Assembly: GCA_016191815.1 (NCBI GenBank)
Contig: JACPVI010000002.1
Span: 62,001-126,000 of the forward strand
DNA from: Myxococcales bacterium
GTDB lineage: Bacteria; Myxococcota; Myxococcia; Myxococcales; Myxococcaceae
Length of the DNA stretch: 64,000 nucleotides
Reading direction: 5' to 3'
The position numbers and the translations under genes were made by a program. Each line of letters starts with the position of its first letter. Position 1 is the first letter of the stretch. This document shows positions 1-64,000 of the stretch, piece after piece. The notes beneath the pieces are model-generated. The model had not been told where the DNA came from. It searched no databases and was given only the letters and a program-made list of their open reading frames with translations.

Positions 1-379
1 GCCGCCAGCGGGAGAGCAGCTCGCCGAACGAAACCTTTCCCTCCAACAGCTCCCTCCTCGCCTGGCGAAGACCGTCGGCGGAGGGCGGCGAGCCCTCCGC
101 CACAAGCACCCCGGCCTCCTCGAACAGCTCCCGGGCCGCGCAGACCCTGAGCGCGGCGTCCATCCCAAAGACGCCCTCCACCGGCACCGCGCCGTCTGCG
201 GCATCCACCCGCCCGCCGGGGAAGGCGTGGAAGCCGGGCGCGAAGGACACCTGCGAGCTGCGCTTGAGCCAGAACACCTCCACCGTGTTGCCCGCCCGCC
301 GGAACGGCACCGCCACCGCCGCGTCGGCGGGCCTCGGGGGTGGAGGCCCCGCGGGCAAGCCCGGCAAAGGCTCGCTCAC
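1..379 (-). CDS. NUDIX hydrolase (3' end outside window)
   Basis: Not in a full-length frame because it runs off the left edge; I translated it from the reverse complement. The GTG start at 379 overlaps the stop of the upstream HD gene as GTGA, so the two are translationally coupled. After a Pro-rich leader the product reads AFPGGRVD, then an acidic and hydrophobic insert, then AARELFEEAGVLV. This is the Nudix box G-x5-E-x7-REUxEExGU with an insertion between the first Gly and the RE. Such proteins hydrolyse nucleoside diphosphates linked to another group; the substrate cannot be told. About 126 codons are visible and the C-terminus is missing. Certain as a Nudix protein; open whether it is the long coenzyme-A/NUDT19-like form that carries this insertion. 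Confidence 0.85.
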   Translation of the reverse strand, partial: MSEPLPGLPAGPPPPRPADAAVAVPFRRAGNTVEVFWLKRSSQVSFAPGFHAFPGGRVDAADGAVPVEGVFGMDAALRVCAARELFEEAGVLVAEGSPPSADGLRQARRELLEGKVSFGELLSRWR

Positions 380-1665
380 GAGGGCGCTCCCGGGGAGGAG
401 CCCGCAAGCCGCACCAGCAGTTTGGCGGCGCGGGCAGCCTGGTCGGGGCGAGCGTAGATGCGCGAGAGCCGCACCGCTCCACTGTACCGCTGATACAAGG
501 GCGTGTACTGCGCCACCTCGGTCAACCGTCCCAGCGGCTCATCGAGGATGTACAGCGCCGGGCCCTTCCCCTCCTCGAAGTACTTCGACAACACCCCGCG
601 CGACTCGACCGAGAAGTGCTCGATGCCTTCGGCCTGCAGGGCCGCCGAGAGCGAGCCCAGGTCATACCCCGCATCGCGCTCGGTGAAGTGGGCCACCAGC
701 TTGAAGCCGTCGCGGGCGACGATCCGCTTCGCCCAGCGGTTGGCTGAGCGCCGGAGCGCCGAGGCCAGCGCCACGTCGTCGCACTCGAGGAAGGCCTCCG
801 GCTCGTCCGGAACCGAAAACTCGCCCGGCGCCTCCTCGTAGTAGCGCTGGAGCATGTGGTCGAAGCCCACCGAGGTGTGGTGGTAGTAGACCGAGACGAA
901 CATGTGGTAGCGGCTGAGCAAGAAGTCCTCGAAGGCGAACGCCGCCGCCTTGGAGAGCGCCAGGTAGGCCCGCCCGTCCTTCACCGCCGGGCTCAGGTTC
1001 TGGACGATCCAGTCGAGGTCGTACCGGCCGTAGTGGACGCCGGTGAAGAACGAGTCGCGGAGCAGGTAGTCCATCCGGTCGGCGTCCAGCTCCCCGGAGA
1101 CGAGCGCGCGCAAGAGCGGCGAGTAGTCTATTCCCCCGTCGACGAAGCCCTCCGAAGGTCCGCCCTCGCGCCCGGTGATGAGCGACACCAAAGACTCCGG
1201 GGAGACGCCCTGCGGCTCGAAGCGCTCGCGCAAGAGCTTCGAGAGCGAGCTGTCGAGCAACAGCCGCGCGGCGATGTCCTCGTGCGTCGCCCTGCCTCCT
1301 TGGGGAGCCGCCCAGGATGGGAGACCGAGCTGGCCGCGCGGCGGGGCGATCCGCTCCGAGGCGTGGGAGAGGGGCATGTGCCCGATGTCGTGGCAGAGCG
1401 CCGCCAGCCGGGCCGCGGCGCGGAAGCGCTCCCTCGCCTTGGCGGAGAGAGCCGAGCGCGCGGCGACCGCATCGAACAGCCTCGAGCCCATGTGCATCGC
1501 GCCCAGCGAGTGGGCGTGGCGGGTGTGGGTGGCGCCGGGGAAGGCCAGCTCGCCGAAGCCGAGCTGCTTGATGTGGCGCAGCCTTTGGAAAAACCGGCTG
1601 TCCACCACCGCCTTTTCGCCGTCGCTGACCGGGATGGTGCCGTGGATGGGGTCGCGGACCCGCAT
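376..1665 (-). CDS. HD-domain phosphohydrolase (YdhJ/SAMHD1-like)
   Basis: A 429-residue protein of the HD superfamily. It begins with VRDPIHGTI, the usual N-terminal signature of this COG1078-type family. The metal ligands are visible: TRHAHS near residue 50, the HD pair in CHDIGH at residues 91-96, and the downstream DADRMDYLLRDS motif near residues 195-206 followed by TGVHYG. Relatives are dNTP triphosphohydrolases or uncharacterised metal-dependent phosphohydrolases; the substrate here is not proven. ATG start at 1665. Only 3 bp separate it from the trigger-factor-like gene upstream, and it overlaps the NUDIX gene downstream by 4 bp, so the three look like one operon. With NUDIX it may form a nucleotide clean-up pair (inference). 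Confidence 0.9.
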   Translation of the reverse strand: MRVRDPIHGTIPVSDGEKAVVDSRFFQRLRHIKQLGFGELAFPGATHTRHAHSLGAMHMGSRLFDAVAARSALSAKARERFRAAARLAALCHDIGHMPLSHASERIAPPRGQLGLPSWAAPQGGRATHEDIAARLLLDSSLSKLLRERFEPQGVSPESLVSLITGREGGPSEGFVDGGIDYSPLLRALVSGELDADRMDYLLRDSFFTGVHYGRYDLDWIVQNLSPAVKDGRAYLALSKAAAFAFEDFLLSRYHMFVSVYYHHTSVGFDHMLQRYYEEAPGEFSVPDEPEAFLECDDVALASALRRSANRWAKRIVARDGFKLVAHFTERDAGYDLGSLSAALQAEGIEHFSVESRGVLSKYFEEGKGPALYILDEPLGRLTEVAQYTPLYQRYSGAVRLSRIYARPDQAARAAKLLVRLAGSSPGAPS

Positions 1666-1668
1666 GCC

Positions 1669-2772
1669 CTACTCGTCCTCGGCGCCCTCGAACTGCACCT
1701 TCGCCTGCTCCATCACATGCTGGACCACCATGAGGTGCCAGGCGAAGTCATGCACCTGCTTCGCGGCCAGGGTGTCCTCCCGAACCGCCGCTTTCGCCTC
1801 CTCGGGGTCGAGGCCGAAGTCCTGGCTCACCTCCTCGAGCAGCCGGTCCATGGTCTCCGAGGTGAGCACCAGCTGGTCCCGCTCGGCGATCGCCTTGAGC
1901 ACCAGGCTGATCTTCAGCCGCCGCTCGGCGTCCGCCCGCGTCTCCCGGTCCTCCAGCCAGCCCGCCAGCGCCTCCTCCTGTTCCTTCACGTCGAACTGCT
2001 TCTCGCCCAGCGCCTTGCCCTCCACCTGCCCCCAGCGGCGGCGGACCTCCTCGTCCACCAGCTCTATCGGCACCTGCGGCTTGGCCCGCTCCACCAGCTC
2101 GTCCAGGACCAAGTCCTGCGCCTGCACCCAGAGCTGATCGGCCAGCTCCTCCTCCAGCTCCTCGGCGATGGAGTCCATCACCTCGTCCAGGCTGCTTCCC
2201 CTTCCCAGCGCCTTGAGCAGGGCGGGGCCCTCCGACTCCGGCATCTTCACCTCGCGGGCCGAGAGGACGTCGACGATGAAGTGGGCCTTCTTCCCCCGGA
2301 GCCCCTCCACCGGGTAGTCGGCTGGAAGCTCGAGCTCGACCTCGGCACTCTCGCCCACCTTCGTCCCCACGATGCCTTCGGCGAAGCCAGGCAAGAGCGC
2401 CTCCGGCTGGAGGACCATCCACATCCCGGTCCGCACGCTGAAGGGAATCAGCTTTCCCTCCGAGTAGCCGACCGCGTCGAGCTGCGCGTCGTCGCCCATC
2501 GCCACCGCCTCGCCCTCGGCGCGGTCGCGCGATTTGGCCGCCTCCCGGGACAGCTCCTGGAAGCGGCGCAAGAAGTCGCCTTCGGTCAAGTCCTCCGCCG
2601 CCGGAACCCGGACCGCCAGGTCCTCGAGCGAGGGCGCCTTCGCCGGGGGCAGCTCGACCGGCCCGTCGGCCAAAGCCCGCGCCAGCGGCAGGTTCTCCAC
2701 GAGAAAAGAAAGGCGGTTCGCCTCGTACGAGCCGCCAGCCGTGTTGCTCCGCTTGTTCCCGCGCTTCGTCAC
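1669..2772 (-). CDS. trigger-factor-like FKBP peptidyl-prolyl isomerase
   Basis: The protein has an FKBP-type PPIase core (about residues 100-185, with GFAEGIVGTKVGES and LELPADYP) followed by a long charged helical C-terminus of trigger-factor type. The N-terminal ribosome-docking domain with the GFRxGK loop is absent; instead there is a short acidic helix region containing LTEGDFLRRFQEL. It should therefore be a PPIase/chaperone not docked at the ribosome exit in the usual way. The frame is open to a GTG at 2856, but the extra 28 residues are Arg-rich and look non-coding. I prefer the GTG at 2772 behind a G-rich stretch; the exact start is uncertain. First gene of a three-gene run with the HD and NUDIX genes. 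Confidence 0.8.
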   Translation of the reverse strand: MTKRGNKRSNTAGGSYEANRLSFLVENLPLARALADGPVELPPAKAPSLEDLAVRVPAAEDLTEGDFLRRFQELSREAAKSRDRAEGEAVAMGDDAQLDAVGYSEGKLIPFSVRTGMWMVLQPEALLPGFAEGIVGTKVGESAEVELELPADYPVEGLRGKKAHFIVDVLSAREVKMPESEGPALLKALGRGSSLDEVMDSIAEELEEELADQLWVQAQDLVLDELVERAKPQVPIELVDEEVRRRWGQVEGKALGEKQFDVKEQEEALAGWLEDRETRADAERRLKISLVLKAIAERDQLVLTSETMDRLLEEVSQDFGLDPEEAKAAVREDTLAAKQVHDFAWHLMVVQHVMEQAKVQFEGAEDE

Positions 2773-2924
2773 CGTGGCCCCCGGCAGGTAGCCGCGCGGC
2801 CCGTGGTCCCAGAGCGGAGGAAACCTGCGCCGCGCGAACTTGCGTCTAGCTCGCACGGCTTCTAGCAGAAAAACGGCGGCGAGGGCGCGCCGGGATCAGC
2901 GGCTGTGACGGTATCCTCAGCCTC

Positions 2925-3944
2925 TCACTTGCCGAAGAAGAACCCGCCCACCAGGCTGGACACCGTGGAGACCGCCGCCCCCACCTGGCTCACCACCGGG
3001 ATGTTGGTGGCCGCGGCCAGCGAGCCGACGGCGGTGACGACGCTGGTGACCTTCTTGCCCACGCTGGCGTTCGGGTCGCGCAGGGTGGTAACGGCCTGGG
3101 CGGTGTCGAACGCGGCGATGGCGATGTTCGCGCCGGGGACGAAGCGGCCGGCTGCCTTGGCCAAGGGCCCAGCGGCGGCGCGAGCGGCGGCCCGGGTGGC
3201 CGCAGTGGCGGCGGCGTTGGTGCCGGCACGGATGGCGGCGCGCGAGGCCGCCCGGCTGGAGGATCCAACCACCGCGCGGGCCACGCTCCCCGCCGACCGC
3301 TGAGCGGCGCGGGTGGCGGCGGTGGCGACGGTGCTCCTCGCCACCTGGCGGGTGGCGCCTTCATAGGCGGCGCGGGCGGCGGCCCGGGTGGCAGCCCCGG
3401 CCACCTTCTGGGAAACCTCCGGAGCCGTGGCGCGAATGGCCTGCGAGGCGGCGTGGTAGGCGGTGCCGTAGCGCTGGGCGTCGCGGGCGACCTGCAGGCC
3501 CGAGCTGGCGGTCTTCAAGGTGGTGGAGGCCGCGCCCGAGGTCGATCCCACGGCTCGGTTGACGTCATCGGCGCTGCGCGTCCGCACCGCCTGCCGAATG
3601 TCGGCGGCCGCGGTGGAGACGGCGCCAGGAAGGGCCGCAGCCCCGCCCACCAACCCCACCACACCTCCGGCCTTCTTGAGCACCCCGAGCTTGGAGAGCT
3701 TGTCGCCGGGGCCCATCGCCTTGGCCACCGCCGACTTCCGCGCCGCGGAGTAGGTGCGCTTGAAGCCGTCCTTCGCCACCGTGCGGGCCTGGGACGCCGC
3801 GGATTTCACGTCGCCGGCCACCGACTTGGCGCCGTCGTAGAGCTGCTTCCCCTTCTCGCCGAGCTCCTTCGCTTTCTCCGCGTACTGCCGGACGCGCTGG
3901 AGGACGGTGGGGCGCCGCGTGGTGGTTTCGCCGATCTTGGCCAT
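2925..3944 (-). CDS. Ala/Arg/Thr-rich low-complexity protein, function unknown
   Basis: A 339-residue protein starting at the ATG at 3944, behind GGAG; the frame stays open to 4193 but the added residues look non-coding. Residues 10-75 are a Lys/Ala amphipathic helix region (EKAKELGEKGKQLYDGAKS). A Gly/Ala hydrophobic patch (GGVVGLVGGAAALPGA) follows, then many degenerate copies of TRAAARAA-like segments in the middle. The C-terminus is hydrophobic, begins RFVPGANIAIAAFD and ends LVGGFFFGK. No signal peptide and no known domain is evident. The helix repeats resemble LEA or phasin-like proteins only in composition. The segment FVPGxN also occurs in the 840-residue protein at 46433-48955, which likewise has a glycine-zipper region, so the two may be related. 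It stands alone, divergent from the ATP-grasp operon. Confidence 0.7.
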   Translation of the reverse strand: MAKIGETTTRRPTVLQRVRQYAEKAKELGEKGKQLYDGAKSVAGDVKSAASQARTVAKDGFKRTYSAARKSAVAKAMGPGDKLSKLGVLKKAGGVVGLVGGAAALPGAVSTAAADIRQAVRTRSADDVNRAVGSTSGAASTTLKTASSGLQVARDAQRYGTAYHAASQAIRATAPEVSQKVAGAATRAAARAAYEGATRQVARSTVATAATRAAQRSAGSVARAVVGSSSRAASRAAIRAGTNAAATAATRAAARAAAGPLAKAAGRFVPGANIAIAAFDTAQAVTTLRDPNASVGKKVTSVVTAVGSLAAATNIPVVSQVGAAVSTVSSLVGGFFFGK

Positions 3945-4157
3945 GGCACTGCTCCGTGTAGTGAGCGGGTGGGCACCTTGGTTATCGGAGCACCAAGCCC
4001 CCTCGTTTCCGTGGTTTGATTCGGTACACCATCCTACCCGAGGCGCCGATGTCTGCGCGAGCGGTTGGCCCGGTAAGATGGAGGTGCCGCATCTTCGCGA
4101 AGCGACTGGAGCCTGGGATGGGCCGATGCTTCGTGCTAGGGAGGCGTTCCACTGTCC

Positions 4158-5279
4158 ATGTACATCGCCATCCTCCACAACCGGGATCACCACCTGTTGG
4201 AGGAGGATCCAGGGCGGGAGGCCAGGGAGGACGTGGAGAGAGTCGCCGCGGCGATGGCCCAGGCGCTCTCCGGCAGCGCCACCTTGGCCGAGCCGCTGGC
4301 GCTGGCGGATGATCCGGTCGGGGCCCTCTTGGCCCTCAGGCGCCGCGAGCCGGACCTGGTCATCAACCTCTGCGAGTCGCTGATCGCCGACAGCCGGGGC
4401 GAGATGGCGGTCCCGTGCCTTTTGGAGCTATTGGGCCTGCCCTACACCGGCTCGGGCGCGCTGGCCCTCGGGCTGGCCTTGCACAAGGACAAGGCCAAGG
4501 AGCTCTTGCTCGCCCGCGGAGTGCCGACGCCGGAGTTTTTCCTCGCCGAGAGCGTTGGGGACCTGGTGGCCAACTCGCTCCCCTTCCCGGTGATCGTCAA
4601 GCCGGTGCGGGAGGACGCCTCGGTGGGCATCGACTTCGCCTCGGTGGCGCACGACCGCGCCGGCCTGGGCAGGGCGGTCACCAACGTGCTCCGCACCTTC
4701 CGCCAGCCGGCCTTGGTGGAGCGATACGTGGACGGGCGGGAGCTGTACGTACCGCTTTTGGGAAACCGTCCGCGGCGCGCGCTCCAGCTCACCGAGATCC
4801 GCTTCGGAGACGCGTTCGCCGGCCGGCCCCGCATCGTCTCCTACCGGGCCAAGTGGGACCTCGCCTCGCCGGAGTGCCTAGACTCCACGCCGATCCCTTG
4901 CACGCTGGAGCCGGCGCAGCAGGCCCGGGTGGTGGAGGTGGCCCGCGCGGCCTTCGAGGCCCTGGGCTGCCGCGACTACGGGAGGGTGGACGTGAGGCTT
5001 TCCGCCGGCGGACAGCCGTGGGTCATCGACATCAACCCCAACTGCGACCTCCACCCCGAAGCCGGCTTCGCCAAGGCGGCCGCCAGCGCGGGGATGAGCT
5101 ACCCCGAGCTGGCACAACGGCTGGTGGAGATCGCCCTGGAACGGAGCCATGGAAATTCGTCCCCTCGAGCCGAGGGATCGCGGCCCGCTCGAAGAGCTTT
5201 TGGGCCGGGTCGAAACGTTCTCTCCGACCGAAGTGGCCTGCGCGCTCGAGCTCGTCGGCCTCGCGCTCGAGCCGAGTAG
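4158..5279 (+). CDS. ATP-grasp ligase (D-Ala-D-Ala ligase-like)
   Basis: An ATP-grasp protein of the D-alanine--D-alanine ligase type: the N-terminal domain contains DLVINLCESL, the central domain PVIVKPVREDASVGI is the counterpart of the Ddl EGSSVG loop, and the C-terminal metal site is DINPNCDLHPEAGF. It should join an amino or imino acid to a second one using ATP; the real substrate may be a peptide or secondary metabolite rather than D-Ala, since the SVG loop and NPN site differ from true Ddl. The fold ends near residue 331, yet the frame runs on for about 40 Arg/Ala-rich residues through the start of the next gene, a 131-bp overlap. First of five plus-strand genes in a tight run up to 11442. 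Confidence 0.88.
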   Translation: MYIAILHNRDHHLLEEDPGREAREDVERVAAAMAQALSGSATLAEPLALADDPVGALLALRRREPDLVINLCESLIADSRGEMAVPCLLELLGLPYTGSGALALGLALHKDKAKELLLARGVPTPEFFLAESVGDLVANSLPFPVIVKPVREDASVGIDFASVAHDRAGLGRAVTNVLRTFRQPALVERYVDGRELYVPLLGNRPRRALQLTEIRFGDAFAGRPRIVSYRAKWDLASPECLDSTPIPCTLEPAQQARVVEVARAAFEALGCRDYGRVDVRLSAGGQPWVIDINPNCDLHPEAGFAKAAASAGMSYPELAQRLVEIALERSHGNSSPRAEGSRPARRAFGPGRNVLSDRSGLRARARRPRARAE

Positions 5280-5616
5280 CCCCGACTATCAGGTGCTGGT
5301 GGCCGGCGAGGAGGGGAAGGTCCTGGGATACGTGTGCTACGGCCCCACGCCGATGACCGACGGCACCTTCGACCTCTACTGGATCGCCTCCCACTCCCAG
5401 GCACGCGGCAAGGGAGTGGGCCGGGCGCTCATCGAGGCGATGGAGCGCGAGCTCAAGCGGAGGAAGGCGCGGCTCGTCCGGGTGGAGACCAGCGCCACGG
5501 AAGCCTACGGGCCCACCCGCGGTTTCTACCGCGCCATGCGGTACGAGGAGGAAGCCCGGCTGCGCGACTTCTACAAGGTGGGAGAGGACCTGGTCATCCT
5601 CTCCAAGAGGCTGTGA
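5149..5616 (+). CDS. GNAT-family N-acetyltransferase
   Basis: A 155-residue GNAT enzyme that transfers an acetyl group from acetyl-CoA. Motif A is ARGKGVGRALIEAME (the Q/RxxGxG/A pyrophosphate loop), followed by VRVETSATEAY and FYRAMRYEEEARLRDFY, which is the usual motif B region. The ATG at 5149 is preceded by GGAACGGAG at good spacing, so this start is well supported even though it lies 131 bp inside the ATP-grasp frame. Its stop overlaps the GTG of the next gene. The ATP-grasp/GNAT pair suggests ligation and N-acylation of the same small molecule or peptide (inference). Confidence 0.9.
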   Translation: MEIRPLEPRDRGPLEELLGRVETFSPTEVACALELVGLALEPSSPDYQVLVAGEEGKVLGYVCYGPTPMTDGTFDLYWIASHSQARGKGVGRALIEAMERELKRRKARLVRVETSATEAYGPTRGFYRAMRYEEEARLRDFYKVGEDLVILSKRL

Positions 5617-7142
5617 GGCTCCGCCGCCATTCGGCCGTCGCTCGAGCGCTCGGCGCCGCGCTCGTCCTGCTGTTCGCGTGCAGGGCCCCGCCGGCAGGGA
5701 GCGCGGGCCCCGCCGGAGCGCCAGGGGCCGAAAAGCCTGTCGCGAGAGCAGCCGAGCGGAGCGCCACCCGCTCGGACGTGCTGGCCGCCCCGAGGCCCGC
5801 CGAGGGCGAGTTCTTCGGCCTCTACCTGATGGAGAAGAAGGTCGGCTTCATCTTCATGGGCCTCTCCCCGCTCCCGGAGGACTCCTCGAAGGCGCGCTCG
5901 GTGAACGAGTTCGTCTTCAAGGCGAACGTGGGAACCAAGCTCTCCGAGCGCCGCCACAAAGAAGTGCGGATCTACGAGAGCGGGCCGGGAGGGCGGCTCT
6001 TGTCCTTCACGGTGGAGCAACGGGGCGACGGGGGAGAACAAACCCTGGAGGGCACCGCCACCAAGGAGGGACTAAGAATAATCCGCCGGCGGCCGGGGCA
6101 CCCTGACCAGACGCTGACGCTCCCGCCCTCGAAGGAGACGGTGGAGGACGCCGACCCGGCGCGAGTGGCGCTCCACCGCCGCAAGCCCTACGAGGGCACC
6201 AGCCTCGACGGGACGGATCTCGAGAGTTACCGGGTCAGCACCACGCTGGGAGAAACCTCCTCTCGCATCGTCGGGGGAGTGCCGGTGAAGCTGCGCAAGG
6301 CGGTGAGTCTGTCGGAGAAGGAGAAGGTTCCGATCGAGAGCTACCTCGACGAGAAGGGCCGGGTGTTGGAGATCAACTTCGGCTCCACCATGCGCGCAGT
6401 GGCCGAGCCAGAGGCGGTGGCCAGGCGGCTCGACCAGGTGGAGGTGTTCGGTCTCACCCGGGTGGTGCTGCCCGGCCCGGTGCCGAGCGCGGCCCAGGCG
6501 ATCCCCGGCAAGCTGGTGCTGGTGGCCTCCGGGCTGCCGGAGAAGTTCCACCGGCCGACCTACCGGCAGAGCTTCCGGGCGCTGCCGGATGGGAAGGTGG
6601 AGGTCTCGATCACCGCCCGCCCGCCGTCGAGGAAGCCTTCCTCGCGTCCGCTGGCGGATCCCTCCGGAGGCAGCTACCTCAAGTCCACCATCATCGTGGA
6701 GTCGGACCACCAGGAGATCCGCTCGCTCTCGGAGGAGATCCTCTCCGGCGAGAAGGACGCCTATGCGGCGGCGAAGAAGATCGTCCGCTGGGTCAACCAG
6801 AACCTCACCAAGGACTACGGGGCGAGCGCCGACCGGGCCACCGACGTGCTCAGGCAAAGGAGAGGCGACTGCACCGAGCACTCGCTGCTCTCGGTGGCGC
6901 TGCTTCGGGCCGCCGGCATCCCCGCGCGGCGGGTGGACGGGGTGGTATACATGGTGAACGAGGACAACGTCCCCGCCCTCTACTGGCACGAGTGGGTCGA
7001 GGCATTCGTGGGCGAGTGGACCCAGCTCGATCCGACCTTCGGCCAGGACGTCGCCGACGCCACCCACCTGGCGGTCGGGGAAGAAGGGAACGCGGAGATC
7101 ACTCCGCTCATCGGGCAGCTCAAGGTGGTGGAACTGCGCTAG
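5613..7142 (+). CDS. transglutaminase-like lipoprotein
   Basis: I place the start at the GTG at 5613, which overlaps the GNAT stop; this gives a short signal peptide ending in LLFAC, a lipobox. The frame runs open from 5334 but the earlier part is a shadow of the GNAT gene. The C-terminal third is a transglutaminase-core domain: the catalytic Cys is at about residue 420 in GDCTEHS, His at 459 in YWHEW, and Asp at 473 in LDPTF, so the Cys-His-Asp triad is intact. The N-terminal two thirds, with GLYLMEKKVGF, looks like the beta-rich module often found ahead of such domains. Likely a periplasmic or outer-membrane-bound protease or crosslinking enzyme. 509 residues; the kinase gene follows after 12 bp. 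Confidence 0.88.
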   Translation: MRLRRHSAVARALGAALVLLFACRAPPAGSAGPAGAPGAEKPVARAAERSATRSDVLAAPRPAEGEFFGLYLMEKKVGFIFMGLSPLPEDSSKARSVNEFVFKANVGTKLSERRHKEVRIYESGPGGRLLSFTVEQRGDGGEQTLEGTATKEGLRIIRRRPGHPDQTLTLPPSKETVEDADPARVALHRRKPYEGTSLDGTDLESYRVSTTLGETSSRIVGGVPVKLRKAVSLSEKEKVPIESYLDEKGRVLEINFGSTMRAVAEPEAVARRLDQVEVFGLTRVVLPGPVPSAAQAIPGKLVLVASGLPEKFHRPTYRQSFRALPDGKVEVSITARPPSRKPSSRPLADPSGGSYLKSTIIVESDHQEIRSLSEEILSGEKDAYAAAKKIVRWVNQNLTKDYGASADRATDVLRQRRGDCTEHSLLSVALLRAAGIPARRVDGVVYMVNEDNVPALYWHEWVEAFVGEWTQLDPTFGQDVADATHLAVGEEGNAEITPLIGQLKVVELR

Positions 7143-7154
7143 GCCTTTGAGCCC

Positions 7155-10100
7155 ATGGCGGTCCCCTTCGGCAAGTACCAGTTGATCAAGAAGCTCGCCA
7201 CCGGGGGCATGGGAGAGGTGTTCCTGGCGCGGAGCGGCGGGGCCAAGGGTTTCGAGAAGCTCCTGGTGATCAAGCGGGTGTTGCCGCACCTCGCGGAGAA
7301 CGAGGAGTTCCTGGAGCTTTTCTTGGACGAGGCGCGGATCGCCGCCCGGCTCAACCACCCCAACGTGGCGCAGATCTTCGAGCTGGGCGAGGTGGAGGGA
7401 GCCTGGTACCTGGCGATGGAGTACGTGGCGGGGCGGGACCTGCGAAGGCTGTTCCAGAAGGCTCGCTCAACCAAGAAGCCGATGCCGGTCGGAGCCGCCT
7501 GCCGGGTCGCCGCCGACTGCGCCGCCGCGCTCGACTACGCGCACAAGGCCAAGGACTCGCAGGGCCGGCCGCTGGGCATCGTCCACCGCGACGTCTCGCC
7601 CCACAACATCCTGGTCGGCTTCGACGGAGGAGTGAAGCTCATCGACTTCGGAGTGGCCAAGGCAGCCGACCGGTTGCAGCGCACCGACACCGGGATGTTG
7701 CGAGGGAAGTACCCCTACATGTCTCCCGAGCAGGCCGCGGGGGAGGCGGTCGGGCCGGCGAGCGACCTCTTCTCGCTGGGTGTCGTCTTCTGGGAGCTGC
7801 TCACCGGCCGGAGGCTGTTCAAGGGCGATTCCGATCCAGTCACCCTGCGGCTGGTCTCCGAGTGCCGGGTGCAGAAGCCCTCTTCGGTGAATCCGGCGGT
7901 GCCGAAGGACCTGGACCCGGTGGTGATGCGCGCGCTGGAGAAGGAGCCGGCGCGCCGCTACGCCGACGGCGGGGCGTTCAGGCTCGCGCTGGAGGACTTC
8001 GTGGTGGCAGGGCGGGTGGCGGCGAGCGCCGCTCACCTCGAAGCATTCGTGCGGGAGCTGTTCTTGGGCGAGTCCGAGACGGTGAGCGGAAAATCCGATC
8101 CGGACCGGACCCGAAGCTCGCGCTCGGTGGCGCGCTCGAAGGCGGGCGGGCGGCCCGAGGCCTCCGCCCCGCCCCAGCCAGACGAACCGGTGCCCACCAT
8201 TGCCGTGCACGAGCAGCGCCTGCGGTCGACCCTTCCACCCCAGGCCAGCCGCTTCATCGGCCGGCACTCCGAATTGGAGAAGCTGGACCGTCTCTTCGCC
8301 CGGGGCGAGCGGCTGGTGACGCTGCTCGGCCCGGGGGGAACCGGGAAGACCCGGCTCGCGGTGGAGTTCGCCCGTGGCTGGCTCGAGCGCGCGGTGGGAA
8401 GCGCCTGGTTCTTCGACCTCACCGAGTCGCGAGACCAAGACGGCATCTGCGCGGCGGTGGGACGGGCGCTGGACGTGCCGCTCACCGCGAGCGACGCGGT
8501 AGCCCAGCTCGCGAGCGCGCTCGCTTCGAGGGGCGAGGCGCTCTTCATCCTCGACAACTTCGAGCAGGTGGCGCCAATGGCGCAAGAGACGGTCGGGCCG
8601 TGGCTCGCCTGTGCGCCGCAGGGCCGCTTCCTCGCCACCTCCCGCGAGCCATTGAGGCTGGAGGGGGAGTGCTGCTTCGAGATGGAGCCTTTGGGGCTCC
8701 CCGACGGCGACCGGCCGGAGAGCTCCGACGCGGTGCAGCTCTTCCTCGAGCGGGCGCGCGCCGCCAGGCCGAATTACCGCTTCTCCGAGGCTGAAACCCG
8801 GGCGGTCGCCGAAGTGGTCCGACAGCTCGACGGCTTGCCGCTCGCCATCGAGCTGGCGGCCGCACGGATATCGGTCCTCTCCCCGGCGCAGCTCGCCGAG
8901 AGGCTGCCCCGCCGCTTCCAGTTGCTCGCCTCCACTGCCGGCATTGCCGGCGCTTCGGCCCGGCAGGCAACCCTCAAGGGAGCCATCGACTGGTCCTGGA
9001 ACCTGCTCTTGCCGCACGAGCAGTCAGCGCTCGCCCAGCTTTCGGTCTTCCGCGGCGGCTTTACCATCGAGGCGGCGGAGGCGGTGCTGGACCTCTCCCG
9101 CTGGCCGGAGGCGCCCTGGGCGCTGGACGTGGTGCAGACCCTCAGGGAGAAGTCGCTGGTCCGCTCCTACGAGCCGCCGGGAAGGCCGGGGGAGATCCGC
9201 TTCGGCCTCTACCAGAGCATCCGCGAGTACGCGCTGGAGAAGCTGAGCTCGATGGCGGAGGGGGCGCAGGCCAAGAGCCGCCACGCGGCGCACTACCTCG
9301 GCTTGGGCGCCCAGCTCGCCGAGGAGGCCGAGGGCCCCGGCCTGGTCGACGCCTTGGACCGCCTCGCCAACGAGCGGGAGAATCTCTCGGCGGTGTTCCA
9401 CAGGGCCATCGAGCGGGCGCCCTTTGCGGGCGCGGAGGCGCTGAGGGCGGTGCTGGCGTTGGACCCGCTGCTTCAAGTCAGGGGGCCTTTCGCGCCGCAT
9501 CTGGCGATGCTGGACTCGGCGCTGGAGCAGGCCGTGACGAGCGAGGTGGACCCGGAGCTGCGCTGCAAGGGGCTCACCGCCCGCGGGCTCGCCCGCCAGG
9601 CGAGAGGAAGGCTCAAGGAGAGCGTGGCGGATTTCGAGCTGGCGCTGCGCCACGCCCGCGAGCGGCAGGATCGGCGGATGGAGGGCCGGCTGGAGAACTT
9701 CATCGCCGCGGCGCTCAGGCAGCAGGGCAGGCTGGAGGAGGCGCGGCGGAGGTACGAGCGGGCGCTCTCCATCCTCCGCGAGGTTGGGGACCGCCGCTTC
9801 GAGGGAATCGCCCTCTCCAACCTCGGAGGGATAAGCCTGGAGGCGGGGGAGGGCCAAAAGGCGCAGGCGCGCTTCCGGCGAGCGCTCACGCTGTTCCAGG
9901 AAGTGGGCGACCGCCGCTATGCGGGCCACGCGCTCGCCCTGGAGGGCGCCGCGCTCGCCATGGAGGGCCGGCTGGAGGAAGCCCAACTCGCCCTGGAGCA
10001 GGCGGAGGGAATGCTGGGCCCGCTCGGGGACAAGCCGTTCCTCACGGTGTTGTCCCTGTGCCGGGGACACCTCGAGCTTTCGCGGGCGGGCGCGGAGAAG

Positions 10101-10280
10101 GGCCGCGGCGGGCTCAAGGAGTCGCGGTCGCTCGTGCGCGCCGCGCAGGAGAGAGCCTCCGCGGCCGAGGCGGCGGAGGAGGGAGGGCCTTCGCTCGCGG
10201 CGAGCTCGGAGCACGTGCGCGCGGCGGTGCGCTGCCTCAGGGCGGCGCTGGGGAGGGCCGGCGGTGGCGAGAAAAGCTGA
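7155..10280 (+). CDS. Ser/Thr kinase fused to P-loop ATPase and TPR domain
   Basis: A 1041-residue signalling protein. Residues 8-280 form a Hanks-type kinase: glycine loop ATGGMGEVFLA, beta-3 lysine in LLVIKRVLP, catalytic loop HRDVSPHN (Asp146) and DFG. A proline-rich linker follows, then an ATPase of the kind found in LuxR/AfsR-like regulators: RFIGRHSELE, P-loop GPGGTGKT (residues 392-399), Walker-B-like LFILDNFEQV and the GLPLAIELAA motif typical of NB-ARC/STAND NTPases. The C-terminal 300 residues are TPR-like helical pairs. Thus a kinase output is coupled to a STAND sensor on one chain. It may respond to signals bound by the TPRs; the target is unknown. The FAD oxidoreductase start overlaps its end by 17 bp. 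Confidence 0.93.
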   Translation: MAVPFGKYQLIKKLATGGMGEVFLARSGGAKGFEKLLVIKRVLPHLAENEEFLELFLDEARIAARLNHPNVAQIFELGEVEGAWYLAMEYVAGRDLRRLFQKARSTKKPMPVGAACRVAADCAAALDYAHKAKDSQGRPLGIVHRDVSPHNILVGFDGGVKLIDFGVAKAADRLQRTDTGMLRGKYPYMSPEQAAGEAVGPASDLFSLGVVFWELLTGRRLFKGDSDPVTLRLVSECRVQKPSSVNPAVPKDLDPVVMRALEKEPARRYADGGAFRLALEDFVVAGRVAASAAHLEAFVRELFLGESETVSGKSDPDRTRSSRSVARSKAGGRPEASAPPQPDEPVPTIAVHEQRLRSTLPPQASRFIGRHSELEKLDRLFARGERLVTLLGPGGTGKTRLAVEFARGWLERAVGSAWFFDLTESRDQDGICAAVGRALDVPLTASDAVAQLASALASRGEALFILDNFEQVAPMAQETVGPWLACAPQGRFLATSREPLRLEGECCFEMEPLGLPDGDRPESSDAVQLFLERARAARPNYRFSEAETRAVAEVVRQLDGLPLAIELAAARISVLSPAQLAERLPRRFQLLASTAGIAGASARQATLKGAIDWSWNLLLPHEQSALAQLSVFRGGFTIEAAEAVLDLSRWPEAPWALDVVQTLREKSLVRSYEPPGRPGEIRFGLYQSIREYALEKLSSMAEGAQAKSRHAAHYLGLGAQLAEEAEGPGLVDALDRLANERENLSAVFHRAIERAPFAGAEALRAVLALDPLLQVRGPFAPHLAMLDSALEQAVTSEVDPELRCKGLTARGLARQARGRLKESVADFELALRHARERQDRRMEGRLENFIAAALRQQGRLEEARRRYERALSILREVGDRRFEGIALSNLGGISLEAGEGQKAQARFRRALTLFQEVGDRRYAGHALALEGAALAMEGRLEEAQLALEQAEGMLGPLGDKPFLTVLSLCRGHLELSRAGAEKGRGGLKESRSLVRAAQERASAAEAAEEGGPSLAASSEHVRAAVRCLRAALGRAGGGEKS

Positions 10281-11442
10281 TCGCACCGTGGACCTGCTGG
10301 TGGTCGGCGGAGGACCGGCAGGCTGCGCGGCGGCGTCGGCGGCCCGGGCCAGGGCGAAGGAGCTCTCGGTGCTGCTCATCGACCGGGCGCGCTTTCCCAG
10401 GGACAAGCTGTGCGCCGGGGCGATCACCGGAGGAGGACTCTGGGAGCTGGAGCGGGCGAGGCTGGCCTTGCGGGTGCCCAAGCAGGAGGTGTCGGTCGCC
10501 GCCTTCAGGGTGGATGGAGCGACGCGCCGGGTGCCGCTGCCGAGGGCGTGCGCGGTGGTGAGGCGGAGGGAGCTCGACGCGGATCTCCTGGAGCAGGTGC
10601 GCAAGCTGGGCGTGGAGGTGCTCGAGGAAGCGCCCCTCGAGAGATTCGAGGACGGAATCGCCTCGACCGGCGCCGGCCGGATCGCCTTTCGGGCGGCGGT
10701 GTGCTGCGACGGGGCGGGGGGGCCTTCCCGAAGGCTCTTGGGCCTAACCTCCGGCCAGCGGGTGCCGCTCAGGGAAGCGCTCGCCTCGTCCCGCGGGCAG
10801 GACGCGCTGCTATTTGACTTCGATGCGGGCCTGCCGGGATACGCGTGGAGGTTCCCTTGCCGGGAGGCGGGCCGCGAGGTGGAGAATTGCGGCGTCTACT
10901 CGTACGCGCCGCGCGGGAACGACGCGAGGGGCAGCCGGGTCGATCTCAGCTCGTCGCTTCGCGAGTGGGCCGCGCGCGAGGGGTTGGCCCACGAGAAGGA
11001 GGATGCCTTCTCCATCCGGCTGGCCGAACCGTTCCGGACTGTCGGCCGAGGCCCAGTTCTTTTGGCGGGAGAGGCGCTGGGAGCTGACCCGCTCACCGGT
11101 GAGGGCATCCGCTACGCCCTCTGGTCGGGGCGGATCGCCGGGAGCCTCGCCGCGGGCGCGTCATCGTTCGGCCGGGCGCCGTCGCTCGAGCGCTACCGGG
11201 CGAGCCTGGCGCTCTCTCGCTCGGGAGTGACGCTCTGGTTGTTCGCGCGGATCGCCGCGCGCTTCTACGGGCCGAACGCGAGCCGCTGGCGGAAGGTGGC
11301 GGCGGACGAGGGCGTGGCGCGCGCGGTTGCGGCGCTCGTCTGTGGGCACCATCCGGCGTCGCCGCTCGCGCAACTCGCCGCCACCGGCGCGCTCCGCGCG
11401 GCCTTCCTATCGCGCAGCCAGAGCAGAACGCAGCTCGGCTGA
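10264..11442 (+). CDS. FAD-dependent oxidoreductase (geranylgeranyl reductase family)
   Basis: The start is the GTG at 10264, inside the kinase gene's last codons and preceded by GGAGG at good spacing. The 392-residue product has the N-terminal dinucleotide-binding motif VVGGGPAGCAA (residues 13-23). LLIDRARFPRDKLCAGAIT is typical of the geranylgeranyl reductase/halogenase-like group of FAD enzymes. The second FAD motif is VLLAGEALGADPLTGEGI with a following Ala-rich helix. Relatives reduce isoprenoid double bonds or oxidise small molecules; the substrate is not deducible. Final gene of the plus-strand run, convergent with oligoendopeptidase F 35 bp away. Confidence 0.88.
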   Translation: MARKADRTVDLLVVGGGPAGCAAASAARARAKELSVLLIDRARFPRDKLCAGAITGGGLWELERARLALRVPKQEVSVAAFRVDGATRRVPLPRACAVVRRRELDADLLEQVRKLGVEVLEEAPLERFEDGIASTGAGRIAFRAAVCCDGAGGPSRRLLGLTSGQRVPLREALASSRGQDALLFDFDAGLPGYAWRFPCREAGREVENCGVYSYAPRGNDARGSRVDLSSSLREWAAREGLAHEKEDAFSIRLAEPFRTVGRGPVLLAGEALGADPLTGEGIRYALWSGRIAGSLAAGASSFGRAPSLERYRASLALSRSGVTLWLFARIAARFYGPNASRWRKVAADEGVARAVAALVCGHHPASPLAQLAATGALRAAFLSRSQSRTQLG

Positions 11443-11477
11443 GAGCGAATGCGCCCAGCTGCTCGCGGGTGGGAGGA

Positions 11478-13256
11478 TCAGATCAGCGCTTCAAACTCGT
11501 CGAGGAGCCCGGAGAGGGTGTGGAAGCCGCGCTCCCAGAAAGAGGAGTCCTCCAGCTCGATGCCGATCCGTGAAAGCAGCCTCTGGGGTGTGTCCGAGCA
11601 CCCCGAGGAGAGCAGCTCCTGGTAGCGGGGGATGAACGGGGCGCCCTCCTCTTCGTAGCGGCGGAAGAGGGCGAGCACCAAGAGCTGCCCCAAGGCGTAG
11701 CTGTAGCAATAGAAGCGGTAGTGAACGAAGTGGCCGATGCCGAGCCAGCCGAAGCGGTCGCGGGGGAAGAGCTGCACCGAATCTCCGTAGAGGCGGCGCC
11801 GCTCCTCCATCCACAGCTTGGCCAGCTCCTCGAGGGGCAAAACGCCCTGCTCGCGGCGCGCGTGGGCGCGCTGCTCCCAGCGGGTGTAGGAGACCTGGTT
11901 GAAGACGGTGGCGACGATGTCCTCGATGCGGAGCGAGAGCAGGCTCCGCCGCGCCCCGCGGTCCTTCTCCGCCTCGAGCAGCCGCTTCATCAGCAAGAGC
12001 TCCGCGAACACCGAGGCGGTCTCGGCCATCGGGGTGGCCGCCCAGAAGTTGACCGGCGTGTTGCGCCGCGAGAGGTAGAAGTGCACCCCGTGCCCGAGCT
12101 CGTGGGCGAGCGTGGAGACGTCCTCGATGCGGTGGTTGTAGTTGAGCAGGACGTAGGGGTGCAGTGAGGGCAGCATCCCCGAGCAGAACGCCCCGTCGCG
12201 CTTGCCCGGCTGCGGCATCGCGTCGATCCACCTTCGCTCGAAGAACTCCCGCGCGATGGCTGCGAAACCCGGCTCGAACTTCCGGAAGGCCTCGAGCACC
12301 GTCTCGCGCGCCTCCTCGAAGGGGACCTTCCGCTCGCTCCCGGGGAGTGGCGCCAGGACGTCGTGGGAGGAGAAGTCGGAGAGCTGGAGCGCCTTCGCCT
12401 TGAGACGCATGAAGCGCTGGGCCAACGGGTAGTGGCGCTCGGTGGTGTCGAGCAGCCGCTCCACCAGCTCCTCGGGCAGCTCGTCCTCGAGGTAGGTGGG
12501 CTCGCACGCGCTGGGGTAGCCGCGGAGCTTCACCTCCACCGCGTGGTCCTGGAAGAGAGTGTTGAAGCAGAAGTTGAGCACGTGGCCCTGGCCTTCGAAG
12601 GCGTGCATCAGCCCGTCGGTGGCGCGGCGGCGCAGCTCCCGGTCCGGGCTCGAGCGCAGCGCCCGGGCCTCGGCGACGGTGAGCTCCTTGCTCTTGCCTT
12701 CCACCTCCACCGGGATGCGCAGGCGCGAGCTGACCTCGGTGTAGAGCTGCGAGAAGGCGGCGCGGCCGGTGAGGTTCTTCAGCTCGGAGATCTGCTCCTC
12801 CGCCTCGGAGAGGGTGTAGGGGGCGAATCTCCGCATGGCGGCGAGGAAGTGGCGGTAGGAGGCCAGCCCGGGCGCTTCCAGCAAGGCCTTGAATTGCTCT
12901 TCCGGCAGCTTCTTGAGCTCTACCTCGAAGAACTTCACCTGGTTGAAGGCCTCGGTGGTTTCGCGGCGGGAGCGGTCGAGCAGCGCCTGCGCCTTCTCGT
13001 CAGTGGTCTGCCCCGCGAAGAGAAGCTGCGCGTACATCTGCGGGCGGTAGGCCAGCTCGATGAGCCGCTCGTAGAGGGCGATCGCCTCCGCGAGATCCAC
13101 CGCGCCCAGCGAGCTGAGCCGGCCTCGATACGAGCGTTCGATTTGTTCGGCAAGCGCCGCGGCGCGGCCCATGTCATCGCCGAGGCGCGAGTCGTCAGGA
13201 GAGGAGTAGAGGTCGGTCAGGTCCCAGTGGAGAGTCTCTTGTGGCGCCTGGTTCAT
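11478..13256 (-). CDS. pepF: oligoendopeptidase F (M3 family metallopeptidase)
   Basis: A 592-residue cytoplasmic zinc peptidase of family M3. The zinc site HELGH is at residues 385-389, and the third ligand Glu lies in METASVFAE about 25 residues later. The N-terminal part has the usual M3B helical region (WDLTDLYSS near the start) and the length agrees with the PepF/COG1164 family. It cleaves short oligopeptides. ATG start at 13256 with AAGG just upstream. Only 9 bp separate it from the secreted protein upstream (13266-14768), but the two functions do not suggest a link. Confidence 0.93.
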   Translation of the reverse strand: MNQAPQETLHWDLTDLYSSPDDSRLGDDMGRAAALAEQIERSYRGRLSSLGAVDLAEAIALYERLIELAYRPQMYAQLLFAGQTTDEKAQALLDRSRRETTEAFNQVKFFEVELKKLPEEQFKALLEAPGLASYRHFLAAMRRFAPYTLSEAEEQISELKNLTGRAAFSQLYTEVSSRLRIPVEVEGKSKELTVAEARALRSSPDRELRRRATDGLMHAFEGQGHVLNFCFNTLFQDHAVEVKLRGYPSACEPTYLEDELPEELVERLLDTTERHYPLAQRFMRLKAKALQLSDFSSHDVLAPLPGSERKVPFEEARETVLEAFRKFEPGFAAIAREFFERRWIDAMPQPGKRDGAFCSGMLPSLHPYVLLNYNHRIEDVSTLAHELGHGVHFYLSRRNTPVNFWAATPMAETASVFAELLLMKRLLEAEKDRGARRSLLSLRIEDIVATVFNQVSYTRWEQRAHARREQGVLPLEELAKLWMEERRRLYGDSVQLFPRDRFGWLGIGHFVHYRFYCYSYALGQLLVLALFRRYEEEGAPFIPRYQELLSSGCSDTPQRLLSRIGIELEDSSFWERGFHTLSGLLDEFEALI

Positions 13257-13265
13257 TGGGCCTTC

Positions 13266-14768
13266 CTAGCTCACCGGGCCGCAAGTTGCGCGGCAGAGCC
13301 GGCGCCGGCGAGTCAGGGTCGGCGGCAGGGCGAAGAGCGAAATCGCCGAGACCGCGGAGCAGCCGCAGCCGACCCGGTGGTCCGCGGTTTCACAGCGGAC
13401 GTCGAAGGCGAGGCGTTGGGACGTCGACCCTCCGGGACTGACCGCGACCAGGGTGGCCTCAACGCTGCCTCGCTGCTCCCTCGAGGGTGTCCACTCGACG
13501 GCTCCCGTCGTGGCTTCCACGGTCATGCCCTCTGGAGCCGCTTCTAGCTCGAAGCGCACGTACGCCCCTTCGACTGCGGGCTGGTAGCGCCAGGTTTCGC
13601 CACACTTCAGCAAGGACGGAGCCGTGGAGAGGAAGCGCGGCCCGCTCACGGCTCCTCCATCCATGGGGAGCGGGAATTCGACGACGAACCAATCGACGAC
13701 GGCGGATGAGCTGTAGCGCGTCTCGCGGCTGAGCCGTACCTCGGTCGGCCCGAGCAGCCCCACGGTGAAGGCGCCAGGGTCGATGATGTCATCCCCGGAG
13801 GTGAACGCCCCGAACGTCTGGGCGGCGGAGGCGAAGGCGACCGACCGGTTCGGTTCCAAAGGAGCAATGAACGTGGACTGCGCGTCTTCTTTGGGGATGA
13901 AGGAGGAACGGCCCCCGCGCACGGAGGTCCCGTCGGTGAACGAGATGACCTCGTAGCCTGCCACCAGACGCAAGCCCGGAAGACCTCGGGTGACGACCAG
14001 CCGGTCTGGACCGGTCAGCTGGGCAGTCAGCTGCTGCGAACCCGTTCCCGCGTCGGACGGTCCGTCCGACTTCCAGTAGACCGCCAGCACCGTGACAGCG
14101 GCGTCCACCGGGGGGTCGACCGGGACCTCCGCCGACAGCTGGCCCACGCCGAGGGTCGCCATCCCGCGATTGACCTTCGCGCCGTCGTACTGCACCACCT
14201 GCCACGCACAGCTAGCCTGCGGCGTCAAGGAAGGGTCGTTGATCTCGAGCTCCAGAGTCGTTGGCGAGGCGAGCCGCGCCAGCACGTAGTCATCTCCATT
14301 GAAGATGCTGCTCGGCAACAAGCTCCCGCATGAGACCACCAGGAAGGTCCGAGTGAGATCCACGGGGGCGATGTTCACCACTGTTCGACTGGGGTCTCCG
14401 AAGGGAACCCCCGCGAGTCCGTGCTGCACCCAGACTCCGGCGTCGAACTCGGCCACGTACCAGCGGATGGATGCCGGAGTCCGGCTGTTCCCCGAGGCCC
14501 GCTGGAACTCGATCGCGCCCGGGAGCAGCCGCCCGCGGATCGTCCCGTTGCTCGGCTCAGCACTCGAGACCTGGTAGCTGAACCAGAGCGCGCTCCTGGG
14601 CAGATCGACTGGAGGCGAAAGCGGCACCCGGAGAAGCTGAGGGACTGCGCCCGCGTCGACTGCCATCACCGCCACGCCGGTCCGCACCTGTTCCACCGTC
14701 GCCCCCAGGGCAAGTGCGCTCAGTGCGCACACCGCGCACGCGCCGATGGCTCCCCCGGGGCTCCGCAT
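13266..14768 (-). CDS. secreted protein with Ig-like domain and MYXO-CTERM tail
   Basis: A 500-residue exported protein of unknown function. It begins with a signal peptide (AVCALSALALGA). The body consists of repeating beta-rich segments of about 150-180 residues with shared phrases such as VVEFPLP, VQYDGAK and SYQVSSAE. A putative Ig-like domain (residues 380-455, with GTGAVEW-type TTGAVEWTPS) precedes the tail. The C-terminus has CETADHRVGCGCSAV, a short hydrophobic stretch and LTRRRRLCR: Cys-Gly-Cys before a membrane span and an Arg cluster, the MYXO-CTERM pattern for sorting to the outer surface. The Arg cluster is followed by ten further residues, more than usual. Divergent from the propeller operon at 15014. 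Confidence 0.75.
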   Translation of the reverse strand: MRSPGGAIGACAVCALSALALGATVEQVRTGVAVMAVDAGAVPQLLRVPLSPPVDLPRSALWFSYQVSSAEPSNGTIRGRLLPGAIEFQRASGNSRTPASIRWYVAEFDAGVWVQHGLAGVPFGDPSRTVVNIAPVDLTRTFLVVSCGSLLPSSIFNGDDYVLARLASPTTLELEINDPSLTPQASCAWQVVQYDGAKVNRGMATLGVGQLSAEVPVDPPVDAAVTVLAVYWKSDGPSDAGTGSQQLTAQLTGPDRLVVTRGLPGLRLVAGYEVISFTDGTSVRGGRSSFIPKEDAQSTFIAPLEPNRSVAFASAAQTFGAFTSGDDIIDPGAFTVGLLGPTEVRLSRETRYSSSAVVDWFVVEFPLPMDGGAVSGPRFLSTAPSLLKCGETWRYQPAVEGAYVRFELEAAPEGMTVEATTGAVEWTPSREQRGSVEATLVAVSPGGSTSQRLAFDVRCETADHRVGCGCSAVSAISLFALPPTLTRRRRLCRATCGPVS

Positions 14769-15013
14769 GGCTCGTCAACCTTAGCCCATCGGCCGGCGAG
14801 GCCTGCGAGGCTCCGGCGGCCGTGCCGGCGAGCTCCGGGAGCCGAGGCCGCACTGGTCGAGGACACCCGTGTGGGCGCGCCTCAACACAACCACATCAGC
14901 GGTTGCGGCGCCGGGCCCGGTCCCGGAGCCCATCCTCGCCGCGTAAACCACGAACTCCCCAAAGGAACGAGCGCTGCAGCGATGGGCCCGTTCTTGCACC
15001 GGCTGGGCTACGC

Positions 15014-17329
15014 ATGCTCCGCCACCCAGTGCGACGGACCAACCAGAGACCTCTGCGGCGCCAGTGGACGCTGCCGCTGGCGCTGATGCTGCTCGCCGCG
15101 CCGCCGGCCTCGGTCGCGTCGACGCCGACCAACGGCTGGATCGTCTGGGCCTCGACGCGCGGCGGGACGCTGCACGACATCTACCTGATGCGCTCGGACG
15201 GGACGCAGGTGACCCGGCTGACTCAGACCGGAGCGCGCAATCCGATGTGGTCGCCCGACGGGAGCTGGATCGCCTACGAGACCGTCCCGGCCGGCCGCAC
15301 CCGCGTGATGCGGTGGGACAAGTCCGACGACAAGGAGATCTTCGCCGGGCCCCCGCTGTTCTGGATGCTGGACGGGAGCGGCGTGGTGTGCCGCACCGGC
15401 GACGACTTCAAGCTGGTGAATCCGGACACTGGCGCGGTCACGCACCTTTTCTCGAAGGCGGACTTCTCCAAGATCGGAACCAAGGAGATCAACCCGGGCG
15501 CCATCACCCGAGATGGCCGTTACCTGTTGGCCCACAGCGACCGCTACCGGCAGACGTATGCGGGGGACAACGGCACCTTCACCGCCTACCACGCGGCGAT
15601 CGTTCTCGACCGCCAGGACCCAAGCAAGGTCTACTACTTTGGGCAGGGTTGCGAGCCGACGGCGCCTCCGACGGGCGGGCTCATCTACCATGTCTGCGGC
15701 GGCGGCGCGTGCCAGGGCACCTCCCCCGACATCTACCAGATGCAGGTTTCGGATCTGGCCACCCGGGCGTCCTACCAGGCCGAGATGGCTCACTCGGATC
15801 CGGACTGGGGCCACGAGTACTTCCCCCGCATCTCCACCGACGGGCTGTGGCTCACCTACGGCGCCACCACCGGGTGCCACGATCACGACACCTGCGACTA
15901 CGAGGTCTTCGTGCACAAGCTCGGGGCGGGCGGCGCAGACCGGACCCGGCTGACCACCAACTCGGCGAACGACCAGTGGCCGCACATGTTCCTGGGCACG
16001 CTGTGGCAGAGGCCGGTGCCGCAGCTCACGCTCTCTCCCACCTCGCTCAGCTTCTCGGCCCTCACAGGCGGCCAAGACCCAGCGCCGCAGGAGGTCGCGG
16101 TCACCAACTCCGGCGCGGGGACGCTCGCGGCGGTCACCACCTCGATCTCCTACGGCGCCGGCGCCGGGTGGCTGGCCATTACCCGCACGGGCACCGGCAA
16201 CGCGCAGAAGCTCAGCAACGCCGTTACCGCCCAGGGCCTTCCCTCCGGCACCTACACCGCGACCGTCGACGTCGCAGCGTCCGGAGCGGGCGCCAAGCAA
16301 TACAAAGTCACCGTCGCCGTGACCGATCAGATCCAGCTCGCGCGGATCGAGGTGACCGGCTCGGCCAAAAGCTGCTTCCCCGGCGGAGCGGTGAGCCTCA
16401 CGGCTCGCCCGCTGGACCAGAACGATGCCCCCTTCGCGGCCACCATCGCCTGGCGGAGCAACGGTGGCGGCGCGCTCTCTCCGGCCTCGAGCGGAGGAGC
16501 CGTCACCATGCACACCACCGCCTTCGCCTGCGGCGCCACCGAGGGCACCTTCCAGATCACCGCGGAGTCCGGCGCGGTGAGCGGCGCGGCGGTGGTGGTC
16601 GTGGCCGCCCCCCTCTCGTTGCCGGTGCGGATCAACTCCGGGAGCAACGACTACCCGGTCGAAGGCTGGCTCGCGGACGACGCCTTCGTCTCCGGCGGAG
16701 CGGACTGGATCAACCCCAACGACGTGGAGGTTTCAGGGGTGCCCGAGGCCGGCCCGCCCGCTCTCTACAAGAGCGTGCGCCACCAGAGCCCGCACTCCTA
16801 CCGGATCCCCGTGGCCGACGGGCGCTACCTGCTTCGCCTCCACTTCGCCGACGCCTACACCAATCGCTCGATGACGTACCTGGCCGACGGCGTCCAGATT
16901 CTCTCCGGGTTCGATCCCTCCTCCGAGGCGGGAGGCGTCAACCGCGCGTTGGTCAAGTCCTTCGAGGTCGACGTGGTAGGCGCAGACGGGCTGCTGATCG
17001 AGGCGACGAGCGCGGGCGACGTCTTCGAGGCAGGCATCGAGCTGCTCCCGGTCGCCCCGGCCGGCGGCGAATCGGACGGCGGGACCGAGCCCCTGGGCCC
17101 GGGCCCGTCCCCGGACCAGAGTGGGCCCTCCCGCGTCACGGAGACCCAGGTGACCGGCACCCTCGGGTGCAGCGCCGGTCCCCTGCTCCCTACGGTCGGC
17201 GCCTCGTGGCTGCTCTGGGTCGGGGCGCTCGCTGTCCGGGGCCTTCGCGGACGCAACCGCTGGAGGAGAAATGAGGCCAATAGCGCTGTGCCTGGTCGCC
17301 CTCGCGCTCGCCGCTCCCGCTCGCGCTGA
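15014..17329 (+). CDS. secreted beta-propeller/malectin-like protein with MYXO-CTERM-like tail
   Basis: The real start is the ATG at 15014 (the frame is open far upstream). The 771-residue product has a signal peptide (LPLALMLLAAPPASVAS). A TolB/PD40-type propeller at residues 36-330 contains VTRLTQ and WSPDGSWIAYE, and its last blade carries CHDHDTCDYEVF and NDQWPHMF. A BACON-like domain lies at 337-435 and an Ig-like domain at 437-530. A malectin-like carbohydrate-binding domain at 536-690 contains VRINSG and YLLRLHFAD. The tail has Cys719, a hydrophobic span and RGRNRWRR. The architecture suggests glycan binding at the cell surface. The frame overruns the next gene by 59 bp with an Arg-rich tail. 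First gene of the plus-strand glycan operon. Confidence 0.85.
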   Translation: MLRHPVRRTNQRPLRRQWTLPLALMLLAAPPASVASTPTNGWIVWASTRGGTLHDIYLMRSDGTQVTRLTQTGARNPMWSPDGSWIAYETVPAGRTRVMRWDKSDDKEIFAGPPLFWMLDGSGVVCRTGDDFKLVNPDTGAVTHLFSKADFSKIGTKEINPGAITRDGRYLLAHSDRYRQTYAGDNGTFTAYHAAIVLDRQDPSKVYYFGQGCEPTAPPTGGLIYHVCGGGACQGTSPDIYQMQVSDLATRASYQAEMAHSDPDWGHEYFPRISTDGLWLTYGATTGCHDHDTCDYEVFVHKLGAGGADRTRLTTNSANDQWPHMFLGTLWQRPVPQLTLSPTSLSFSALTGGQDPAPQEVAVTNSGAGTLAAVTTSISYGAGAGWLAITRTGTGNAQKLSNAVTAQGLPSGTYTATVDVAASGAGAKQYKVTVAVTDQIQLARIEVTGSAKSCFPGGAVSLTARPLDQNDAPFAATIAWRSNGGGALSPASSGGAVTMHTTAFACGATEGTFQITAESGAVSGAAVVVVAAPLSLPVRINSGSNDYPVEGWLADDAFVSGGADWINPNDVEVSGVPEAGPPALYKSVRHQSPHSYRIPVADGRYLLRLHFADAYTNRSMTYLADGVQILSGFDPSSEAGGVNRALVKSFEVDVVGADGLLIEATSAGDVFEAGIELLPVAPAGGESDGGTEPLGPGPSPDQSGPSRVTETQVTGTLGCSAGPLLPTVGASWLLWVGALAVRGLRGRNRWRRNEANSAVPGRPRARRSRSR

Positions 17330-17684
17330 GTCCGCCGAGGAGCTGGCTTTGACCGCGGAGCTGGTGGAGATACCCAGCGAGCTGCCCCCGGACGACCTGT
17401 ACGACTACGCCTACGTGATGAAGTACCGAGTCCAGGGCGGAGCGCAGGGCGGGCAAACCCTGCTGGTGGCGCACTACAAGCCGAGGCAACCGAGGGAAAA
17501 GATCGAGAAGGCGATGCGCGATCGGGTCGGCGGGAAGCTCAAGCGGTTCAGGACCGGAGACCTCCACCGGCTGGTGCTGCGGCGCGATCTGGAGAAGGTC
17601 TTCGACGGCGCGGTGGTGGACGAATACTTCGCCGCGGACCGAAAGACTCCGCGCTACTGGTGCAAGCAGGTGGACCCAGCCTGA
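17271..17684 (+). CDS. small secreted protein, function unknown
   Basis: A 137-residue protein with a clear signal peptide (IALCLVALALAAPARA) and a mature part rich in charged residues: LVEIPSELPPDDLYDYAYVMKYRV, shown here only in outline, then LLVAHYKPRQPREKI. I recognise no family. The start at 17271 is strongly supported by TGGAGGAGAA directly upstream, although it lies within the last 59 bp of the propeller gene. It sits 18 bp before the MBOAT acyltransferase gene. Similar short periplasmic proteins often precede AlgI-like genes, so it probably serves the same surface acetylation process (inference). Confidence 0.75.
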   Translation: MRPIALCLVALALAAPARAESAEELALTAELVEIPSELPPDDLYDYAYVMKYRVQGGAQGGQTLLVAHYKPRQPREKIEKAMRDRVGGKLKRFRTGDLHRLVLRRDLEKVFDGAVVDEYFAADRKTPRYWCKQVDPA

Positions 17685-17702
17685 GCGCGCGCTCCCACGG
17701 GC

Positions 17703-19130
17703 ATGGTCTTCACCTCGCACATCTTTCTCTTCTACTTCTTGCCGGCGGTCATCCTCGGCTACTACGTGCTGCCGCAGCGGTGGCGGAACGGCTTCCTCAC
17801 CCTGGTGAGCTACGTCTTCTACGGGTGGTGGAAGCCCTGGTTCGTCACCCTGATGCTCGCCTCGACCCTGATCGACTACCTGGCGGTTCGGGTCATGGCG
17901 GCGCCGGGCGCGAGCCCGAGGCGGCGGAAGCTGGCGCTCCTCGCCTCGCTCGTCTCGAACCTCGGCCTGCTGGGCGTCTTCAAGTACGCGATGTTCGCGC
18001 AGGGAAACGCGCTCGCGCTGAGCGAGGCGCTCGGCCTGGGGAGCTTCCCCGTCCTGGAGATCACCCTCCCGATCGGCATCTCTTTCTACACGTTCCAGAC
18101 GATGTCCTACTCGATCGACGTCTACCGAGGCGAGGCCACGCCGGTGCGCCGCTTCGGGGACTTCGCCTGCTTCGTCGCCCTCTTCCCGCAGCTGGTGGCG
18201 GGGCCGATCGTGCGCTTTCAGACCCTGGCCAACCAGCTCAGGGAACGGGCCCACTCCTTCGAGCGGTTCGCCTCGGGAGTCGCCCTGTTCTCGCTCGGAT
18301 TCGGGAAGAAGATCCTCCTCGCCAACCCGGTCGGTGAGCTCGCCGACGCCGCGTTCGCCGCCGACCACCCCGGCGCCCTCGCCGCCTGGTTCGGGATCGT
18401 CGCCTACGCCTTCCAGATCTACTTCGACTTCTCCGGCTACTCGGACATGGCCATCGGCCTGGGCCGAATGTTCGGCTTCGAGTTCCCGAAGAACTTCGAC
18501 TCTCCCTACCACTCGCAGAGCATCACCGAGTTCTGGCGGAGGTGGCACATCTCGCTGTCCACCTGGCTTCGCGACTACCTCTACCTGCCGCTGGGCGGCA
18601 ACCGCCTCGGGCCGCGAAGGACGTACGTCAATCTCGCGCTGGTGATGCTGTTGGGCGGCCTCTGGCACGGCGCGCACTGGCAATTCGTGGTCTGGGGGGC
18701 CTACCACGGCCTGCTCCTTGGCGCGGAGCGCGCGCTCGGGAAGAGCAGCGCCTACCGGGGGCTGCCGAAGCCGTTGCGGATCGCGCTCACCTTCGTGCTG
18801 GTGCTCATCTCCTGGGTGCCGTTCAGGGCGAACACCCTCACCGAGGCGGGGCACTACCTGGGCGCGATGTTCGGGCTGCGCGAGGCGGGCGCCCCGGCGG
18901 CGCTGCTGATGGCCCAGCTCCTGTCGGCCCACAGCCTGCTGATCATGGCCATCTGCACCGGCGTGGTGGCCATGCGGACGCAGTCGTGGGACTTCGTCGA
19001 GGCCATCTCCCGGAACGAGCCCGGAGTCCGCGCCTGGGCTCGGCTGGCGGTGGCGCCCGCAGTCCTCCTCACCGCGGTCGCGGCCATGTTCACGCAGGCT
19101 TTCAACCCCTTCCTCTATTTCCAGTTCTGA
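17703..19130 (+). CDS. MBOAT O-acyltransferase (AlgI-like)
   Basis: A 475-residue polytopic membrane protein of the MBOAT family. It has the AlgI/DltB landmarks: FNYHSQS-like DSPYHSQSITEFWRRWHISLS (given here in parts), LRDYLYLPLGGNR, and the invariant His in LLGGLWHGAHW. That His is at residue 322, the same number reported for the essential His of Pseudomonas AlgI; a second conserved His is at 282. It moves acetyl groups from a cytoplasmic donor across the membrane to a periplasmic acetyltransferase. Its stop overlaps the ATG of the AlgJ-like gene (TGATG), as expected for the AlgI/AlgJ pair. Which polymer is acetylated is not shown. Confidence 0.94.
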   Translation: MVFTSHIFLFYFLPAVILGYYVLPQRWRNGFLTLVSYVFYGWWKPWFVTLMLASTLIDYLAVRVMAAPGASPRRRKLALLASLVSNLGLLGVFKYAMFAQGNALALSEALGLGSFPVLEITLPIGISFYTFQTMSYSIDVYRGEATPVRRFGDFACFVALFPQLVAGPIVRFQTLANQLRERAHSFERFASGVALFSLGFGKKILLANPVGELADAAFAADHPGALAAWFGIVAYAFQIYFDFSGYSDMAIGLGRMFGFEFPKNFDSPYHSQSITEFWRRWHISLSTWLRDYLYLPLGGNRLGPRRTYVNLALVMLLGGLWHGAHWQFVVWGAYHGLLLGAERALGKSSAYRGLPKPLRIALTFVLVLISWVPFRANTLTEAGHYLGAMFGLREAGAPAALLMAQLLSAHSLLIMAICTGVVAMRTQSWDFVEAISRNEPGVRAWARLAVAPAVLLTAVAAMFTQAFNPFLYFQF

Positions 19131-20326
19131 TGGCCCGCACCCGCACCATCGCGCTCACCGCAGGGTTCCTCGGGCTGATCTTCGCGCCCCCGGTCGGGCA
19201 GGCGATCGTCGAGCTTCGCGAGGGGGAGCGCCCGGTGATCGCCGAGCTGTTCGCCGGGGCGCCCGCCGAGGCGCATCTGCGGCAGCTCGAGAAGTCGCTG
19301 GACGAAGCCTCTTCGCTGGGCTCCCACCTCAGGCCCTGGTACCAGGTGCTCAAGCACCGGCTCACGGGCGACCTCGGGCACAAGGCCCTCCGCGGCCGGG
19401 AGGGTTGGCTCTTCTATCAACCGGACGTGAAGTACCTCCTGGAGCCCTATTTCCGAGGCCAGGGCCCACTGCCCGAGGGGGACCCCGTGGCGGTGATCCG
19501 CGACTTCAAGGAGCAGCTCGCCTCACGGGGTATCGATCTCCTGGTCGTCCCGGTCCCCGGCAAGCCGAGCGTCCTGCCGGACCGGGTCTCGGCGGCCCTG
19601 GAGCGAACGTCGGAGGTGAACGGCAACACGCGGCGCTTCCTTTCGGAGCTCCGAGAGGCAGGAGTGGAAACGGTGGACCTGCAGGCGGCATTTCGCTCCC
19701 GCCGGGAGGCCGCGGGTGACGACGGGGCGCTCTACTTGCGCACGGACACGCACTGGACCGGTGAGGGGGCGGTGCTCGCCGCCCGGCGGCTGGCCGAGCG
19801 CGTTCGCCGCTACTCCTGGTACGAAGGGGCCGCCGGCGAGCGCCGCTACCGGACGAGAGAGGCCAGCGTCATGCGCCGAGGAGACATCGTCACCATGTCC
19901 GGCGTCCCGAGCGCCATCGAGACAATCCCGGAGGAGCTGGTTCGCTGCCGCCAGGTGGTGGACGCCGACGGAGGGCTCTACCGGGACCTTCCCGAGTCCC
20001 CCGTCCTCCTGCTGGGGGACAGCTTCTCCCGCATCTATCAGTCCGACGAGCCCAGGGCCGCCGGGCTGATCGCCAACCTGGCCTACGAGCTCCAGCTTCC
20101 GCTGGCGTCGATCGTCAACGACGGCGGGGCGTCGACGCTGGTGAGGCAACAGCTCGCGCGGCGCACCCAGTTGCTCGAGGGCAAGCGGCTGGTGATATGG
20201 GCGTTCGTGGAGCGCGACGTGCGCTTCGGCCTCCAGGGCTGGAAGCCGGTGGCGCTCTGGCCGGAGGAACCGCAACCGCACGATCCGACTCCCGCCCCTG
20301 GGAGCCCCAAGCTTGCATCGCCGTAG
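19130..20326 (+). CDS. AlgJ/AlgX-like SGNH O-acetyltransferase
   Basis: A 398-residue exported protein with an N-terminal signal anchor (ALTAGFLGLIFAPPVGQ). It belongs to the AlgX/AlgJ SGNH-like acetyltransferases: GREGWLFYQ near residue 90, catalytic Asp206 and His208 in TDTHWTGEG, and nucleophile Ser298 in LLGDSFSRIY. It takes acetyl groups supplied by the neighbouring MBOAT protein and transfers them to a polysaccharide in the periplasm. ATG overlaps the MBOAT stop by one base. The domain is homologous to the C-terminal half of the protein at 26816-28828 (same order GREGxLFY, FVPVPxK, DTHW, GDSF). Confidence 0.92.
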   Translation: MARTRTIALTAGFLGLIFAPPVGQAIVELREGERPVIAELFAGAPAEAHLRQLEKSLDEASSLGSHLRPWYQVLKHRLTGDLGHKALRGREGWLFYQPDVKYLLEPYFRGQGPLPEGDPVAVIRDFKEQLASRGIDLLVVPVPGKPSVLPDRVSAALERTSEVNGNTRRFLSELREAGVETVDLQAAFRSRREAAGDDGALYLRTDTHWTGEGAVLAARRLAERVRRYSWYEGAAGERRYRTREASVMRRGDIVTMSGVPSAIETIPEELVRCRQVVDADGGLYRDLPESPVLLLGDSFSRIYQSDEPRAAGLIANLAYELQLPLASIVNDGGASTLVRQQLARRTQLLEGKRLVIWAFVERDVRFGLQGWKPVALWPEEPQPHDPTPAPGSPKLASP

Positions 20327-20345
20327 CGGCGACCTGGAGACCGCG

Positions 20346-21545
20346 ATGAAAAAGCAAACCTCGATTCCGGCGCTGACGAGCGTGGTCACCGCGCTCGCCC
20401 TGATGGGCTGCTCGGGGAGCCCTGGCACCCCCGCCGATGGCGGCACCCAGCCGGGAGGAAACACCGACGTCAAGGGGAAGGTGCTGGACGCGCTCGGACG
20501 GGGCGTAGGGGACGCGGTGGTGTCGGCGGGTGGGATCACCGCCAAGGCGGACTACCTGGGCGCCTACGAGCTGAAGGCGGTCCCATCGGGAGCGGCGACG
20601 CTCCGCGCGGAGGCGGACTGGTTCAACCCCGGCGAGAAGGCGATCGCGCTCGAGGCCGGCATCCCGGCGCAGGAGGACCTCCCGCTCCAGGCGAAGCCGC
20701 TCCAGGTCCTCGCGGAGGACGAGACGCTCGCCGCCACTTTCGCCCAGTCGTTCGATTGGACCAAGGACAAGACCTCGGTCGAGGTGGTCCCGAGGCCTTC
20801 CCGGGCCAAGATCGACGCCGCGCTGTACCTGCGGAACCCGGCGCTCTACCGGGACACCACGGCGCAGGCCCGGGTGACGCCCACGCCTCTCCCCAGCCTC
20901 TCGGGCGCGCCGCAGGGTTTCGACTTCCCCATCCCTTTGGGGGGGGCCAACGCCGGCCAGCAGGCCCTGGACACCGCCACCCTGGTCGACAGCCTCGCCG
21001 GGACGCCGCTCACCGCAGCGGAGAAGGCGGCGTTCTTCGTGTGGGAGCCGGCGATCAAGAACTACCTGCGCAGCTGGAATCTCGACGCTTCGCTGACCCT
21101 CTACTATGGCGGCCTGGCGGTCGAGTCGCAGCGGTGGGGCGCCACCCCGCAGATCCCGCCGCAGTCCTTGCGCAGAGTCTTCCTGCACCAGCGAGAAGTC
21201 TGGGTGGAGATCGTCTTCGAGAAGTTCGTCGACCTCGGGGCCGGCATCACCGACACCGACGGCGACGGACGGAAGGAGGTCTTCGGCCGGTTGAAGGCCG
21301 CGCACGTGGCCGCCTCTGCCTACGACCGCCTCGAGAGCGACTACGTCGGCAAGACCTTCGACACCCTCGAGCTTCGCGACCGGCTCTCGGACATCCTCGA
21401 CGACCTCTACAGCAAGACGAACCCCACCGTGGAGGGAGTGATCGGCGTGCCCTACCCGATCCCGGGAGTCGGCACCGTGAAGTACCCCTTCGTCGTCCTC
21501 AAGCACGCCGGCGGAGCGGTGAACGTGCTTCTCGTGAAGCCCTGA
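20346..21545 (+). CDS. lipoprotein with regulatory-like beta domain, partner of AlgJ-like protein
   Basis: Start at the ATG at 20346 (GGAG 9 bp upstream) rather than 20313; this gives MKKQTS and a lipobox ALMGC. The mature N-terminus has a carboxypeptidase-regulatory-like beta domain (VKGKVLDALGRGVGDAVV). The C-terminal 200 residues are a distinct domain with TDTDGDGRKEVFG, an EF-hand-like DxDGDGxxE loop, and it ends PFVVLKHAGGAVNVLLV. That domain matches, in order and in motifs, the N-terminal half of the fusion protein at 26816-28828 (TLVDSLAGTPL against TLVGSVRQTPL; DGDGRKEVFG against DGDGFAELWG). This points to a function together with the AlgJ-like acetyltransferase. No known family name. 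399 residues. Confidence 0.82.
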   Translation: MKKQTSIPALTSVVTALALMGCSGSPGTPADGGTQPGGNTDVKGKVLDALGRGVGDAVVSAGGITAKADYLGAYELKAVPSGAATLRAEADWFNPGEKAIALEAGIPAQEDLPLQAKPLQVLAEDETLAATFAQSFDWTKDKTSVEVVPRPSRAKIDAALYLRNPALYRDTTAQARVTPTPLPSLSGAPQGFDFPIPLGGANAGQQALDTATLVDSLAGTPLTAAEKAAFFVWEPAIKNYLRSWNLDASLTLYYGGLAVESQRWGATPQIPPQSLRRVFLHQREVWVEIVFEKFVDLGAGITDTDGDGRKEVFGRLKAAHVAASAYDRLESDYVGKTFDTLELRDRLSDILDDLYSKTNPTVEGVIGVPYPIPGVGTVKYPFVVLKHAGGAVNVLLVKP

Positions 21546-23161
21546 TGAGCCCGCCGGGCGAAAGGCGGAGGGCAGCCGGCCTCGCCGCGCTGCTGGCGGT
21601 CTTCTCTCCCGGTTCGGCGCTGGCGCAACCGGCCGGCTACCTGGTGTGGACGAAAGGAGCGGCCGGGGACCGTTCCAGCCGCCGCCTGGTCCGAATGACG
21701 CTCCCGGAGAAGAGCGACCTCCAGGCGCTCACCTCCGGCGAGGACGTGGAGGCGCAGATCAGCCCCGATGGGGTGTGGGTCGCGTACGCCAAGGCCAAGC
21801 TGCCCGCCTCCGACTACCTCCAGCTCAAGCTGTGGAAGCTCTATTTGGTGTCGGTGCACGGAGTGGGCGAGGGCCGGGAGGAAATCCTCATCGACGACAA
21901 CGGGTACTGGCCGAGCTGGGGAGGCCCGGGCCGCCTGCGCTACTCGCAGGTGCACCCCGAGGACGACCGGCACACGCGCATCCTCGAGGTAGTGATCGAC
22001 GACTACGGGCAGGTGCTCGAGAAGCGCGCCCTCATCGACACCCGGTCCGCGTTCCCCGGCATCCCCGAGATCAACGAGTGCCACGTGTCTCCCGATGGCC
22101 GGTGGTTCGCCGCCCGCACCCGCGGGAGCCCGTCGGTGAGCGGCGTGGGCGCCTACTGGCTGGCCCCTCCCGAGTTCAAGCTCCTGGCGCGCGCCGGCTC
22201 GGTGGGCTGCATGCCGCGAGTGGCTCCCTCGGGGCTCTGGGGCCTCATCGCCGGGCGCGAGCACGGCATCCGCTGGGGCGACGCTCCCGACGTGCCCGAC
22301 CGGAAAGAGGATCAGTTGCTGATCCCCTCGCGCGGGCCCGGCGACCTGGCCTACCACCCGGGCATCTCCACGGACGAGCAGTGGGCCCTGGCCGCCCACT
22401 CCACCGACAACGATCACAACGCCGGCCCGTACGACCTCTACCTCTACCAGCTGGAGGGGCGCGCCGCCGGGCCGGGGCAGCTCATGGCGAGCGGTGGCTT
22501 CAACGGCTGGCCACACCTCTGGGTCGGCCAGCCCGGCCCGCCTCCGGCGCCCCGGCCCCACGTGGACCGGTTCCAGCCTGATCGCTACACCCTGGTCACC
22601 GGCGAGAGCGCGCGGCTCCAGTGGCAGACGAGCTTCGCGGACCGGGTGACCCTGGACGGAGTGGCGGTGGCCACCGACGGAGAGCAGACCGTCGCTCCTG
22701 CCGCGACCACCGTCTACAACCTGGACGCGGCGAGCACCTCGCTCGCCGCGGCCGACCGCGGCAGCGTCGAGATCACCGTCAACCCGGAGCCACGGCCGGT
22801 GGTCGTGGAGGAGTTCGCCGCCGATCCGCCGACCACGCGAACGGCCGAGACGGTCGTGCTGCGCTGGAGGGTGAGAAACGCCGCGACGCTCGAGCTCGCT
22901 GGGCGGTGGGTGGCCCCCTCTGGGGAGCTGAAGGTGAGCCCGGTCGAAACGACCACCTACGGGCTTACCGCCCAGGGATTCCAGGGGCCGGTCACCGCTT
23001 CCCTCACGGTCACGGTGGAGCCGCTCAATCCGCTCCTGCCGGATCGGGGCGGGTGCTTGTGCTCAGGAATCTCCGGCGCGGGCGCAGCGGTGACCCTCGC
23101 TCTGCTCCTCGCTCTCCCGGGAGCTTGGCGGAGGCGCACCGGCCTCCGCGGGGCGCGCTGA
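21545..23161 (+). CDS. secreted beta-propeller protein with Ig-like domains and MYXO-CTERM tail
   Basis: A 538-residue protein. A signal peptide ends near ALAQPAG. Residues 30-345 form a TolB-like propeller (ISPDGVWVAYAKAK, HVSPDGRWFAAR). Its last blade, DNDHNAGPYDLYLYQL plus FNGWPHLW, corresponds to the same blade in the propellers at 15014 and 31734. Two Ig-like domains follow (LVTGESARLQWQTS and ETVVLRWRVRNA). The tail is GGCLCSG with Cys504 and Cys506, a hydrophobic span and WRRRTGLRG, a good MYXO-CTERM sorting signal. ATG overlaps the previous stop as TGATG. Probably held on the outer surface and involved with the polymer made or acetylated by this operon (inference). Confidence 0.85.
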   Translation: MSPPGERRRAAGLAALLAVFSPGSALAQPAGYLVWTKGAAGDRSSRRLVRMTLPEKSDLQALTSGEDVEAQISPDGVWVAYAKAKLPASDYLQLKLWKLYLVSVHGVGEGREEILIDDNGYWPSWGGPGRLRYSQVHPEDDRHTRILEVVIDDYGQVLEKRALIDTRSAFPGIPEINECHVSPDGRWFAARTRGSPSVSGVGAYWLAPPEFKLLARAGSVGCMPRVAPSGLWGLIAGREHGIRWGDAPDVPDRKEDQLLIPSRGPGDLAYHPGISTDEQWALAAHSTDNDHNAGPYDLYLYQLEGRAAGPGQLMASGGFNGWPHLWVGQPGPPPAPRPHVDRFQPDRYTLVTGESARLQWQTSFADRVTLDGVAVATDGEQTVAPAATTVYNLDAASTSLAAADRGSVEITVNPEPRPVVVEEFAADPPTTRTAETVVLRWRVRNAATLELAGRWVAPSGELKVSPVETTTYGLTAQGFQGPVTASLTVTVEPLNPLLPDRGGCLCSGISGAGAAVTLALLLALPGAWRRRTGLRGAR

Positions 23162-25101
23162 TGCGCCTCGGGGCGGCTGCACGCGGCGATCGCGCCTCGC
23201 TTGCCCTGGCGCTGGCGCTCTTCGCGGTCGCGTCGCTGATCGCCCTGTTCCCTCTCAACGACACCGATCTCTGGTGGCACCTGGCCAGCGGCCGGTGGAT
23301 CGTCGAGCACCGGGCGTTGCCCGGCGCCGACCCGTTCGGGGCCGTCACCGGAGGCAGGCCTTGGGCCGACGTCCACTGGCTGTTCCAGCTGGGCGCGCTC
23401 GCCCTCTACCGGCTGGCCGGGCTCTCGGCGCTGGGTTTCGCCAAGGCGGCTCTGGTCGGCGCGGGGGCGGTGCTGCTGCTCCGGGCCGCGGGAGCCCGCG
23501 GCGCGGCGGCCCACGCGTGCGTGGTGCCCTCGCTGGCCCTCGCCTTGCTCTCGGTGCGCCACCTGCTTCTGGTGAGGCCGGTGATCGTCACTCTCCTCTT
23601 CGCCGCCGTGTTCCTCGTGTTGCTCGAGCGCTTCGCACGCGACGGGAGGCCGCGGATTCTCCTCGTCCTGCTGCCCCTGCAGGCGCTCTGGGTGAACGTG
23701 CAGCCTCTGTGGCCCCTGGGGCCCTTCCTCCTCGGGGCGTACCTCGGGGGCGCAGTGGCTCAACGCCTGGCGAGCAAGGGCCAGCCGGATCCGCACCCTC
23801 GATGGCGCCCGCTCGCGTTCGCGCTCGTCGGAGTCGCCCTGGCCTGCCTGGCGACGCCCCTCGGCCTGGAGGGGCTGGCCGTCCCTTTCCGGCACCTCGG
23901 CCGGATCGAGCCAGGCCCGGCGTCGCTGTTCTCGCTCAACGTCTCCGAGAACGTGCCGGCCTTTCTGCTGGAGCGCGGTGGGGACACGGAGATTCGTCCC
24001 TTCAAATGGCTGGCGGCGGCGGCCTTCGCTTCCTTCCTCCTCCGCGTGCGGGCTCCAAGGTTCGACCGCCTGCTGGCGGTGTCGGGGATGCTGGTGCCCG
24101 CGCTGATGGCCAACCGCAACGTCCTGCCGTTCGTCTGGGTGGCCGCGCCCCTGGCCCTGGCGAACGTTCTCGACTTCCTCGGTGAACGGCTCTCGCGAGT
24201 CCCCAAGGCGCCGGCGGCGCTCGCGGGCCTCGCCGCCAGCGTGCTGGTGGCGATCCCGGTCGCCAGGGCGGCCTACTCCGAGCCCAGCCTCGGCGCGCCC
24301 GGGCCCTTCCGCCTGCCGCTGCGGTCGACGGAGCTCCTGGACGAGATGGGGGTAGAGGGGACCGTCTTTTGCTCGATCCGCTACGGGGGCTACCTTCTCT
24401 TCCGCCTTCATCCACGGGTGCGGCCCACCATCGACGGCCGGCTGATCCTTCAAACTCCGGAGGAGTTCCGCGAGCACCTGGCCGTGGGGGACGAGCCCCG
24501 GCGGTTCGACGCCTACGCGGCGCGCCTCGGGGTACGCGCGGTGGTTCTGCCGGTGTTCGCCCCGGACCGCTACCGGCGCTTGGTGGCCTACCTCTACCGC
24601 AGCGCGAGCTGGAGGATGGTGCACCTGGACGGGTTCGAGGCCCTCTTCCTGCCCGCGGAATCCCGGCACCCTCCGGGCATTTCCCTCGAAGAGCCTAGAG
24701 CGGTGGCCGCGCTCGCCGCCCAGGTCTCCGCCGCCTGGCGACCCCAGGGCCCGCTGGTGGAGGCGAGAGCGCTCAGGGGGCTTGCCGAGCTTCTCGCCGA
24801 GCTCGGACTGCCGTCTCGTGCGCGCGAGGTGCTCTCCGGCCTTAAGGGCCCGGCGGCGCGCGTCCTGGAGGCGAGATGCCTCTACCTCGAGGGGCGCCTC
24901 ACCGAGGCGCGCGCCAGGGCCGGGGCCGTCCTCGAGGCCGATCCGGGCGACGTGGAGAGCCTGGGGCTGTTGGCCCTTATCGCCCTCGACGAGGGGAGGG
25001 CGACCGAGTCTCTGGACATGGCCCGGAGGGCGCTCGCGGAAAACCCCCGAGACCCGCTGGCCGCCCAGGTGCTCGCGAGGCTGGAAGGGGGCCGGAGGTG
25101 A
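23161..25101 (+). CDS. polytopic membrane protein (glycosyltransferase-like) with C-terminal TPRs
   Basis: A 646-residue protein with roughly ten membrane segments in the first 400 residues. The first periplasmic loop carries NDTDLWWHLASGRWI, an acidic motif typical of PMT/GT39-like membrane proteins that use polyprenyl-linked sugars. The soluble part has CSIRYGGYLLFRL and VRPTIDGRLIL, found in related putative glycosyltransferases. The C-terminus (about 500-646) has TPR-type repeats such as LAELLAELGLPSRAREVL. Likely a sugar transferase working on the periplasmic face. ATG overlaps the preceding stop by 1 base; the SGNH esterase gene overlaps its own stop by 4 bp. Confidence 0.8.
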   Translation: MRLGAAARGDRASLALALALFAVASLIALFPLNDTDLWWHLASGRWIVEHRALPGADPFGAVTGGRPWADVHWLFQLGALALYRLAGLSALGFAKAALVGAGAVLLLRAAGARGAAAHACVVPSLALALLSVRHLLLVRPVIVTLLFAAVFLVLLERFARDGRPRILLVLLPLQALWVNVQPLWPLGPFLLGAYLGGAVAQRLASKGQPDPHPRWRPLAFALVGVALACLATPLGLEGLAVPFRHLGRIEPGPASLFSLNVSENVPAFLLERGGDTEIRPFKWLAAAAFASFLLRVRAPRFDRLLAVSGMLVPALMANRNVLPFVWVAAPLALANVLDFLGERLSRVPKAPAALAGLAASVLVAIPVARAAYSEPSLGAPGPFRLPLRSTELLDEMGVEGTVFCSIRYGGYLLFRLHPRVRPTIDGRLILQTPEEFREHLAVGDEPRRFDAYAARLGVRAVVLPVFAPDRYRRLVAYLYRSASWRMVHLDGFEALFLPAESRHPPGISLEEPRAVAALAAQVSAAWRPQGPLVEARALRGLAELLAELGLPSRAREVLSGLKGPAARVLEARCLYLEGRLTEARARAGAVLEADPGDVESLGLLALIALDEGRATESLDMARRALAENPRDPLAAQVLARLEGGRR

Positions 25102-26009
25102 CGCCGTGGCTGACCGTCTTGGTGGCGGCCATGGCGGCTGCCGGCGCGCCGGACGCCGGACCGGGGTCCGCCAGCTCGGCGGAGCTGCCCGACGAGGGGA
25201 CGGTGGTGTTTCTGGGCGACAGCATCACCTGGCAAAACCACTGGTGCGCGCTGATCGAGGCCCAGGTGCGGAGCCGCGAGCCGGAGCGCAGGCTGGTGTT
25301 CGTCAACCGCGGGCTGCGGGGAGACACCGCGGCCGGGGCGGTCGCGCGCTACCGGCGGGACGTGGCTCCGCTGCGCCCCGACGTGGTGTACGTCATGGTG
25401 GGGATGAACGACGGTGGCTACCGTGGCGTGAGCACGCACCGGCTGCGCCTCTACCAGGACAACCTGGAGCGCCTGGTGCAGCTCGTCCGCGGGCGCGCCG
25501 GCGCCCGGGTGGTGCTGCTCACTCCCACCGCGGTGCGGCCGCGCAATCACGATCTGCGGCGGTACAACCGGATGCTGGCGACGATGGCCGAGGGTGCGGT
25601 CGCCCTCGGGGCCCGCCTCGGCGTACCGGTGATCGACCTGTTCCCCTCGTTCGAGGCGGCGCTCGAGGCGAGCGCCGATGGTGGGACGGAGGACCTGATG
25701 GAGGATGACATCCATCCTGGGCGGCAAGGTCACCTGCTGATCGCGCGCCGGCTCCTCGCGCACCTCGACCCGGGCCACCCTCTTGGAGAAGGGCCCGCCA
25801 CTCCCGCCTCGCGTCGGGTCCACCTGGCGCTCTCGCAGCGCTTCCGCTGGAGCTACGTCCTGTGGGACCCGGAGGCGGAAGGAGCAGCCTCCGCCGCCCG
25901 CGCGGTGGGCATCACCGAACCGGGCGTCACGGCGGAGGTGGCGAGGAGGCGGCTCGCCGAGGCCGAGGTGGAGCTACGGCGGGCGCTGCCGGAGGCGCGC
26001 GGCGAGTGA
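25098..26009 (+). CDS. SGNH/GDSL hydrolase, exported
   Basis: A 303-residue esterase or acyltransferase. GTG start at 25098 coupled to the preceding gene as GTGA; the N-terminus is a short signal sequence (LTVLVAAMAAAGAPDAG). The SGNH blocks are visible: VVFLGDSITW with Ser42, GLRGDTAAG with the block II Gly, VGMND with the block III Asn, and DDIHPGRQGH with Asp203 and His206. In this operon it may remove or rearrange acetyl groups put on by the MBOAT/AlgJ-like pair. The C-terminal 60 residues are a helical extension. Its 3' end overlaps the oppositely oriented SirB1-TPR gene by 36 bp. Confidence 0.9.
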   Translation: MTPWLTVLVAAMAAAGAPDAGPGSASSAELPDEGTVVFLGDSITWQNHWCALIEAQVRSREPERRLVFVNRGLRGDTAAGAVARYRRDVAPLRPDVVYVMVGMNDGGYRGVSTHRLRLYQDNLERLVQLVRGRAGARVVLLTPTAVRPRNHDLRRYNRMLATMAEGAVALGARLGVPVIDLFPSFEAALEASADGGTEDLMEDDIHPGRQGHLLIARRLLAHLDPGHPLGEGPATPASRRVHLALSQRFRWSYVLWDPEAEGAASAARAVGITEPGVTAEVARRRLAEAEVELRRALPEARGE

Positions 26010-26819
26010 GGCCCGGTCGCGCTCCAGCACCTCGAGGTTGGCGGTGAGGCCGGGGAGATCGGGGTGCGCTTCCCGCGCCAGCTCGTAGGACGCGGCCGCC
26101 CACTCGAGCTCGCCCGCTGCGTGAAGGGAGAGGCCCAAGTTGGCGTGCGCTTCGGCGAAGCCGGGGAGGACCGCCACCACCTCGCGGTAGACGGCTATCG
26201 CCTCGCGCAGGCGCCCGCGCTGCCGGAGCGCGTTGGCGAGGTTGTAGCGGAAGACGGCCTCGGTCTCCCGGCCTCCCAGGCTGCGCAGGTAGAGATCGCC
26301 GCCGGCCGGGACGAGGTACCGCTCGCGGTACCACGCATCCGGCAGGCGTTCGCCCCGCTTGAGGAGCTCGACGTTCGTCTGTCCCGCGCGCACGAAGAAG
26401 TGGCCGGGGACGAGCACGCCCTGCACCGTCAGCCCCAGCCGCTCCCCGAGGGCCAGGTAGAGGCCGCCGAGCCCGAGGCAAGTTCCCCGCCGCTCCGCCA
26501 GCACCACCGGCAGGCGCATCAAGTCCAGCTCCTCGCGGCGGAGGTCGTGGCCGAACGCGGGCTCGCCGAAGACCACCTCGTGCAGCGCGAGGAGCGGATC
26601 TCCTCCGGCGCTTCGCACCCGGACGGCGATCTCTTCGAGGGCATGCAGGCTCGACTCCGCGGAGGGAGCGGCGGTCCCGGTGAGAGCCTGGACATCGTCG
26701 GAGATGAGCAGCAGGCGCGCGGTGAGCGAACCGGGCCCCGCCGGCGAGGGCTTGCAGGCCGCGAGCAGCAGCGCCGGCCCGAGGGCCGCGAGCGGCCACC
26801 GCGCCCCTCCCCGGCTCAC
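25974..26819 (-). CDS. SirB1-type transglutaminase-like/TPR lipoprotein
   Basis: The frame is open up to 27473, but the real start is the GTG at 26819, which overlaps the stop of the AlgX-fusion gene as GTGA. It gives a signal peptide with lipobox LLLAAC. The 281-residue product has the SirB1/transglutaminase-core-2 signature: LMRLPVVLAERRGTCLGLGG, here abbreviated around the Cys of RRGTCLG, then GVLVPGHFFVR. Two to three TPR-like repeats follow (AEAHANLGLSLHAAGELEWA). Members of this family are of uncertain biochemical role. Last gene of the minus-strand glycan operon. Confidence 0.82.
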   Translation of the reverse strand: MSRGGARWPLAALGPALLLAACKPSPAGPGSLTARLLLISDDVQALTGTAAPSAESSLHALEEIAVRVRSAGGDPLLALHEVVFGEPAFGHDLRREELDLMRLPVVLAERRGTCLGLGGLYLALGERLGLTVQGVLVPGHFFVRAGQTNVELLKRGERLPDAWYRERYLVPAGGDLYLRSLGGRETEAVFRYNLANALRQRGRLREAIAVYREVVAVLPGFAEAHANLGLSLHAAGELEWAAASYELAREAHPDLPGLTANLEVLERDRASLAARLRQRPP

Positions 26820-28828
26820 CGCGGAGCTCCGCCCGCCTGCTCCTCCAGCGGAGCCCAGTCCTCCCAGTAGTCGTGGAGGTCTCGGGCAGCGAACATCCAG
26901 ATCACCAATCGCTTCTGGCGCAGCGCATCGATGCCGCGGCTCATCAGGCTGCGGCGGACGTTGGGGCCGCCGCCGTAGCTCATCACCAGGTCCACCGGCA
27001 CCCCGAGCTCCCGCGCCAGGTGCGCGGTGACGCCCGCGTGGCGGCAGTCGAGCCGCTGGTAGACGGCGGTGAAGCTGTCGCCGAGCACCACGATCGGGCT
27101 CTCCGGGTCGTCCTCGTAGAGCGAGCCGCCGGGTCCGACCACCTGGCGGGCGAGCAGCTCCTGCGGCGGGTAGCGGCCCTGCTCCCCGGGCGCCAGGCGC
27201 GAGACCAGGTCTCCCTGGCGCCGGAAGCGCACTTCCTTGGTCTGGTACGCTCGCCGGCCCGCGATCGCCTCGAACCACGGGTAGGCCTTCACCCGCTCCG
27301 AGAGGCGCCCGGCCGCGAGCCTCAACCCCCGGTCGGTCCAGTGCGTGTCGAGCGGCTGGTAGAGGGGCTCCTTCTCCGAAGAGTCCTGCGCGCGCGCGGC
27401 GCGGAAGAGGGGCAGCAGGTCGACGCTCTCGACCCCGCGGCGCGCCAGCTCGAGCAAGAGCTTGCGCTGCCACGGGTTCAGGACTCCGGCGGCGCGCGGC
27501 AGCTGCAGCCTTGGCAGCAGCTCGGGAAAGATCTCCGCCTTGGTTGGAACCGGCACGAACAGGAAGTCCACGCCTTCCCTGGCCAGGGCTTCCTTGAAGG
27601 CGGCAATCACCGGCAGCGGGTTCTTTCCCTGGCGCTGCGCGGTGAGGTCGCCCCCGGCGAGGTAGGCGAGGGAGGCGCGATAGAACAGGTACCCCTCGCG
27701 TCCGGGGATGGCCTTCAGCCCCTCCGGGCGCTCCTTCAAGAGCCGCCGAATGGCGTCGTGGGTGGGCCGGAGCTCCTCCGCCCAGGCCTCGAAGGAGCCT
27801 CCGTGCGCCGAGAGCTCCTCGCCGAGCGCGGCGACCAGCGGCTCCACCTTGGGCGAGACCGCCTTCGCGATGGGCACCGCTTGGGCCACGGGCTGTGGCG
27901 CGGCGGCCGGCTCGGCTCCGTCGACCACCAGCACGAGGTAGACGGGAACACCTTGCGGCTTGCCGCGGAGGACGACCGAGGGGTGCTCCACGGTCGCTCC
28001 CCCCATCTCGCGCGCGACCTCAGGCTCGGTATCCGTCCCGGGGAAGCGGCCGCCCGCCGGGCGGTAGAGGTCGGTGTTGTACGAGGGATACCAGTAGGAG
28101 GCGAGCTCATTGGCCCAAGCCGCCAGCGCCGGGCCGTCCAGCGCGCGCCCGCGATAGTCGCCCTCCACCCGGGCCAGCAGCGCCGGCGGCAGCAGCTCGG
28201 GCCGGAGCGCCCCCCACAGCTCGGCGAAGCCGTCCCCGTCCAGGTCGGGCATCTGTCGAAACACGCGGGCCCAGGGCTGGAACTCGATTCGCACCCAGGG
28301 GACGACGCGGCTGTCCGTTTCGCGGTGCAAGTACAGCTCGGCGATCTCCTGGAACGTCCACTGGGGATTCGGGGGGCCACCCCAGCTCTCGGCGCGCACC
28401 GCGTTTCGCGCTTCCTCTAGCCCCTGGGCCGCCCGCGGATCGACCCGAGCCAGGTAGTCCACCAGCGGCGAGAAGGCGAGCGGGCTCGCCAGCTCTTCCG
28501 CGCTGAGCGGCGTCTGCCGAACCGAGCCCACGAGCGTGGAGGTGACCACCGCGCCTCCGAAGGGCGAGTCCACCAGGCGCGCCGCCGGCGCCTCCTCGGG
28601 GCCGGGCTGGGCGAGGATGACGTTCGCGTGGTGGGCCGCGAAATCCAGGTTCGCCCGGGTGGCTCGGCGCACCCGGCGCACCAGCACCCTCGAGGCGCGC
28701 CGGTCGTAGCCTCCGCTCAGCGTCTCGACCTCCGCGTGCGCGGGCGGCGCGCCGGACGCTTGCGCTGCCCAGGGGAAAGCCGGGGTCCGGGCGCAGGACA
28801 AAGAGCCGATGGCCGCGCCCGCGACCAC
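26816..28828 (-). CDS. fusion of lipoprotein domain and AlgJ/AlgX-like acetyltransferase
   Basis: A 670-residue exported protein (GTG at 28828; short signal with LSC, a possible lipobox). The N-terminal half, to about residue 310, matches the C-terminal domain of the lipoprotein at 20346-21545: TLVGSVRQTPLSAEE, RAESWGGPP, WVRIEFQPW and PDLDGDGFAELWG. The C-terminal half (about 390-665) is an AlgX/AlgJ SGNH-like domain: GREGYLFYRAS, FVPVPTKAE, Asp494 and His496 in LDTHWTDRG, nucleophile Ser585 in VLGDSFTAVYQ. The catalytic set is complete. The two parts occur as adjacent separate genes in the opposing operon but in the reverse order, so this gene works as a Rosetta-stone link between them. No second MBOAT gene is nearby, so it probably shares the one at 17703. 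Confidence 0.9.
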   Translation of the reverse strand: MVAGAAIGSLSCARTPAFPWAAQASGAPPAHAEVETLSGGYDRRASRVLVRRVRRATRANLDFAAHHANVILAQPGPEEAPAARLVDSPFGGAVVTSTLVGSVRQTPLSAEELASPLAFSPLVDYLARVDPRAAQGLEEARNAVRAESWGGPPNPQWTFQEIAELYLHRETDSRVVPWVRIEFQPWARVFRQMPDLDGDGFAELWGALRPELLPPALLARVEGDYRGRALDGPALAAWANELASYWYPSYNTDLYRPAGGRFPGTDTEPEVAREMGGATVEHPSVVLRGKPQGVPVYLVLVVDGAEPAAAPQPVAQAVPIAKAVSPKVEPLVAALGEELSAHGGSFEAWAEELRPTHDAIRRLLKERPEGLKAIPGREGYLFYRASLAYLAGGDLTAQRQGKNPLPVIAAFKEALAREGVDFLFVPVPTKAEIFPELLPRLQLPRAAGVLNPWQRKLLLELARRGVESVDLLPLFRAARAQDSSEKEPLYQPLDTHWTDRGLRLAAGRLSERVKAYPWFEAIAGRRAYQTKEVRFRRQGDLVSRLAPGEQGRYPPQELLARQVVGPGGSLYEDDPESPIVVLGDSFTAVYQRLDCRHAGVTAHLARELGVPVDLVMSYGGGPNVRRSLMSRGIDALRQKRLVIWMFAARDLHDYWEDWAPLEEQAGGAPR

Positions 28829-28847
28829 CCCGAGCGCGAAGGCCCTC

Positions 28848-29576
28848 TCAAGCCGCGGTCGAATCGTAGCCTCCTCGCAGGTAGCGCAGCATCACTCGCA
28901 GCACCCTGAGACCGTACCCGACCGGCTCGAGGTGGGAGAGCTCATCGCCGTAGTGCGTGGGGATCGGCCGCTCTCCGATGCGCAGCCCGCGGGCGCGGGC
29001 GCTGGCGATCACCTCCAGATCGAAGTCGAAGGAGTCCGACAGCCGCTCGAAGGGGATCTGCTCGAGGGCGCGCCGCCCGTAGAGCAGGTAGCCGCTGTGG
29101 TAGTCGGTGAGCGACAGGCCGAAGACCCGGTTCTCGAGGAGCATCAGCATCTGGCCGGCGATGTACTTGTAGAGCGGCATCCCCCCCGAGAGCGCCGTGC
29201 CCGAGGCGATGCGGGAGCCCTGCAAGAGATCCAGCGCTTCCCGGCGAAGCGCCCGGAGGAGGCCGCCCAGCACCTCCGGCGCGTACTGCCCATCGGCATG
29301 GAGGCCCACCGCCACCTCCACCCCGGCGCGCCTCGCCGCCGCGAGCCCGGTCTTCATCGCCGCGCCGTAGCCCAGGTTCCTCGGGTGGACGAGCAGCACC
29401 GTGCGCGGATCGCGCCGGGCGAGCTGCCGGGCGACCTGGCGCGTCCGGTCGCGGCTGCCGTCATCGATGATCCACCTCCGCTGGACCTGCGCGTCCACCT
29501 CGGGCGGCACTCTCTCGAGCACCGCGGGCAGCGTTCGCGCCGCGTCGTACGCCGGGATGATCAACCCCAGGCTCAC
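28848..29576 (-). CDS. family 2 glycosyltransferase (DPM1-like)
   Basis: A 242-residue soluble GT2 enzyme resembling polyprenyl-phosphate mannose/glucose synthases: GLIIPAYDAARTL at the N-terminus, WIIDDGSRDRT for the nucleotide-sugar site, NLGYGAAMKTG, and LHADGQYAPE in the DxD position. DYHSGYLLYGRRAL and FDFDLEVIA follow. It should load a sugar onto a lipid carrier at the cytoplasmic face, giving a donor for membrane transferases such as the one at 23161. No membrane anchor is present. The GTG start overlaps the epimerase stop as GTGA. Confidence 0.92.
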   Translation of the reverse strand: MSLGLIIPAYDAARTLPAVLERVPPEVDAQVQRRWIIDDGSRDRTRQVARQLARRDPRTVLLVHPRNLGYGAAMKTGLAAARRAGVEVAVGLHADGQYAPEVLGGLLRALRREALDLLQGSRIASGTALSGGMPLYKYIAGQMLMLLENRVFGLSLTDYHSGYLLYGRRALEQIPFERLSDSFDFDLEVIASARARGLRIGERPIPTHYGDELSHLEPVGYGLRVLRVMLRYLRGGYDSTAA

Positions 29577-30634
29577 TGCCTTGCCGCCCGCGCCCGTTCA
29601 CCGTAGCGCGCCAGGTAGTCCTCGACGATCTCCGGGAGCATCTCCTCCAGCGTGCGCCTGGGCTCCCAGCCCAAGAGGCGCTTCGCCTTCTCGATCGCCG
29701 GCACCCGCGCCTCCACGTCGTCGTAGCCCTCTCCGTAGAATCGCTCGGCTGGGACGCTGCGGGCGGGAGCGCGTGCCGTCCCCTGGCGCGCCGCGAAGAG
29801 CGCCGAGAGCTGCCGGGCGAGCTCGGCGATGGTCACCTCGTTCCGGGGATTCCCGAGGTTGAAGGTCTGGCCCTCGCAGCGAGCGGGCTCGGCGAGGATT
29901 CGCAAGAGCGCCTCCACCAGCTCGCCGACCCATAGGAACGCGCGGCGGCGCTGCCCGCCGTCGACCAGCTCTAGCGGCTCGCCGGCGAGCAGGGCTCCGA
30001 GGAAGCTGGCGAGCACCCGCGGCGTCCCGTCTCCATCGATGCCGCGGATGAAATCCATCCGCGGGCCGATCACGTTGAACGGCCGCACGATGGTGTAGGC
30101 CAGACCGTGGTGCCTCCCCCTCGCGTAGATGTAGCGCTCGAGCAGCAGCTTGGCGGCGGCGTAGGTCCACCGCTCCTTCTCCACCGGGCCGAAGACGCTG
30201 GGCGAGTCCTCGCTCAGCGCCTGTTCGGCGTCGGGCGGCCTGCCGTAGACCTCGCAGGTCGACAGGTGGACCAGCCGGCGGTGGGCGGAGGTGCACAAGT
30301 CCACCAGCGGCACCAGGTCGGTGAAGCTCGCGTGGATCACCTCCACCGGCCGGGTGTTGTAGAGCGCGGGGTTGCACAGCGCGGTCATCGAGACGACCAC
30401 CTCGCTCTCGGCCACCACCTTTCGGAGCAGCCCCGGCTCGCCGAGGGCGCTCTCGAGCAGGGTCAGCCGCGGCGACCGCACCGCCAGCTTCCGGAGAGTG
30501 CGATCGACTGCGATCACCCGGTGCCCGGTCTTCTCGAGGATCCCCTCCACCAGGTGGGAGCCGAGGAACCCGCCAGCACCCAGGACGGCGATCGTCCGCT
30601 CGCTGCTCGCCGACATTGGTGCCGGATGGTGCAT
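29573..30634 (-). CDS. NAD-dependent sugar dehydratase/decarboxylase (ArnA C-terminal-like SDR)
   Basis: A 353-residue extended SDR with NAD motif GAGGFLGSHL and the catalytic WTYAAAK (Tyr and Lys). It resembles the UDP-glucuronate decarboxylase half of ArnA through its length: NPALYNTRP, STCEVYG, GPVEKERW, RPFNVIGPRMD, FNLGNPRNEVTI, and YGEGYDDVEARVP. The residues that match the catalytic Glu and Arg of ArnA (in CEVYG and VEAR) are kept, while the Ser before the Glu is Cys. It may make a 4-keto-pentose for a lipid-linked sugar. The ArnA formyltransferase half is absent. Start at 30634 (GGAGG close upstream); an ATG at 30616 is possible. Confidence 0.85.
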   Translation of the reverse strand: MHHPAPMSASSERTIAVLGAGGFLGSHLVEGILEKTGHRVIAVDRTLRKLAVRSPRLTLLESALGEPGLLRKVVAESEVVVSMTALCNPALYNTRPVEVIHASFTDLVPLVDLCTSAHRRLVHLSTCEVYGRPPDAEQALSEDSPSVFGPVEKERWTYAAAKLLLERYIYARGRHHGLAYTIVRPFNVIGPRMDFIRGIDGDGTPRVLASFLGALLAGEPLELVDGGQRRRAFLWVGELVEALLRILAEPARCEGQTFNLGNPRNEVTIAELARQLSALFAARQGTARAPARSVPAERFYGEGYDDVEARVPAIEKAKRLLGWEPRRTLEEMLPEIVEDYLARYGERARAARQ

Positions 30635-30668
30635 GAACCTCCGCGGCCCCGCAAGGACCGCGGCGGAC

Positions 30669-31730
30669 CTAGAAGAGGGTCAGCTTGAGGCCCAGGCTGA
30701 CGTTCCAGCTCTGGACTCCAGCGGGGGACAGAGGCAAGGAGCCCGCCAGGAGCACCGCCACCAGGTCCGAGGACCACTCTGCGGCCACCTGCGGCGTGGC
30801 CAGCCACATCGGCTGCTCGGGGACGAGCTGGTTGCGCTCGCGATCGCCGAGCAGCTTGCTGGTGAGGGTGACTCCCGCGGATGGCACGAAGGGGCCGAGA
30901 AGGTAGCCCGCGAACGCATACCCGCTCGCGGTGGAGGCCCGCTGGTCTCCGAGCCGGTTCACCCAGCCTCCGTAGGAGGCCGTGCCGCCGAGGACGATCA
31001 CCCCCCAGCTCTGATCGAGGGTGTGCTCGAAGCTCAAGGCGGCGGTGGGGACGCCCGCGCCGAGCTGCATCCGTTGCGGGAGGACGATTCCCTGGCGAAC
31101 GGCGTCTTGGGAACCGGTGGGCACGGTGAGGGAGAGAGTGGCGGTGGAGGCGTTGGTGACTCCCAGCTTGCGGGTGGCCTCCAGGCCCAGATCTCCGAAG
31201 CCTGGCAACCGCGCGGTCTTCGGCGTGCCATACACGTTCACCTCCGCCACGTTGTAGAGGAAGGGCACGTTCAACCCCACCAGCCACTTGTATCCGATGG
31301 AGGTGCCGACGCGGGTGGCGAGGCTGATTCCGGTCGCTCCGTCGGAATACCCGGCTCGTCCGGCCAGGCACTGCACGTCCACCAGCCCGCCGGTGACGCC
31401 CCGGCCGATCCACTTGACGCCACCGCCGGAGGGCCCGGTGCCGCCCGCACCGCAACCGCCAATGTTCCCCCAGCTCGTGAGGGCGGGCGCGCGCTCGGCG
31501 ACCCGGACCAGGGCCTCCACCGCGGCCTCGTCGCAGCGCACCGAGCTTGCCGTGGGTTGGAGGGCTTCCGGCCGGCCGCGGAGCTGAAAGCGCGCCCGGT
31601 CCAGGGCAGCTCGCGCCTGGTGCCGGGCCTGCAGCTCGTCGAGGAGAGGGAAGAGCGACACCGAGAGCCCGCCCGCGGCGACCAGGACGAACGAGAGCGA
31701 CGCCCAGCGCGGAGGTGAGGCGGTCGGCAT
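30669..31730 (-). CDS. outer-membrane beta-barrel protein
   Basis: A 353-residue exported protein with a signal-type N-terminus (LSFVLVAAGGLSVSLF). The second half has alternating amphipathic strands with Gly and aromatic ends (SLATRVGTSIGYKWLVGLNVPFL shown in part, SFEHTLDQSWGVIVLGGTA), and it ends NVSLGLKLTLF, a typical outer-membrane terminal Phe. Residues 95-115 are Gly-rich (GGCGAGGTGPSGGG). It resembles transporter-type or MetA-pathway barrel proteins. Possible role: outer-membrane porin or export channel for this locus. It lies 3 bp after the propeller lipoprotein gene and 34 bp before the ArnA-like gene. Confidence 0.8.
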   Translation of the reverse strand: MPTASPPRWASLSFVLVAAGGLSVSLFPLLDELQARHQARAALDRARFQLRGRPEALQPTASSVRCDEAAVEALVRVAERAPALTSWGNIGGCGAGGTGPSGGGVKWIGRGVTGGLVDVQCLAGRAGYSDGATGISLATRVGTSIGYKWLVGLNVPFLYNVAEVNVYGTPKTARLPGFGDLGLEATRKLGVTNASTATLSLTVPTGSQDAVRQGIVLPQRMQLGAGVPTAALSFEHTLDQSWGVIVLGGTASYGGWVNRLGDQRASTASGYAFAGYLLGPFVPSAGVTLTSKLLGDRERNQLVPEQPMWLATPQVAAEWSSDLVAVLLAGSLPLSPAGVQSWNVSLGLKLTLF

Positions 31731-31733
31731 CGC

Positions 31734-32768
31734 CTATTCACCATCCACGAAGATGTCGGGCCAGCGGTCGTTGCCCGAGTGGAAGGTCAGCCGGGTCGCC
31801 TCTTCGGCGGGGGCGCCGATCTCCCAGGCGTAGATTTCGTAGTCGGCGATGTCGTGATCATGCCCCCGCTGGGTGGCGGCCCACACCAGCCACTTCCCCG
31901 AGGCGGACATCTGGGGGAAGTACTCGTGCGATCGCCGGCCCGGGAGATCGATGAAGCGAACCGCCTCGTAGGAGGTGTCTCCGGAAGGGCGCCCGTCCGA
32001 GAACGCGCAGCTGAACACCTCGCTGCCGCCGTTGCCCGAGGGGTTGACCCAGTAGATGCGGTTGCCCTTGGGGTGCCAGTTGACCTGGCAGCCCTCTCCA
32101 GTCTTGAGCCAGGTTCGCGCCTTCAAGTCGAACACCCCGGTCTCGCGGCGCGCCCCCCGGAGCGTCAGCGCGAGGAACCGGCCGTCCGGCGAGAGCTGCG
32201 GCTGCTGCAGCTCGGCGGCGGCCAGACTCGATTCGGCTTCGCTGTCCACCAGGAGGTTCTCCTCGCCGGAGCTCAGCCGCCGGCGAAGCACCTTCGTGTT
32301 CCGGGAGAGGAGGAGCTCCTCATTCGACAGCCAGGTGCCCCAGCTCGCATCCGGGGCGACCAGCTGCTCCTTGCCGCCGGCCGCGTCGATCGTCCAGAGG
32401 TCCCACTTCCAGTTGCGGTTGGAGTCCCGCTCGAAGACCCAGCCTTGCTTGCTTCGGGTGAAGAGGATCCGCCGGCCATCGGGCGAAAAGCGCGGGAACC
32501 AGTCGACGGAATCGGACTGGGTGAGCCTCACCACTTCACCGCCGCGAGTCCGGATCAGAAAGAGGTCGTGGTGTCCCCTGCGCGAGCTGGACCAGACCAC
32601 TCTCGCGTCCAGCTTGGTGGCGAGCCGGGCCAGGGCGGCTCGGGCGGCCTCGTCCACCTCCTGCTCCGCGCCGGCGGTCGCCTGTCCGCTCAGGGTGGCG
32701 CACCCCATCGGGCCGAAAAGGACCAGGGCGAGCGACAGGCAGGTGGCGAATCGCGCGGCAGATCGCAT
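31734..32768 (-). CDS. TolB-like beta-propeller lipoprotein
   Basis: Start at the ATG at 32768, with AAGGAG seven bases upstream; the frame stays open far beyond it. The 344-residue product has a lipobox (FGPMGC) and a six-bladed TolB/PD40 propeller: VVRLTQSD, FPRFSPDGRRILFTRS, LSPDGRFLAL. The last blade, GHDHDIADYEIYAW then TRLTFHSGNDRWPDIF, is nearly the same as in the propeller at 15014 and is recognisable in the one at 21545. The three are therefore paralogues, this one anchored as a lipoprotein instead of by a MYXO-CTERM tail. Probable periplasmic or outer-membrane scaffold for glycan handling. Confidence 0.87.
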   Translation of the reverse strand: MRSAARFATCLSLALVLFGPMGCATLSGQATAGAEQEVDEAARAALARLATKLDARVVWSSSRRGHHDLFLIRTRGGEVVRLTQSDSVDWFPRFSPDGRRILFTRSKQGWVFERDSNRNWKWDLWTIDAAGGKEQLVAPDASWGTWLSNEELLLSRNTKVLRRRLSSGEENLLVDSEAESSLAAAELQQPQLSPDGRFLALTLRGARRETGVFDLKARTWLKTGEGCQVNWHPKGNRIYWVNPSGNGGSEVFSCAFSDGRPSGDTSYEAVRFIDLPGRRSHEYFPQMSASGKWLVWAATQRGHDHDIADYEIYAWEIGAPAEEATRLTFHSGNDRWPDIFVDGE

Positions 32769-32779
32769 GCGCGGCTCCT

Positions 32780-33691
32780 TCAAGCAGGCCGTCCTCGGGG
32801 GAAGCACCGCGGCAGGCCCTCGGTCACTCCCATCGGCGAGTAGCCGAGGTCCCGCGCGCTCGCCCAGGGGTCGAGGTCGGCGTCCTGGGTCACGCCTCGC
32901 ACCGCACCCAGCGTCAGGGGCGGGTGGCGCATGAGCTTCGAGAGCACCCAGGCCCCCAGCTCGCAGGCCGGGGCGGGCAGGTGGAGCACCCGCGGCGAGC
33001 GGCCAGACTGTCGCAACAGCAGCATGGCGAGCTCCTCGATGGTGATCGTCTCGCCGCCAGAGAGGTTGTAGATCTTCCCGTGAGTCTTCTCGTTGCCCGG
33101 GATGGCGACCATTCCGCGGACCAGATCGTTCACGTGGACCGGCCGCTTCTTGGCACGGCCGTCGCCCACGAAGGGCAGCAGCCACGGGAAGCGCAGCAGG
33201 TAGTCCCAGAGCAGCAGCAACTCGGCCCCGCCGCCCTCGCCGTAGACCAGCGTCGGCCGCACGATGGTCCAGGCGAGGTCGGTTTGCCCGCGCACCCACT
33301 CCTCGGCGCGCCGCTTGGAGCGGGAGTACGGCGTGGTCTTCGGGTAGACCACCGACGCCGAGGAGACGTGGACGAAGTGGCGGGCTTTTGCCTTCGCCGA
33401 GGCCTCCAAGAGGTTTCTGGTGCCCTCGGCGTTGACGCGCTCGTAGTCGGAGGGGTCGTCGGTGAGCAGCACCGCTGCGAGATGGAGCACGGTGTCCACT
33501 CCCTCCAGCGCGCGCCCGAGGGAGGGGGGGACGGTGATGTCGCCCTCGACAAGCTCGCAGCCGGCGTCCGCCAGCCGCCCGCGCAAAGGGTCGCCCGGAA
33601 GGACGAGGGCGCGCACCCGGTGCCCTCGCGCGCGCAGAGCCCGGGTGAGCCGTCCGCCGATGGTCCCTGCCGCGCCGGTGACCAGGATCAT
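32780..33691 (-). CDS. NAD-dependent epimerase/dehydratase
   Basis: An extended SDR sugar enzyme: VTGAAGTIGG NAD motif, TVLHLAAV, the catalytic TPYSRSKRRAE (YxxxK), TIVRPTLVYG and RPVHVNDLVRGMV. I start at the ATG at 33691, five codons before the NAD motif; another ATG at 33730 adds 13 residues and neither has a clear ribosome site. 303 residues. It likely converts a nucleotide sugar used by the neighbouring transferases. The C-terminal part diverges from known epimerases, so the substrate is unknown. Only 11 bp separate it from the propeller lipoprotein downstream. Confidence 0.87.
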   Translation of the reverse strand: MILVTGAAGTIGGRLTRALRARGHRVRALVLPGDPLRGRLADAGCELVEGDITVPPSLGRALEGVDTVLHLAAVLLTDDPSDYERVNAEGTRNLLEASAKAKARHFVHVSSASVVYPKTTPYSRSKRRAEEWVRGQTDLAWTIVRPTLVYGEGGGAELLLLWDYLLRFPWLLPFVGDGRAKKRPVHVNDLVRGMVAIPGNEKTHGKIYNLSGGETITIEELAMLLLRQSGRSPRVLHLPAPACELGAWVLSKLMRHPPLTLGAVRGVTQDADLDPWASARDLGYSPMGVTEGLPRCFPRGRPA

Positions 33692-33815
33692 GTGGCTCGA
33701 ACTGGGAGAGGAGAGCGGATCGAACTGCATTTCCGCCGGATGGGCAAGGACCCTCGCACTCGTGCTTGCTTCGGCCCGGCCGGAGTGGCCATCGACTCGC
33801 GCCTCGTGCGGCTGG

Positions 33816-35630
33816 CTACTCGAGCGTCAGCAGGGCGGAGCCCGTGAACCCGGGCACGCGGAAGGAAAGGCGGTTCGATTCCCTCGAGACCGAAAGGGTG
33901 ATCGACCCGTCGTCGGGAAGGCGCATGCGAAGCGCCGACCCGGTCGTGGCGACCGAAGGCGGCAGCGCGAGCGTGACGTCGAAGCCACCCTCTGCCTGCG
34001 GCCTGTGGTTGGCGTAGTCGTACGAATAGGAGAGGAGGAACAGCGAAAGGACCCCGTCCCGGTGATAGGGGACGAAGGCGACCGTGTCCGCCGCATCGGT
34101 GGCAATCAGGCTCGAGATGGTGGGGAGCTCGCCCGGGCCGACGACCCGACCACCCGCGGCTTGGTACTCGTCGAGCAGGCACGCGGCCTTTGCGCCCCTC
34201 GAGGGCCCGGGCGCGACGATTGCCCCGAAGCGCCGCAGCTCCGACCCCGCCGGCAGGGCGCCGGCGAACTCCCCGTCGCCCACCACCACCACCTCGAACG
34301 GCACGTGCAGCTTCTGCAGCTCGCGCGTCGCCGCGAGGAACGCCTGGTGCGTCTTGCCCCCGTCCAAGAAGCTGGTCCCGTAGTCCTCCGCGTAGGCCGC
34401 CTGGGCGTCGTAGAGCACGGCCACGTCTGCAAGCAAGCTTCCCTTGGCCGAGGGGGCGATCTCCCGCGCGAAGCGAGCCGCCGGAGCCAGGGCGGCGGAA
34501 TCGACGTGGTAGCGCCCACCGCCGAACGTGTACGCCTGATGGGGGACGAGGAACGTCTGACCCGCCGCCGCGGCCTCGCTGAGCCAGTGCCCGAAGAGCG
34601 GCCAGTCGGCCTCCTTCAGGTTCGCCAGCGACAGGATGTCCGGGAACATCACCAGCGGCCGGTTGGGCGCGAGCGCCTTGCCCAAGAGGTAGAGCCCCAG
34701 GTGCTTCGCCTCCGGCAGCGCGCCGGTAGTGTTCTCGAAGACCGCGAAGTCGAGCAGCGGTAGGTAGACCGAGCGCGAAGGCCAGAGGAAGCTGGTGTTG
34801 GCGGCGAAGCCCAGCTCGCGGCCGGCGTGGCGGCGCGCTTCGGACATCATCGCGGCGAGCTGCTGCGCGCGCGAAGAATACTGGAAGGCGACGAAGGCCG
34901 ACCTCAGGGCGGGATTCGGGTCTCCCAGAATCGTGGTGGCGCCCTTCTCCCGCAGATAGGTCCGGTAGTCGAAGGCGTCGATGCCCTGGCCGCCGATCCA
35001 CCGGCTGAGCACGGTCGGGTCATGGCGCTCTTTGAGGTACCCACGGAACCCGGACATGCAGTAGTCGCAGAAGCATCCGAAGTAGAGGTGGCCGCCGTTG
35101 CCCTCGACCTCGTCGATGTGAATGGCGTCGACCTCTCCGTCCACGTGCTCTTTGGCCCGCCGCACCAGAAACTCTCTCCACTCCGGATTGTTGTGGCACA
35201 TGAGGTAGACGGTTTCCGGCTCGATCCACAGTGCGCGGAGCGGGGCGCCACTGATGCTTCGAGAGGCCGCGCGCTGCACCAGGGCCGAATCGCCGGTCAT
35301 CGCCTCGCTGCCCTGCATGGTGGGAAAATTCGACGCCACCCGGGCGCCGGCCGCGCGCAACCTGCGCACGTACTCGCGCTGAGCGTCGTCCACGCCTCCC
35401 CAGTAGACGGACCAGGCGATCACCGTTCCCCCCAGCTCGGCGAGGTACTCGGGAGAAGGGCTTCCGTAGACGAACGTTCGAGGATCCACCAACCAGCTCA
35501 CCGGCGCCGCCGGCGGGGGTGCCCCCGGCGAGGGAACGCCGCAGCGGGCACTGGCCCTGGGAGGCTCCGGGCAGGCGAGCGCCATCAGCGCCGCCACCAG
35601 CAAAGGACCGAACGGGCGAAGCGCGTTCAC
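33816..35630 (-). CDS. glycoside-hydrolase-like TIM-barrel lipoprotein
   Basis: A 604-residue exported protein, GTG start, lipobox LMALAC. Residues 45-350 look like a glycoside hydrolase TIM barrel: VSWLVDPRTF, AWSVYWGGVD, a metal- or fold-type Cys pair in FGCFCDYCMSGFRGYL, FEVVVVGDGEFAG. Acidic residues that could serve in catalysis include the Asp/Glu of IHIDEVEGNGG. A Rossmann-like domain follows at about 400-500, and the last 90 residues form a small beta domain ending LTLE. The layout (barrel, flavodoxin-like domain, beta domain) is that of family GH42 beta-galactosidases and relatives, so it probably trims a surface glycan. First gene of the minus-strand operon. Confidence 0.72.
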   Translation of the reverse strand: MNALRPFGPLLVAALMALACPEPPRASARCGVPSPGAPPPAAPVSWLVDPRTFVYGSPSPEYLAELGGTVIAWSVYWGGVDDAQREYVRRLRAAGARVASNFPTMQGSEAMTGDSALVQRAASRSISGAPLRALWIEPETVYLMCHNNPEWREFLVRRAKEHVDGEVDAIHIDEVEGNGGHLYFGCFCDYCMSGFRGYLKERHDPTVLSRWIGGQGIDAFDYRTYLREKGATTILGDPNPALRSAFVAFQYSSRAQQLAAMMSEARRHAGRELGFAANTSFLWPSRSVYLPLLDFAVFENTTGALPEAKHLGLYLLGKALAPNRPLVMFPDILSLANLKEADWPLFGHWLSEAAAAGQTFLVPHQAYTFGGGRYHVDSAALAPAARFAREIAPSAKGSLLADVAVLYDAQAAYAEDYGTSFLDGGKTHQAFLAATRELQKLHVPFEVVVVGDGEFAGALPAGSELRRFGAIVAPGPSRGAKAACLLDEYQAAGGRVVGPGELPTISSLIATDAADTVAFVPYHRDGVLSLFLLSYSYDYANHRPQAEGGFDVTLALPPSVATTGSALRMRLPDDGSITLSVSRESNRLSFRVPGFTGSALLTLE

Positions 35631-35644
35631 CGGTACGAGCCTAG

Positions 35645-35666
35645 CTCGGAGTAGACCCTCTCCGAG
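35645..35666. repeat. short inverted repeat upstream of GH-like gene
   Basis: CTCGGAG (35645-35651) and CTCCGAG (35660-35666) form perfect 7-bp arms around an 8-nt loop, 15-36 bp upstream of the GTG start of the glycoside-hydrolase-like gene. It could be an operator or a 5' mRNA hairpin of the minus-strand operon. Short repeats of this size are common in GC-rich DNA, so confidence is low. Confidence 0.3.
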
Positions 35667-35703
35667 AGCCGCAAACTGGCCCGCGGCCCGCGCTGCACGG
35701 CCG

Positions 35704-36801
35704 TCAGCGCAGCAGATCGAGCTGATACCCGAACATCACGCCGCCGCCGACGGGATAGAACGGCGGCGGCCCGAGGTAGAGCTCGCCGAACGCCGCCGCG
35801 AAGCCGCGCCCCGGCCCCAGGTCCATCGAGCCGCCCATGGACGCCCCGGCTGCCAGCAGCAGCCCCTCCTCGGGGAAATGGGCCCCGGCGCGCACCTGGA
35901 CGTACGGCTGCAAGGAGCGCGGCCGAAAGGCACCGTGCAGCGTCGCGGCGAGTCTCGCGCCGACCACGGTACCGCCCACCACGTACGCGCCGACGTCGAG
36001 GTGATCGCCGAGCCCGAGGCTAGGGCCCAGCTCCACTCCAGCCTGGCGGGAGACGGCATCGGCCATGACCGACGCCGACAGTCTGGCGTGCACCCTCACC
36101 GGCGCACCGCCCGGCGCGTCGGAAGGCGACGCGGCGTGAAGCTCGATGCTCCTCCACGGAAGCTCGAAGAGCACCGTCCCCCGCTCGGTCGCCGCCTCGA
36201 CGCGGACGCTGACCGCTCCGCGCGGGAGCTGGCGCGCCGGGATCCTCATCCTCCCTCGCCCCGAGATGAGCGGGCCATCGATGGTCCGCTCTTCCTCGCC
36301 CGAGCGAAAGCGCAGCCGAACCTGCGCCGCCAGGCCGTGCGCATCGCCCGTGAGCTCGACCGTGAGGTGGAGATCTTCTCCCTCGCGCGGCTCCCCGGCG
36401 AGCTCGAGCCCAAGGCGCGGCGCCTGCCGGCCCTTCCAGAATCCCTGGGCCTCGCGAAACGGCGCCAGCTGCTTCGGCGACAGCTCGCTCGGGGCCGTCC
36501 ACCCTGCCTCGATCGCCAGCAAGCGCTCGAACGCCCAGCTCGCTCGCGAATGGCGGTCCAAAGCCGCCGCGCAGAGCCCTAGCCCGGCGTAGGCGCGGAC
36601 CAGCGCCTCGCGCGAAGCGCCCTCGGCCGCGAGCACCCGCTCGTACTCTTCGAGCGCTGGGGCAAACTCGTAGCCTTCGAACAGCTCGTCGGCTCGTTGG
36701 AGCCTCCGCTCGGCGTCGTCGGGCTCGGCGAGCGCGGCGACGGACCACAGCACCCCCACCGCGAGGAGAACCGGAATTCCGAGCATCCTCTCTGGCTTCA
36801 C
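35704..36801 (-). CDS. exported protein with helical-repeat N-terminus and beta-barrel-like C-terminus
   Basis: I place the start at the GTG at 36801, which has GGGAG six bases upstream; an ATG five codons in (36786) is the other choice. The 365-residue product has a signal peptide (IPVLLAVGVLWSVAALA). A TPR-like segment follows (ALEEYERVLAAEGASREALV, ASWAFERLLAIEAGW), then a beta domain, and the C-terminal 130 residues have Gly-rich amphipathic strands (YVVGGTVVGARLAATLHGAF) ending YQLDLLR. It may be an outer-membrane protein. It is divergent from the PEGA-domain kinase (165 bp between starts); in myxobacteria such pairs often act together, but nothing here proves it. Confidence 0.75.
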   Translation of the reverse strand: MKPERMLGIPVLLAVGVLWSVAALAEPDDAERRLQRADELFEGYEFAPALEEYERVLAAEGASREALVRAYAGLGLCAAALDRHSRASWAFERLLAIEAGWTAPSELSPKQLAPFREAQGFWKGRQAPRLGLELAGEPREGEDLHLTVELTGDAHGLAAQVRLRFRSGEEERTIDGPLISGRGRMRIPARQLPRGAVSVRVEAATERGTVLFELPWRSIELHAASPSDAPGGAPVRVHARLSASVMADAVSRQAGVELGPSLGLGDHLDVGAYVVGGTVVGARLAATLHGAFRPRSLQPYVQVRAGAHFPEEGLLLAAGASMGGSMDLGPGRGFAAAFGELYLGPPPFYPVGGGVMFGYQLDLLR

Positions 36802-36966
36802 TCCGAGCTCCCAGCGGTGGAAGACCGGCGCCACCTGCTGGCCCACCGTACCACGCAGCGCCAGGGAGGCGGCCGGCACCCGGCGGTCCGGGGAGACCGT
36901 GTTTGCGCTGCGCTGAAGCCCGGTGCGAGAATCGCCGGGCAGTCGCAAGCCCGCCCCCGGACTCCT

Positions 36967-38940
36967 GTGCAGCCCGGCGATCGCATCGCACGCTATGTGA
37001 TTCTCGGGAAGCTGGCCTCCGGTGGGATGGGGGAGGTGTGGCTGGCTCGCCAGAGCGGGCCAGGCGGCTTTGCGAAGACGGTGGTGATCAAGACCATCGC
37101 GGAGAAGTTCGCCGGCGAGCGCGGTTTCCTGGAGATGTTCTTCGACGAGGCGCGGCTTGCGGCGCTGATCAACCACCCCAACGTGGTGCAGATCTTCGAC
37201 TTCGGCGACGACCGCGGCCGCCACTACTTCGCCATGGAATACCTCGAAGGGCGGTCGCTCACGCACATCGCCCGGCAGTTCGCCGCCCGCTCACAGAGCC
37301 TCCCGCCCTCGGTGGCAGCGCGGGTGGCCTCTGATTGCCTGGCCGGGCTGGACCACGCGCATGACCTCAAGACCGTGGAAGGCCGGAGCCTCGGCCTGGT
37401 GCACCGCGACGTCTCGCCGGACAACATCTTCGTCACCTACTCCGGGCAAGTGAAGCTGCTGGACTTCGGCATCGCGCGCGCCGCGGACCGGACGCACCAC
37501 ACCGCCCCGGGCACGGCCAAGGGCAAGACGTACTACTTCGCACCCGAGCAAATCCGTGCCGGCCTCTACGATCGCCGCGCGGATCTCTGGGCGATGGGCG
37601 TGACCCTGTATGCGATGCTCACGCGCACCTACCCTTTCGACGGCGAAGGGGTGGCCGACGTGCTCAGGACCGTCGTCACGGACCCGGTTCGACCACCTTC
37701 GGCCCTCCGAGAGGACCTCCCGCAGCCTCTGGAGAAAGTGATCCTGCGAGCACTGGAGAAGGATCCGGCACTCCGCTACCCGACCGCGGGCGCGATGCGG
37801 ATCGACGTCGAGCGATACCTCGAGACCGTCCCCCAGATCTCCGGGTTCCAGCTCGCCGCCATCATGGAGGACCTCTTCCCCGCTGGCTCGGACGAGCTGC
37901 GTCGAAAGCTCTCGGCGATCGCCGGTGGACTTCGCGCCGCCGCTTCGGCCGGTCCGGAGGAGAAAACCGGGGAACCGACACGGCCGCTGGGCGCCAGATC
38001 GCGCCAGGGGGGGCCGACCGAGTTGCATGACGATTCAATCGACCCGGTGTCCTCCTCCCAAATCCTGCTCGACGAAGCCGGCCGGCTGGTCGACGAAGGC
38101 TCGAGCCAGGCGGGAGCGGCCTCCCTCGGCACGGGCCTCCCGGACACAACGCCCCACTTCGTTGCACTGCTCGCCGATGAGCCAACGGGGAGGTCGAGCC
38201 CCACCGAGGCCTACTCGGCGATCCGCTTCCGGAGGGCCGTGCGGCTTGGCCTGCTCACTGCGGCGATCGCCGTGCTGCTCGCGGTGGCAGGGCTGACCTG
38301 GCGCGCCGGATCGGGAGATCGAGGCGCCGCAGAGGCGCCGGGGGAACGTGTGTCCGCCGCTCCCGTGGCGCCCTTGCCAGGAGCGACGACCGCTGAGCCC
38401 CACTCGTCCGAGCCCCTGCCGCCGGAGCCGGCCACGGATTCGGCCGCTCCCGCCGCGCCGCTCGCGCCAGTGGTCGACGTTCCCGCAGCTCTCCCGCGGC
38501 GCCCGGCGCCGGCGCGCGGCTCGCTGAGGCTGACCGCCAACCTCCGCTGCGAGGTGTGGCTGGACGGGAGGAAGGTCGGGCGCACCCCGCTCTCGCTGCC
38601 CGCAGTGGCGCCAGGAGCGCACCGGCTGCGGCTCGTGGCTTCCCCAAACCTGGGCACGGTGGAGAGGGAGTTCTCGATTCGGGTCCCCGCAGACGGGCGG
38701 GTGGAGAGGAACGTGGAGTTCGGCACGGGAAAGCTGGTGGTGCGCGCGATGCCGTGGGCAGACGTGACCGTCAATGGAAGGAGCGTCGGACAGACGCCGT
38801 TCCCGCCGCTCACGCTGTACGAAGGCCAGCATGAGATCGTCCTCGAGAATTCCGACCTCGGCGCGCGGAAGGCGATGACCGTTTCGATCCAGCCGGGGCA
38901 GCGGCGAGACCTGCAGGTGCGGATGGACGAGCCCGGCTGA
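36967..38940 (+). CDS. Ser/Thr protein kinase with transmembrane segment and PEGA domains
   Basis: The GTG at 36967 gives VQPGDRIARYVILGKLASGGMGEVW, the family start, although the frame is open from 36697. The 657-residue product has a kinase domain at residues 8-275: glycine loop SGGMGEV, TVVIKTI, catalytic loop HRDVSPDN (Asp148), DFG, and APEQ after an unusual TYYF. A Pro/Ser-rich linker follows, then a single membrane span at about 425-446 (LGLLTAAIAVLLAVAGLTW), and two PEGA-type beta domains (GSLRLTANLRCEVWLDGRKVG region at 518-585 and 590-657). It is a membrane receptor-like kinase with extracytoplasmic PEGA domains, which often bind peptidoglycan or other surface polymers. Divergent from 35704-36801. 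Confidence 0.93.
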   Translation: MQPGDRIARYVILGKLASGGMGEVWLARQSGPGGFAKTVVIKTIAEKFAGERGFLEMFFDEARLAALINHPNVVQIFDFGDDRGRHYFAMEYLEGRSLTHIARQFAARSQSLPPSVAARVASDCLAGLDHAHDLKTVEGRSLGLVHRDVSPDNIFVTYSGQVKLLDFGIARAADRTHHTAPGTAKGKTYYFAPEQIRAGLYDRRADLWAMGVTLYAMLTRTYPFDGEGVADVLRTVVTDPVRPPSALREDLPQPLEKVILRALEKDPALRYPTAGAMRIDVERYLETVPQISGFQLAAIMEDLFPAGSDELRRKLSAIAGGLRAAASAGPEEKTGEPTRPLGARSRQGGPTELHDDSIDPVSSSQILLDEAGRLVDEGSSQAGAASLGTGLPDTTPHFVALLADEPTGRSSPTEAYSAIRFRRAVRLGLLTAAIAVLLAVAGLTWRAGSGDRGAAEAPGERVSAAPVAPLPGATTAEPHSSEPLPPEPATDSAAPAAPLAPVVDVPAALPRRPAPARGSLRLTANLRCEVWLDGRKVGRTPLSLPAVAPGAHRLRLVASPNLGTVEREFSIRVPADGRVERNVEFGTGKLVVRAMPWADVTVNGRSVGQTPFPPLTLYEGQHEIVLENSDLGARKAMTVSIQPGQRRDLQVRMDEPG

Positions 38941-40667
38941 ACCCTCGGGCAGGTGGGCCGACGCGGGGCCCGCGGGCGCGAGCCCGGCGATGCGGGACCG
39001 GACAAGAGTCCGCGGTGCTATCCTCCGGGGCCGATGCGCGATCCGGACGGTGGGCGGGCCGTCAGGCGGGCCCGGGTGTCGAGCCTCGCCGCGGTCGCCC
39101 TGGCGCTGGTTCACGCCACCGCCGGCGAGGCGGCCAGCTACCACGTCTCCACCGGGGGGAGCGACGGGAATGACGGCTCCCTCTCGGCGCCCTGGGCCAC
39201 CTTCGCCAGGGCGATGAGCGCGCTCCGACCGGGCGACGTGCTCTTGATCGAGGACGGCACTTACCTGCAAACCCTCGACGTGACCATCTCCGGCAGCCAG
39301 GGAAACCCGGTGACCATCCGCGCGCGCAACGACGGGAAGGTGACGGTGGACGGCGAGGGGAGCCGCCCGCCCTGCCGGATCGCCGGGACGCCTTCCTCCC
39401 CGCTGACCGATGTGGTGCTCGAGGGCGTGGTCTGCCGCAATGGCATGGACTACGTCGTCTCGGTCCAGGACACCTCCCGGGCGACGCTGCGGAGGGTGTC
39501 GGCCTACGAGGCCTCGGCGTTCGACGCGGGCAGCAGCAACGCGCTGGTGATTCGCGTGCTCCGCAGCCCCGAGGCCACCCTCGAGGACGTGGCGGCGGCC
39601 GGACAGGGCCTGGCGCTGATCTTGATCGGCGAGTCTCCCCGGGCCGTGGTCCGGCGCTGCTGGGTCCGCTGGGAGCGCTGGTGGGGAGGAGGCTACGCCG
39701 ACGGCCTCTTGATCCAGGGCACCGATGATGGGCTGGTGGAGAACTGCATCTCGCAGCTCCACCCCGCCGCCGAGGTCTCCAACGTCACCCAGATCGGGGT
39801 GACCGTCTTGAGTCCCTCTTGGAACCCTGGCTGCAACCGCAACCGGCTGCTCGGGAACGTGGCCCAGGGCGCGTGGCGGATCGGCTTCTTGATCGGCAGC
39901 GAGCGCGCCTCGATCGCCGGCAACCGGCTGGCGGACAACGTGACGATTGGCGCCGGGATCGGTGTCTACCAGCGGGCCGACTCGGAACTGCGAGTGACGG
40001 CGCTCACCGCGGTGGACTCGGTGACGCACTACCGCTGCGATCAGAGCCCCGCCCCCAAGGACCCGGGCTTCTCGGTCAAGGCCACCGTGCGCAACTCGGC
40101 GTTCATCGACGGCGGCTACGGGTTTGTCCTGTCGGCGGACCCATCAGTGTCGATGGATCACGACCACAACTCGTTCGAAGCCGTGGGCACCCCCTGGCTC
40201 GGCACCGACGCGGGAACGAGCGAGCGTTTCTTGACCGCGGGCTTCGAGGTGTCCCGCTATGGACGGGGGGGCTACCTGTTCGTGCCCGAGGGCTCGGCAT
40301 TGAGAGGCGCCGGCGAAGCTGGTTCGGACATCGGCGCCGACGTCCGCTTCCGGTACGAGAACGGCGAGAAGACGAACGTGCCCCTGTGGCCTTGGCCGAT
40401 GGAGAGCCGGATCTTCGCGGAGACCGGCGCGAGCGTGACCTGGGAATCCGACGGCGGACTGTGGCGCAGCCTCGAGGGCATCTACCCCGACTCCGGGACG
40501 GAACCCGACGCTGGCGAGGACGCGGGGGTAGCCGACGCGGCCGTGGGGCAGCCGCGCCGCCGGGGGGCAATCGGATGGAGCTGCGGGTGCCAGGTCAGCT
40601 CCTCCGGGGCCGCGACTGTCGCGGTCTGGCTGCTGGTATTGGTCGCCGGGGCGCTGGGGCTGTCACC

Positions 40668-42722
<2,055 letters not shown>

Positions 42723-42878
42723 TGCCTTCAGGTAATTCGCTGAGCGCCAGGTTCGCCACGGCCGAGTCGCGCTGGCGACCTAAACAGGACAGGAGACGCC
42801 GCGCGGGGTGGACCGCCTTGCCGCGGGCGTCAGCAATCTTGCGAGTCGAATGGCCATGCGCGCGGCACCCGGAGCCGG

Positions 42879-44405
42879 CTACCTGTCGTGAAAGACCTCC
42901 TGGAAACCCAGGGCGAACTTGCCGGCACGCACGTCGAACAACAGATCGGTGCGTCGCTCCAGCAGGGCCGGGTGTTTGGCTCCGTCGCGGAAGAGCGGCA
43001 CGTGGTTGACGTTCAGCACCGCCACCGGGTCCACCAGATCGGGGTTGCGCTCCAAGAGCTCGAGCAGCGCGTTGCCCTCGTAGGAGTGGTACTTGCCGTC
43101 GGGCCCGAGCGCGCCCGCCGCGTCCAACAGCCGGCCGGCGAGGCGGCTGATCAACCTGCTGGCGAAGTCCTCGGATAACAGCCTCGCCTCGAATTGAGTC
43201 GACGTCTTGCGCTCCTCCAGCCGGGGAAGCGCCATTCCACCCAAATGGCGCACGAGCAGCGGCGCCGCCAACCGCCTCAGGTGCGGGCTCGACTTCGAGC
43301 GCTCGCACACCTTGGCGTCCACACGCCTGGCGAGGTCCGCAGTGGGCGGCTGCCCCGCCACCACCTCCTCGACCTCCTTCGCCAGCGCCGAGCCGGGCTC
43401 GAGCAACCGCAACACCTCGCGTGGCTCCGCGCTCAGCGCGCGCTCGAACACCTTCGAGGTGTCGAGCTGCTGGCCCTGGGCGAACTTGTACGCCGCCTGC
43501 ACCTGGCGAGGCACGTTCCTGTACACGCCGGCCTCGAGCTGACCGGCTGCCTCGCCGAGCTTCAGCACCTCGGCAGGGCCGTTCCCCGCGGGACGGATGG
43601 TGATGGTGCCGCCCTTCGCCGCCAGCGCGTGGTTGGTGTCTTCGTAGCCGAGCCCCGGCAGGCCGAAGCGCGCCGTCTCGCCTCCCGGCGAGGTGAGGGG
43701 GATGTGGAACTCCACCGTCGCCCGTCCCTCCGGCTGGGTCGGGGACTTGCGCGCCGTCCACTTGTCCGCGGACGGAGTGAGGACATCCGCCGACAGCCGC
43801 TTCACCTCCACCTCGCCCCGGAAGCGGATCGCCGCCGGCTTACCGTCAGGGCCGAGGTCGACCTTGAAGTTGTCGGTGTAGGTGTCGACGAAGGAGTACA
43901 CGCGGTCGCCCACCACCACGTCTCCCTCTACCCACTTGCTTCCCGGGAACGGGAAGCCGTCGCCCTGCGGATTCTGGGCGCGCGTCTCGAGGCCACCGTG
44001 CGTCCCGAAGCGGAGGTGAACCGGGCGCCCGCTGTCCGAGGTGCCGGTGAGGGTGAGGTTGTGAAAGAGGTCCGAGGTGAAGGTCAGCGGGTTCTGGCCG
44101 AGCTTCTTGGCGGCGTTCGAGCCGCCGAGCAGCTCCTTCGCCAGGCGGGCTGCCTGGCGAATCTCCCCCAGCTCTCCACCCGGCCCGTCGAGCGCGGTGG
44201 TTCCTCCGTCGAACTGGTCGCGGGAAATCCTTCCCGACCGGAAGTCCTTGGCAAGCGCCACCTCGCGCTCGGCGGCGAACGCCTCGAGCCGGCGCTGGCG
44301 CTCGGAGACCGACAGCCGCGGATCCTTCGCCAGCCGCTCGGCCTTGCGAAAGACTTCTCGGCTATAGGCGTCGACGGCCGAATCGTGGCGAAGGCGAGCA
44401 GGCAT
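42879..44405 (-). CDS. protein of unknown function
   Basis: I place the start at the ATG at 44405, with GGGGGAAG just upstream; the frame reaches a GTG at 44426. The 508-residue product has no signal peptide and no family that I recognise. The N-terminal 90 residues are charged and helical (AYSREVFRKAERLAKD, RRLEAFAAEREVALAKD). Residues 105-245 are beta-rich (TFTSDLFHNLTLTGTSDSG in part, VYSFVDTYTDNFKVDLG). The C-terminal 200 are helical with YHSYEGNALLELLERN and end FQEVFHDR. The gene lies alone between the YyaL-like gene and the DUF262 gene and has ordinary host-like codon use. Confidence 0.75.
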   Translation of the reverse strand: MPARLRHDSAVDAYSREVFRKAERLAKDPRLSVSERQRRLEAFAAEREVALAKDFRSGRISRDQFDGGTTALDGPGGELGEIRQAARLAKELLGGSNAAKKLGQNPLTFTSDLFHNLTLTGTSDSGRPVHLRFGTHGGLETRAQNPQGDGFPFPGSKWVEGDVVVGDRVYSFVDTYTDNFKVDLGPDGKPAAIRFRGEVEVKRLSADVLTPSADKWTARKSPTQPEGRATVEFHIPLTSPGGETARFGLPGLGYEDTNHALAAKGGTITIRPAGNGPAEVLKLGEAAGQLEAGVYRNVPRQVQAAYKFAQGQQLDTSKVFERALSAEPREVLRLLEPGSALAKEVEEVVAGQPPTADLARRVDAKVCERSKSSPHLRRLAAPLLVRHLGGMALPRLEERKTSTQFEARLLSEDFASRLISRLAGRLLDAAGALGPDGKYHSYEGNALLELLERNPDLVDPVAVLNVNHVPLFRDGAKHPALLERRTDLLFDVRAGKFALGFQEVFHDR

Positions 44406-44544
44406 GGCTTCCCCCGGGAATGACACACTTTACCCGCCGAGGGAGCCCAGAGTGCAACCCGAGCCGCTTCCGGCCGGAGGCCGAGCCCAGAATTCGGCTG
44501 GGCGGACCAGGCGATCACCTGGTCGACCCAGGCGAACTCTGAGC

Positions 44545-46284
44545 TCAGGGAACCCCGTACGACCTGAGCAGGTCGATCACCGCGCCGGCCATCGCCTTCT
44601 CTCGGGACAGGCAGAACTCGGAGTAGCGCGGCACCTCCCACAGCGCCGACGCGGCGGGGACTCCGTGCTGCTCCAGCTCCTCCTTGCCGCACTCGGGGAG
44701 ATACTCCCTGGGGAGCCGCCCGCGGATGGCCTCCGTGTCCGCGCGGGAGAGCAGCGCCAGGTTTCCCAGCCGATCCGGCGACACCGAGCTGTCGCGGTAC
44801 GGCAGTTGGTCCAGCGCGTTCCGGGGGAAGAGCGCCGCCATCTCCACCGGCTCCGATGCGCCGAGCGGGCGCCCGCTGGGGAAGGACCGCGCCCGGGTGC
44901 GCATGAGGTAGACGAGCAACGCCAGCGCCACTCCGGACTCGAGCGGCACGTTCTGCACGAAGTCCTCCGGCTCGGGGATCAGGGTCTCCACCCGTCTGGC
45001 GTGCGCCTTCACGCGATCGAACAGGTCCAGCATCCTTCCCTGGGAAGCGAGCTGCGCGTCCGCCTGGGCGTGGGTCTCGGCGCTGGCGCCGTAGTGCCCC
45101 CAGAGACTGGCGGCGATCGCCCAGCCGAGCCACTGCGTCGCGGGAAGTCTCTGGCCGCTCGCTTCGGCGACCGCCGGGACGAGCAGGAGGTATCGGTAGG
45201 GCAGCCAGCTCCCGTCCGGAATGCCCGCCTTGCGGTACATCGCCACCGCCCGGGAGAGGCCCTCCACCGCCGGCTCCCAGCTTCGCTCGATGCGCGCATA
45301 GGCCTCCTCGGCGTTCTGCCGGCGCTCCACGTCGCGGTAACGCACCACTCCGGTGGAGAGGAAAAGCGCCGTCCGCACCAAGAGGTCGGTGTCCACGAAG
45401 GCGCCGCTCCGGGCGGACTCCTCGCCACCCTCGTGAGCGGAGAAGCCCTCGAGCGCGGAGGCGGAGAGCGCCTGCCGCGCCCGTTCGCGGAAGTTCTTCA
45501 TCACCCCGGTGAGCCTCGCCGCCGCCAGGTCGCCCGGCCTCAGGCGCACGCCCTGCTGGTTGAGGCGCGCGAAGATCTCGATCACGTTGTCGTCCTCGGC
45601 GTCGGCGTCGATTTCGTAGGCGACGATCTCCGCGCCGAGGATGGCGTTCCGAATCGCGTTCGCCCGATCCAGCGCCTCGAAGAACACCGGCGAGCCGGGG
45701 CTCAGCCAATCCCGGAGCGCGTTCTGGATGGCCAGGCTCTCGCTCCCGCGATCGTCGTTGCGGACGCCTTCGAAGAGCACCTCCGTCGGGACCAAGAGCC
45801 CGTCCCGGAGCTGGTTGGACAGCTGCCGCGTGCGGAGCTGGAACGGATCATCCGCCCAGGTCGGGTCCGGGGAGAGCGCCACGAACAGCTCGGGATCCGC
45901 GGTCCGCACGCCCCGCTGGCGGCTACGGAAGATCACCCGGAACAGCGATGTCAGCCGCTGCTGCCCATCGAGGACGAAGCTCGCCCCGGGCTGAACCTGG
46001 GGCGATGGTTCAGCGATGCCTGCGCCGTCCGCGCCGGCCGGGGAAATGTCCCAGGCCCGGGTGAGGAACGGCGCTTCGGGAGTGCTCCAGGTCGGCTTCC
46101 ACAAAAGGAGCGCCCCCACCGGGTAGCGGCGGTAGAGCGAATCGAGCAGCGCTCGAACTCGCTCGGGGGACCAGACGAAGCCGCGCTGCAGATCCGGCAA
46201 GAGCAGCTTCCCCTCCTTCTTGAGCTGCGCCAGGTGGGCGACCTTCCACGGGCTCGCCTTGATCGTCACGCCTTGGAACACCAT
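44545..46284 (-). CDS. DUF262 (GmrS/ParB-like) protein with eroded HNH site
   Basis: A 579-residue protein. The N-terminal DUF262 domain is clear: LQRGFVWSPERVRALLDSLY, then VLDGQQRLTSLF (DGQQR at residues 106-110) and IFARLNQQGVRLRPGDL. DUF262 domains are ParB/Srx-like nucleotide-binding modules used in type IV restriction (GmrSD) and other defence systems. The C-terminal 100 residues match the usual C-terminal HNH partner (PDRLGNLALL, RLPREYL), but the HHIFP-type core is MAALFP here, so the metal-binding histidines are missing. It may bind and hydrolyse nucleotides without cutting DNA. ATG start with GGGAGAG upstream. Divergent from the 840-residue protein across an 18-bp palindrome. Confidence 0.85.
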   Translation of the reverse strand: MVFQGVTIKASPWKVAHLAQLKKEGKLLLPDLQRGFVWSPERVRALLDSLYRRYPVGALLLWKPTWSTPEAPFLTRAWDISPAGADGAGIAEPSPQVQPGASFVLDGQQRLTSLFRVIFRSRQRGVRTADPELFVALSPDPTWADDPFQLRTRQLSNQLRDGLLVPTEVLFEGVRNDDRGSESLAIQNALRDWLSPGSPVFFEALDRANAIRNAILGAEIVAYEIDADAEDDNVIEIFARLNQQGVRLRPGDLAAARLTGVMKNFRERARQALSASALEGFSAHEGGEESARSGAFVDTDLLVRTALFLSTGVVRYRDVERRQNAEEAYARIERSWEPAVEGLSRAVAMYRKAGIPDGSWLPYRYLLLVPAVAEASGQRLPATQWLGWAIAASLWGHYGASAETHAQADAQLASQGRMLDLFDRVKAHARRVETLIPEPEDFVQNVPLESGVALALLVYLMRTRARSFPSGRPLGASEPVEMAALFPRNALDQLPYRDSSVSPDRLGNLALLSRADTEAIRGRLPREYLPECGKEELEQHGVPAASALWEVPRYSEFCLSREKAMAGAVIDLLRSYGVP

Positions 46285-46344
46285 TGGCTCTCCCTCGGAC
46301 CGCGCAGCTTACGACGTGCGCGGGTGTGGGCGCGCTCCCTTCAC

Positions 46345-46362
46345 CGAAACCTCGAGGTTTCG
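46345..46362. promoter_or_regulatory. perfect 18-bp palindrome in divergent intergenic region
   Basis: CGAAACCTCGAGGTTTCG reads the same on both strands, without any mismatch, in the 148 bp between the divergent DUF262 gene (start 46284) and the 840-residue protein gene (start 46433). It lies about 60 bp from one start and 70 bp from the other, which suits a dimeric regulator's operator acting on both promoters. The regulator is not encoded next to it, unless the DUF262 protein is involved. Confidence 0.6.
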
Positions 46363-46432
46363 CCCCGGATAATGCCTGCAAGCGCATCGGACGGACTCCG
46401 AGCGGCACAGGGGACAGAAGCCGAGGAGTGCC

Positions 46433-48955
46433 ATGCGGGTCCGACAAAGGGGCAATGACGCCAGGGTTCTGGCGGAGCAGTCGCGTCGCAGCGAGCAGCA
46501 AGCCGAAGCATCGAGGGCATCGCAGTCGGAGCGGGCAAAGGGGACGTTCGCCGCTCGGCTCAACGAGTCGACCTTCGAGCCGGCACAGACCGAAGCGCCG
46601 AAGAAGGAAAAGGGGCAGTCGCCGTTCACCCAGCCTCCGCCCACGCTTGATCCGAAGTCGATCAGCCTGAACGAAGAGGGCCATCTGGTCGCGGTGAAGG
46701 GGGCAAAGCTGCCGAGCGGCATCCCCGGCATGGGGAAGCTCTCGGTGGATCCGCGCACCGGAGTCATCCGCACCGACGCCGGCTGGCCGCCGGGCACCCG
46801 CATCGACCTGCCGGGGACGGGGCAGTTCTACCTCCTGGACGACAAGAGCCTCCAGGTGGCCACCGAGCCTTTGCAGAAGGGCGAGAAGCTAGTGGTGCCT
46901 GGCCAGGGCTGGTGGGAGGGCGACAAGAAGGGCTTCCCCAAGGGCACGGCGCAGATCGTCGACGGCAAGGCCTACATCCCGGGGATGGGGCTCATCGATG
47001 CGACCAAGACGCAGAAGCTCCCCATCGGGAAGAACGAGTTCTTCAAGCTCCGGGTGAACCAGGACGGCACCGTCACCTCCTACATCCGAAAGGAGGGCGG
47101 CGGCATCTTCGGCGGCACCATCGGGAAGATCATCAGCGGCGTCCTCACCGTGGCCAGCTTCGTCCCAGGGGTGAATCTGGTGGCGGTGCCGCTCAACGTC
47201 GCCTGGAGCGCGGCGCAGGCGGCGTACTCCTTCGCGAAGGGGAACATCCTCGGCGGAATCGCCGGCGTGGCGGGAGCGGTGGCCGGCGGAGCGGGGAGCT
47301 TCTTGCGCCTCGGCGGGGCGGCCCTCTCCGCCGGTGCCGCGGCGACCTTGCAGACGGTGGGCAGGGTGGCGCAGTCGGTGTCCAACGTCGCCGGCGGAGT
47401 GCAGACGGTGATGGCCGGGATCAAGGGCAAGGACTTCGGGGCCATCCTCGGCGGCGCGGCCGCCATCGTGAGCGGCGCAGCCGGGGGAGTCCGCTCCCTC
47501 GCCTCCAGCGCCGGCAGCGCGCTCTTCAGCGCGGCCAACCGGATGGAGCAGCTCTCCTCCACCTTGCGGGCGGGAGCGTCGGTGGCCAACGGCGTCCAGG
47601 CGTTCCGAGGCGGAAACCCGCTGGCCGGGATCGGCGCCTTGGGAGAGGCAGCGAGCGAGCTAGGTGGGGTGGCGGGCAACAGGAACCTGGTCGACCTGGG
47701 GCGGGGCGTTTCCAGCGCGGCGGCGATGGCCTCGGGGATTCGCAACCGAGACCTGGGCGGGGCCTTCTCGGGGGCGCAGTCCCTCTACGAGACCTTCCAG
47801 GGCGTCCGAGGCAGGATGGCGGAGGAGACGAGCCGGCGGGCCTACGAGCAGTACCGGGCCGGAGAGCGCGCCGGGTTTTCGACCGCCCGGCAACTCGGCT
47901 TGGTGGACGGGTTCGACGCCGAATCGCCCATCCAGCTAGCGGCCGCCGACGGAGATGTGGCGAACGACGCGGGCTTCGCGGTGGGCCGCGGCAGCCGCGC
48001 CCGGATGGCGGTGATGAGCGCCCAGGCCCAGGAGAGGGCCGCGGAGATCGAGGCCTACCGATTGGGCGAGCGCAACGCGACCGAGCTGCCCGACGGCTCG
48101 ATGCTGGTGGGACGGATCCGAGTCGACCCGGTGGAGGCGGAGCAAGTGCGCCGCGGCGCGGTGGAGCGCGCGGTTACACAAAGCAGGCCGCTGCTCGACA
48201 CCGCAGCGGAAAACCTCCAGGCCTTCAGGCGAATGGGCTTTGGGGAGGATTCGCTCCAGTACCTTGACCGGGCGACGGTCGACCTGGCTCGGGCGATGGG
48301 AGTTCGCACCAGCGCCTCGGAGATCGACTCCAAGCGCGACGAGCTGATCCGCGTCTTGGGCATCACCTCGTCCGCGGTGGCGGCCAACCGGGCCCAGAAC
48401 GCGGCCTTCCACGACGCGGTCGGCACCGGTCTCAAGGTGGTCGAGCAGACGGCGCTCACCACGCTCAACATCTTCGCCCCCAAGCCCCTCTCCGCCGCCG
48501 CCAACCTGGCGGTGGAGAGCATCCACGCGTCCAAAGAGAGCAAGAGCTGGGGCGAGCTCTTGCAGCGAGTGGCGCTGAGCACCGGCAAGGCGGTGCTGGG
48601 GGCGATCGACGTGAAGGGCGGTCTGCTCAAGGACGGGACTGCCGGCTGGACCGGCCTCGCCGCCAACGTGGGCCTCGAGGCCGCCAAGGGCACCCTCTCC
48701 TTCACCGACAAGCTGCGAGAGCTGACCGCCTCCAACCTCCCCCGCGAGGAGAAGCTCCGCGCCGCGAGGGAGCTGGCCCAGATCGAGGCGGTGAAGACCT
48801 TCGCCCGCATGGCCGGAACGGAGGTCAGCAACTGGAGTGAAACCTTCGCCCGCAACCCGAGGGCGGCGGTCTTCATCTCCAACGGCTACGAGGAAATCAT
48901 CGACCGGGCGTTCGGCCTCGCCGAGCCGCGGCTCCAACAAGCGGGCGCGCGGTGA
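46433..48955 (+). CDS. 840-residue repeat/glycine-zipper protein, function unknown
   Basis: A large protein with no signal peptide. Residues 1-70 are polar. Residues 97-190 hold four degenerate copies of a unit of about 29 residues that begins with a hydrophobic residue plus PGxG: IPGMG (97), LPGTG (126), VPGQG (155), IPGMG (182). Residues 222-460 are Gly/Ala-rich with glycine zippers and hydrophobic stretches (IFGGTIGKIISGVLTVASFVPGVN, cut here; LGGIAGVAGAVAGGAGS), which could insert in membranes. Residues 470-840 are mostly helical (SKRDELIRVLGITSS, LPREEKLRAARELAQ). I recognise no family. The layout resembles large bacterial toxins or effectors in style only. The frame is open from the ATG at 46433 behind GAGGAG. 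Confidence 0.75.
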   Translation: MRVRQRGNDARVLAEQSRRSEQQAEASRASQSERAKGTFAARLNESTFEPAQTEAPKKEKGQSPFTQPPPTLDPKSISLNEEGHLVAVKGAKLPSGIPGMGKLSVDPRTGVIRTDAGWPPGTRIDLPGTGQFYLLDDKSLQVATEPLQKGEKLVVPGQGWWEGDKKGFPKGTAQIVDGKAYIPGMGLIDATKTQKLPIGKNEFFKLRVNQDGTVTSYIRKEGGGIFGGTIGKIISGVLTVASFVPGVNLVAVPLNVAWSAAQAAYSFAKGNILGGIAGVAGAVAGGAGSFLRLGGAALSAGAAATLQTVGRVAQSVSNVAGGVQTVMAGIKGKDFGAILGGAAAIVSGAAGGVRSLASSAGSALFSAANRMEQLSSTLRAGASVANGVQAFRGGNPLAGIGALGEAASELGGVAGNRNLVDLGRGVSSAAAMASGIRNRDLGGAFSGAQSLYETFQGVRGRMAEETSRRAYEQYRAGERAGFSTARQLGLVDGFDAESPIQLAAADGDVANDAGFAVGRGSRARMAVMSAQAQERAAEIEAYRLGERNATELPDGSMLVGRIRVDPVEAEQVRRGAVERAVTQSRPLLDTAAENLQAFRRMGFGEDSLQYLDRATVDLARAMGVRTSASEIDSKRDELIRVLGITSSAVAANRAQNAAFHDAVGTGLKVVEQTALTTLNIFAPKPLSAAANLAVESIHASKESKSWGELLQRVALSTGKAVLGAIDVKGGLLKDGTAGWTGLAANVGLEAAKGTLSFTDKLRELTASNLPREEKLRAARELAQIEAVKTFARMAGTEVSNWSETFARNPRAAVFISNGYEEIIDRAFGLAEPRLQQAGAR

Positions 48956-49160
48956 GCCAAGCCTCGGCTCCGCCGCTGTAGGCCGATGTGCGGCGACTGC
49001 CTGCATCGCAAATCTTTCGTCCGCGCAAAAGTCGCGGGGCGTGCGGATGACAATCCTCGGCTGCGGTGCGGCGCCGCGCTGCTAACCCGGCGGTTTCCGC
49101 GAGTCGATTAACACCGGATCAGCGGCATGGCCCGTGCTAATCCCCGCTTGGGGTGCGCCC

Positions 49161-49316
49161 ATGCCTCTGCCCAAACCGGTGGTGACCAAAGAGAACGATG
49201 TATGGGTGATCCGGGTGGAGAAGCCGAACGGAAAGGTGCAGGAGTACCGCTGCGCCACCGAGCATCAGGCGAAGCAGCTCGCGCTTGTGCTTCAGCCGCG
49301 CGAGGGCACCGCCTGA
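49161..49316 (+). CDS. small protein of 51 residues, function unknown
   Basis: Starts at the ATG at 49161 with TTGGGGTGC upstream (the frame is open from 49134, but those first nine residues look unlikely). The product is MPLPKPVVTKEND, then VWVIRVEKPNGKVQEYRCATEH and a short helical end. It has even hydrophobic spacing, a predicted beta-hairpin plus helix, and no signal peptide. The composition is much less Arg-rich than shadow ORFs of this genome, so I believe it is real. Its 3' end overlaps the GtrA-like gene on the other strand by 25 bp. Confidence 0.6.
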   Translation: MPLPKPVVTKENDVWVIRVEKPNGKVQEYRCATEHQAKQLALVLQPREGTA

Positions 49317-49840
49317 CGGCTTGATCTCCTCGGCAGCTCGACCGCTCCTTCGCGCTCGAGCTGGAGCGACTGGTATCCGGTCTGTTCGGCCAGCGCGGGC
49401 AGCCCACTCTCCACCGGGCGGGGAAACACCACGAACCTCAGCAGCAAGAGCTGGCCGAAGGTGAACACGCACAGATCCGCCGCCAGCTTCGCCAAGAGGA
49501 ACGGAACTCCCAGGCCGTCGCGCATGAAGACCACGAGCTGCCCGTGCGCCAACATCGCCAGCGCGGTGGTGAGCAGGAACTTGAGCGCCGGCTTGGCGAG
49601 GTTCGGGTTGTGCTCGCGGAAGGCGAAGTAGCGGTTTGCGAAGAAGGTGAAGGCGGCGCCCACCGCCACCCCGGCCATCGCCCCCCACCGAGTGCCGAGT
49701 CCGGCGACGTGCAGGCAGACCAAGCCGACCGCCAAGTCGAGCACCGTTGCCACTGCTCCGGCTGCCAGGCTCCTCGTCGCCCACGATCGCCACGCCCACG
49801 AAAGGAGCGCCTTGGGCAAAAGGCCCCATTCCATGCGCAT
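49292..49840 (-). CDS. GtrA-like membrane protein
   Basis: Start at the ATG at 49840 behind GGAGG (a second ATG two codons later is possible); the frame extends to 49996 without signs of coding. The 182-residue product has four membrane segments: AAGAVATVLDLAVGLVCLHVAG, FTFFANRYFAFREHNP (the GtrA NRxxxF signature), ALAMLAHGQLVVFM and a last span near FTFGQLLLLRFVVF. GtrA proteins help lipid-linked sugar handling or flipping in polysaccharide synthesis. The C-terminal 30 residues are polar. It stands alone here. Confidence 0.85.
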   Translation of the reverse strand: MRMEWGLLPKALLSWAWRSWATRSLAAGAVATVLDLAVGLVCLHVAGLGTRWGAMAGVAVGAAFTFFANRYFAFREHNPNLAKPALKFLLTTALAMLAHGQLVVFMRDGLGVPFLLAKLAADLCVFTFGQLLLLRFVVFPRPVESGLPALAEQTGYQSLQLEREGAVELPRRSSRQAVPSRG

Positions 49841-50091
49841 TGCGCCTCCAAACCGCGCCGCACCGGCTGGAATTCGCGAACGTCGACCGGCGGCCCGGGC
49901 GCCGAACTGTGCAGCAAGCGGTGCGCCGCGCACGAGAGCCAGTCGCCTCGACCGCTTAGCACGCCCAGGCACCCCTCGGAGCGAGCATTTGCGCACTGCG
50001 TTGAGAAGCTGACTGCGCGAGGCTCGCGGCCCGTCTAACCCATCTCGACTCGGCGCTTCAATCCGGCGGACTTTGCGGCTACGACTCTCCC

Positions 50092-50961
50092 GTGACCGCG
50101 AGCCCTCTCACTCTCTCGGCCCAGGGGTTTCCGCTGCACGCCCAGGAGCGAAACCGCGGCGGAGCGCCGGCGCTGCTCTTTCTGCACGGCTTCCTCGATC
50201 ACTGCCACAGCTTCGATTGGGTATGCGAGGCCCTCCCGGCCGGGTGGCGCACGGTCGCGCTGGACTTCCGCGGGCACGGGCGTTCCGCTCAGCTGCCGCC
50301 CGGAGCCGGCTACCACCTCGCCGACCACCTGCTCGACGTGGAGGGCGCGCTCGAGTCGTTGGGGCTTCCCGCGGTCCACCTGGTGGGCCACTCGCTGGGC
50401 GGCACGGTCTCGCTGCTGTACGCGGCGGCACGGCCCCAGCGGGTCCTCTCCCTCACCGCCATCGAGAGCCTGGGCCCTTCCGGCGGAGAGCCCGAGCAGG
50501 CGGTGGCCAGGCTGCAAAGGCTGGGGGAGGCGCTGTCGAAGCGGTGGCGCAGGCGCGTCTACCCGAGCGTGGAGGCCGTGGCGGCGCGCATCCGCGAGAG
50601 CAACTCCTCCTTGCCGGAGCGCGCCGCCCTTCACCTGGCGCTGCACGGCACTCGCCCGGTGGAGGGAGGCTTCGAGTTCACCTTTGATCCTACGCTCCGC
50701 CGGCCGAGCGGCATCGCCCTCGACGAGCCCCAACTCCTCGCGGTGCTTTCGGCGGTGAGGTGCCCGGTGCAGATCATCCACGGCGATGCGGGCTACTCGT
50801 TCGACGACGCGCAGATGCGGGAGCGGCTGAGTCGCCTCACGAGCCCTCCGCTCATCAGCCTGCCCGGTGGGCACTACGTGCACCTCGAGCGGCCGACCGA
50901 GGTCGCCGGCCACCTGGCCCGGTTCATCTCCCGCGTCGACTCGGGTGCGGCAGCGCCCTAG
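50092..50961 (+). CDS. alpha/beta hydrolase
   Basis: A 289-residue alpha/beta-hydrolase fold protein with a GTG start at 50092. Landmarks: LLFLHGFLDHCHSFDW (oxyanion HG), LDFRGHGRSAQLPPG, nucleophile Ser101 in VGHSLGG, and His261 in PGGHYVHLE. The catalytic acid probably lies in the IIHGDAGYSFDD loop. It should hydrolyse an ester, epoxide or haloalkane; the substrate is unknown. Its last codons are part of the inverted repeat at 50958-51024. Confidence 0.9.
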   Translation: MTASPLTLSAQGFPLHAQERNRGGAPALLFLHGFLDHCHSFDWVCEALPAGWRTVALDFRGHGRSAQLPPGAGYHLADHLLDVEGALESLGLPAVHLVGHSLGGTVSLLYAAARPQRVLSLTAIESLGPSGGEPEQAVARLQRLGEALSKRWRRRVYPSVEAVAARIRESNSSLPERAALHLALHGTRPVEGGFEFTFDPTLRRPSGIALDEPQLLAVLSAVRCPVQIIHGDAGYSFDDAQMRERLSRLTSPPLISLPGGHYVHLERPTEVAGHLARFISRVDSGAAAP

Positions 50962-51024
50962 AGCACCGATCGGGTTGGGGGGCCGCCGCTCGCAGCAGGC
51001 ACCTCAACCCGTTCGGTGCTCTAG
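50958..51024. repeat. inverted repeat with 20-bp arms around the hydrolase stop codon
   Basis: The left arm (50958-50977) begins CTAGAGCACCGATCGGG. The right arm (51005-51024) is its reverse complement with one difference (19 of 20 paired). The loop is 27 nt of G/C-rich sequence. The left arm contains the TAG stop of the alpha/beta hydrolase. There is no T-run after the second arm, so it is not a canonical intrinsic terminator. It may be a stem at the mRNA 3' end, a stabilising hairpin, or the end pair of a small mobile element. Confidence 0.85.
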
Positions 51025-51214
51025 CTGCACTTTGCGAGCGCCCCCGTCTCAGGCCGCTCGCGCGGCTGGCGGCCGGGCGGAAAACCTTTCGCCACTCGGG
51101 GCCGCCGCCGCTCCGCGTATACAACCCCACGCTCCTCCGCGGGACCGCCGGGTGGAACGCGCGCGTCCGCCGCGCCTAGGCGCCCGCGGTACGGTGCTTG
51201 AACCTGGGCTCCGC

Positions 51215-54200
51215 GTGACTTCCGGGCGGCTCGGGGGGAGACAGGCAAGGGCCTGGCTGGCGGCACTCGCGCTGGGCATGTCCGGCTGCTGGCAGGACGG
51301 CCGGCTCCGGCGGGTCGATGCCATCGTGCTGTTCGACCAGGCCAAGCTGGACTTCGGAGAGGTCCCGGTGGGCGAGTGGCGCGAGGCGCCGACGCGCGTC
51401 TCCAACGCCGGCCGCGCCCCTTTCCGCCTGCTCGAGGTGTTGAAGCTGGACGACAACCCCTCCTTCGAGGTGGAGGCGGGCACCGGCATGCTCGGGCCGG
51501 GAGAGGAGCGCACCGTGGTGGTGCGCTTCCACCCGCTCGCGGAGGGAACGCTCACTGATCTCCTCAAGCTCTCCACCGACGCGGACCGAGATCCTGAGCG
51601 GCGGCTCCCGCTGTCGGGAGTAGGCACGCCGGCGCCGGTGCAGGTCTACCCCGAGCGGCTGAACTTCGAGACTTTGGAGCTGGACTCCGAGCGCTGGCTC
51701 GAGGTGACGGTGGAGAACCCGGTCGACCTCCCGCTCACCGTGGCCCTGGAAGGGACGAGCGCCCACCAGTTCGACAGCGACCTTTCCACCGTGCCATCCC
51801 GCTCGACCTCGGCGGTGCGGGTGCGCTACCTGCCGCGAGAAGTAGGCCCGAGCGAGGCCCGCCTCCAGGTCCGCGCCTGCGAGAGCTGCACGCCGGTGGG
51901 GGCGCGCCTTTCGGGCAATTCGGTGCCCTCGGCGTTCAGCTTCGACCCCTCCCCGGTGCCGTTCGAGAACGTGCCGGTGCACGAGCGAACCCGCTCCAGC
52001 ACCCGGGCCACCAACGTCACCTGGCGGGCGGTGGAGACGCTGGGCCTCTCCACCACCGACTCTTCCTTCCTCCCGCTCACCGACATTTCCGGGCGCGAAG
52101 TCCCCCCAGGGTCTTCTCTGATGGTGACCATCGAGTTCGCCGCCCGGCGCAGCGGTCCCTCCGAGGGCACGCTCTGGCTCGCGTACCGCTCCGATCGCGA
52201 CCGGTCTTCGGAGGTCCTCCTCGATGCCAAAGGGGGTCGCCCGCAGCTCGCCATCGCGCCGAGCTCGATCGAGTTCTCGGACCTCCCGGTAGGGGGAAAG
52301 TCCGAGCGGCTGGTCCGGCTCTCCAACGCCGGGACTGTCGGCTCGCTCTACTTCCGCGGAGTGCGCGCCCTGGGCAACGTGCGGGACTTCAAAATCTCTC
52401 CTCCCATGCGGGGAGGACTGGCTTTCCCGTGGCTGCCGGGCTCGGCCTGGCCCGACCTGCGTGCGGCCGACCTGCCCATCGCGCCGGGAACGGACTACCT
52501 CGACCTGAAAGTGTATTTCGAGCCGGCAAGTCCTGGACCGGCCCGCGTGGAGCTGGTCTTCCTCTCGGACGACCTGTTCCATCCCGAGCGCACCATCGCG
52601 GTGACCGGCGACGCCTATCCGGTGGGCCCCTGCTCCTTCCGGGTGCTCCCCGCCGGCAAGCTGGATTTCGGGAACGTGCCCACCGGCAAGGGCGCGGTGC
52701 TCGGCTTCCGTTTCGAGAACGCGGGGACGAATCCCTGCGCGGTGAAGGACATTCACCTCTCCGCGGACGGAGGTGGAGTGTTCTTCATGCCGGGCGGCGC
52801 GCTGACCGGCGGGGTCGTCCTCCGCGACGACTCCTTTGCCGCGCAAGTGGCCTTCAAGGCCAAGGTCGATGGCCGGTACGCCGGCGAGCTGTCCATCACC
52901 GTCAACAGCCCCACCACGCCGGTGTTCAAGCTGCCGCTCGAGGCTTTGGCCCAGGCCTCCTGCCTCGCCGCCGCACCCCCGTACCTGGACTTCGGCCCGG
53001 TCCGCTACGATTGCGAGCCTCCGCCTCGTCACACCTTCGTGCAGAACCGCTGCCCCACCCCGGTGACGGTGGAGCGGATCTGGATCGGCCAAGGGACGAG
53101 CGAACAGTTCCGCCTCGAGTCGCGGCCATCGGTGCCGCTCACCCTCGCTCCCGGCGAAGGCTTCGAGCTCGAGGCCTCCTACTCCCGCACCGTGCATGGG
53201 CAGCACTACAGCCCCCTCTTCGTCAAGGCCGCCGCCGAGCCCTCCCCGCTCCTGGTGCCGATGCTGGCGGAGACCAACCACGAGGGGCTGATGAGCGAGC
53301 GCTTCGTGCAGGGCGCCGCCGGCCAGCTGGACCTGCTCTTCGTGGTGGGGAACACCACCACCATGCAGCCCTTCCAGGACCGGATGAAGGCGGCGGTGCC
53401 GGGCTGGCTCGCCAGCGCGGCCTCCCTGGGAGTCAACCTCCGGCTGGGGGTCACCACCACCGGGCTGATTCCCCGGCTCGCGTCCTGCCCGGGAGGCGCG
53501 AGCGGAGGCGAGGGGGGGAGGCTCTTCCCGGTGGACGGCTCGCGGCCCAGGGTGGTCTCCAGCGCGAGCGCCGGCGCCGCCGCCACCCTGGCGCAGAACC
53601 TCACGGTGGGGGCCTGCCACAACCTGGTGCAAGGGCTGGAGGCGATGCGCGCCGCCCTCTCTGCTCCGCTCATCGACAGCGCCGACGATCCGCGCACCTT
53701 CCAGCCCAACGACGGGAACGCCGGGTTCCTCCGCGCGACGGCTCCGCTGGCGATCGTCTTCTTGGTCGATGAGGACGACCACTCCGGCTTCGACACCGAG
53801 GGCTACGCCCAATTCGTCCGCTCGCTCAAGGGGCCAACGATGGCGCACCGGGTGGCGGCGCACGCCCTGGTGCCCACGGACAGCTCGTGCGAGACCGCCG
53901 GCCCGCCCGGGCCGCGCTTCTCCGACGTCGCCCGGATGACCGGGGGCATGGTGCGCTCGGTGTGCGAGCCAAGCTACGCGAGCTTCCTCGACGAGTTGGT
54001 CCACCGGGCGTCCGGACCGCAGTCGGAGTTCCGGCTGAGCTACCGGCCGTCCGGAGCGACGGGCATCTCGGTGAGGGTGAACGGCGCCGAGGCCCCTTCG
54101 GGCAGCTGGAGCTTCGACCCGGCGAAGAACTCCATCGTCTTCGCGGCGGGATCCGTTCCGGCACCGGGCAGCTCGATCGTGGTGCGCTACCGCAGCGAGT

Positions 54201-54220
54201 GCGGCGAGCCCTCACCCTGA
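51215..54220 (+). CDS. large ASH/choice-of-anchor-type lipoprotein with VWA-like domain
   Basis: I start at the GTG at 51215, which gives a signal peptide with lipobox LGMSGC (Cys25); a GTG at 51194 is possible. The 1001-residue product carries about five ASPM-SPD-2-Hydin (ASH)-type Ig repeats, each with the LDFGEVPVGEW-like opening (LNFETLELDSERW, IEFSDLPVGGKSE, LDFGNVPTGKG, LDFGPVRYDCEP). The C-terminal domain from about 706 resembles a VWA domain as in related myxobacterial surface proteins (QLDLLFVV...), but the MIDAS motif DxSxS is GNTTT here, so metal binding is probably lost. It is a cell-surface protein of unknown role, probably adhesion or scaffold. Confidence 0.85.
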   Translation: MTSGRLGGRQARAWLAALALGMSGCWQDGRLRRVDAIVLFDQAKLDFGEVPVGEWREAPTRVSNAGRAPFRLLEVLKLDDNPSFEVEAGTGMLGPGEERTVVVRFHPLAEGTLTDLLKLSTDADRDPERRLPLSGVGTPAPVQVYPERLNFETLELDSERWLEVTVENPVDLPLTVALEGTSAHQFDSDLSTVPSRSTSAVRVRYLPREVGPSEARLQVRACESCTPVGARLSGNSVPSAFSFDPSPVPFENVPVHERTRSSTRATNVTWRAVETLGLSTTDSSFLPLTDISGREVPPGSSLMVTIEFAARRSGPSEGTLWLAYRSDRDRSSEVLLDAKGGRPQLAIAPSSIEFSDLPVGGKSERLVRLSNAGTVGSLYFRGVRALGNVRDFKISPPMRGGLAFPWLPGSAWPDLRAADLPIAPGTDYLDLKVYFEPASPGPARVELVFLSDDLFHPERTIAVTGDAYPVGPCSFRVLPAGKLDFGNVPTGKGAVLGFRFENAGTNPCAVKDIHLSADGGGVFFMPGGALTGGVVLRDDSFAAQVAFKAKVDGRYAGELSITVNSPTTPVFKLPLEALAQASCLAAAPPYLDFGPVRYDCEPPPRHTFVQNRCPTPVTVERIWIGQGTSEQFRLESRPSVPLTLAPGEGFELEASYSRTVHGQHYSPLFVKAAAEPSPLLVPMLAETNHEGLMSERFVQGAAGQLDLLFVVGNTTTMQPFQDRMKAAVPGWLASAASLGVNLRLGVTTTGLIPRLASCPGGASGGEGGRLFPVDGSRPRVVSSASAGAAATLAQNLTVGACHNLVQGLEAMRAALSAPLIDSADDPRTFQPNDGNAGFLRATAPLAIVFLVDEDDHSGFDTEGYAQFVRSLKGPTMAHRVAAHALVPTDSSCETAGPPGPRFSDVARMTGGMVRSVCEPSYASFLDELVHRASGPQSEFRLSYRPSGATGISVRVNGAEAPSGSWSFDPAKNSIVFAAGSVPAPGSSIVVRYRSECGEPSP

Positions 54221-54300
54221 CCCGCTCCGGCGCACGCGGAGAGGCCGCCGCGCTCACAACAGGCTCTGCGCGTGATATGGGCTAGCTGCCCGACGGCGCG

Positions 54301-56040
54301 ATGGAGACCTTCGGCCGATACCAGCTGATCAAGAAGCTCGCCACCGGCGGGATGGGCCAGGTCTTCCTCGCGCGCCAGAAGGGCCCGGTGGGCTTCGAGA
54401 AGCTGGTGGTGGTGAAGCGGATCCTCCCTCACCTCTCCGAGGAGGAGGAGTTCATCCACATGTTCTTCGACGAGGCGCGCATCGCGGCGCTCCTCAACCA
54501 CCCCAACATCGCGCAGATCTACGATCTCGGCGAAGTCGACGGTACCTACTACATCGCCATGGAGTACGTGTACGGCGACTCCCTGCGGGCGGTGAACCAG
54601 CGGGCCAACGAGCTGAAAGGAGGCTTCCCGCTGGGGCTCAAGTGCCGGGTGATCGCCGACGCGGCGGCCGGCCTGGACTTCGCCCACCGGGCCAAGAGCC
54701 CCTCCGGCCAGGCCCTGGGCCTCATCCACCGCGACGTCTCGCCGCAGAACATCCTGGTCGGCCTCAACGGAGCGGTGAAGCTCATCGACTTCGGCGTGGC
54801 GAAGGCGGCGGGGAAGATCAGCACCACCACCACCGGCGCCATCAAGGGCAAGTACGCGTACATGTCCCCGGAGCAGGCCCGCGGCGAGGAGCTGGACCAC
54901 CGCAGCGACGTGTTCGGCCTGGGGATCGTCTTCTACGAGGCCCTGATCAGCAACCGCCTCTTCAAGCGCGACTCCGAGACCGCCACCTTGCGAGCGGTGG
55001 TGGGCACCAAGGTGCCTCCGCCCTCCACGGTGGTGAAGGGCATTCCCAAGCAGCTCGACGGCATCGTCCTCAAGGCGCTGGCCAAGAAGCGCCCCGAGCG
55101 GTTCCAGAGCGCGAGCGAGCTGCAGCTCGCCATCGAGGACTTCCTGGTGCGCCAAAGGCTCGCCGGCACCTCCGCCCACCTCTCCGCCTTCATGCGGGAG
55201 CTGTACCCCGAGCAGTCCAGCGGCGATCCGTCCCCCTCCTCGGCGGTGGGGGGCAGCGACCCGACGCAGCTCTCCACCCAGAAGACGCCCAGCAAGGCCA
55301 GGCCCGAGCCTACCTCCGCCACCACGCCGGTGAGGAAGTCCCGCCTCTCCTTCGAGGAGATCATGAAGGAGCGGATCGAGGCCGAGGCCAAGGCCGCCCC
55401 GGCTCCTCAGCCGGCTGAGCGGCCGCCGCCTTCCCCTGCCCGGCGGCCGGAGCTGAATCCCGATCCGGCTGACCTGGAGCAGAGGCTCGCCCGGACGGGG
55501 CCGTCGGACAGCGTGCGGGGGATGTTCTTCAACGCCGTCCTGAACGGGGTGAACCGCTTCGCCGGGCCGATCGCCGAGCCGGCGGTGAGGGGAGCCGCCA
55601 AGGAGCCCCGCAACTACACCGACGCCTTCGCCTACCCGACCGCGGACTTCCTCCGGGTGCTCTGGAAGGCCACCGAGGTGATCGCCCCGATGTGTACCGG
55701 TGTCGACCAGGCCTTTTTCGAGCTGGGAGCCGCCTGCATGGACGCGCTGGCGCGCTCCACCGTCGGGCGCTCGCTCGAGCAATTCTCCAGCGACGGGGAC
55801 GCCCAGTGGCTGCTCGCACCGCTTCTGGCGTCGCTCAACCCCATGGTCTCGCCGGGCGAGCGGTCGGTGGAGAGCTCGGTCTCGCGCTCGGCGTGCATCC
55901 TGGTGAAGAACGACCCCTTGCCGCCACACTTCCACGCGGGGCTGGTCACCCACGCCTTCGCGAGGCTGCGCAACGTGGCCGCCAAGGCCACCTGCGAGCG
56001 GCGAGCGGCGAACGCCTTCAGCATCAAGCTCCAGTGGTAG
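54301..56040 (+). CDS. Ser/Thr protein kinase fused to TIGR02265/DUF2378 domain
   Basis: A 579-residue protein. Residues 8-280 are a Hanks-type kinase very close to that at 7155: YQLIKKLATGGMGQVFLA, VVKRILPHL, catalytic loop HRDVSPQN (Asp145), DFG, and SPEQ. A Pro/Ala linker with a charged helix (FEEIMKERIEAEAKA) follows. Residues 403-579 are a TIGR02265-type domain found almost only in myxobacteria: SVRGMFFNAVLNGVNRFAG, FAYPTADFLRVLW, STVGRSL, and a C-terminal beta strand FSIKLQW. The role of that domain is unknown. A kinase fused to it suggests that it is an effector or sensor of a phosphorylation pathway. 80 bp separate it from the ASH lipoprotein. Confidence 0.92.
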   Translation: METFGRYQLIKKLATGGMGQVFLARQKGPVGFEKLVVVKRILPHLSEEEEFIHMFFDEARIAALLNHPNIAQIYDLGEVDGTYYIAMEYVYGDSLRAVNQRANELKGGFPLGLKCRVIADAAAGLDFAHRAKSPSGQALGLIHRDVSPQNILVGLNGAVKLIDFGVAKAAGKISTTTTGAIKGKYAYMSPEQARGEELDHRSDVFGLGIVFYEALISNRLFKRDSETATLRAVVGTKVPPPSTVVKGIPKQLDGIVLKALAKKRPERFQSASELQLAIEDFLVRQRLAGTSAHLSAFMRELYPEQSSGDPSPSSAVGGSDPTQLSTQKTPSKARPEPTSATTPVRKSRLSFEEIMKERIEAEAKAAPAPQPAERPPPSPARRPELNPDPADLEQRLARTGPSDSVRGMFFNAVLNGVNRFAGPIAEPAVRGAAKEPRNYTDAFAYPTADFLRVLWKATEVIAPMCTGVDQAFFELGAACMDALARSTVGRSLEQFSSDGDAQWLLAPLLASLNPMVSPGERSVESSVSRSACILVKNDPLPPHFHAGLVTHAFARLRNVAAKATCERRAANAFSIKLQW

Positions 56041-56159
56041 GCGTCGGCGCGGCCGGCCGCCTCCAGGGAGCGGTTCCGTCCCGGCGACGCTAGAGGCCGC
56101 CTCGGGAAGCCGAAAGTCGCGCCGGCTGTCGATGCCTCTTCCCCGATCAGGAGGCCTGC

Positions 56160-57230
56160 TTGGCAGCCGAGCTCTATCCGCACGCAGTGGTGCTCGCCGC
56201 GTTCGCCCTTTCGATGCCGGCCCTCGGGAGCGTCGTCTGGAGGGGCGATTTCGAGACCGGCGACTTGAGCCAGTGGTCCTCGACGCAGAGCGTCTCTGTG
56301 GACCGCCTGCGCATCGTCCGCTCGCCGGTCCGCCAGGGCTCCTACGGGCTCAAGGCGACGGTGCGGAAGGGCGACGATCCAATCCACGCAAGCGGCAACC
56401 GCAACGAGGTGCTCTACCTCTCGCGTGAGGCCCCCGGGAGCGAGTACTACTACCGCTGGTTCACGCTCTTTCCCACGAGCTTCCCGAGCGCCAACAGCTG
56501 GCAGCTCTTCGTCCAGTGGCACCAGGGCGGCTGCTGCGGCTCACCGCCTTTGGAGCTGTACGTGGTGGGGGAGCAGATCCGGATGCGGGTCGGCGGCAGC
56601 GGGGGCAAGGTGGTGTGGACGGCGCCGCTCTCGCGCGGCCTTTGGCACGAGTTCATCCTCCACGTGAAGTGGTCGACCTCGCCGTCAGTGGGATTCGTGG
56701 AGATGCGCTACGACGGCCAGCTCGTGCTCCCCAAGCGGATGGTGGCCACGCTCTTCCCCGGGGAATCGAGCTACCTCAAGATGGGGCTGTACCGCGACGC
56801 CTCCATCTCGCCGGAGGGAGTGGTCTTCCACGACGGGATGGTCCAGGCGACCGCGCTGGAGGATGTGCTGGGCGGGACGCCGCCCTCACTTCCGGCCGAA
56901 GAGACCGGCGTGCCGCTCCCCCACCCCGAGCCGCACACCGAGCTGGCCTCGGCCACAGTGGGCTCGCCGGAGCAGGAGGCCCAAGTGGAGCCGTACGTTG
57001 ATCCGCCCTTCGGCGACCCGCCGGGTGAGGTCACCCCTGGGCTGGAGGAGCCGAGCTCGAAGGCAGTGCCTGGCCTTCCCGAGCTGGACATGCGGGCTGG
57101 CTGCGGCGCGGCCCCGGGGCTCCCCGCCCTCGCGGCACTGATCGGCTCCCTTCTCAGAGGCTGGCGAGAGCGGCATCTGACGCGTTCCAAGCACCTTGCT
57201 CGAGGTCCCGTCCATGAGGGCCCTCGATAG
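56160..57230 (+). CDS. secreted polysaccharide-lyase-like protein with MYXO-CTERM-like tail
   Basis: The start is a TTG at 56160 with AGGAGG six bases upstream, a strong ribosome site, and it gives a signal peptide (AAFALSMPALGS). The 356-residue product has a jelly-roll domain of the heparin-lyase/PL20 type: GDFETGDLSQW, YYYRWFTLFPTSFPSA, QLFVQWHQGG, GLWHEFILHVKWS, and YLKMGLYRD. Lyases of this fold cleave uronic-acid polymers; the catalytic residues cannot be confirmed. A Pro/Glu-rich linker precedes the tail AGCGAAPGLPALAALIGS with WRERH, a weak MYXO-CTERM form with one Cys. It may act on an outer-surface acidic polymer. Confidence 0.82.
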   Translation: MAAELYPHAVVLAAFALSMPALGSVVWRGDFETGDLSQWSSTQSVSVDRLRIVRSPVRQGSYGLKATVRKGDDPIHASGNRNEVLYLSREAPGSEYYYRWFTLFPTSFPSANSWQLFVQWHQGGCCGSPPLELYVVGEQIRMRVGGSGGKVVWTAPLSRGLWHEFILHVKWSTSPSVGFVEMRYDGQLVLPKRMVATLFPGESSYLKMGLYRDASISPEGVVFHDGMVQATALEDVLGGTPPSLPAEETGVPLPHPEPHTELASATVGSPEQEAQVEPYVDPPFGDPPGEVTPGLEEPSSKAVPGLPELDMRAGCGAAPGLPALAALIGSLLRGWRERHLTRSKHLARGPVHEGPR

Positions 57231-57332
57231 AGCGGGGGTTGCCTCGCCGCAACGGTCGTAGGGGCCAGCGCGCGCAACGGGATCGCAATCTCACGGTTGC
57301 TTGGGGTGCACCTGGTGGGCACAATGTGGCCC

Positions 57333-57518
57333 ATGTCAAAGACAGGCACCATCAAGCTTCGCGTTTCCGTCTCCGAACGGCGTCTCTTCGAGCGCGCCGC
57401 CACACCAACTCCGCAGCCTTCGGCGACCTGCCCGGCCTGGGCGTCGCCGTTCCCTGACGAGGGCTGTTCTCCCTGCCCCCATCGCCGGGCTCAAAGGCTG
57501 GCGAGGGCGACGCGGTAG
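57333..57518 (+). pseudogene. truncated ribbon-helix-helix antitoxin-like remnant
   Basis: The ATG at 57333 reads MSKTGTIKLRVSVSERRLFERAA, the first strand and helix of a DUF1778/CopG-type ribbon-helix-helix antitoxin (shown here in parts: TIKLRVS, SERRLFERAA). After ERAA the frame becomes unrelated Pro/Ala/Arg-rich sequence and stops at 57518. No continuation of the second helix is seen in the other frames. A promoter-like pair TTGCTT and CACAAT with 17 bp between lies just upstream. A partial gene with no toxin partner nearby. Confidence 0.4.
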
Positions 57519-58321
57519 AGGGCGCGGTAGCCCATCCTGGGGGCGGGCTCGAACTGCTCCGCCTCGAAGGTGTCCTTGAGCAGCCGGGCCCCCTCCGAAG
57601 TGGAGTGCAAGGACAAGAGCGAGCGCTCCAGCGCGGTCACCACCGCCGCCGGGGTGCTCATCGCCACCGCCACCCCGTCGTTGGGCGACTCGTCGGTGAA
57701 GGCCACCACCGACAAGTCCTTGGCCCGCGCGCCGGCGATCTGCTCCACCGAGGTCGTCTCCGGCTGACCGGGCCTGGCCGGCGGCGCGTAGACGCTGGTG
57801 ACGTCCGCTTTGGAGTCCAGCACTGCCTCCACCGCCGCCTGGTAGGAGCCGAGGAAGTCCTGGGCGTAGAAGAGCTTGCCCGGGTTGAGCCCCTTCGCCC
57901 TGAGCAGCGCCATCGGCAAGAGGTAGCCGGCCACCGAGTCCCGGTCGGTCCAGGCCGCGGCGGTGCCGGAGAGGCTCTCCAGGGTGAGCGGCGATTCCGC
58001 CCGGCACAAAAGCGCCCCCCGGTAGGAGGAAGCGCCCCGGCGCACCCCCCTCACCAGCACTCGCACCCCCATCGCCTCGATGCGGGCGCACACGAACGGC
58101 GGCGCCCAGGCGGCGTCCACCTTGCCTGAGAGCAAGTCCTTGGCCAGCCCTTCATAGCTCTCCCCCATCGTCACCTCGGCCCGCTTCCCCAAGGCCTCGG
58201 AGAGGAAGTGCTCCAGGGGAAGCGTCACCTCGATCGCCCGCGCCGAGCCCAAGGACGGCGGGAGGGCAAACTTGAAGGTGTGCCTGGGCGGCTGAGGGGC
58301 TATGACCGGCAGGGCTGGCAT
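57491..58321 (-). CDS. PhnD-like substrate-binding protein without signal peptide
   Basis: A 276-residue protein resembling periplasmic phosphate/phosphonate-binding proteins of ABC transporters: FALPPSLGSARAIEVTLPLEHFL (start of the first lobe), LLSGKVDAAWAPPFVCARIEA, RGALLCRAESPL, and KADVTSVYAPPA. The N-terminus (MPALPVIAPQPP) lacks the hydrophobic core of a signal peptide and no lipobox is seen, so it would stay in the cytoplasm unless the start is misplaced. No permease or ATPase gene is next to it. Operon neighbours are a TerB-like gene (13 bp) and ttcA. It may be a ligand-sensing protein built on this fold. Confidence 0.82.
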   Translation of the reverse strand: MPALPVIAPQPPRHTFKFALPPSLGSARAIEVTLPLEHFLSEALGKRAEVTMGESYEGLAKDLLSGKVDAAWAPPFVCARIEAMGVRVLVRGVRRGASSYRGALLCRAESPLTLESLSGTAAAWTDRDSVAGYLLPMALLRAKGLNPGKLFYAQDFLGSYQAAVEAVLDSKADVTSVYAPPARPGQPETTSVEQIAGARAKDLSVVAFTDESPNDGVAVAMSTPAAVVTALERSLLSLHSTSEGARLLKDTFEAEQFEPAPRMGYRALYRVALASL

Positions 58322-58334
58322 GGGCAGGACGCCT

Positions 58335-59156
58335 CTAGGCCTCCTCGCGGATCCGCTGCGCCTCGTCGTCGGCGAGGCCGAAGGTGGCCTGGAGCAGCTC
58401 GAGCATCTTCACCTCGGGGCGGGAGGGCCCGCCTGCCTTGGCGACCCTCGCCGCCAGCCTATAGGCCTTTAGCCTCTGGGAGTGGGTGGAAAGTCCGTGG
58501 GCCAGCACGGTGAGCCTTTGCGGCAGGCCTTCGGTGGCGAGGGCCTTCGCCGCCTCGCTCACGTAGTCCTGGGCGCTCTGTGCGTTCACCCCGGTGAAGG
58601 CCGGGTCCGAGGCCAGGCTCTCCACCATCGCCCGGGCCTCGGCCTCCTTGAGGCGACCGTCGGCGGCGGAGACCAGCACCATCACCTCCGCGTACAGACG
58701 CTCCAGAGGCTCGCCCAAGGCCTCCGCCAAGGAGTCGCCCTTCTCCACCACCTCGATGAGCTGGGCCACCTCGTCCTCGGAGATGCCGAGCGCCTTCTGG
58801 AACTTCTTGAGCAGGCCCAGCTCGGCCCGGCTCGCCCGCCGGTCGGCGAAGGCCACCGCCGCCGCCAGCCCGAAGGCCAGCATCCGGTTCTTGTGGTCCG
58901 GCAGCCGCGCTCGCAGAGACTCGAGCACCTGCTCCAAACCCGAGGCCTGGGTGAGCGAGGTGACCGCCTGGTCCACCAGCGCCGCCACCTCGTCGGGGCG
59001 GGTGCCTTCGAACTCCGGCCGCTCGAGGATCCGCCCGAGCAAGGTCTTCATCTCTCGCTCGGAGACCGAGCCGTCGGCGATCGCCGCGAGCACCATGGCC
59101 TCCACCAGCGCCTGGTTCCGCTCCCTCCGGGCCTTCACTGCCTGCTCTCGAGGCAC
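58335..59156 (-). CDS. TerB-like protein (tandem TerB-type helical domains)
   Basis: The start is the GTG at 59156 behind GGAG, within the 3' end of ttcA (22-bp overlap); the frame is open to 59393. The 273-residue product consists of two helical domains of the tellurite-resistance TerB type: [20 protein letters not shown], then [20 protein letters not shown]. Each has an acidic DG turn of the kind that binds metal in TerB. Function in this context is unknown; TerB proteins are linked to stress response and to membrane-associated sensing. Confidence 0.85.
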
Positions 59157-59923
59157 GGGCCGCTCCTTTCGATGGGGTTGAGGCCGACATCCAACAGGTG
59201 GGTGGTGCGCACGTTGGACATGGCGCCGAGGATGCTCCCCCGGACGTTGGGGATTTCTCGCTCCAGCTCGTCGACGAGCCGCTTGACGCGCCCCCGCTTG
59301 AGGCTCTCCTGGGAGCCGCACAACGAGCAGGGGAGGATGGGGAATCTCATCAGCCGGGCGAATTCGGCGATCTCCGCCTCGGGGGCGTAGCACAGCGGGC
59401 GGATGACGGTGTTCCTTCCGTCGTCGGACCTAAGCATCGGGGGCATCGAGCCCAGGGCGCCCGAGAAGAAGAGGTTGAGGAGCAAGGTGTGGATGAGGTC
59501 GTCCCGGTGGTGGCCAAGGGCAATCTTGTTGCAGCCCAGGGCAAAGGCGGCGTTGTAGAGGATGCCCCGGCGGAGCCTGGAGCAGAGGGCGCATTGGGTC
59601 TGGCCGGGCTCCAGCTTCTGCTTCACGATGCTGTAGGTGTCCTCCTCGAGCATCCGGTAGCGGTAGCCGTTCTCGTTGAGCCACGCTTCCAGCCTGCCCG
59701 CCTCGAAGCCCGGCTGGCCCTGGTCGAGGTTGGTGGCCAACAGCTCGAAGTGGATCGGCGCCCGCCGCTGCATCTGACGGAGCAGGTGGAGCAAGGTGTA
59801 CGAGTCCTTTCCCCCGGAGACGGCCACCATGATCCGGTCCCCTTCGGAGACGAGTCCGAAGTCGGTGACCGCCCTCCCCACGTGGCCGAGCAGACGGTGC
59901 TCCAAGCGGAAAAGCTCGCTCAT
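59135..59923 (-). CDS. ttcA: tRNA 2-thiocytidine(32) synthetase TtcA
   Basis: A 262-residue PP-loop enzyme: SGGKDS at residues 36-41, CALC at 111-114, and the second pair CSLC at 199-202, which supplies the third iron-sulfur ligand of the family. [14 protein letters not shown] and [16 protein letters not shown] are typical TtcA sequences. It thiolates cytidine 32 of tRNA. ATG at 59923 with AGGAG directly before it. First gene of a three-gene run with the TerB-like and PhnD-like genes. Divergent from RNase D, with 84 bp between the starts. Confidence 0.95.
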
Positions 59924-60007
59924 CTCCTGCTAGATACTTGGTTTCCGGCGCCCGGTGCTAGGCCCTGCCCAAAGGCGGTGCGCTTTTCGCTAGGGTGCCC
60001 ACCTGGC

Positions 60008-61153
60008 ATGCCGTCTTTTCCCGAAGGTGCGGTGGACGTGACGACGGAGGAGGGCGCCCTGGAGGCAGCCGGCCGTCTGAGCCCGCCCAGGGAGCTGGCG
60101 GTCGACGTCGAGGCCGATTCCATGCACGCCTTTCGCGCCCGCCTCTGCTTCGCGCAGGTGGCGAGCGACCAGGCGGTGTTCCTCTTCGACACCCTCTCCC
60201 CGGGGGTGCGGGCGGACGTCCTCGCGCCTTTGTTCGCGGATGCTTCGAGGACCAAGTTCTTCCACGCGGCGGGAGGTGACTTGCAGTTCCTGGCCGAGGC
60301 CGGGGTTCGGCTCCAGGGCCTCTTCGACACCCATCGTGCGGCGACGCTGTTGGGCCTACAGAGGGTGGGGCTGGCCGACCTGGTGCACGAGCGGCTGGGG
60401 GCGAGGCTCAAGAAGGAGCACCAGCAGGCGGACTTCTCGGTGCGCCCGCTGCCCGCCGAGCTTCGCGAGTACATCGCGGACGACGTGCGCTTCCTTTTGG
60501 AGCTCGGCCGGCAGGTTCGGGAGCAGTGCCTCAAGGCGGACATCCTCGAGGAGGTGCAGTTGGACTGCCAGAGGCTCGCCGACGAGGCGGCCAGCCGGCC
60601 GGAGGCGGTGGCGCCCAAGGTGGGCAAGGGCTCGCTCTCGCCCGCGCAGTACGCGCTCGCGGCGGCGATCGTCCGGGAGCTGCACCTCCGCCGGCTCGCC
60701 TGGGCGGAGGCGGCGGACCTGCCGATGGGGAAGATGCTCTCCAACGCCGCCCTGCTGGCTTTGGCGGCTCGGCCGCCGGCCACGGAGAAGGAGCTCAAGC
60801 GGGTGCCCGGAGTGCGGGGGGCATTCGTGCGGGAGCATGGAGAGGAGGCCCTGGGGGACATCCGCCGGCTTTGGGAGGCGTCGCGGCGGGGAGATCTGGT
60901 GGTGGAAGCCGAGGAGCGGCCCCGCGACGGGAGGCGCCGCAAACGGGAGGAGGCGCTGCGGGCCTTCCGCGCCGAGAAGGCCGCGGAGCGGGGCGTCACC
61001 CCCTCGGTGGTGCTGCCGAACGCGCTGCTCGAAGAGCTGGCGAAGGAGCCGCCGGGCTCCATGGAGGAGCTCTCCCGGGTCCCCTACTTCGGGGAGAAGC
61101 GGCTCTTCCTCTATGGCCGGCAACTGCTCGAGCTACTGAAGGCAACCGGATGA
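60008..61153 (+). CDS. rnd: ribonuclease D
   Basis: The ATG at 60008 is chosen over the open frame from 59198. The 381-residue protein has the DEDD exonuclease domain: ExoI LAVDVEADSMHAF (Asp33, Glu35), ExoII FFHAAGGDLQFL, ExoIII YIADDVRFLLEL. Two HRDC domains follow (LGRQVREQ.. to ALGDIRRLWEA and the KRRKREEALRAF to YGRQLLELL region). It trims the 3' ends of tRNA and other RNAs. The position next to the divergent ttcA gene fits a tRNA-maturation theme. The last HRDC domain carries PYFGEKRLFLYG. Confidence 0.93.
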   Translation: MPSFPEGAVDVTTEEGALEAAGRLSPPRELAVDVEADSMHAFRARLCFAQVASDQAVFLFDTLSPGVRADVLAPLFADASRTKFFHAAGGDLQFLAEAGVRLQGLFDTHRAATLLGLQRVGLADLVHERLGARLKKEHQQADFSVRPLPAELREYIADDVRFLLELGRQVREQCLKADILEEVQLDCQRLADEAASRPEAVAPKVGKGSLSPAQYALAAAIVRELHLRRLAWAEAADLPMGKMLSNAALLALAARPPATEKELKRVPGVRGAFVREHGEEALGDIRRLWEASRRGDLVVEAEERPRDGRRRKREEALRAFRAEKAAERGVTPSVVLPNALLEELAKEPPGSMEELSRVPYFGEKRLFLYGRQLLELLKATG

Positions 61154-61214
61154 GCCGAGGCCTGAACCCTTCGCCTTACCAAACTACCATCCTTGGCAAG
61201 GAGCTGGCACTGCC

Positions 61215-61316
61215 GTGCAGGTCAAGGTGACATCCAAGCGCCAGGTCACTTTCCCGGCCCGAGTTCTGAACGCCCTCAGCGCTTGTAGGCCAGCAGCACC
61301 CCGTCCCGGACCGTGA
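61215..61316 (+). pseudogene. truncated AbrB/MazE-type antitoxin remnant
   Basis: The GTG at 61215 reads VQVKVTSKRQVTFPARVLNAL, cut here to the SpoVT-AbrB core KVTSKRQVTFPARVL. This is the typical first half of a swapped-hairpin DNA-binding antitoxin. After LNAL the reading frame turns into unrelated residues and stops at 61316. Its 3' part lies in the end of the O-methyltransferase gene on the other strand. AAGGAG lies 11 bp upstream, so expression signals remain. No toxin gene is adjacent. Confidence 0.6.
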
Positions 61317-61914
61317 GCAGCACCTTCTCCACCCGCGCGTCGCCGGCCACCTTCTCGTTCAGCGCGGCGATGGCCCGGTCCTCTTCGCCGACCGGGTGGA
61401 GGACCCGACCGCTCCAGAGCGCGTTATCGAAGGCAAGCAGGCCGCCTCGAGAGAGCAGCGGGAGGATGGCGTCGTAGTAGCGCGGGTAGCTCTCCTTGTC
61501 CGCGTCGACGAAGGCGAAGTCGAACGGGCCCTCCAGCGCGGGCAGCGTCTGCAGCGCCGGGCCGGGCCGCACGCGGATCTTCTTCCCGTGCGGGCTGCGC
61601 GCGAAGTAGCGGCGGGCCATCTCCAGCGCCCTCTCATCGAGGTCGCAGGTGATGAGCTCGCCGTCCTCGGGCAAGCCCTCGGCCATCATCAGCGCCGAGT
61701 AGCCGGTGAAGGTGCCCAGCTCCAGCACCCTGCGCGCCCGGGAGAGCCGCACCAGCAGCCGCAGCAGCGCGCCCTCCACCGCGCCGACCTGCATCTGAGG
61801 GTCTCGCATCTTGGCGTACGTCTCCTCCCGCAGCTCCTCGAGCAGCGCGGAGGGCCTCTCGCTGTGCTCGGCGGCGTACGCTTCCACCTCGTCGGGGACC
61901 AAGGTCAAGGACAT
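61276..61914 (-). CDS. SAM-dependent O-methyltransferase (CCoAOMT-like)
   Basis: A 212-residue class I methyltransferase of the catechol/caffeoyl-CoA O-methyltransferase type. The SAM motif is VLELGTFTGYSALMMAEGL, followed by LITCDLDERALEMARRYF and FDFAFVDADKESYPRYYD, where the Asp residues bind the metal. The end DNALWSGRVL is conserved in this family. It methylates a small hydroxylated molecule; the target is not deducible. The C-terminus and the antitoxin remnant lie over each other on opposite strands. Confidence 0.93.
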   Translation of the reverse strand: MSLTLVPDEVEAYAAEHSERPSALLEELREETYAKMRDPQMQVGAVEGALLRLLVRLSRARRVLELGTFTGYSALMMAEGLPEDGELITCDLDERALEMARRYFARSPHGKKIRVRPGPALQTLPALEGPFDFAFVDADKESYPRYYDAILPLLSRGGLLAFDNALWSGRVLHPVGEEDRAIAALNEKVAGDARVEKVLLTVRDGVLLAYKR

Positions 61915-61979
61915 GGGCCCCGCATACGAAACGGCGCGGTGCGCGTCCAGCGGTGCCGGGGCGAGGTAGAGTCCGCCCG

Positions 61980-63305
61980 ATGCCGGGCTGCCGACATTGC
62001 GGTTCCGAGCACGCGGCCGGCGCGGTGCATTGTCCGGTCACAGGTGAGCTGGTCCAAAGCCCTGGCCTTTGCGGAGGGCGGATCGATCGTTACGAGGTGC
62101 ACCAGTTGCTCGGGCTGGGCGGGTTCGGCGCCGTCTACCGCGCGCAGCACGTACACACCGGGCAAATGGTGGCGCTCAAGGTGCTCAAGCGGCAGCTCAA
62201 CGCCGACGCCGGGATGCTGGACCGCCTGCTCCGGGAGGCACGCGCCGCCTCGGCGGTGGACAGCGAGCACATCGTGCGGGTGCTGGACGCCGGCGTCTCC
62301 AGCGAGGGGCAGGCCTTCCTGGCGATGGAGCTGCTCGACGGGTGGGACCTCAAGGAGTTGGTGACGCGCTCCGGGCCGCTCCCGCTCATGCGCTCGGTGA
62401 TGATCGTCGTTCAAGTGCTGGACGCCCTCTCCTCCGCCCACGGCAAGGGCATTGTCCATCGAGACCTCAAGCCGGCCAACGTCTTCCTGCTCCGGGTGGT
62501 GAACGAGAGCGGAGTGGAGCGCGACTTCGTCAAGCTGCTCGACTTCGGCATCAGCAAGATGCACCAGGAGGGGCCGCTCAACTCCCTCACCCTCCCTGGG
62601 ATGGCGATGGGCACGCCGGCCTACATGGCCTCGGAGCAGTTCGGCAGCGCGCGGGACGTGGACGCCCGCGCCGACCTCTACTCGGTGGCGGTCATCCTCT
62701 ACGAGCTTGCCTCCGGCCGGCTGCCCTTCGACGCGGAGAGCTACGGCGACCTGGTCGTGAAGGTGCGGACCACCGCGCCGCCGCCGCTCGCCTCGCTGGC
62801 CCCGCAGATTCCACCCGCGCTGGCGGCGGTGGTCGACCGCGGGCAGTCGCGAGAGGCCGCCTCGAGGTGGCAGAGCGCCTTCGACTTCGCGGACGCGCTC
62901 CGGGCCGCCATGGGGCTGCCGCGTCCGGCGCGCCCTCCCGGCCCGAGAAAGACGCGCCCTCCCGAGGTGTCGATGGCCCAGACTTTCACGCCCACCCCGG
63001 CGGCGGTGACTCCGGCCGGGCCGATCGCGTCGCCCGTGCCGCTGAGCGCCGCGTCGCTGATGGGGGCCACCGCGCCGCCCAGCCCGTCGAACCCCGGATG
63101 GACTCCGCAGCTCGCGCGCGCCACGCCTGCGACGCCTCCGCCGCCGCTCACCGGCCCAATCTTGAACGCGCTTCCCGTTCAGCCGGTACCCCGGCCGGCG
63201 CCTCCGCCAAAGGCGGCGGCGTCCTCGCAGGCGTGGGTGTGGATCGTCGGCGTGGCGCTGGCGCTGGCGACGCTGGGCGTCTTGTTGGAGATGTGCGGGG
63301 GCTGA
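61980..63305 (+). CDS. Ser/Thr protein kinase with N-terminal zinc ribbon
   Basis: The ATG at 61980 is preferred over 61953 because the zinc-ribbon Cys pair CRHCGSEH and HCPVTGE begin right after it (three Cys and a His available for metal). The 441-residue product has a kinase domain at residues 40-310: LGLGGFGAVYRA, VALKVLK, catalytic loop HRDLKPAN (Asp162), DFGIS. The usual SPE/APE motif is MASEQ. A Pro/Ala-rich linker precedes a C-terminal membrane span (VWIVGVALALATLGVLLEM). It keeps the Lys in the catalytic loop, unlike the other three kinases here. Confidence 0.92.
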   Translation: MPGCRHCGSEHAAGAVHCPVTGELVQSPGLCGGRIDRYEVHQLLGLGGFGAVYRAQHVHTGQMVALKVLKRQLNADAGMLDRLLREARAASAVDSEHIVRVLDAGVSSEGQAFLAMELLDGWDLKELVTRSGPLPLMRSVMIVVQVLDALSSAHGKGIVHRDLKPANVFLLRVVNESGVERDFVKLLDFGISKMHQEGPLNSLTLPGMAMGTPAYMASEQFGSARDVDARADLYSVAVILYELASGRLPFDAESYGDLVVKVRTTAPPPLASLAPQIPPALAAVVDRGQSREAASRWQSAFDFADALRAAMGLPRPARPPGPRKTRPPEVSMAQTFTPTPAAVTPAGPIASPVPLSAASLMGATAPPSPSNPGWTPQLARATPATPPPPLTGPILNALPVQPVPRPAPPPKAAASSQAWVWIVGVALALATLGVLLEMCGG

Positions 63306-63326
63306 GTCTCTGCGCGCGGCGGGCCG

Positions 63327-63440
63327 TCAGCGCGGGAGCTGGACCCGGTGGAGCGCCTCGTACTTCCGCCGCAGGTACTCGACGAAGCCCTCGGCGTGGC
63401 GGCACCGCCCGCGCAGGCCCGCCGCTTGCTCGCCGGCTAG
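63327..63440 (-). other. orphan coding-like 3' fragment
   Basis: Between the kinase and the nucleotidyltransferase gene, the minus strand reads an open stretch of about 37 residues ending at the TGA at 63327: GFVEYLRRKYEALHRVQLPR at its end. It looks protein-like (amphipathic helix) but has no start codon in this frame and overlaps the nucleotidyltransferase stop. It may be the end of a gene whose front part was replaced. Nothing else is seen in this gap. Confidence 0.25.
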
Positions 63441-63886
63441 TCTTCCTCGCCACGCTCGAGTCGTTCGATGTCGGCGAGGTCCTGCAGGCGACCACAGGCG
63501 CGCTTGTTTCTAAGCAGGTGCTCTCGCGACAGCACGGCCGTGGGAATCCCGCCGAAGCTGGCAGGGACCCGGGCCTTCCAAGCTTCCTCGAATCCGACCC
63601 CATCAACCTGGGTGAGGATGTCGATCCGGACCGGCGCAACCCCGATCTGAAAGGTCGTTCCCGGGGTGGCGAGATCCTCCTCGTAAAGATCGGTGAGCGG
63701 CGCTCCGAAGGCGGCGAGGGCTCGGTACGCACGTCCGGCGTTCTCCGGCGAGGGTCGGATCCATACGTCCAGGTCCTTCGTCGCGCGCACGTGGCCGTGA
63801 GCTGCCAGGGCGTGCGCTCCGACGACGATGTGCTCAACGCGATGGTCGGAGAACGCGCGCAACAGATCGACGAAGTCTTGGTTCAC
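63437..63886 (-). CDS. nucleotidyltransferase (MNT/AbiEii-like)
   Basis: A 149-residue protein with a GTG start behind GAGGGGGAAC. It reads HIVVGAHALAAHGHVRATKDLDVWI: the G-x-x-A-x-x-x-H and T-x-DxD motif of the DNA polymerase beta superfamily nucleotidyltransferases (short form). FQIGVAPVRIDILTQVDG supplies the third acidic residue. Proteins of this shape are toxins or antitoxins in MNT/HEPN and AbiE-type systems, or standalone transferases. A 52-residue ORF overlaps its start on the same strand. Confidence 0.85.
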   Translation of the reverse strand: MNQDFVDLLRAFSDHRVEHIVVGAHALAAHGHVRATKDLDVWIRPSPENAGRAYRALAAFGAPLTDLYEEDLATPGTTFQIGVAPVRIDILTQVDGVGFEEAWKARVPASFGGIPTAVLSREHLLRNKRACGRLQDLADIERLERGEED

Positions 63887-63992
63887 GTTCCCCCTCGGGC
63901 CGCCACGCGAGGCACTCGAGCGTCCGCTGCCAAACCGCCTCGATGCGCTCGTCTTGACCCAGCGGGGAAGCAGGCCGGCGCTCGGCTTTCAC
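63834..63992 (-). CDS. small protein overlapping the nucleotidyltransferase start
   Basis: The last 167 bp of the window contain a minus-strand frame that begins at a GTG at 63992, eight bases from the edge, and reads VKAERRPASPLGQDERIEAVW, then TLECLAWRPEGEREPRLRRSV, ending at the TGA at 63834. It overlaps the nucleotidyltransferase by 53 bp. The regular charge pattern and the order (small protein, then transferase) fit a coupled pair, such as a small partner of a nucleotidyltransferase. If the true start lies beyond the edge, the gene is partial. Too short for a firm assignment. Confidence 0.45.
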   Translation of the reverse strand: MKAERRPASPLGQDERIEAVWQRTLECLAWRPEGEREPRLRRSVARVLRPSR

Positions 63993-64000
63993 CAGCCTCG

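Follow-up and report, generated by a model that had tools for sequence, protein, structure and literature searches.

A conserved two-operon gene cluster of a few Myxococcota as a candidate pathway for an O-acetylated, pentose-bearing cell-surface glycan

Introduction

In alginate acetylation, one MBOAT protein (AlgI) feeds two SGNH proteins carrying PxK, DxHW and GDS/GTS motifs, one of them membrane-anchored (AlgJ) and the other equipped with an extra binding domain (AlgX). PatA/PatB-dependent peptidoglycan O-acetylation and Dlt-dependent D-alanylation likewise combine MBOAT and SGNH proteins. The hexapeptide FXYXXF, described as the acyl-shuttle motif of MBOATs (PMC12148441), is located at the MBOAT C-terminus or, in the Dlt system, on DltX. 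A different relay, ArnA-ArnC-ArnT, handles L-Ara4N with a UDP-glucuronate-decarboxylase-type SDR, a GT2 enzyme loading polyprenyl phosphate and a polytopic membrane protein.

Apiose was long regarded as a plant sugar. UDP-apiose synthase loci of Geminicoccus roseus and Xanthomonas pisi contain a UAXS-like gene with a glycosyltransferase neighbour; the enzyme employed by X. pisi is GT90-like (PMC6193724). Published bacterial loci of this kind show no conserved flanking genes (PMC5607165) and therefore gave no pointer to the bacterial use of this sugar.

Here, we describe a cluster of two convergent operons within a 64,000-nucleotide stretch of a Myxococcales genome (the window), for which a first-pass annotation had proposed a possible new surface-glycan acetylation system.

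Results and Discussion

Organisation of the gene cluster

The gene models comprise eight plus-strand genes, g1-g8 (15014-26009), and eight minus-strand genes, g9-g16 (35630-25974), and bear out the proposed tail-to-tail arrangement in which the last genes of both operons, g8 and g9, overlap by 36 bp (26009 versus 25974) (Table 1). Neighbouring genes within the operons are separated by 0-35 bp or overlap by 1-4 bp, with the exception of g1/g2 (59 bp overlap) and g16/g15 (85-124 bp gap). The GC content of the cluster (70.9%) resembles that of its flanks (70.1-70.2%), and composition therefore neither supports nor excludes horizontal transfer.

Table 1. Genes of the two convergent operons (positions within the window).
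Gene	Position	Strand	Predicted product	Supporting match
g1	15014..17329	+	secreted TolB-like (PD40) propeller with Malectin; Gly-Cys, TM and Arg-rich C-terminus (MYXO-CTERM-like)	Pfam PD40 5e-7, Malectin 1.1e-5
g2	17271..17684	+	137-aa secreted protein, fold not assigned	no Pfam/NCBIfam match
g3	17703..19130	+	MBOAT O-acyltransferase; C-terminal FLYFQF; candidate catalytic His322 in GGLWHG	PF03062 5.9e-30
g4	19130..20326	+	AlgJ/AlgX-type SGNH O-acetyltransferase with N-terminal membrane anchor predicted from hydropathy	PF16822 7.3e-39
g5	20346..21545	+	lipoprotein (lipobox MGCS): carboxypeptidase-regulatory-like domain and LPD with DTDGDGRKE loop	orthologues 38-48%
g6	21545..23161	+	secreted propeller protein; GGCLC, TM and RRR (MYXO-CTERM-like)	orthologues 53-58%
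g7	23161..25101	+	polytopic membrane protein (at least 7 TM) with soluble alpha/beta domain and TPR; candidate GT-C	TPR matches, hydropathy
g8	25098..26009	+	secreted GDSL-type SGNH hydrolase	PF13472 6.3e-27; orthologues 47-49%
g9	25974..26819	-	lipoprotein, transglutaminase-like (SirB1-type) with TPR	PF13369 3.1e-13, TPRs; orthologues 39-43%, 32% in most diverged locus
g10	26816..28828	-	lipoprotein: LPD (residues ~30-310) fused to AlgJ/AlgX-type SGNH transferase	PF16822 1.6e-29; orthologues 49-55%
g11	28848..29576	-	GT2 of DPM1/ArnC/PpgS type (polyprenyl-phosphate-sugar synthase)	Pfam 2.5e-22; NCBIfam PpgS 7.5e-23
g12	29573..30634	-	UDP-apiose/UDP-xylose-synthase-like SDR	AXS1 6h0n E 3e-88
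g13	30669..31730	-	conserved envelope protein, N-terminal hydrophobic helix	orthologues 45-53%
g14	31734..32768	-	TolB-like propeller lipoprotein (lipobox MGCA)	PD40 1.5e-11; orthologues 56-65%
g15	32780..33691	-	NAD-dependent SDR / nucleotide-sugar epimerase family	PF01370 1.6e-28; in-cluster orthologues 49-55%
g16	33816..35630	-	secreted 604-aa protein	present only in cluster of this genome

Pairwise comparison revealed that the parts previously noticed on both sides (propeller, AlgJ/AlgX-like acetyltransferase and lipoprotein domain) are real homologues. The ALGX protein g4 aligns with the C-terminal part of g10 at 39-41% identity (E 2e-56), and the lipoprotein domain common to g5 and g10, designated LPD, is 28% identical between g5 and the N-terminus of g10 (E 4e-14). 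The propellers g1 and g14 share 29% identity (E 1e-25), and g6 shows weak homology to each of them (E 1e-6). A recent operon duplication was rejected as the origin of this mirror, since g4 and g10 group in different ALGX clades, both of them ancient and well supported, each with a sister copy in MBOAT plus two-ALGX loci of other genomes. As the annotation had stated, the MBOAT gene is confined to the plus operon; the sugar-handling enzymes were also found, but the envelope protein g13, the UDP-apiose-synthase-like g12 and the GT2 g11 had been lumped together or left unmentioned.

Three proteins are less readily assigned. The gene g2 lies directly 5' of the MBOAT gene in every locus seen, with orthologues (51-65% identical) upstream of g3 in five genomes. 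Pfam and PDB searches with g13 gave no match; an outer-membrane barrel is possible. For g16, Pfam and NCBIfam gave no match, the PDB no convincing one and the related loci no homologue.

The acetylation arm and the LPD

Judged by their sequence motifs, g3, g4 and g10 form an acetylation arm of the orthodox MBOAT-SGNH type, since the hallmarks of such envelope acyltransferases are present: an MBOAT with its histidine, an FXYXXF tail and partner SGNH proteins with a Ser-His-Asp triad. The orthologues of g3 are 67-70% identical, His322 is invariant in six aligned MBOATs, and g3 and five orthologues (6/6) all end exactly in FLYFQF, which fits FXYXXF. Both SGNH proteins, products of the sole ALGX genes in the 6.77-Mb genome, contain PxK and an intact triad, with D206-T-H-W and GDSF (Ser298) in g4 and D494-T-H-W and GDSF (Ser585) in g10. 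The shuttle motif and the two triads support the reading as an acetylation system, for which a surface glycan would be the substrate.

The set of one MBOAT and two SGNH proteins, one membrane-anchored and one with an additional domain, resembles AlgI-AlgJ-AlgX. However, the locus lacks AlgF, and none of the 16 cluster proteins matched a family of alginate polymerases (Alg8/Alg44) or exporters (AlgE/AlgK), so that an alginate locus was rejected in agreement with the first-pass annotation. The cluster also differs in its linkage to sugar-nucleotide and polyprenyl-phosphate-sugar genes and to propellers, and in having an N-terminal LPD where AlgX has a C-terminal CBM. A Dlt system was rejected as well (g3 reached 175 bits versus the DltB cut-off of 375); unlike PatA/PatB and Dlt, the cluster contains two ALGX-type SGNH partners and no DltA, DltC or DltX.

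The structural model of the g10 LPD is confident (pLDDT 87.6), and neither Foldseek nor VIA-align found a clear match to it in the PDB (best E 0.41; best VIA-align Z 4.8, with cGAS-like rows, inside the chance range). The domain contains an EF-hand-like calcium-type loop with an invariant DxDxDGxxE pattern.

The putative pentose arm

The SDR g12 is 43% identical to Arabidopsis AXS1 and 33% to ArnA (33-35% for the other enzymes compared). AXS1 scored 299 bits versus about 200 for ArnA in the PDB search and 403 versus 274 bits in the family-profile comparison. By identity and score g12 is nearer to AXS1 than to ArnA, PbgP3 or UXS, but the tree gives no firm branching order among AXS1, ArnA and the cluster enzymes. 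The catalytic and signature residues Thr139, Glu141, Tyr185, Lys189, Arg182, Arg341, Tyr105 and Asn214 of AXS1 correspond to T126, E128, Y158, K162, R155, R310, Y92 and N187 of g12. The AXS1 residues Cys100 and Cys140, in whose place UXS and ArnA have Ala and Ser (PMC12820599, table), correspond to Cys87 and Cys127; the former is present in 7/7 aligned g12 orthologues and the latter in 6/7, one (L045) having Ser.

This serine, together with a reaction core common to UXS, ArnA and UAXS, would fit an otherwise identical acetylating unit in which g12 is a UDP-xylose or UDP-4-keto-pentose synthase, supplying xylose or a 4-keto-pentose derivative and no apiose. The closer similarity to AXS1 and the almost complete retention of both cysteines argue against this reading, which we regard as rather unlikely.

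The second enzyme, g11, matched DPM synthase (5e-8) and ArnC (3e-5) in the PDB and carries the GT2 motifs DDGSRD and ADGQ (compare DDGS and DADxQ-like); its PpgS match is below equivalog level (81 bits versus a cut-off of 370 in NCBIfam). The adjacent genes g12 and g11, together with g7 on the other operon, suggest, by analogy, a pentose relay like ArnA-ArnC-ArnT. Unlike that system, the SDR is nearest to UDP-apiose synthase, transaminase and formyltransferase genes are missing from the locus, and g7 is a putative GT-C.

Conservation in Myxococcota

The two operons are one conserved gene set in a few Myxococcota. The LPD was detected in 8 of 195 genomes of the phylum, spread over three families, and the UAXS-type g12 in exactly those eight and in no LPD-less genome. 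As six of the eight carriers share a family and the majority are fragmented MAGs, independent events are fewer than this co-occurrence suggests; the window's genome is the only member of its family found with the cluster. A single marginal LPD match, in G122, is interrupted by internal stops.

The LPD always lies on contigs bearing other members of the set, often in the same order. Linkage and order are kept in seven further genomes and one more MAG locus, the tail-to-tail arrangement is retained in G068, G062, G063 and G066, and the locus of G194 is spread over several contigs. Homologues of the propellers and of the LPD were thus not scattered away from MBOAT/AlgJ-like genes, a distribution that the first-pass annotation had named as contradicting its proposal, but reside in the eight genomes on contigs with MBOAT, ALGX and sugar genes. 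A g3-type MBOAT (above 900 bits; next best MBOAT 583 bits) occurs in six of the eight, a seventh has a 65%-identical MBOAT fragment beside ALGX, and UDP-glucose-dehydrogenase family genes are present in 8/8. Some related loci contain extra genes (a C25 peptidase, an AbiEi-like pair) which look like local insertions.

Owing to the perfect co-occurrence of g12 with the LPD and to the polyprenyl-phosphate-sugar-synthase-like g11, the cluster resembles not only an acetylation system but also a pathway that builds a glycan. In contrast to the G. roseus and X. pisi loci, g12 is one of many genes kept together in a cluster that three families share.

It is quite improbable that the locus is merely an acetylation accessory for an exopolysaccharide or an alginate/cellulose-like polymer made elsewhere in the genome, with g11, g12 and g7 as bystanders in a generic envelope island. 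The alginate-like pattern of one MBOAT feeding two SGNH proteins, the sister MBOAT plus two-ALGX loci devoid of sugar genes and the lack of a polymerase in the cluster are consistent with such a role; however, g12-g11 adjoin g10 in most intact loci, and the UAXS-type g12 is restricted to genomes with the LPD.

Membrane and surface-anchored proteins

The membrane protein g7 (orthologues 38-40% identical) has invariant TD-x-WWHLA-x-GR and DPF motifs, TD-x-WWHLA following TM1, and is suspected to be a GT-C transferase. It matched no glycosyltransferase family, and a fold search with its model (two sequences), which is confident only for residues ~385-640 with a pLDDT of about 30 in the membrane part, matched TPRs only.

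The propellers carry the anchors claimed for them, lipid in g14 and MYXO-CTERM-like in g1 and g6. By eye, g1 homologues end in GGC(S)GC-TM-RRRR and g6 orthologues in DRGGCxC-TM-RRR, thus sharing the Gly-Cys motif, TM helix and Arg-rich tail of MYXO-CTERM surface proteins; g1 of the window has GC-TM-R-rich followed by extra residues. The NCBIfam MYXO-CTERM model was not reported for g1 and g6 at E<=0.01. Unlike other MYXO-CTERM proteins, g1 and g6 are propellers tied to a dedicated glycan cluster.

Protein glycosylation, in which a polyprenyl-phosphate sugar and the GT-C-like enzyme would modify propellers or LPD lipoproteins and the SGNH proteins would acetylate that glycan, agrees with the TPRs of g7, as in some protein glycosyltransferases, and with the wealth of secreted, surface-anchored proteins, but is highly improbable given that protein acceptors lack direct evidence and that polysaccharides are the substrates of those characterised AlgX-like SGNH enzymes that possess a separate binding domain.

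Proposed pathway and implications

We consider it probable, with considerable reserve, that both operons form one unit making an O-acetylated, pentose-bearing cell-surface glycan by a new MBOAT-SGNH variant, the pentose probably being apiose. The substrates, the order of steps, the GT-C identity of g7, the acceptor and export are those we infer. UAXS enzymes also make UDP-xylose, and g12 would convert UDP-glucuronate into UDP-apiose with UDP-xylose as by-product. The pentose would be loaded onto polyprenyl phosphate by g11 and, after flipping, passed by g7 to a periplasmic acceptor. In the acetylation arm, g3 would transfer acetyl from acetyl-CoA via the tyrosine of its FLYFQF tail to the AlgJ-like g4 and the AlgX-like lipoprotein g10, which would acetylate the glycan, the LPD with its calcium-type loop presumably serving as the substrate-binding part in place of the AlgX carbohydrate-binding module. 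The proteins g13 and g5 and the anchored propellers g1, g6 and g14 may serve in export, retention or display of the product, which g8/g9 may trim. Points against this reading are that the cluster contains no clear polymerase, flippase or exporter gene and that g16 is confined to this genome.

A search of one literature library found no published description of a surface glycan combining acetylation with apiose or xylose, and nothing on MBOAT acetylation in Myxococcus or an apiose pathway in Myxococcota; the three papers in it that mention apiose as well as myxococci appear to be metagenome surveys of environmental samples. We tentatively suggest that this could be the first conserved bacterial gene cluster making a surface glycan that contains apiose and is O-acetylated, with a polyprenyl-phosphate-apiose relay, one MBOAT and a pair of SGNH partners, of which one would carry a fused domain that binds calcium and has a fold unseen in solved structures. 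The cluster shows a one-MBOAT, two-SGNH arrangement outside alginate and introduces the LPD as a new domain by which SGNH acetyltransferases may recognise their glycan. By linking a UAXS-like gene with a polyprenyl-phosphate-sugar synthase, acetylation machinery and surface-anchored proteins, a conserved cluster of this kind would make the bacterial use of apiose directly testable.

Two converging operons with homologous parts

Gene models derived from the analysis of open reading frames, start codons and codon positions placed eight closely spaced genes on each strand, numbered g1 to g16 by position. The final genes of the two operons overlap by 36 bp, which confirms the tail-to-tail convergence described in the first-pass annotation. 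The mirrored parts proposed there were borne out by sequence comparison, which revealed homology of the AlgJ/AlgX-type SGNH O-acetyltransferase (ALGX) g4 with the C-terminus of g10 (E 2e-56), of the lipoprotein domain (LPD) of g5 with the g10 N-terminus (E 4e-14) and of the propellers g1 and g14 (E 1e-25).

Genes of the two operons and adjoining features, in window coordinates
Feature	Coordinates	Strand	Order	Description
Plus-strand operon	15014-26009	+		g1-g8
g1		+	1st	secreted propeller with malectin domain
g2	17271-17684	+	2nd	small secreted protein
g3		+	3rd	MBOAT
g4		+	4th	ALGX-type SGNH protein
g5		+	5th	lipoprotein
g6		+	6th	propeller
g7		+	7th	polytopic membrane/TPR protein
g8		+	8th	GDSL hydrolase
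Minus-strand operon	35630-25974	-		g9-g16
g16		-	1st from 5' end	orphan secreted protein
g15		-	2nd	SDR
g14		-	3rd	propeller lipoprotein
g13		-	4th	conserved envelope protein
g12		-	5th	SDR
g11		-	6th	GT2
g10		-	7th	LPD fused to ALGX
g9		-	8th	transglutaminase-like TPR lipoprotein
Adjoining g1	13266-14768	-		secreted protein, putative Ig (He_PIG) domain, GCGC-type end
Additional gene	38953-40740	+		secreted protein, right-handed beta-helix-like sequence, CGC-type C-terminus and TM helix

A recent duplication as the source of the mirror was ruled out, as g4 and g10 belong, with their respective orthologues, to separate clades of the ALGX tree (100/98 and 99/100). Loci of other genomes which combine MBOAT with two ALGX genes hold a separate sister copy of each. 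In three such sister loci, L096 (G064:C11), L097 (G065:C5) and L098 (G062:C369), a single MBOAT gene is accompanied by two ALGX genes in tandem, each grouping with g4 or g10; LPD, UDP-apiose/UDP-xylose synthase (UAXS) and propellers were absent from the stretches examined.

Conservation of the cluster

A profile of LPD matched eight of 195 genomes of the phylum Myxococcota. One is the genome studied here, the sole carrier of its large family; of the other seven, six share a second family and the last belongs to a third. A ninth, marginal match in G122 was excluded for internal stops. The same genes recur around the LPD and g10 matches, often in the order g2-g3-g4-g5-g6-g7-g8 and g15-g14-g13-g12-g11-g10-g9, so that the co-occurrence for which the first-pass annotation proposed a search was indeed found. 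Orthologue identities are mostly 38–70%. Both halves of the cluster lie tail to tail on a single contig in G063. For G068, G062 and G066 the tail-to-tail junction is that between g9 and g1. Neither g16 nor the genes past it were common to the related loci compared. A scan with the g10 alignment, covering 84,980 species with one genome each, returned only eight loci, all in metagenome-assembled genomes labelled Deltaproteobacteria, Myxococcales or Myxococcota; distant forms would escape the patterns used.

Few proteins of the cluster are as well conserved as the small g2 (51–65%), which is encoded upstream of MBOAT in all loci examined. Two apparent insertions were observed: in G068 (L029:3430-7734), g4 and g5 are separated by a gene for a C25 (gingipain-like) peptidase whose end is MYXO-CTERM-like, and there is an AbiEi-like antitoxin gene with a partner ORF between g11 and g10 (G063, L035:7950-9367).

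Predicted acetylation and surface anchoring

The MBOAT protein g3 and five orthologues end in FLYFQF, in accordance with the FXYXXF hexapeptide. In PatA/PatB the tyrosine of this hexapeptide shuttles acetyl from MBOAT to its SGNH partner, and in DltX it bears the D-alanyl group (PMC12148441). Both g4, with a predicted N-terminal membrane helix, and g10, with a lipobox-like stretch at its N-terminus, retain the AlgJ/AlgX motifs PxK, DxHW and the GDS serine. The acetylation chemistry of the cluster belongs to a known type. The alginate system likewise pairs a single MBOAT with two SGNH proteins; however, alginate polymerase and export families are absent from the locus, which is thus rightly considered not to be an alginate locus.

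Lipobox-like N-termini were identified in g5, g9, g10, g14 and their homologues. At the C-terminus, a GGCxC-type motif, a TM helix and arginines are present in g6 and in the homologues of both g1 and g6. This is the C-terminal layout of MYXO-CTERM proteins, which are sent to the cell surface by myxosortase (PMC11980579).

Modelling of LPD gave a confident structure (pLDDT 87.6, pTM 0.88) with no clear match among solved structures, which is not proof of a new fold. Its few invariant residues include a DxDxDGxxE-type loop (DLDGDGFAE in g10, DTDGDGRKE in g5; D166, D168, D170 and E174 in the model), which resembles the calcium-binding loops of extracellular proteins.

Proposed sugar supply

The SDR protein g12 scored higher against the Arabidopsis UAXS AXS1 (6h0n; 299 bits) than against ArnA (about 200) or UDP-xylose synthase (UXS; about 101), as did its family profile (403, 274 and 117 bits, respectively). 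Cys100 and Cys140 in the active site of AXS1 are replaced by Ala and Ser in UXS and ArnA (PMC12820599); g12 has both cysteines, of which Cys87 is present in seven of seven aligned orthologues and Cys127 in six. A tree that set the cluster enzymes beside AXS1 and ArnA gave no firm order of branching among them. All eight LPD genomes carry UAXS-type g12 (>470 bits; next best 154), and it is missing from the other 187. Two random sets of eight genomes from 195 would be identical with a chance of 2e-14, a value rendered far less extreme by the kinship of the genomes. UDP-glucose-dehydrogenase family genes for precursor supply are present in all eight. The GT2 protein g11 is nearest to polyprenyl-phosphate-sugar synthases, and by analogy with ArnC-ArnT the candidate g7 could be a GT-C using its product.

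Proposed pathway

Gene content, motifs, linkage and co-occurrence are evident from sequence, and every substrate, the acceptor, the order of steps and export are inferred. Putatively, g12 would convert UDP-GlcA to UDP-apiose and g11 would make a polyprenyl-phosphate-pentose, from which the candidate g7 might transfer pentose in the periplasm. O-acetylation would be carried out by g3 by way of g4 and g10; g13, g14, g1, g6 and g5 would serve in export and display, and g8 and g9 may perform trimming.

The first-pass annotation could name no known cluster of this kind. In the papers searched, acetylation genes were not found combined with LPD, a polyprenyl-phosphate-sugar synthase and a gene resembling UDP-apiose synthase. 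Because the flanking genes of bacterial UDP-apiose synthases are reported not to be conserved (PMC5607165) and the acetylation chemistry is known, we regard the cluster as a variant of a known system which is new in its combination.
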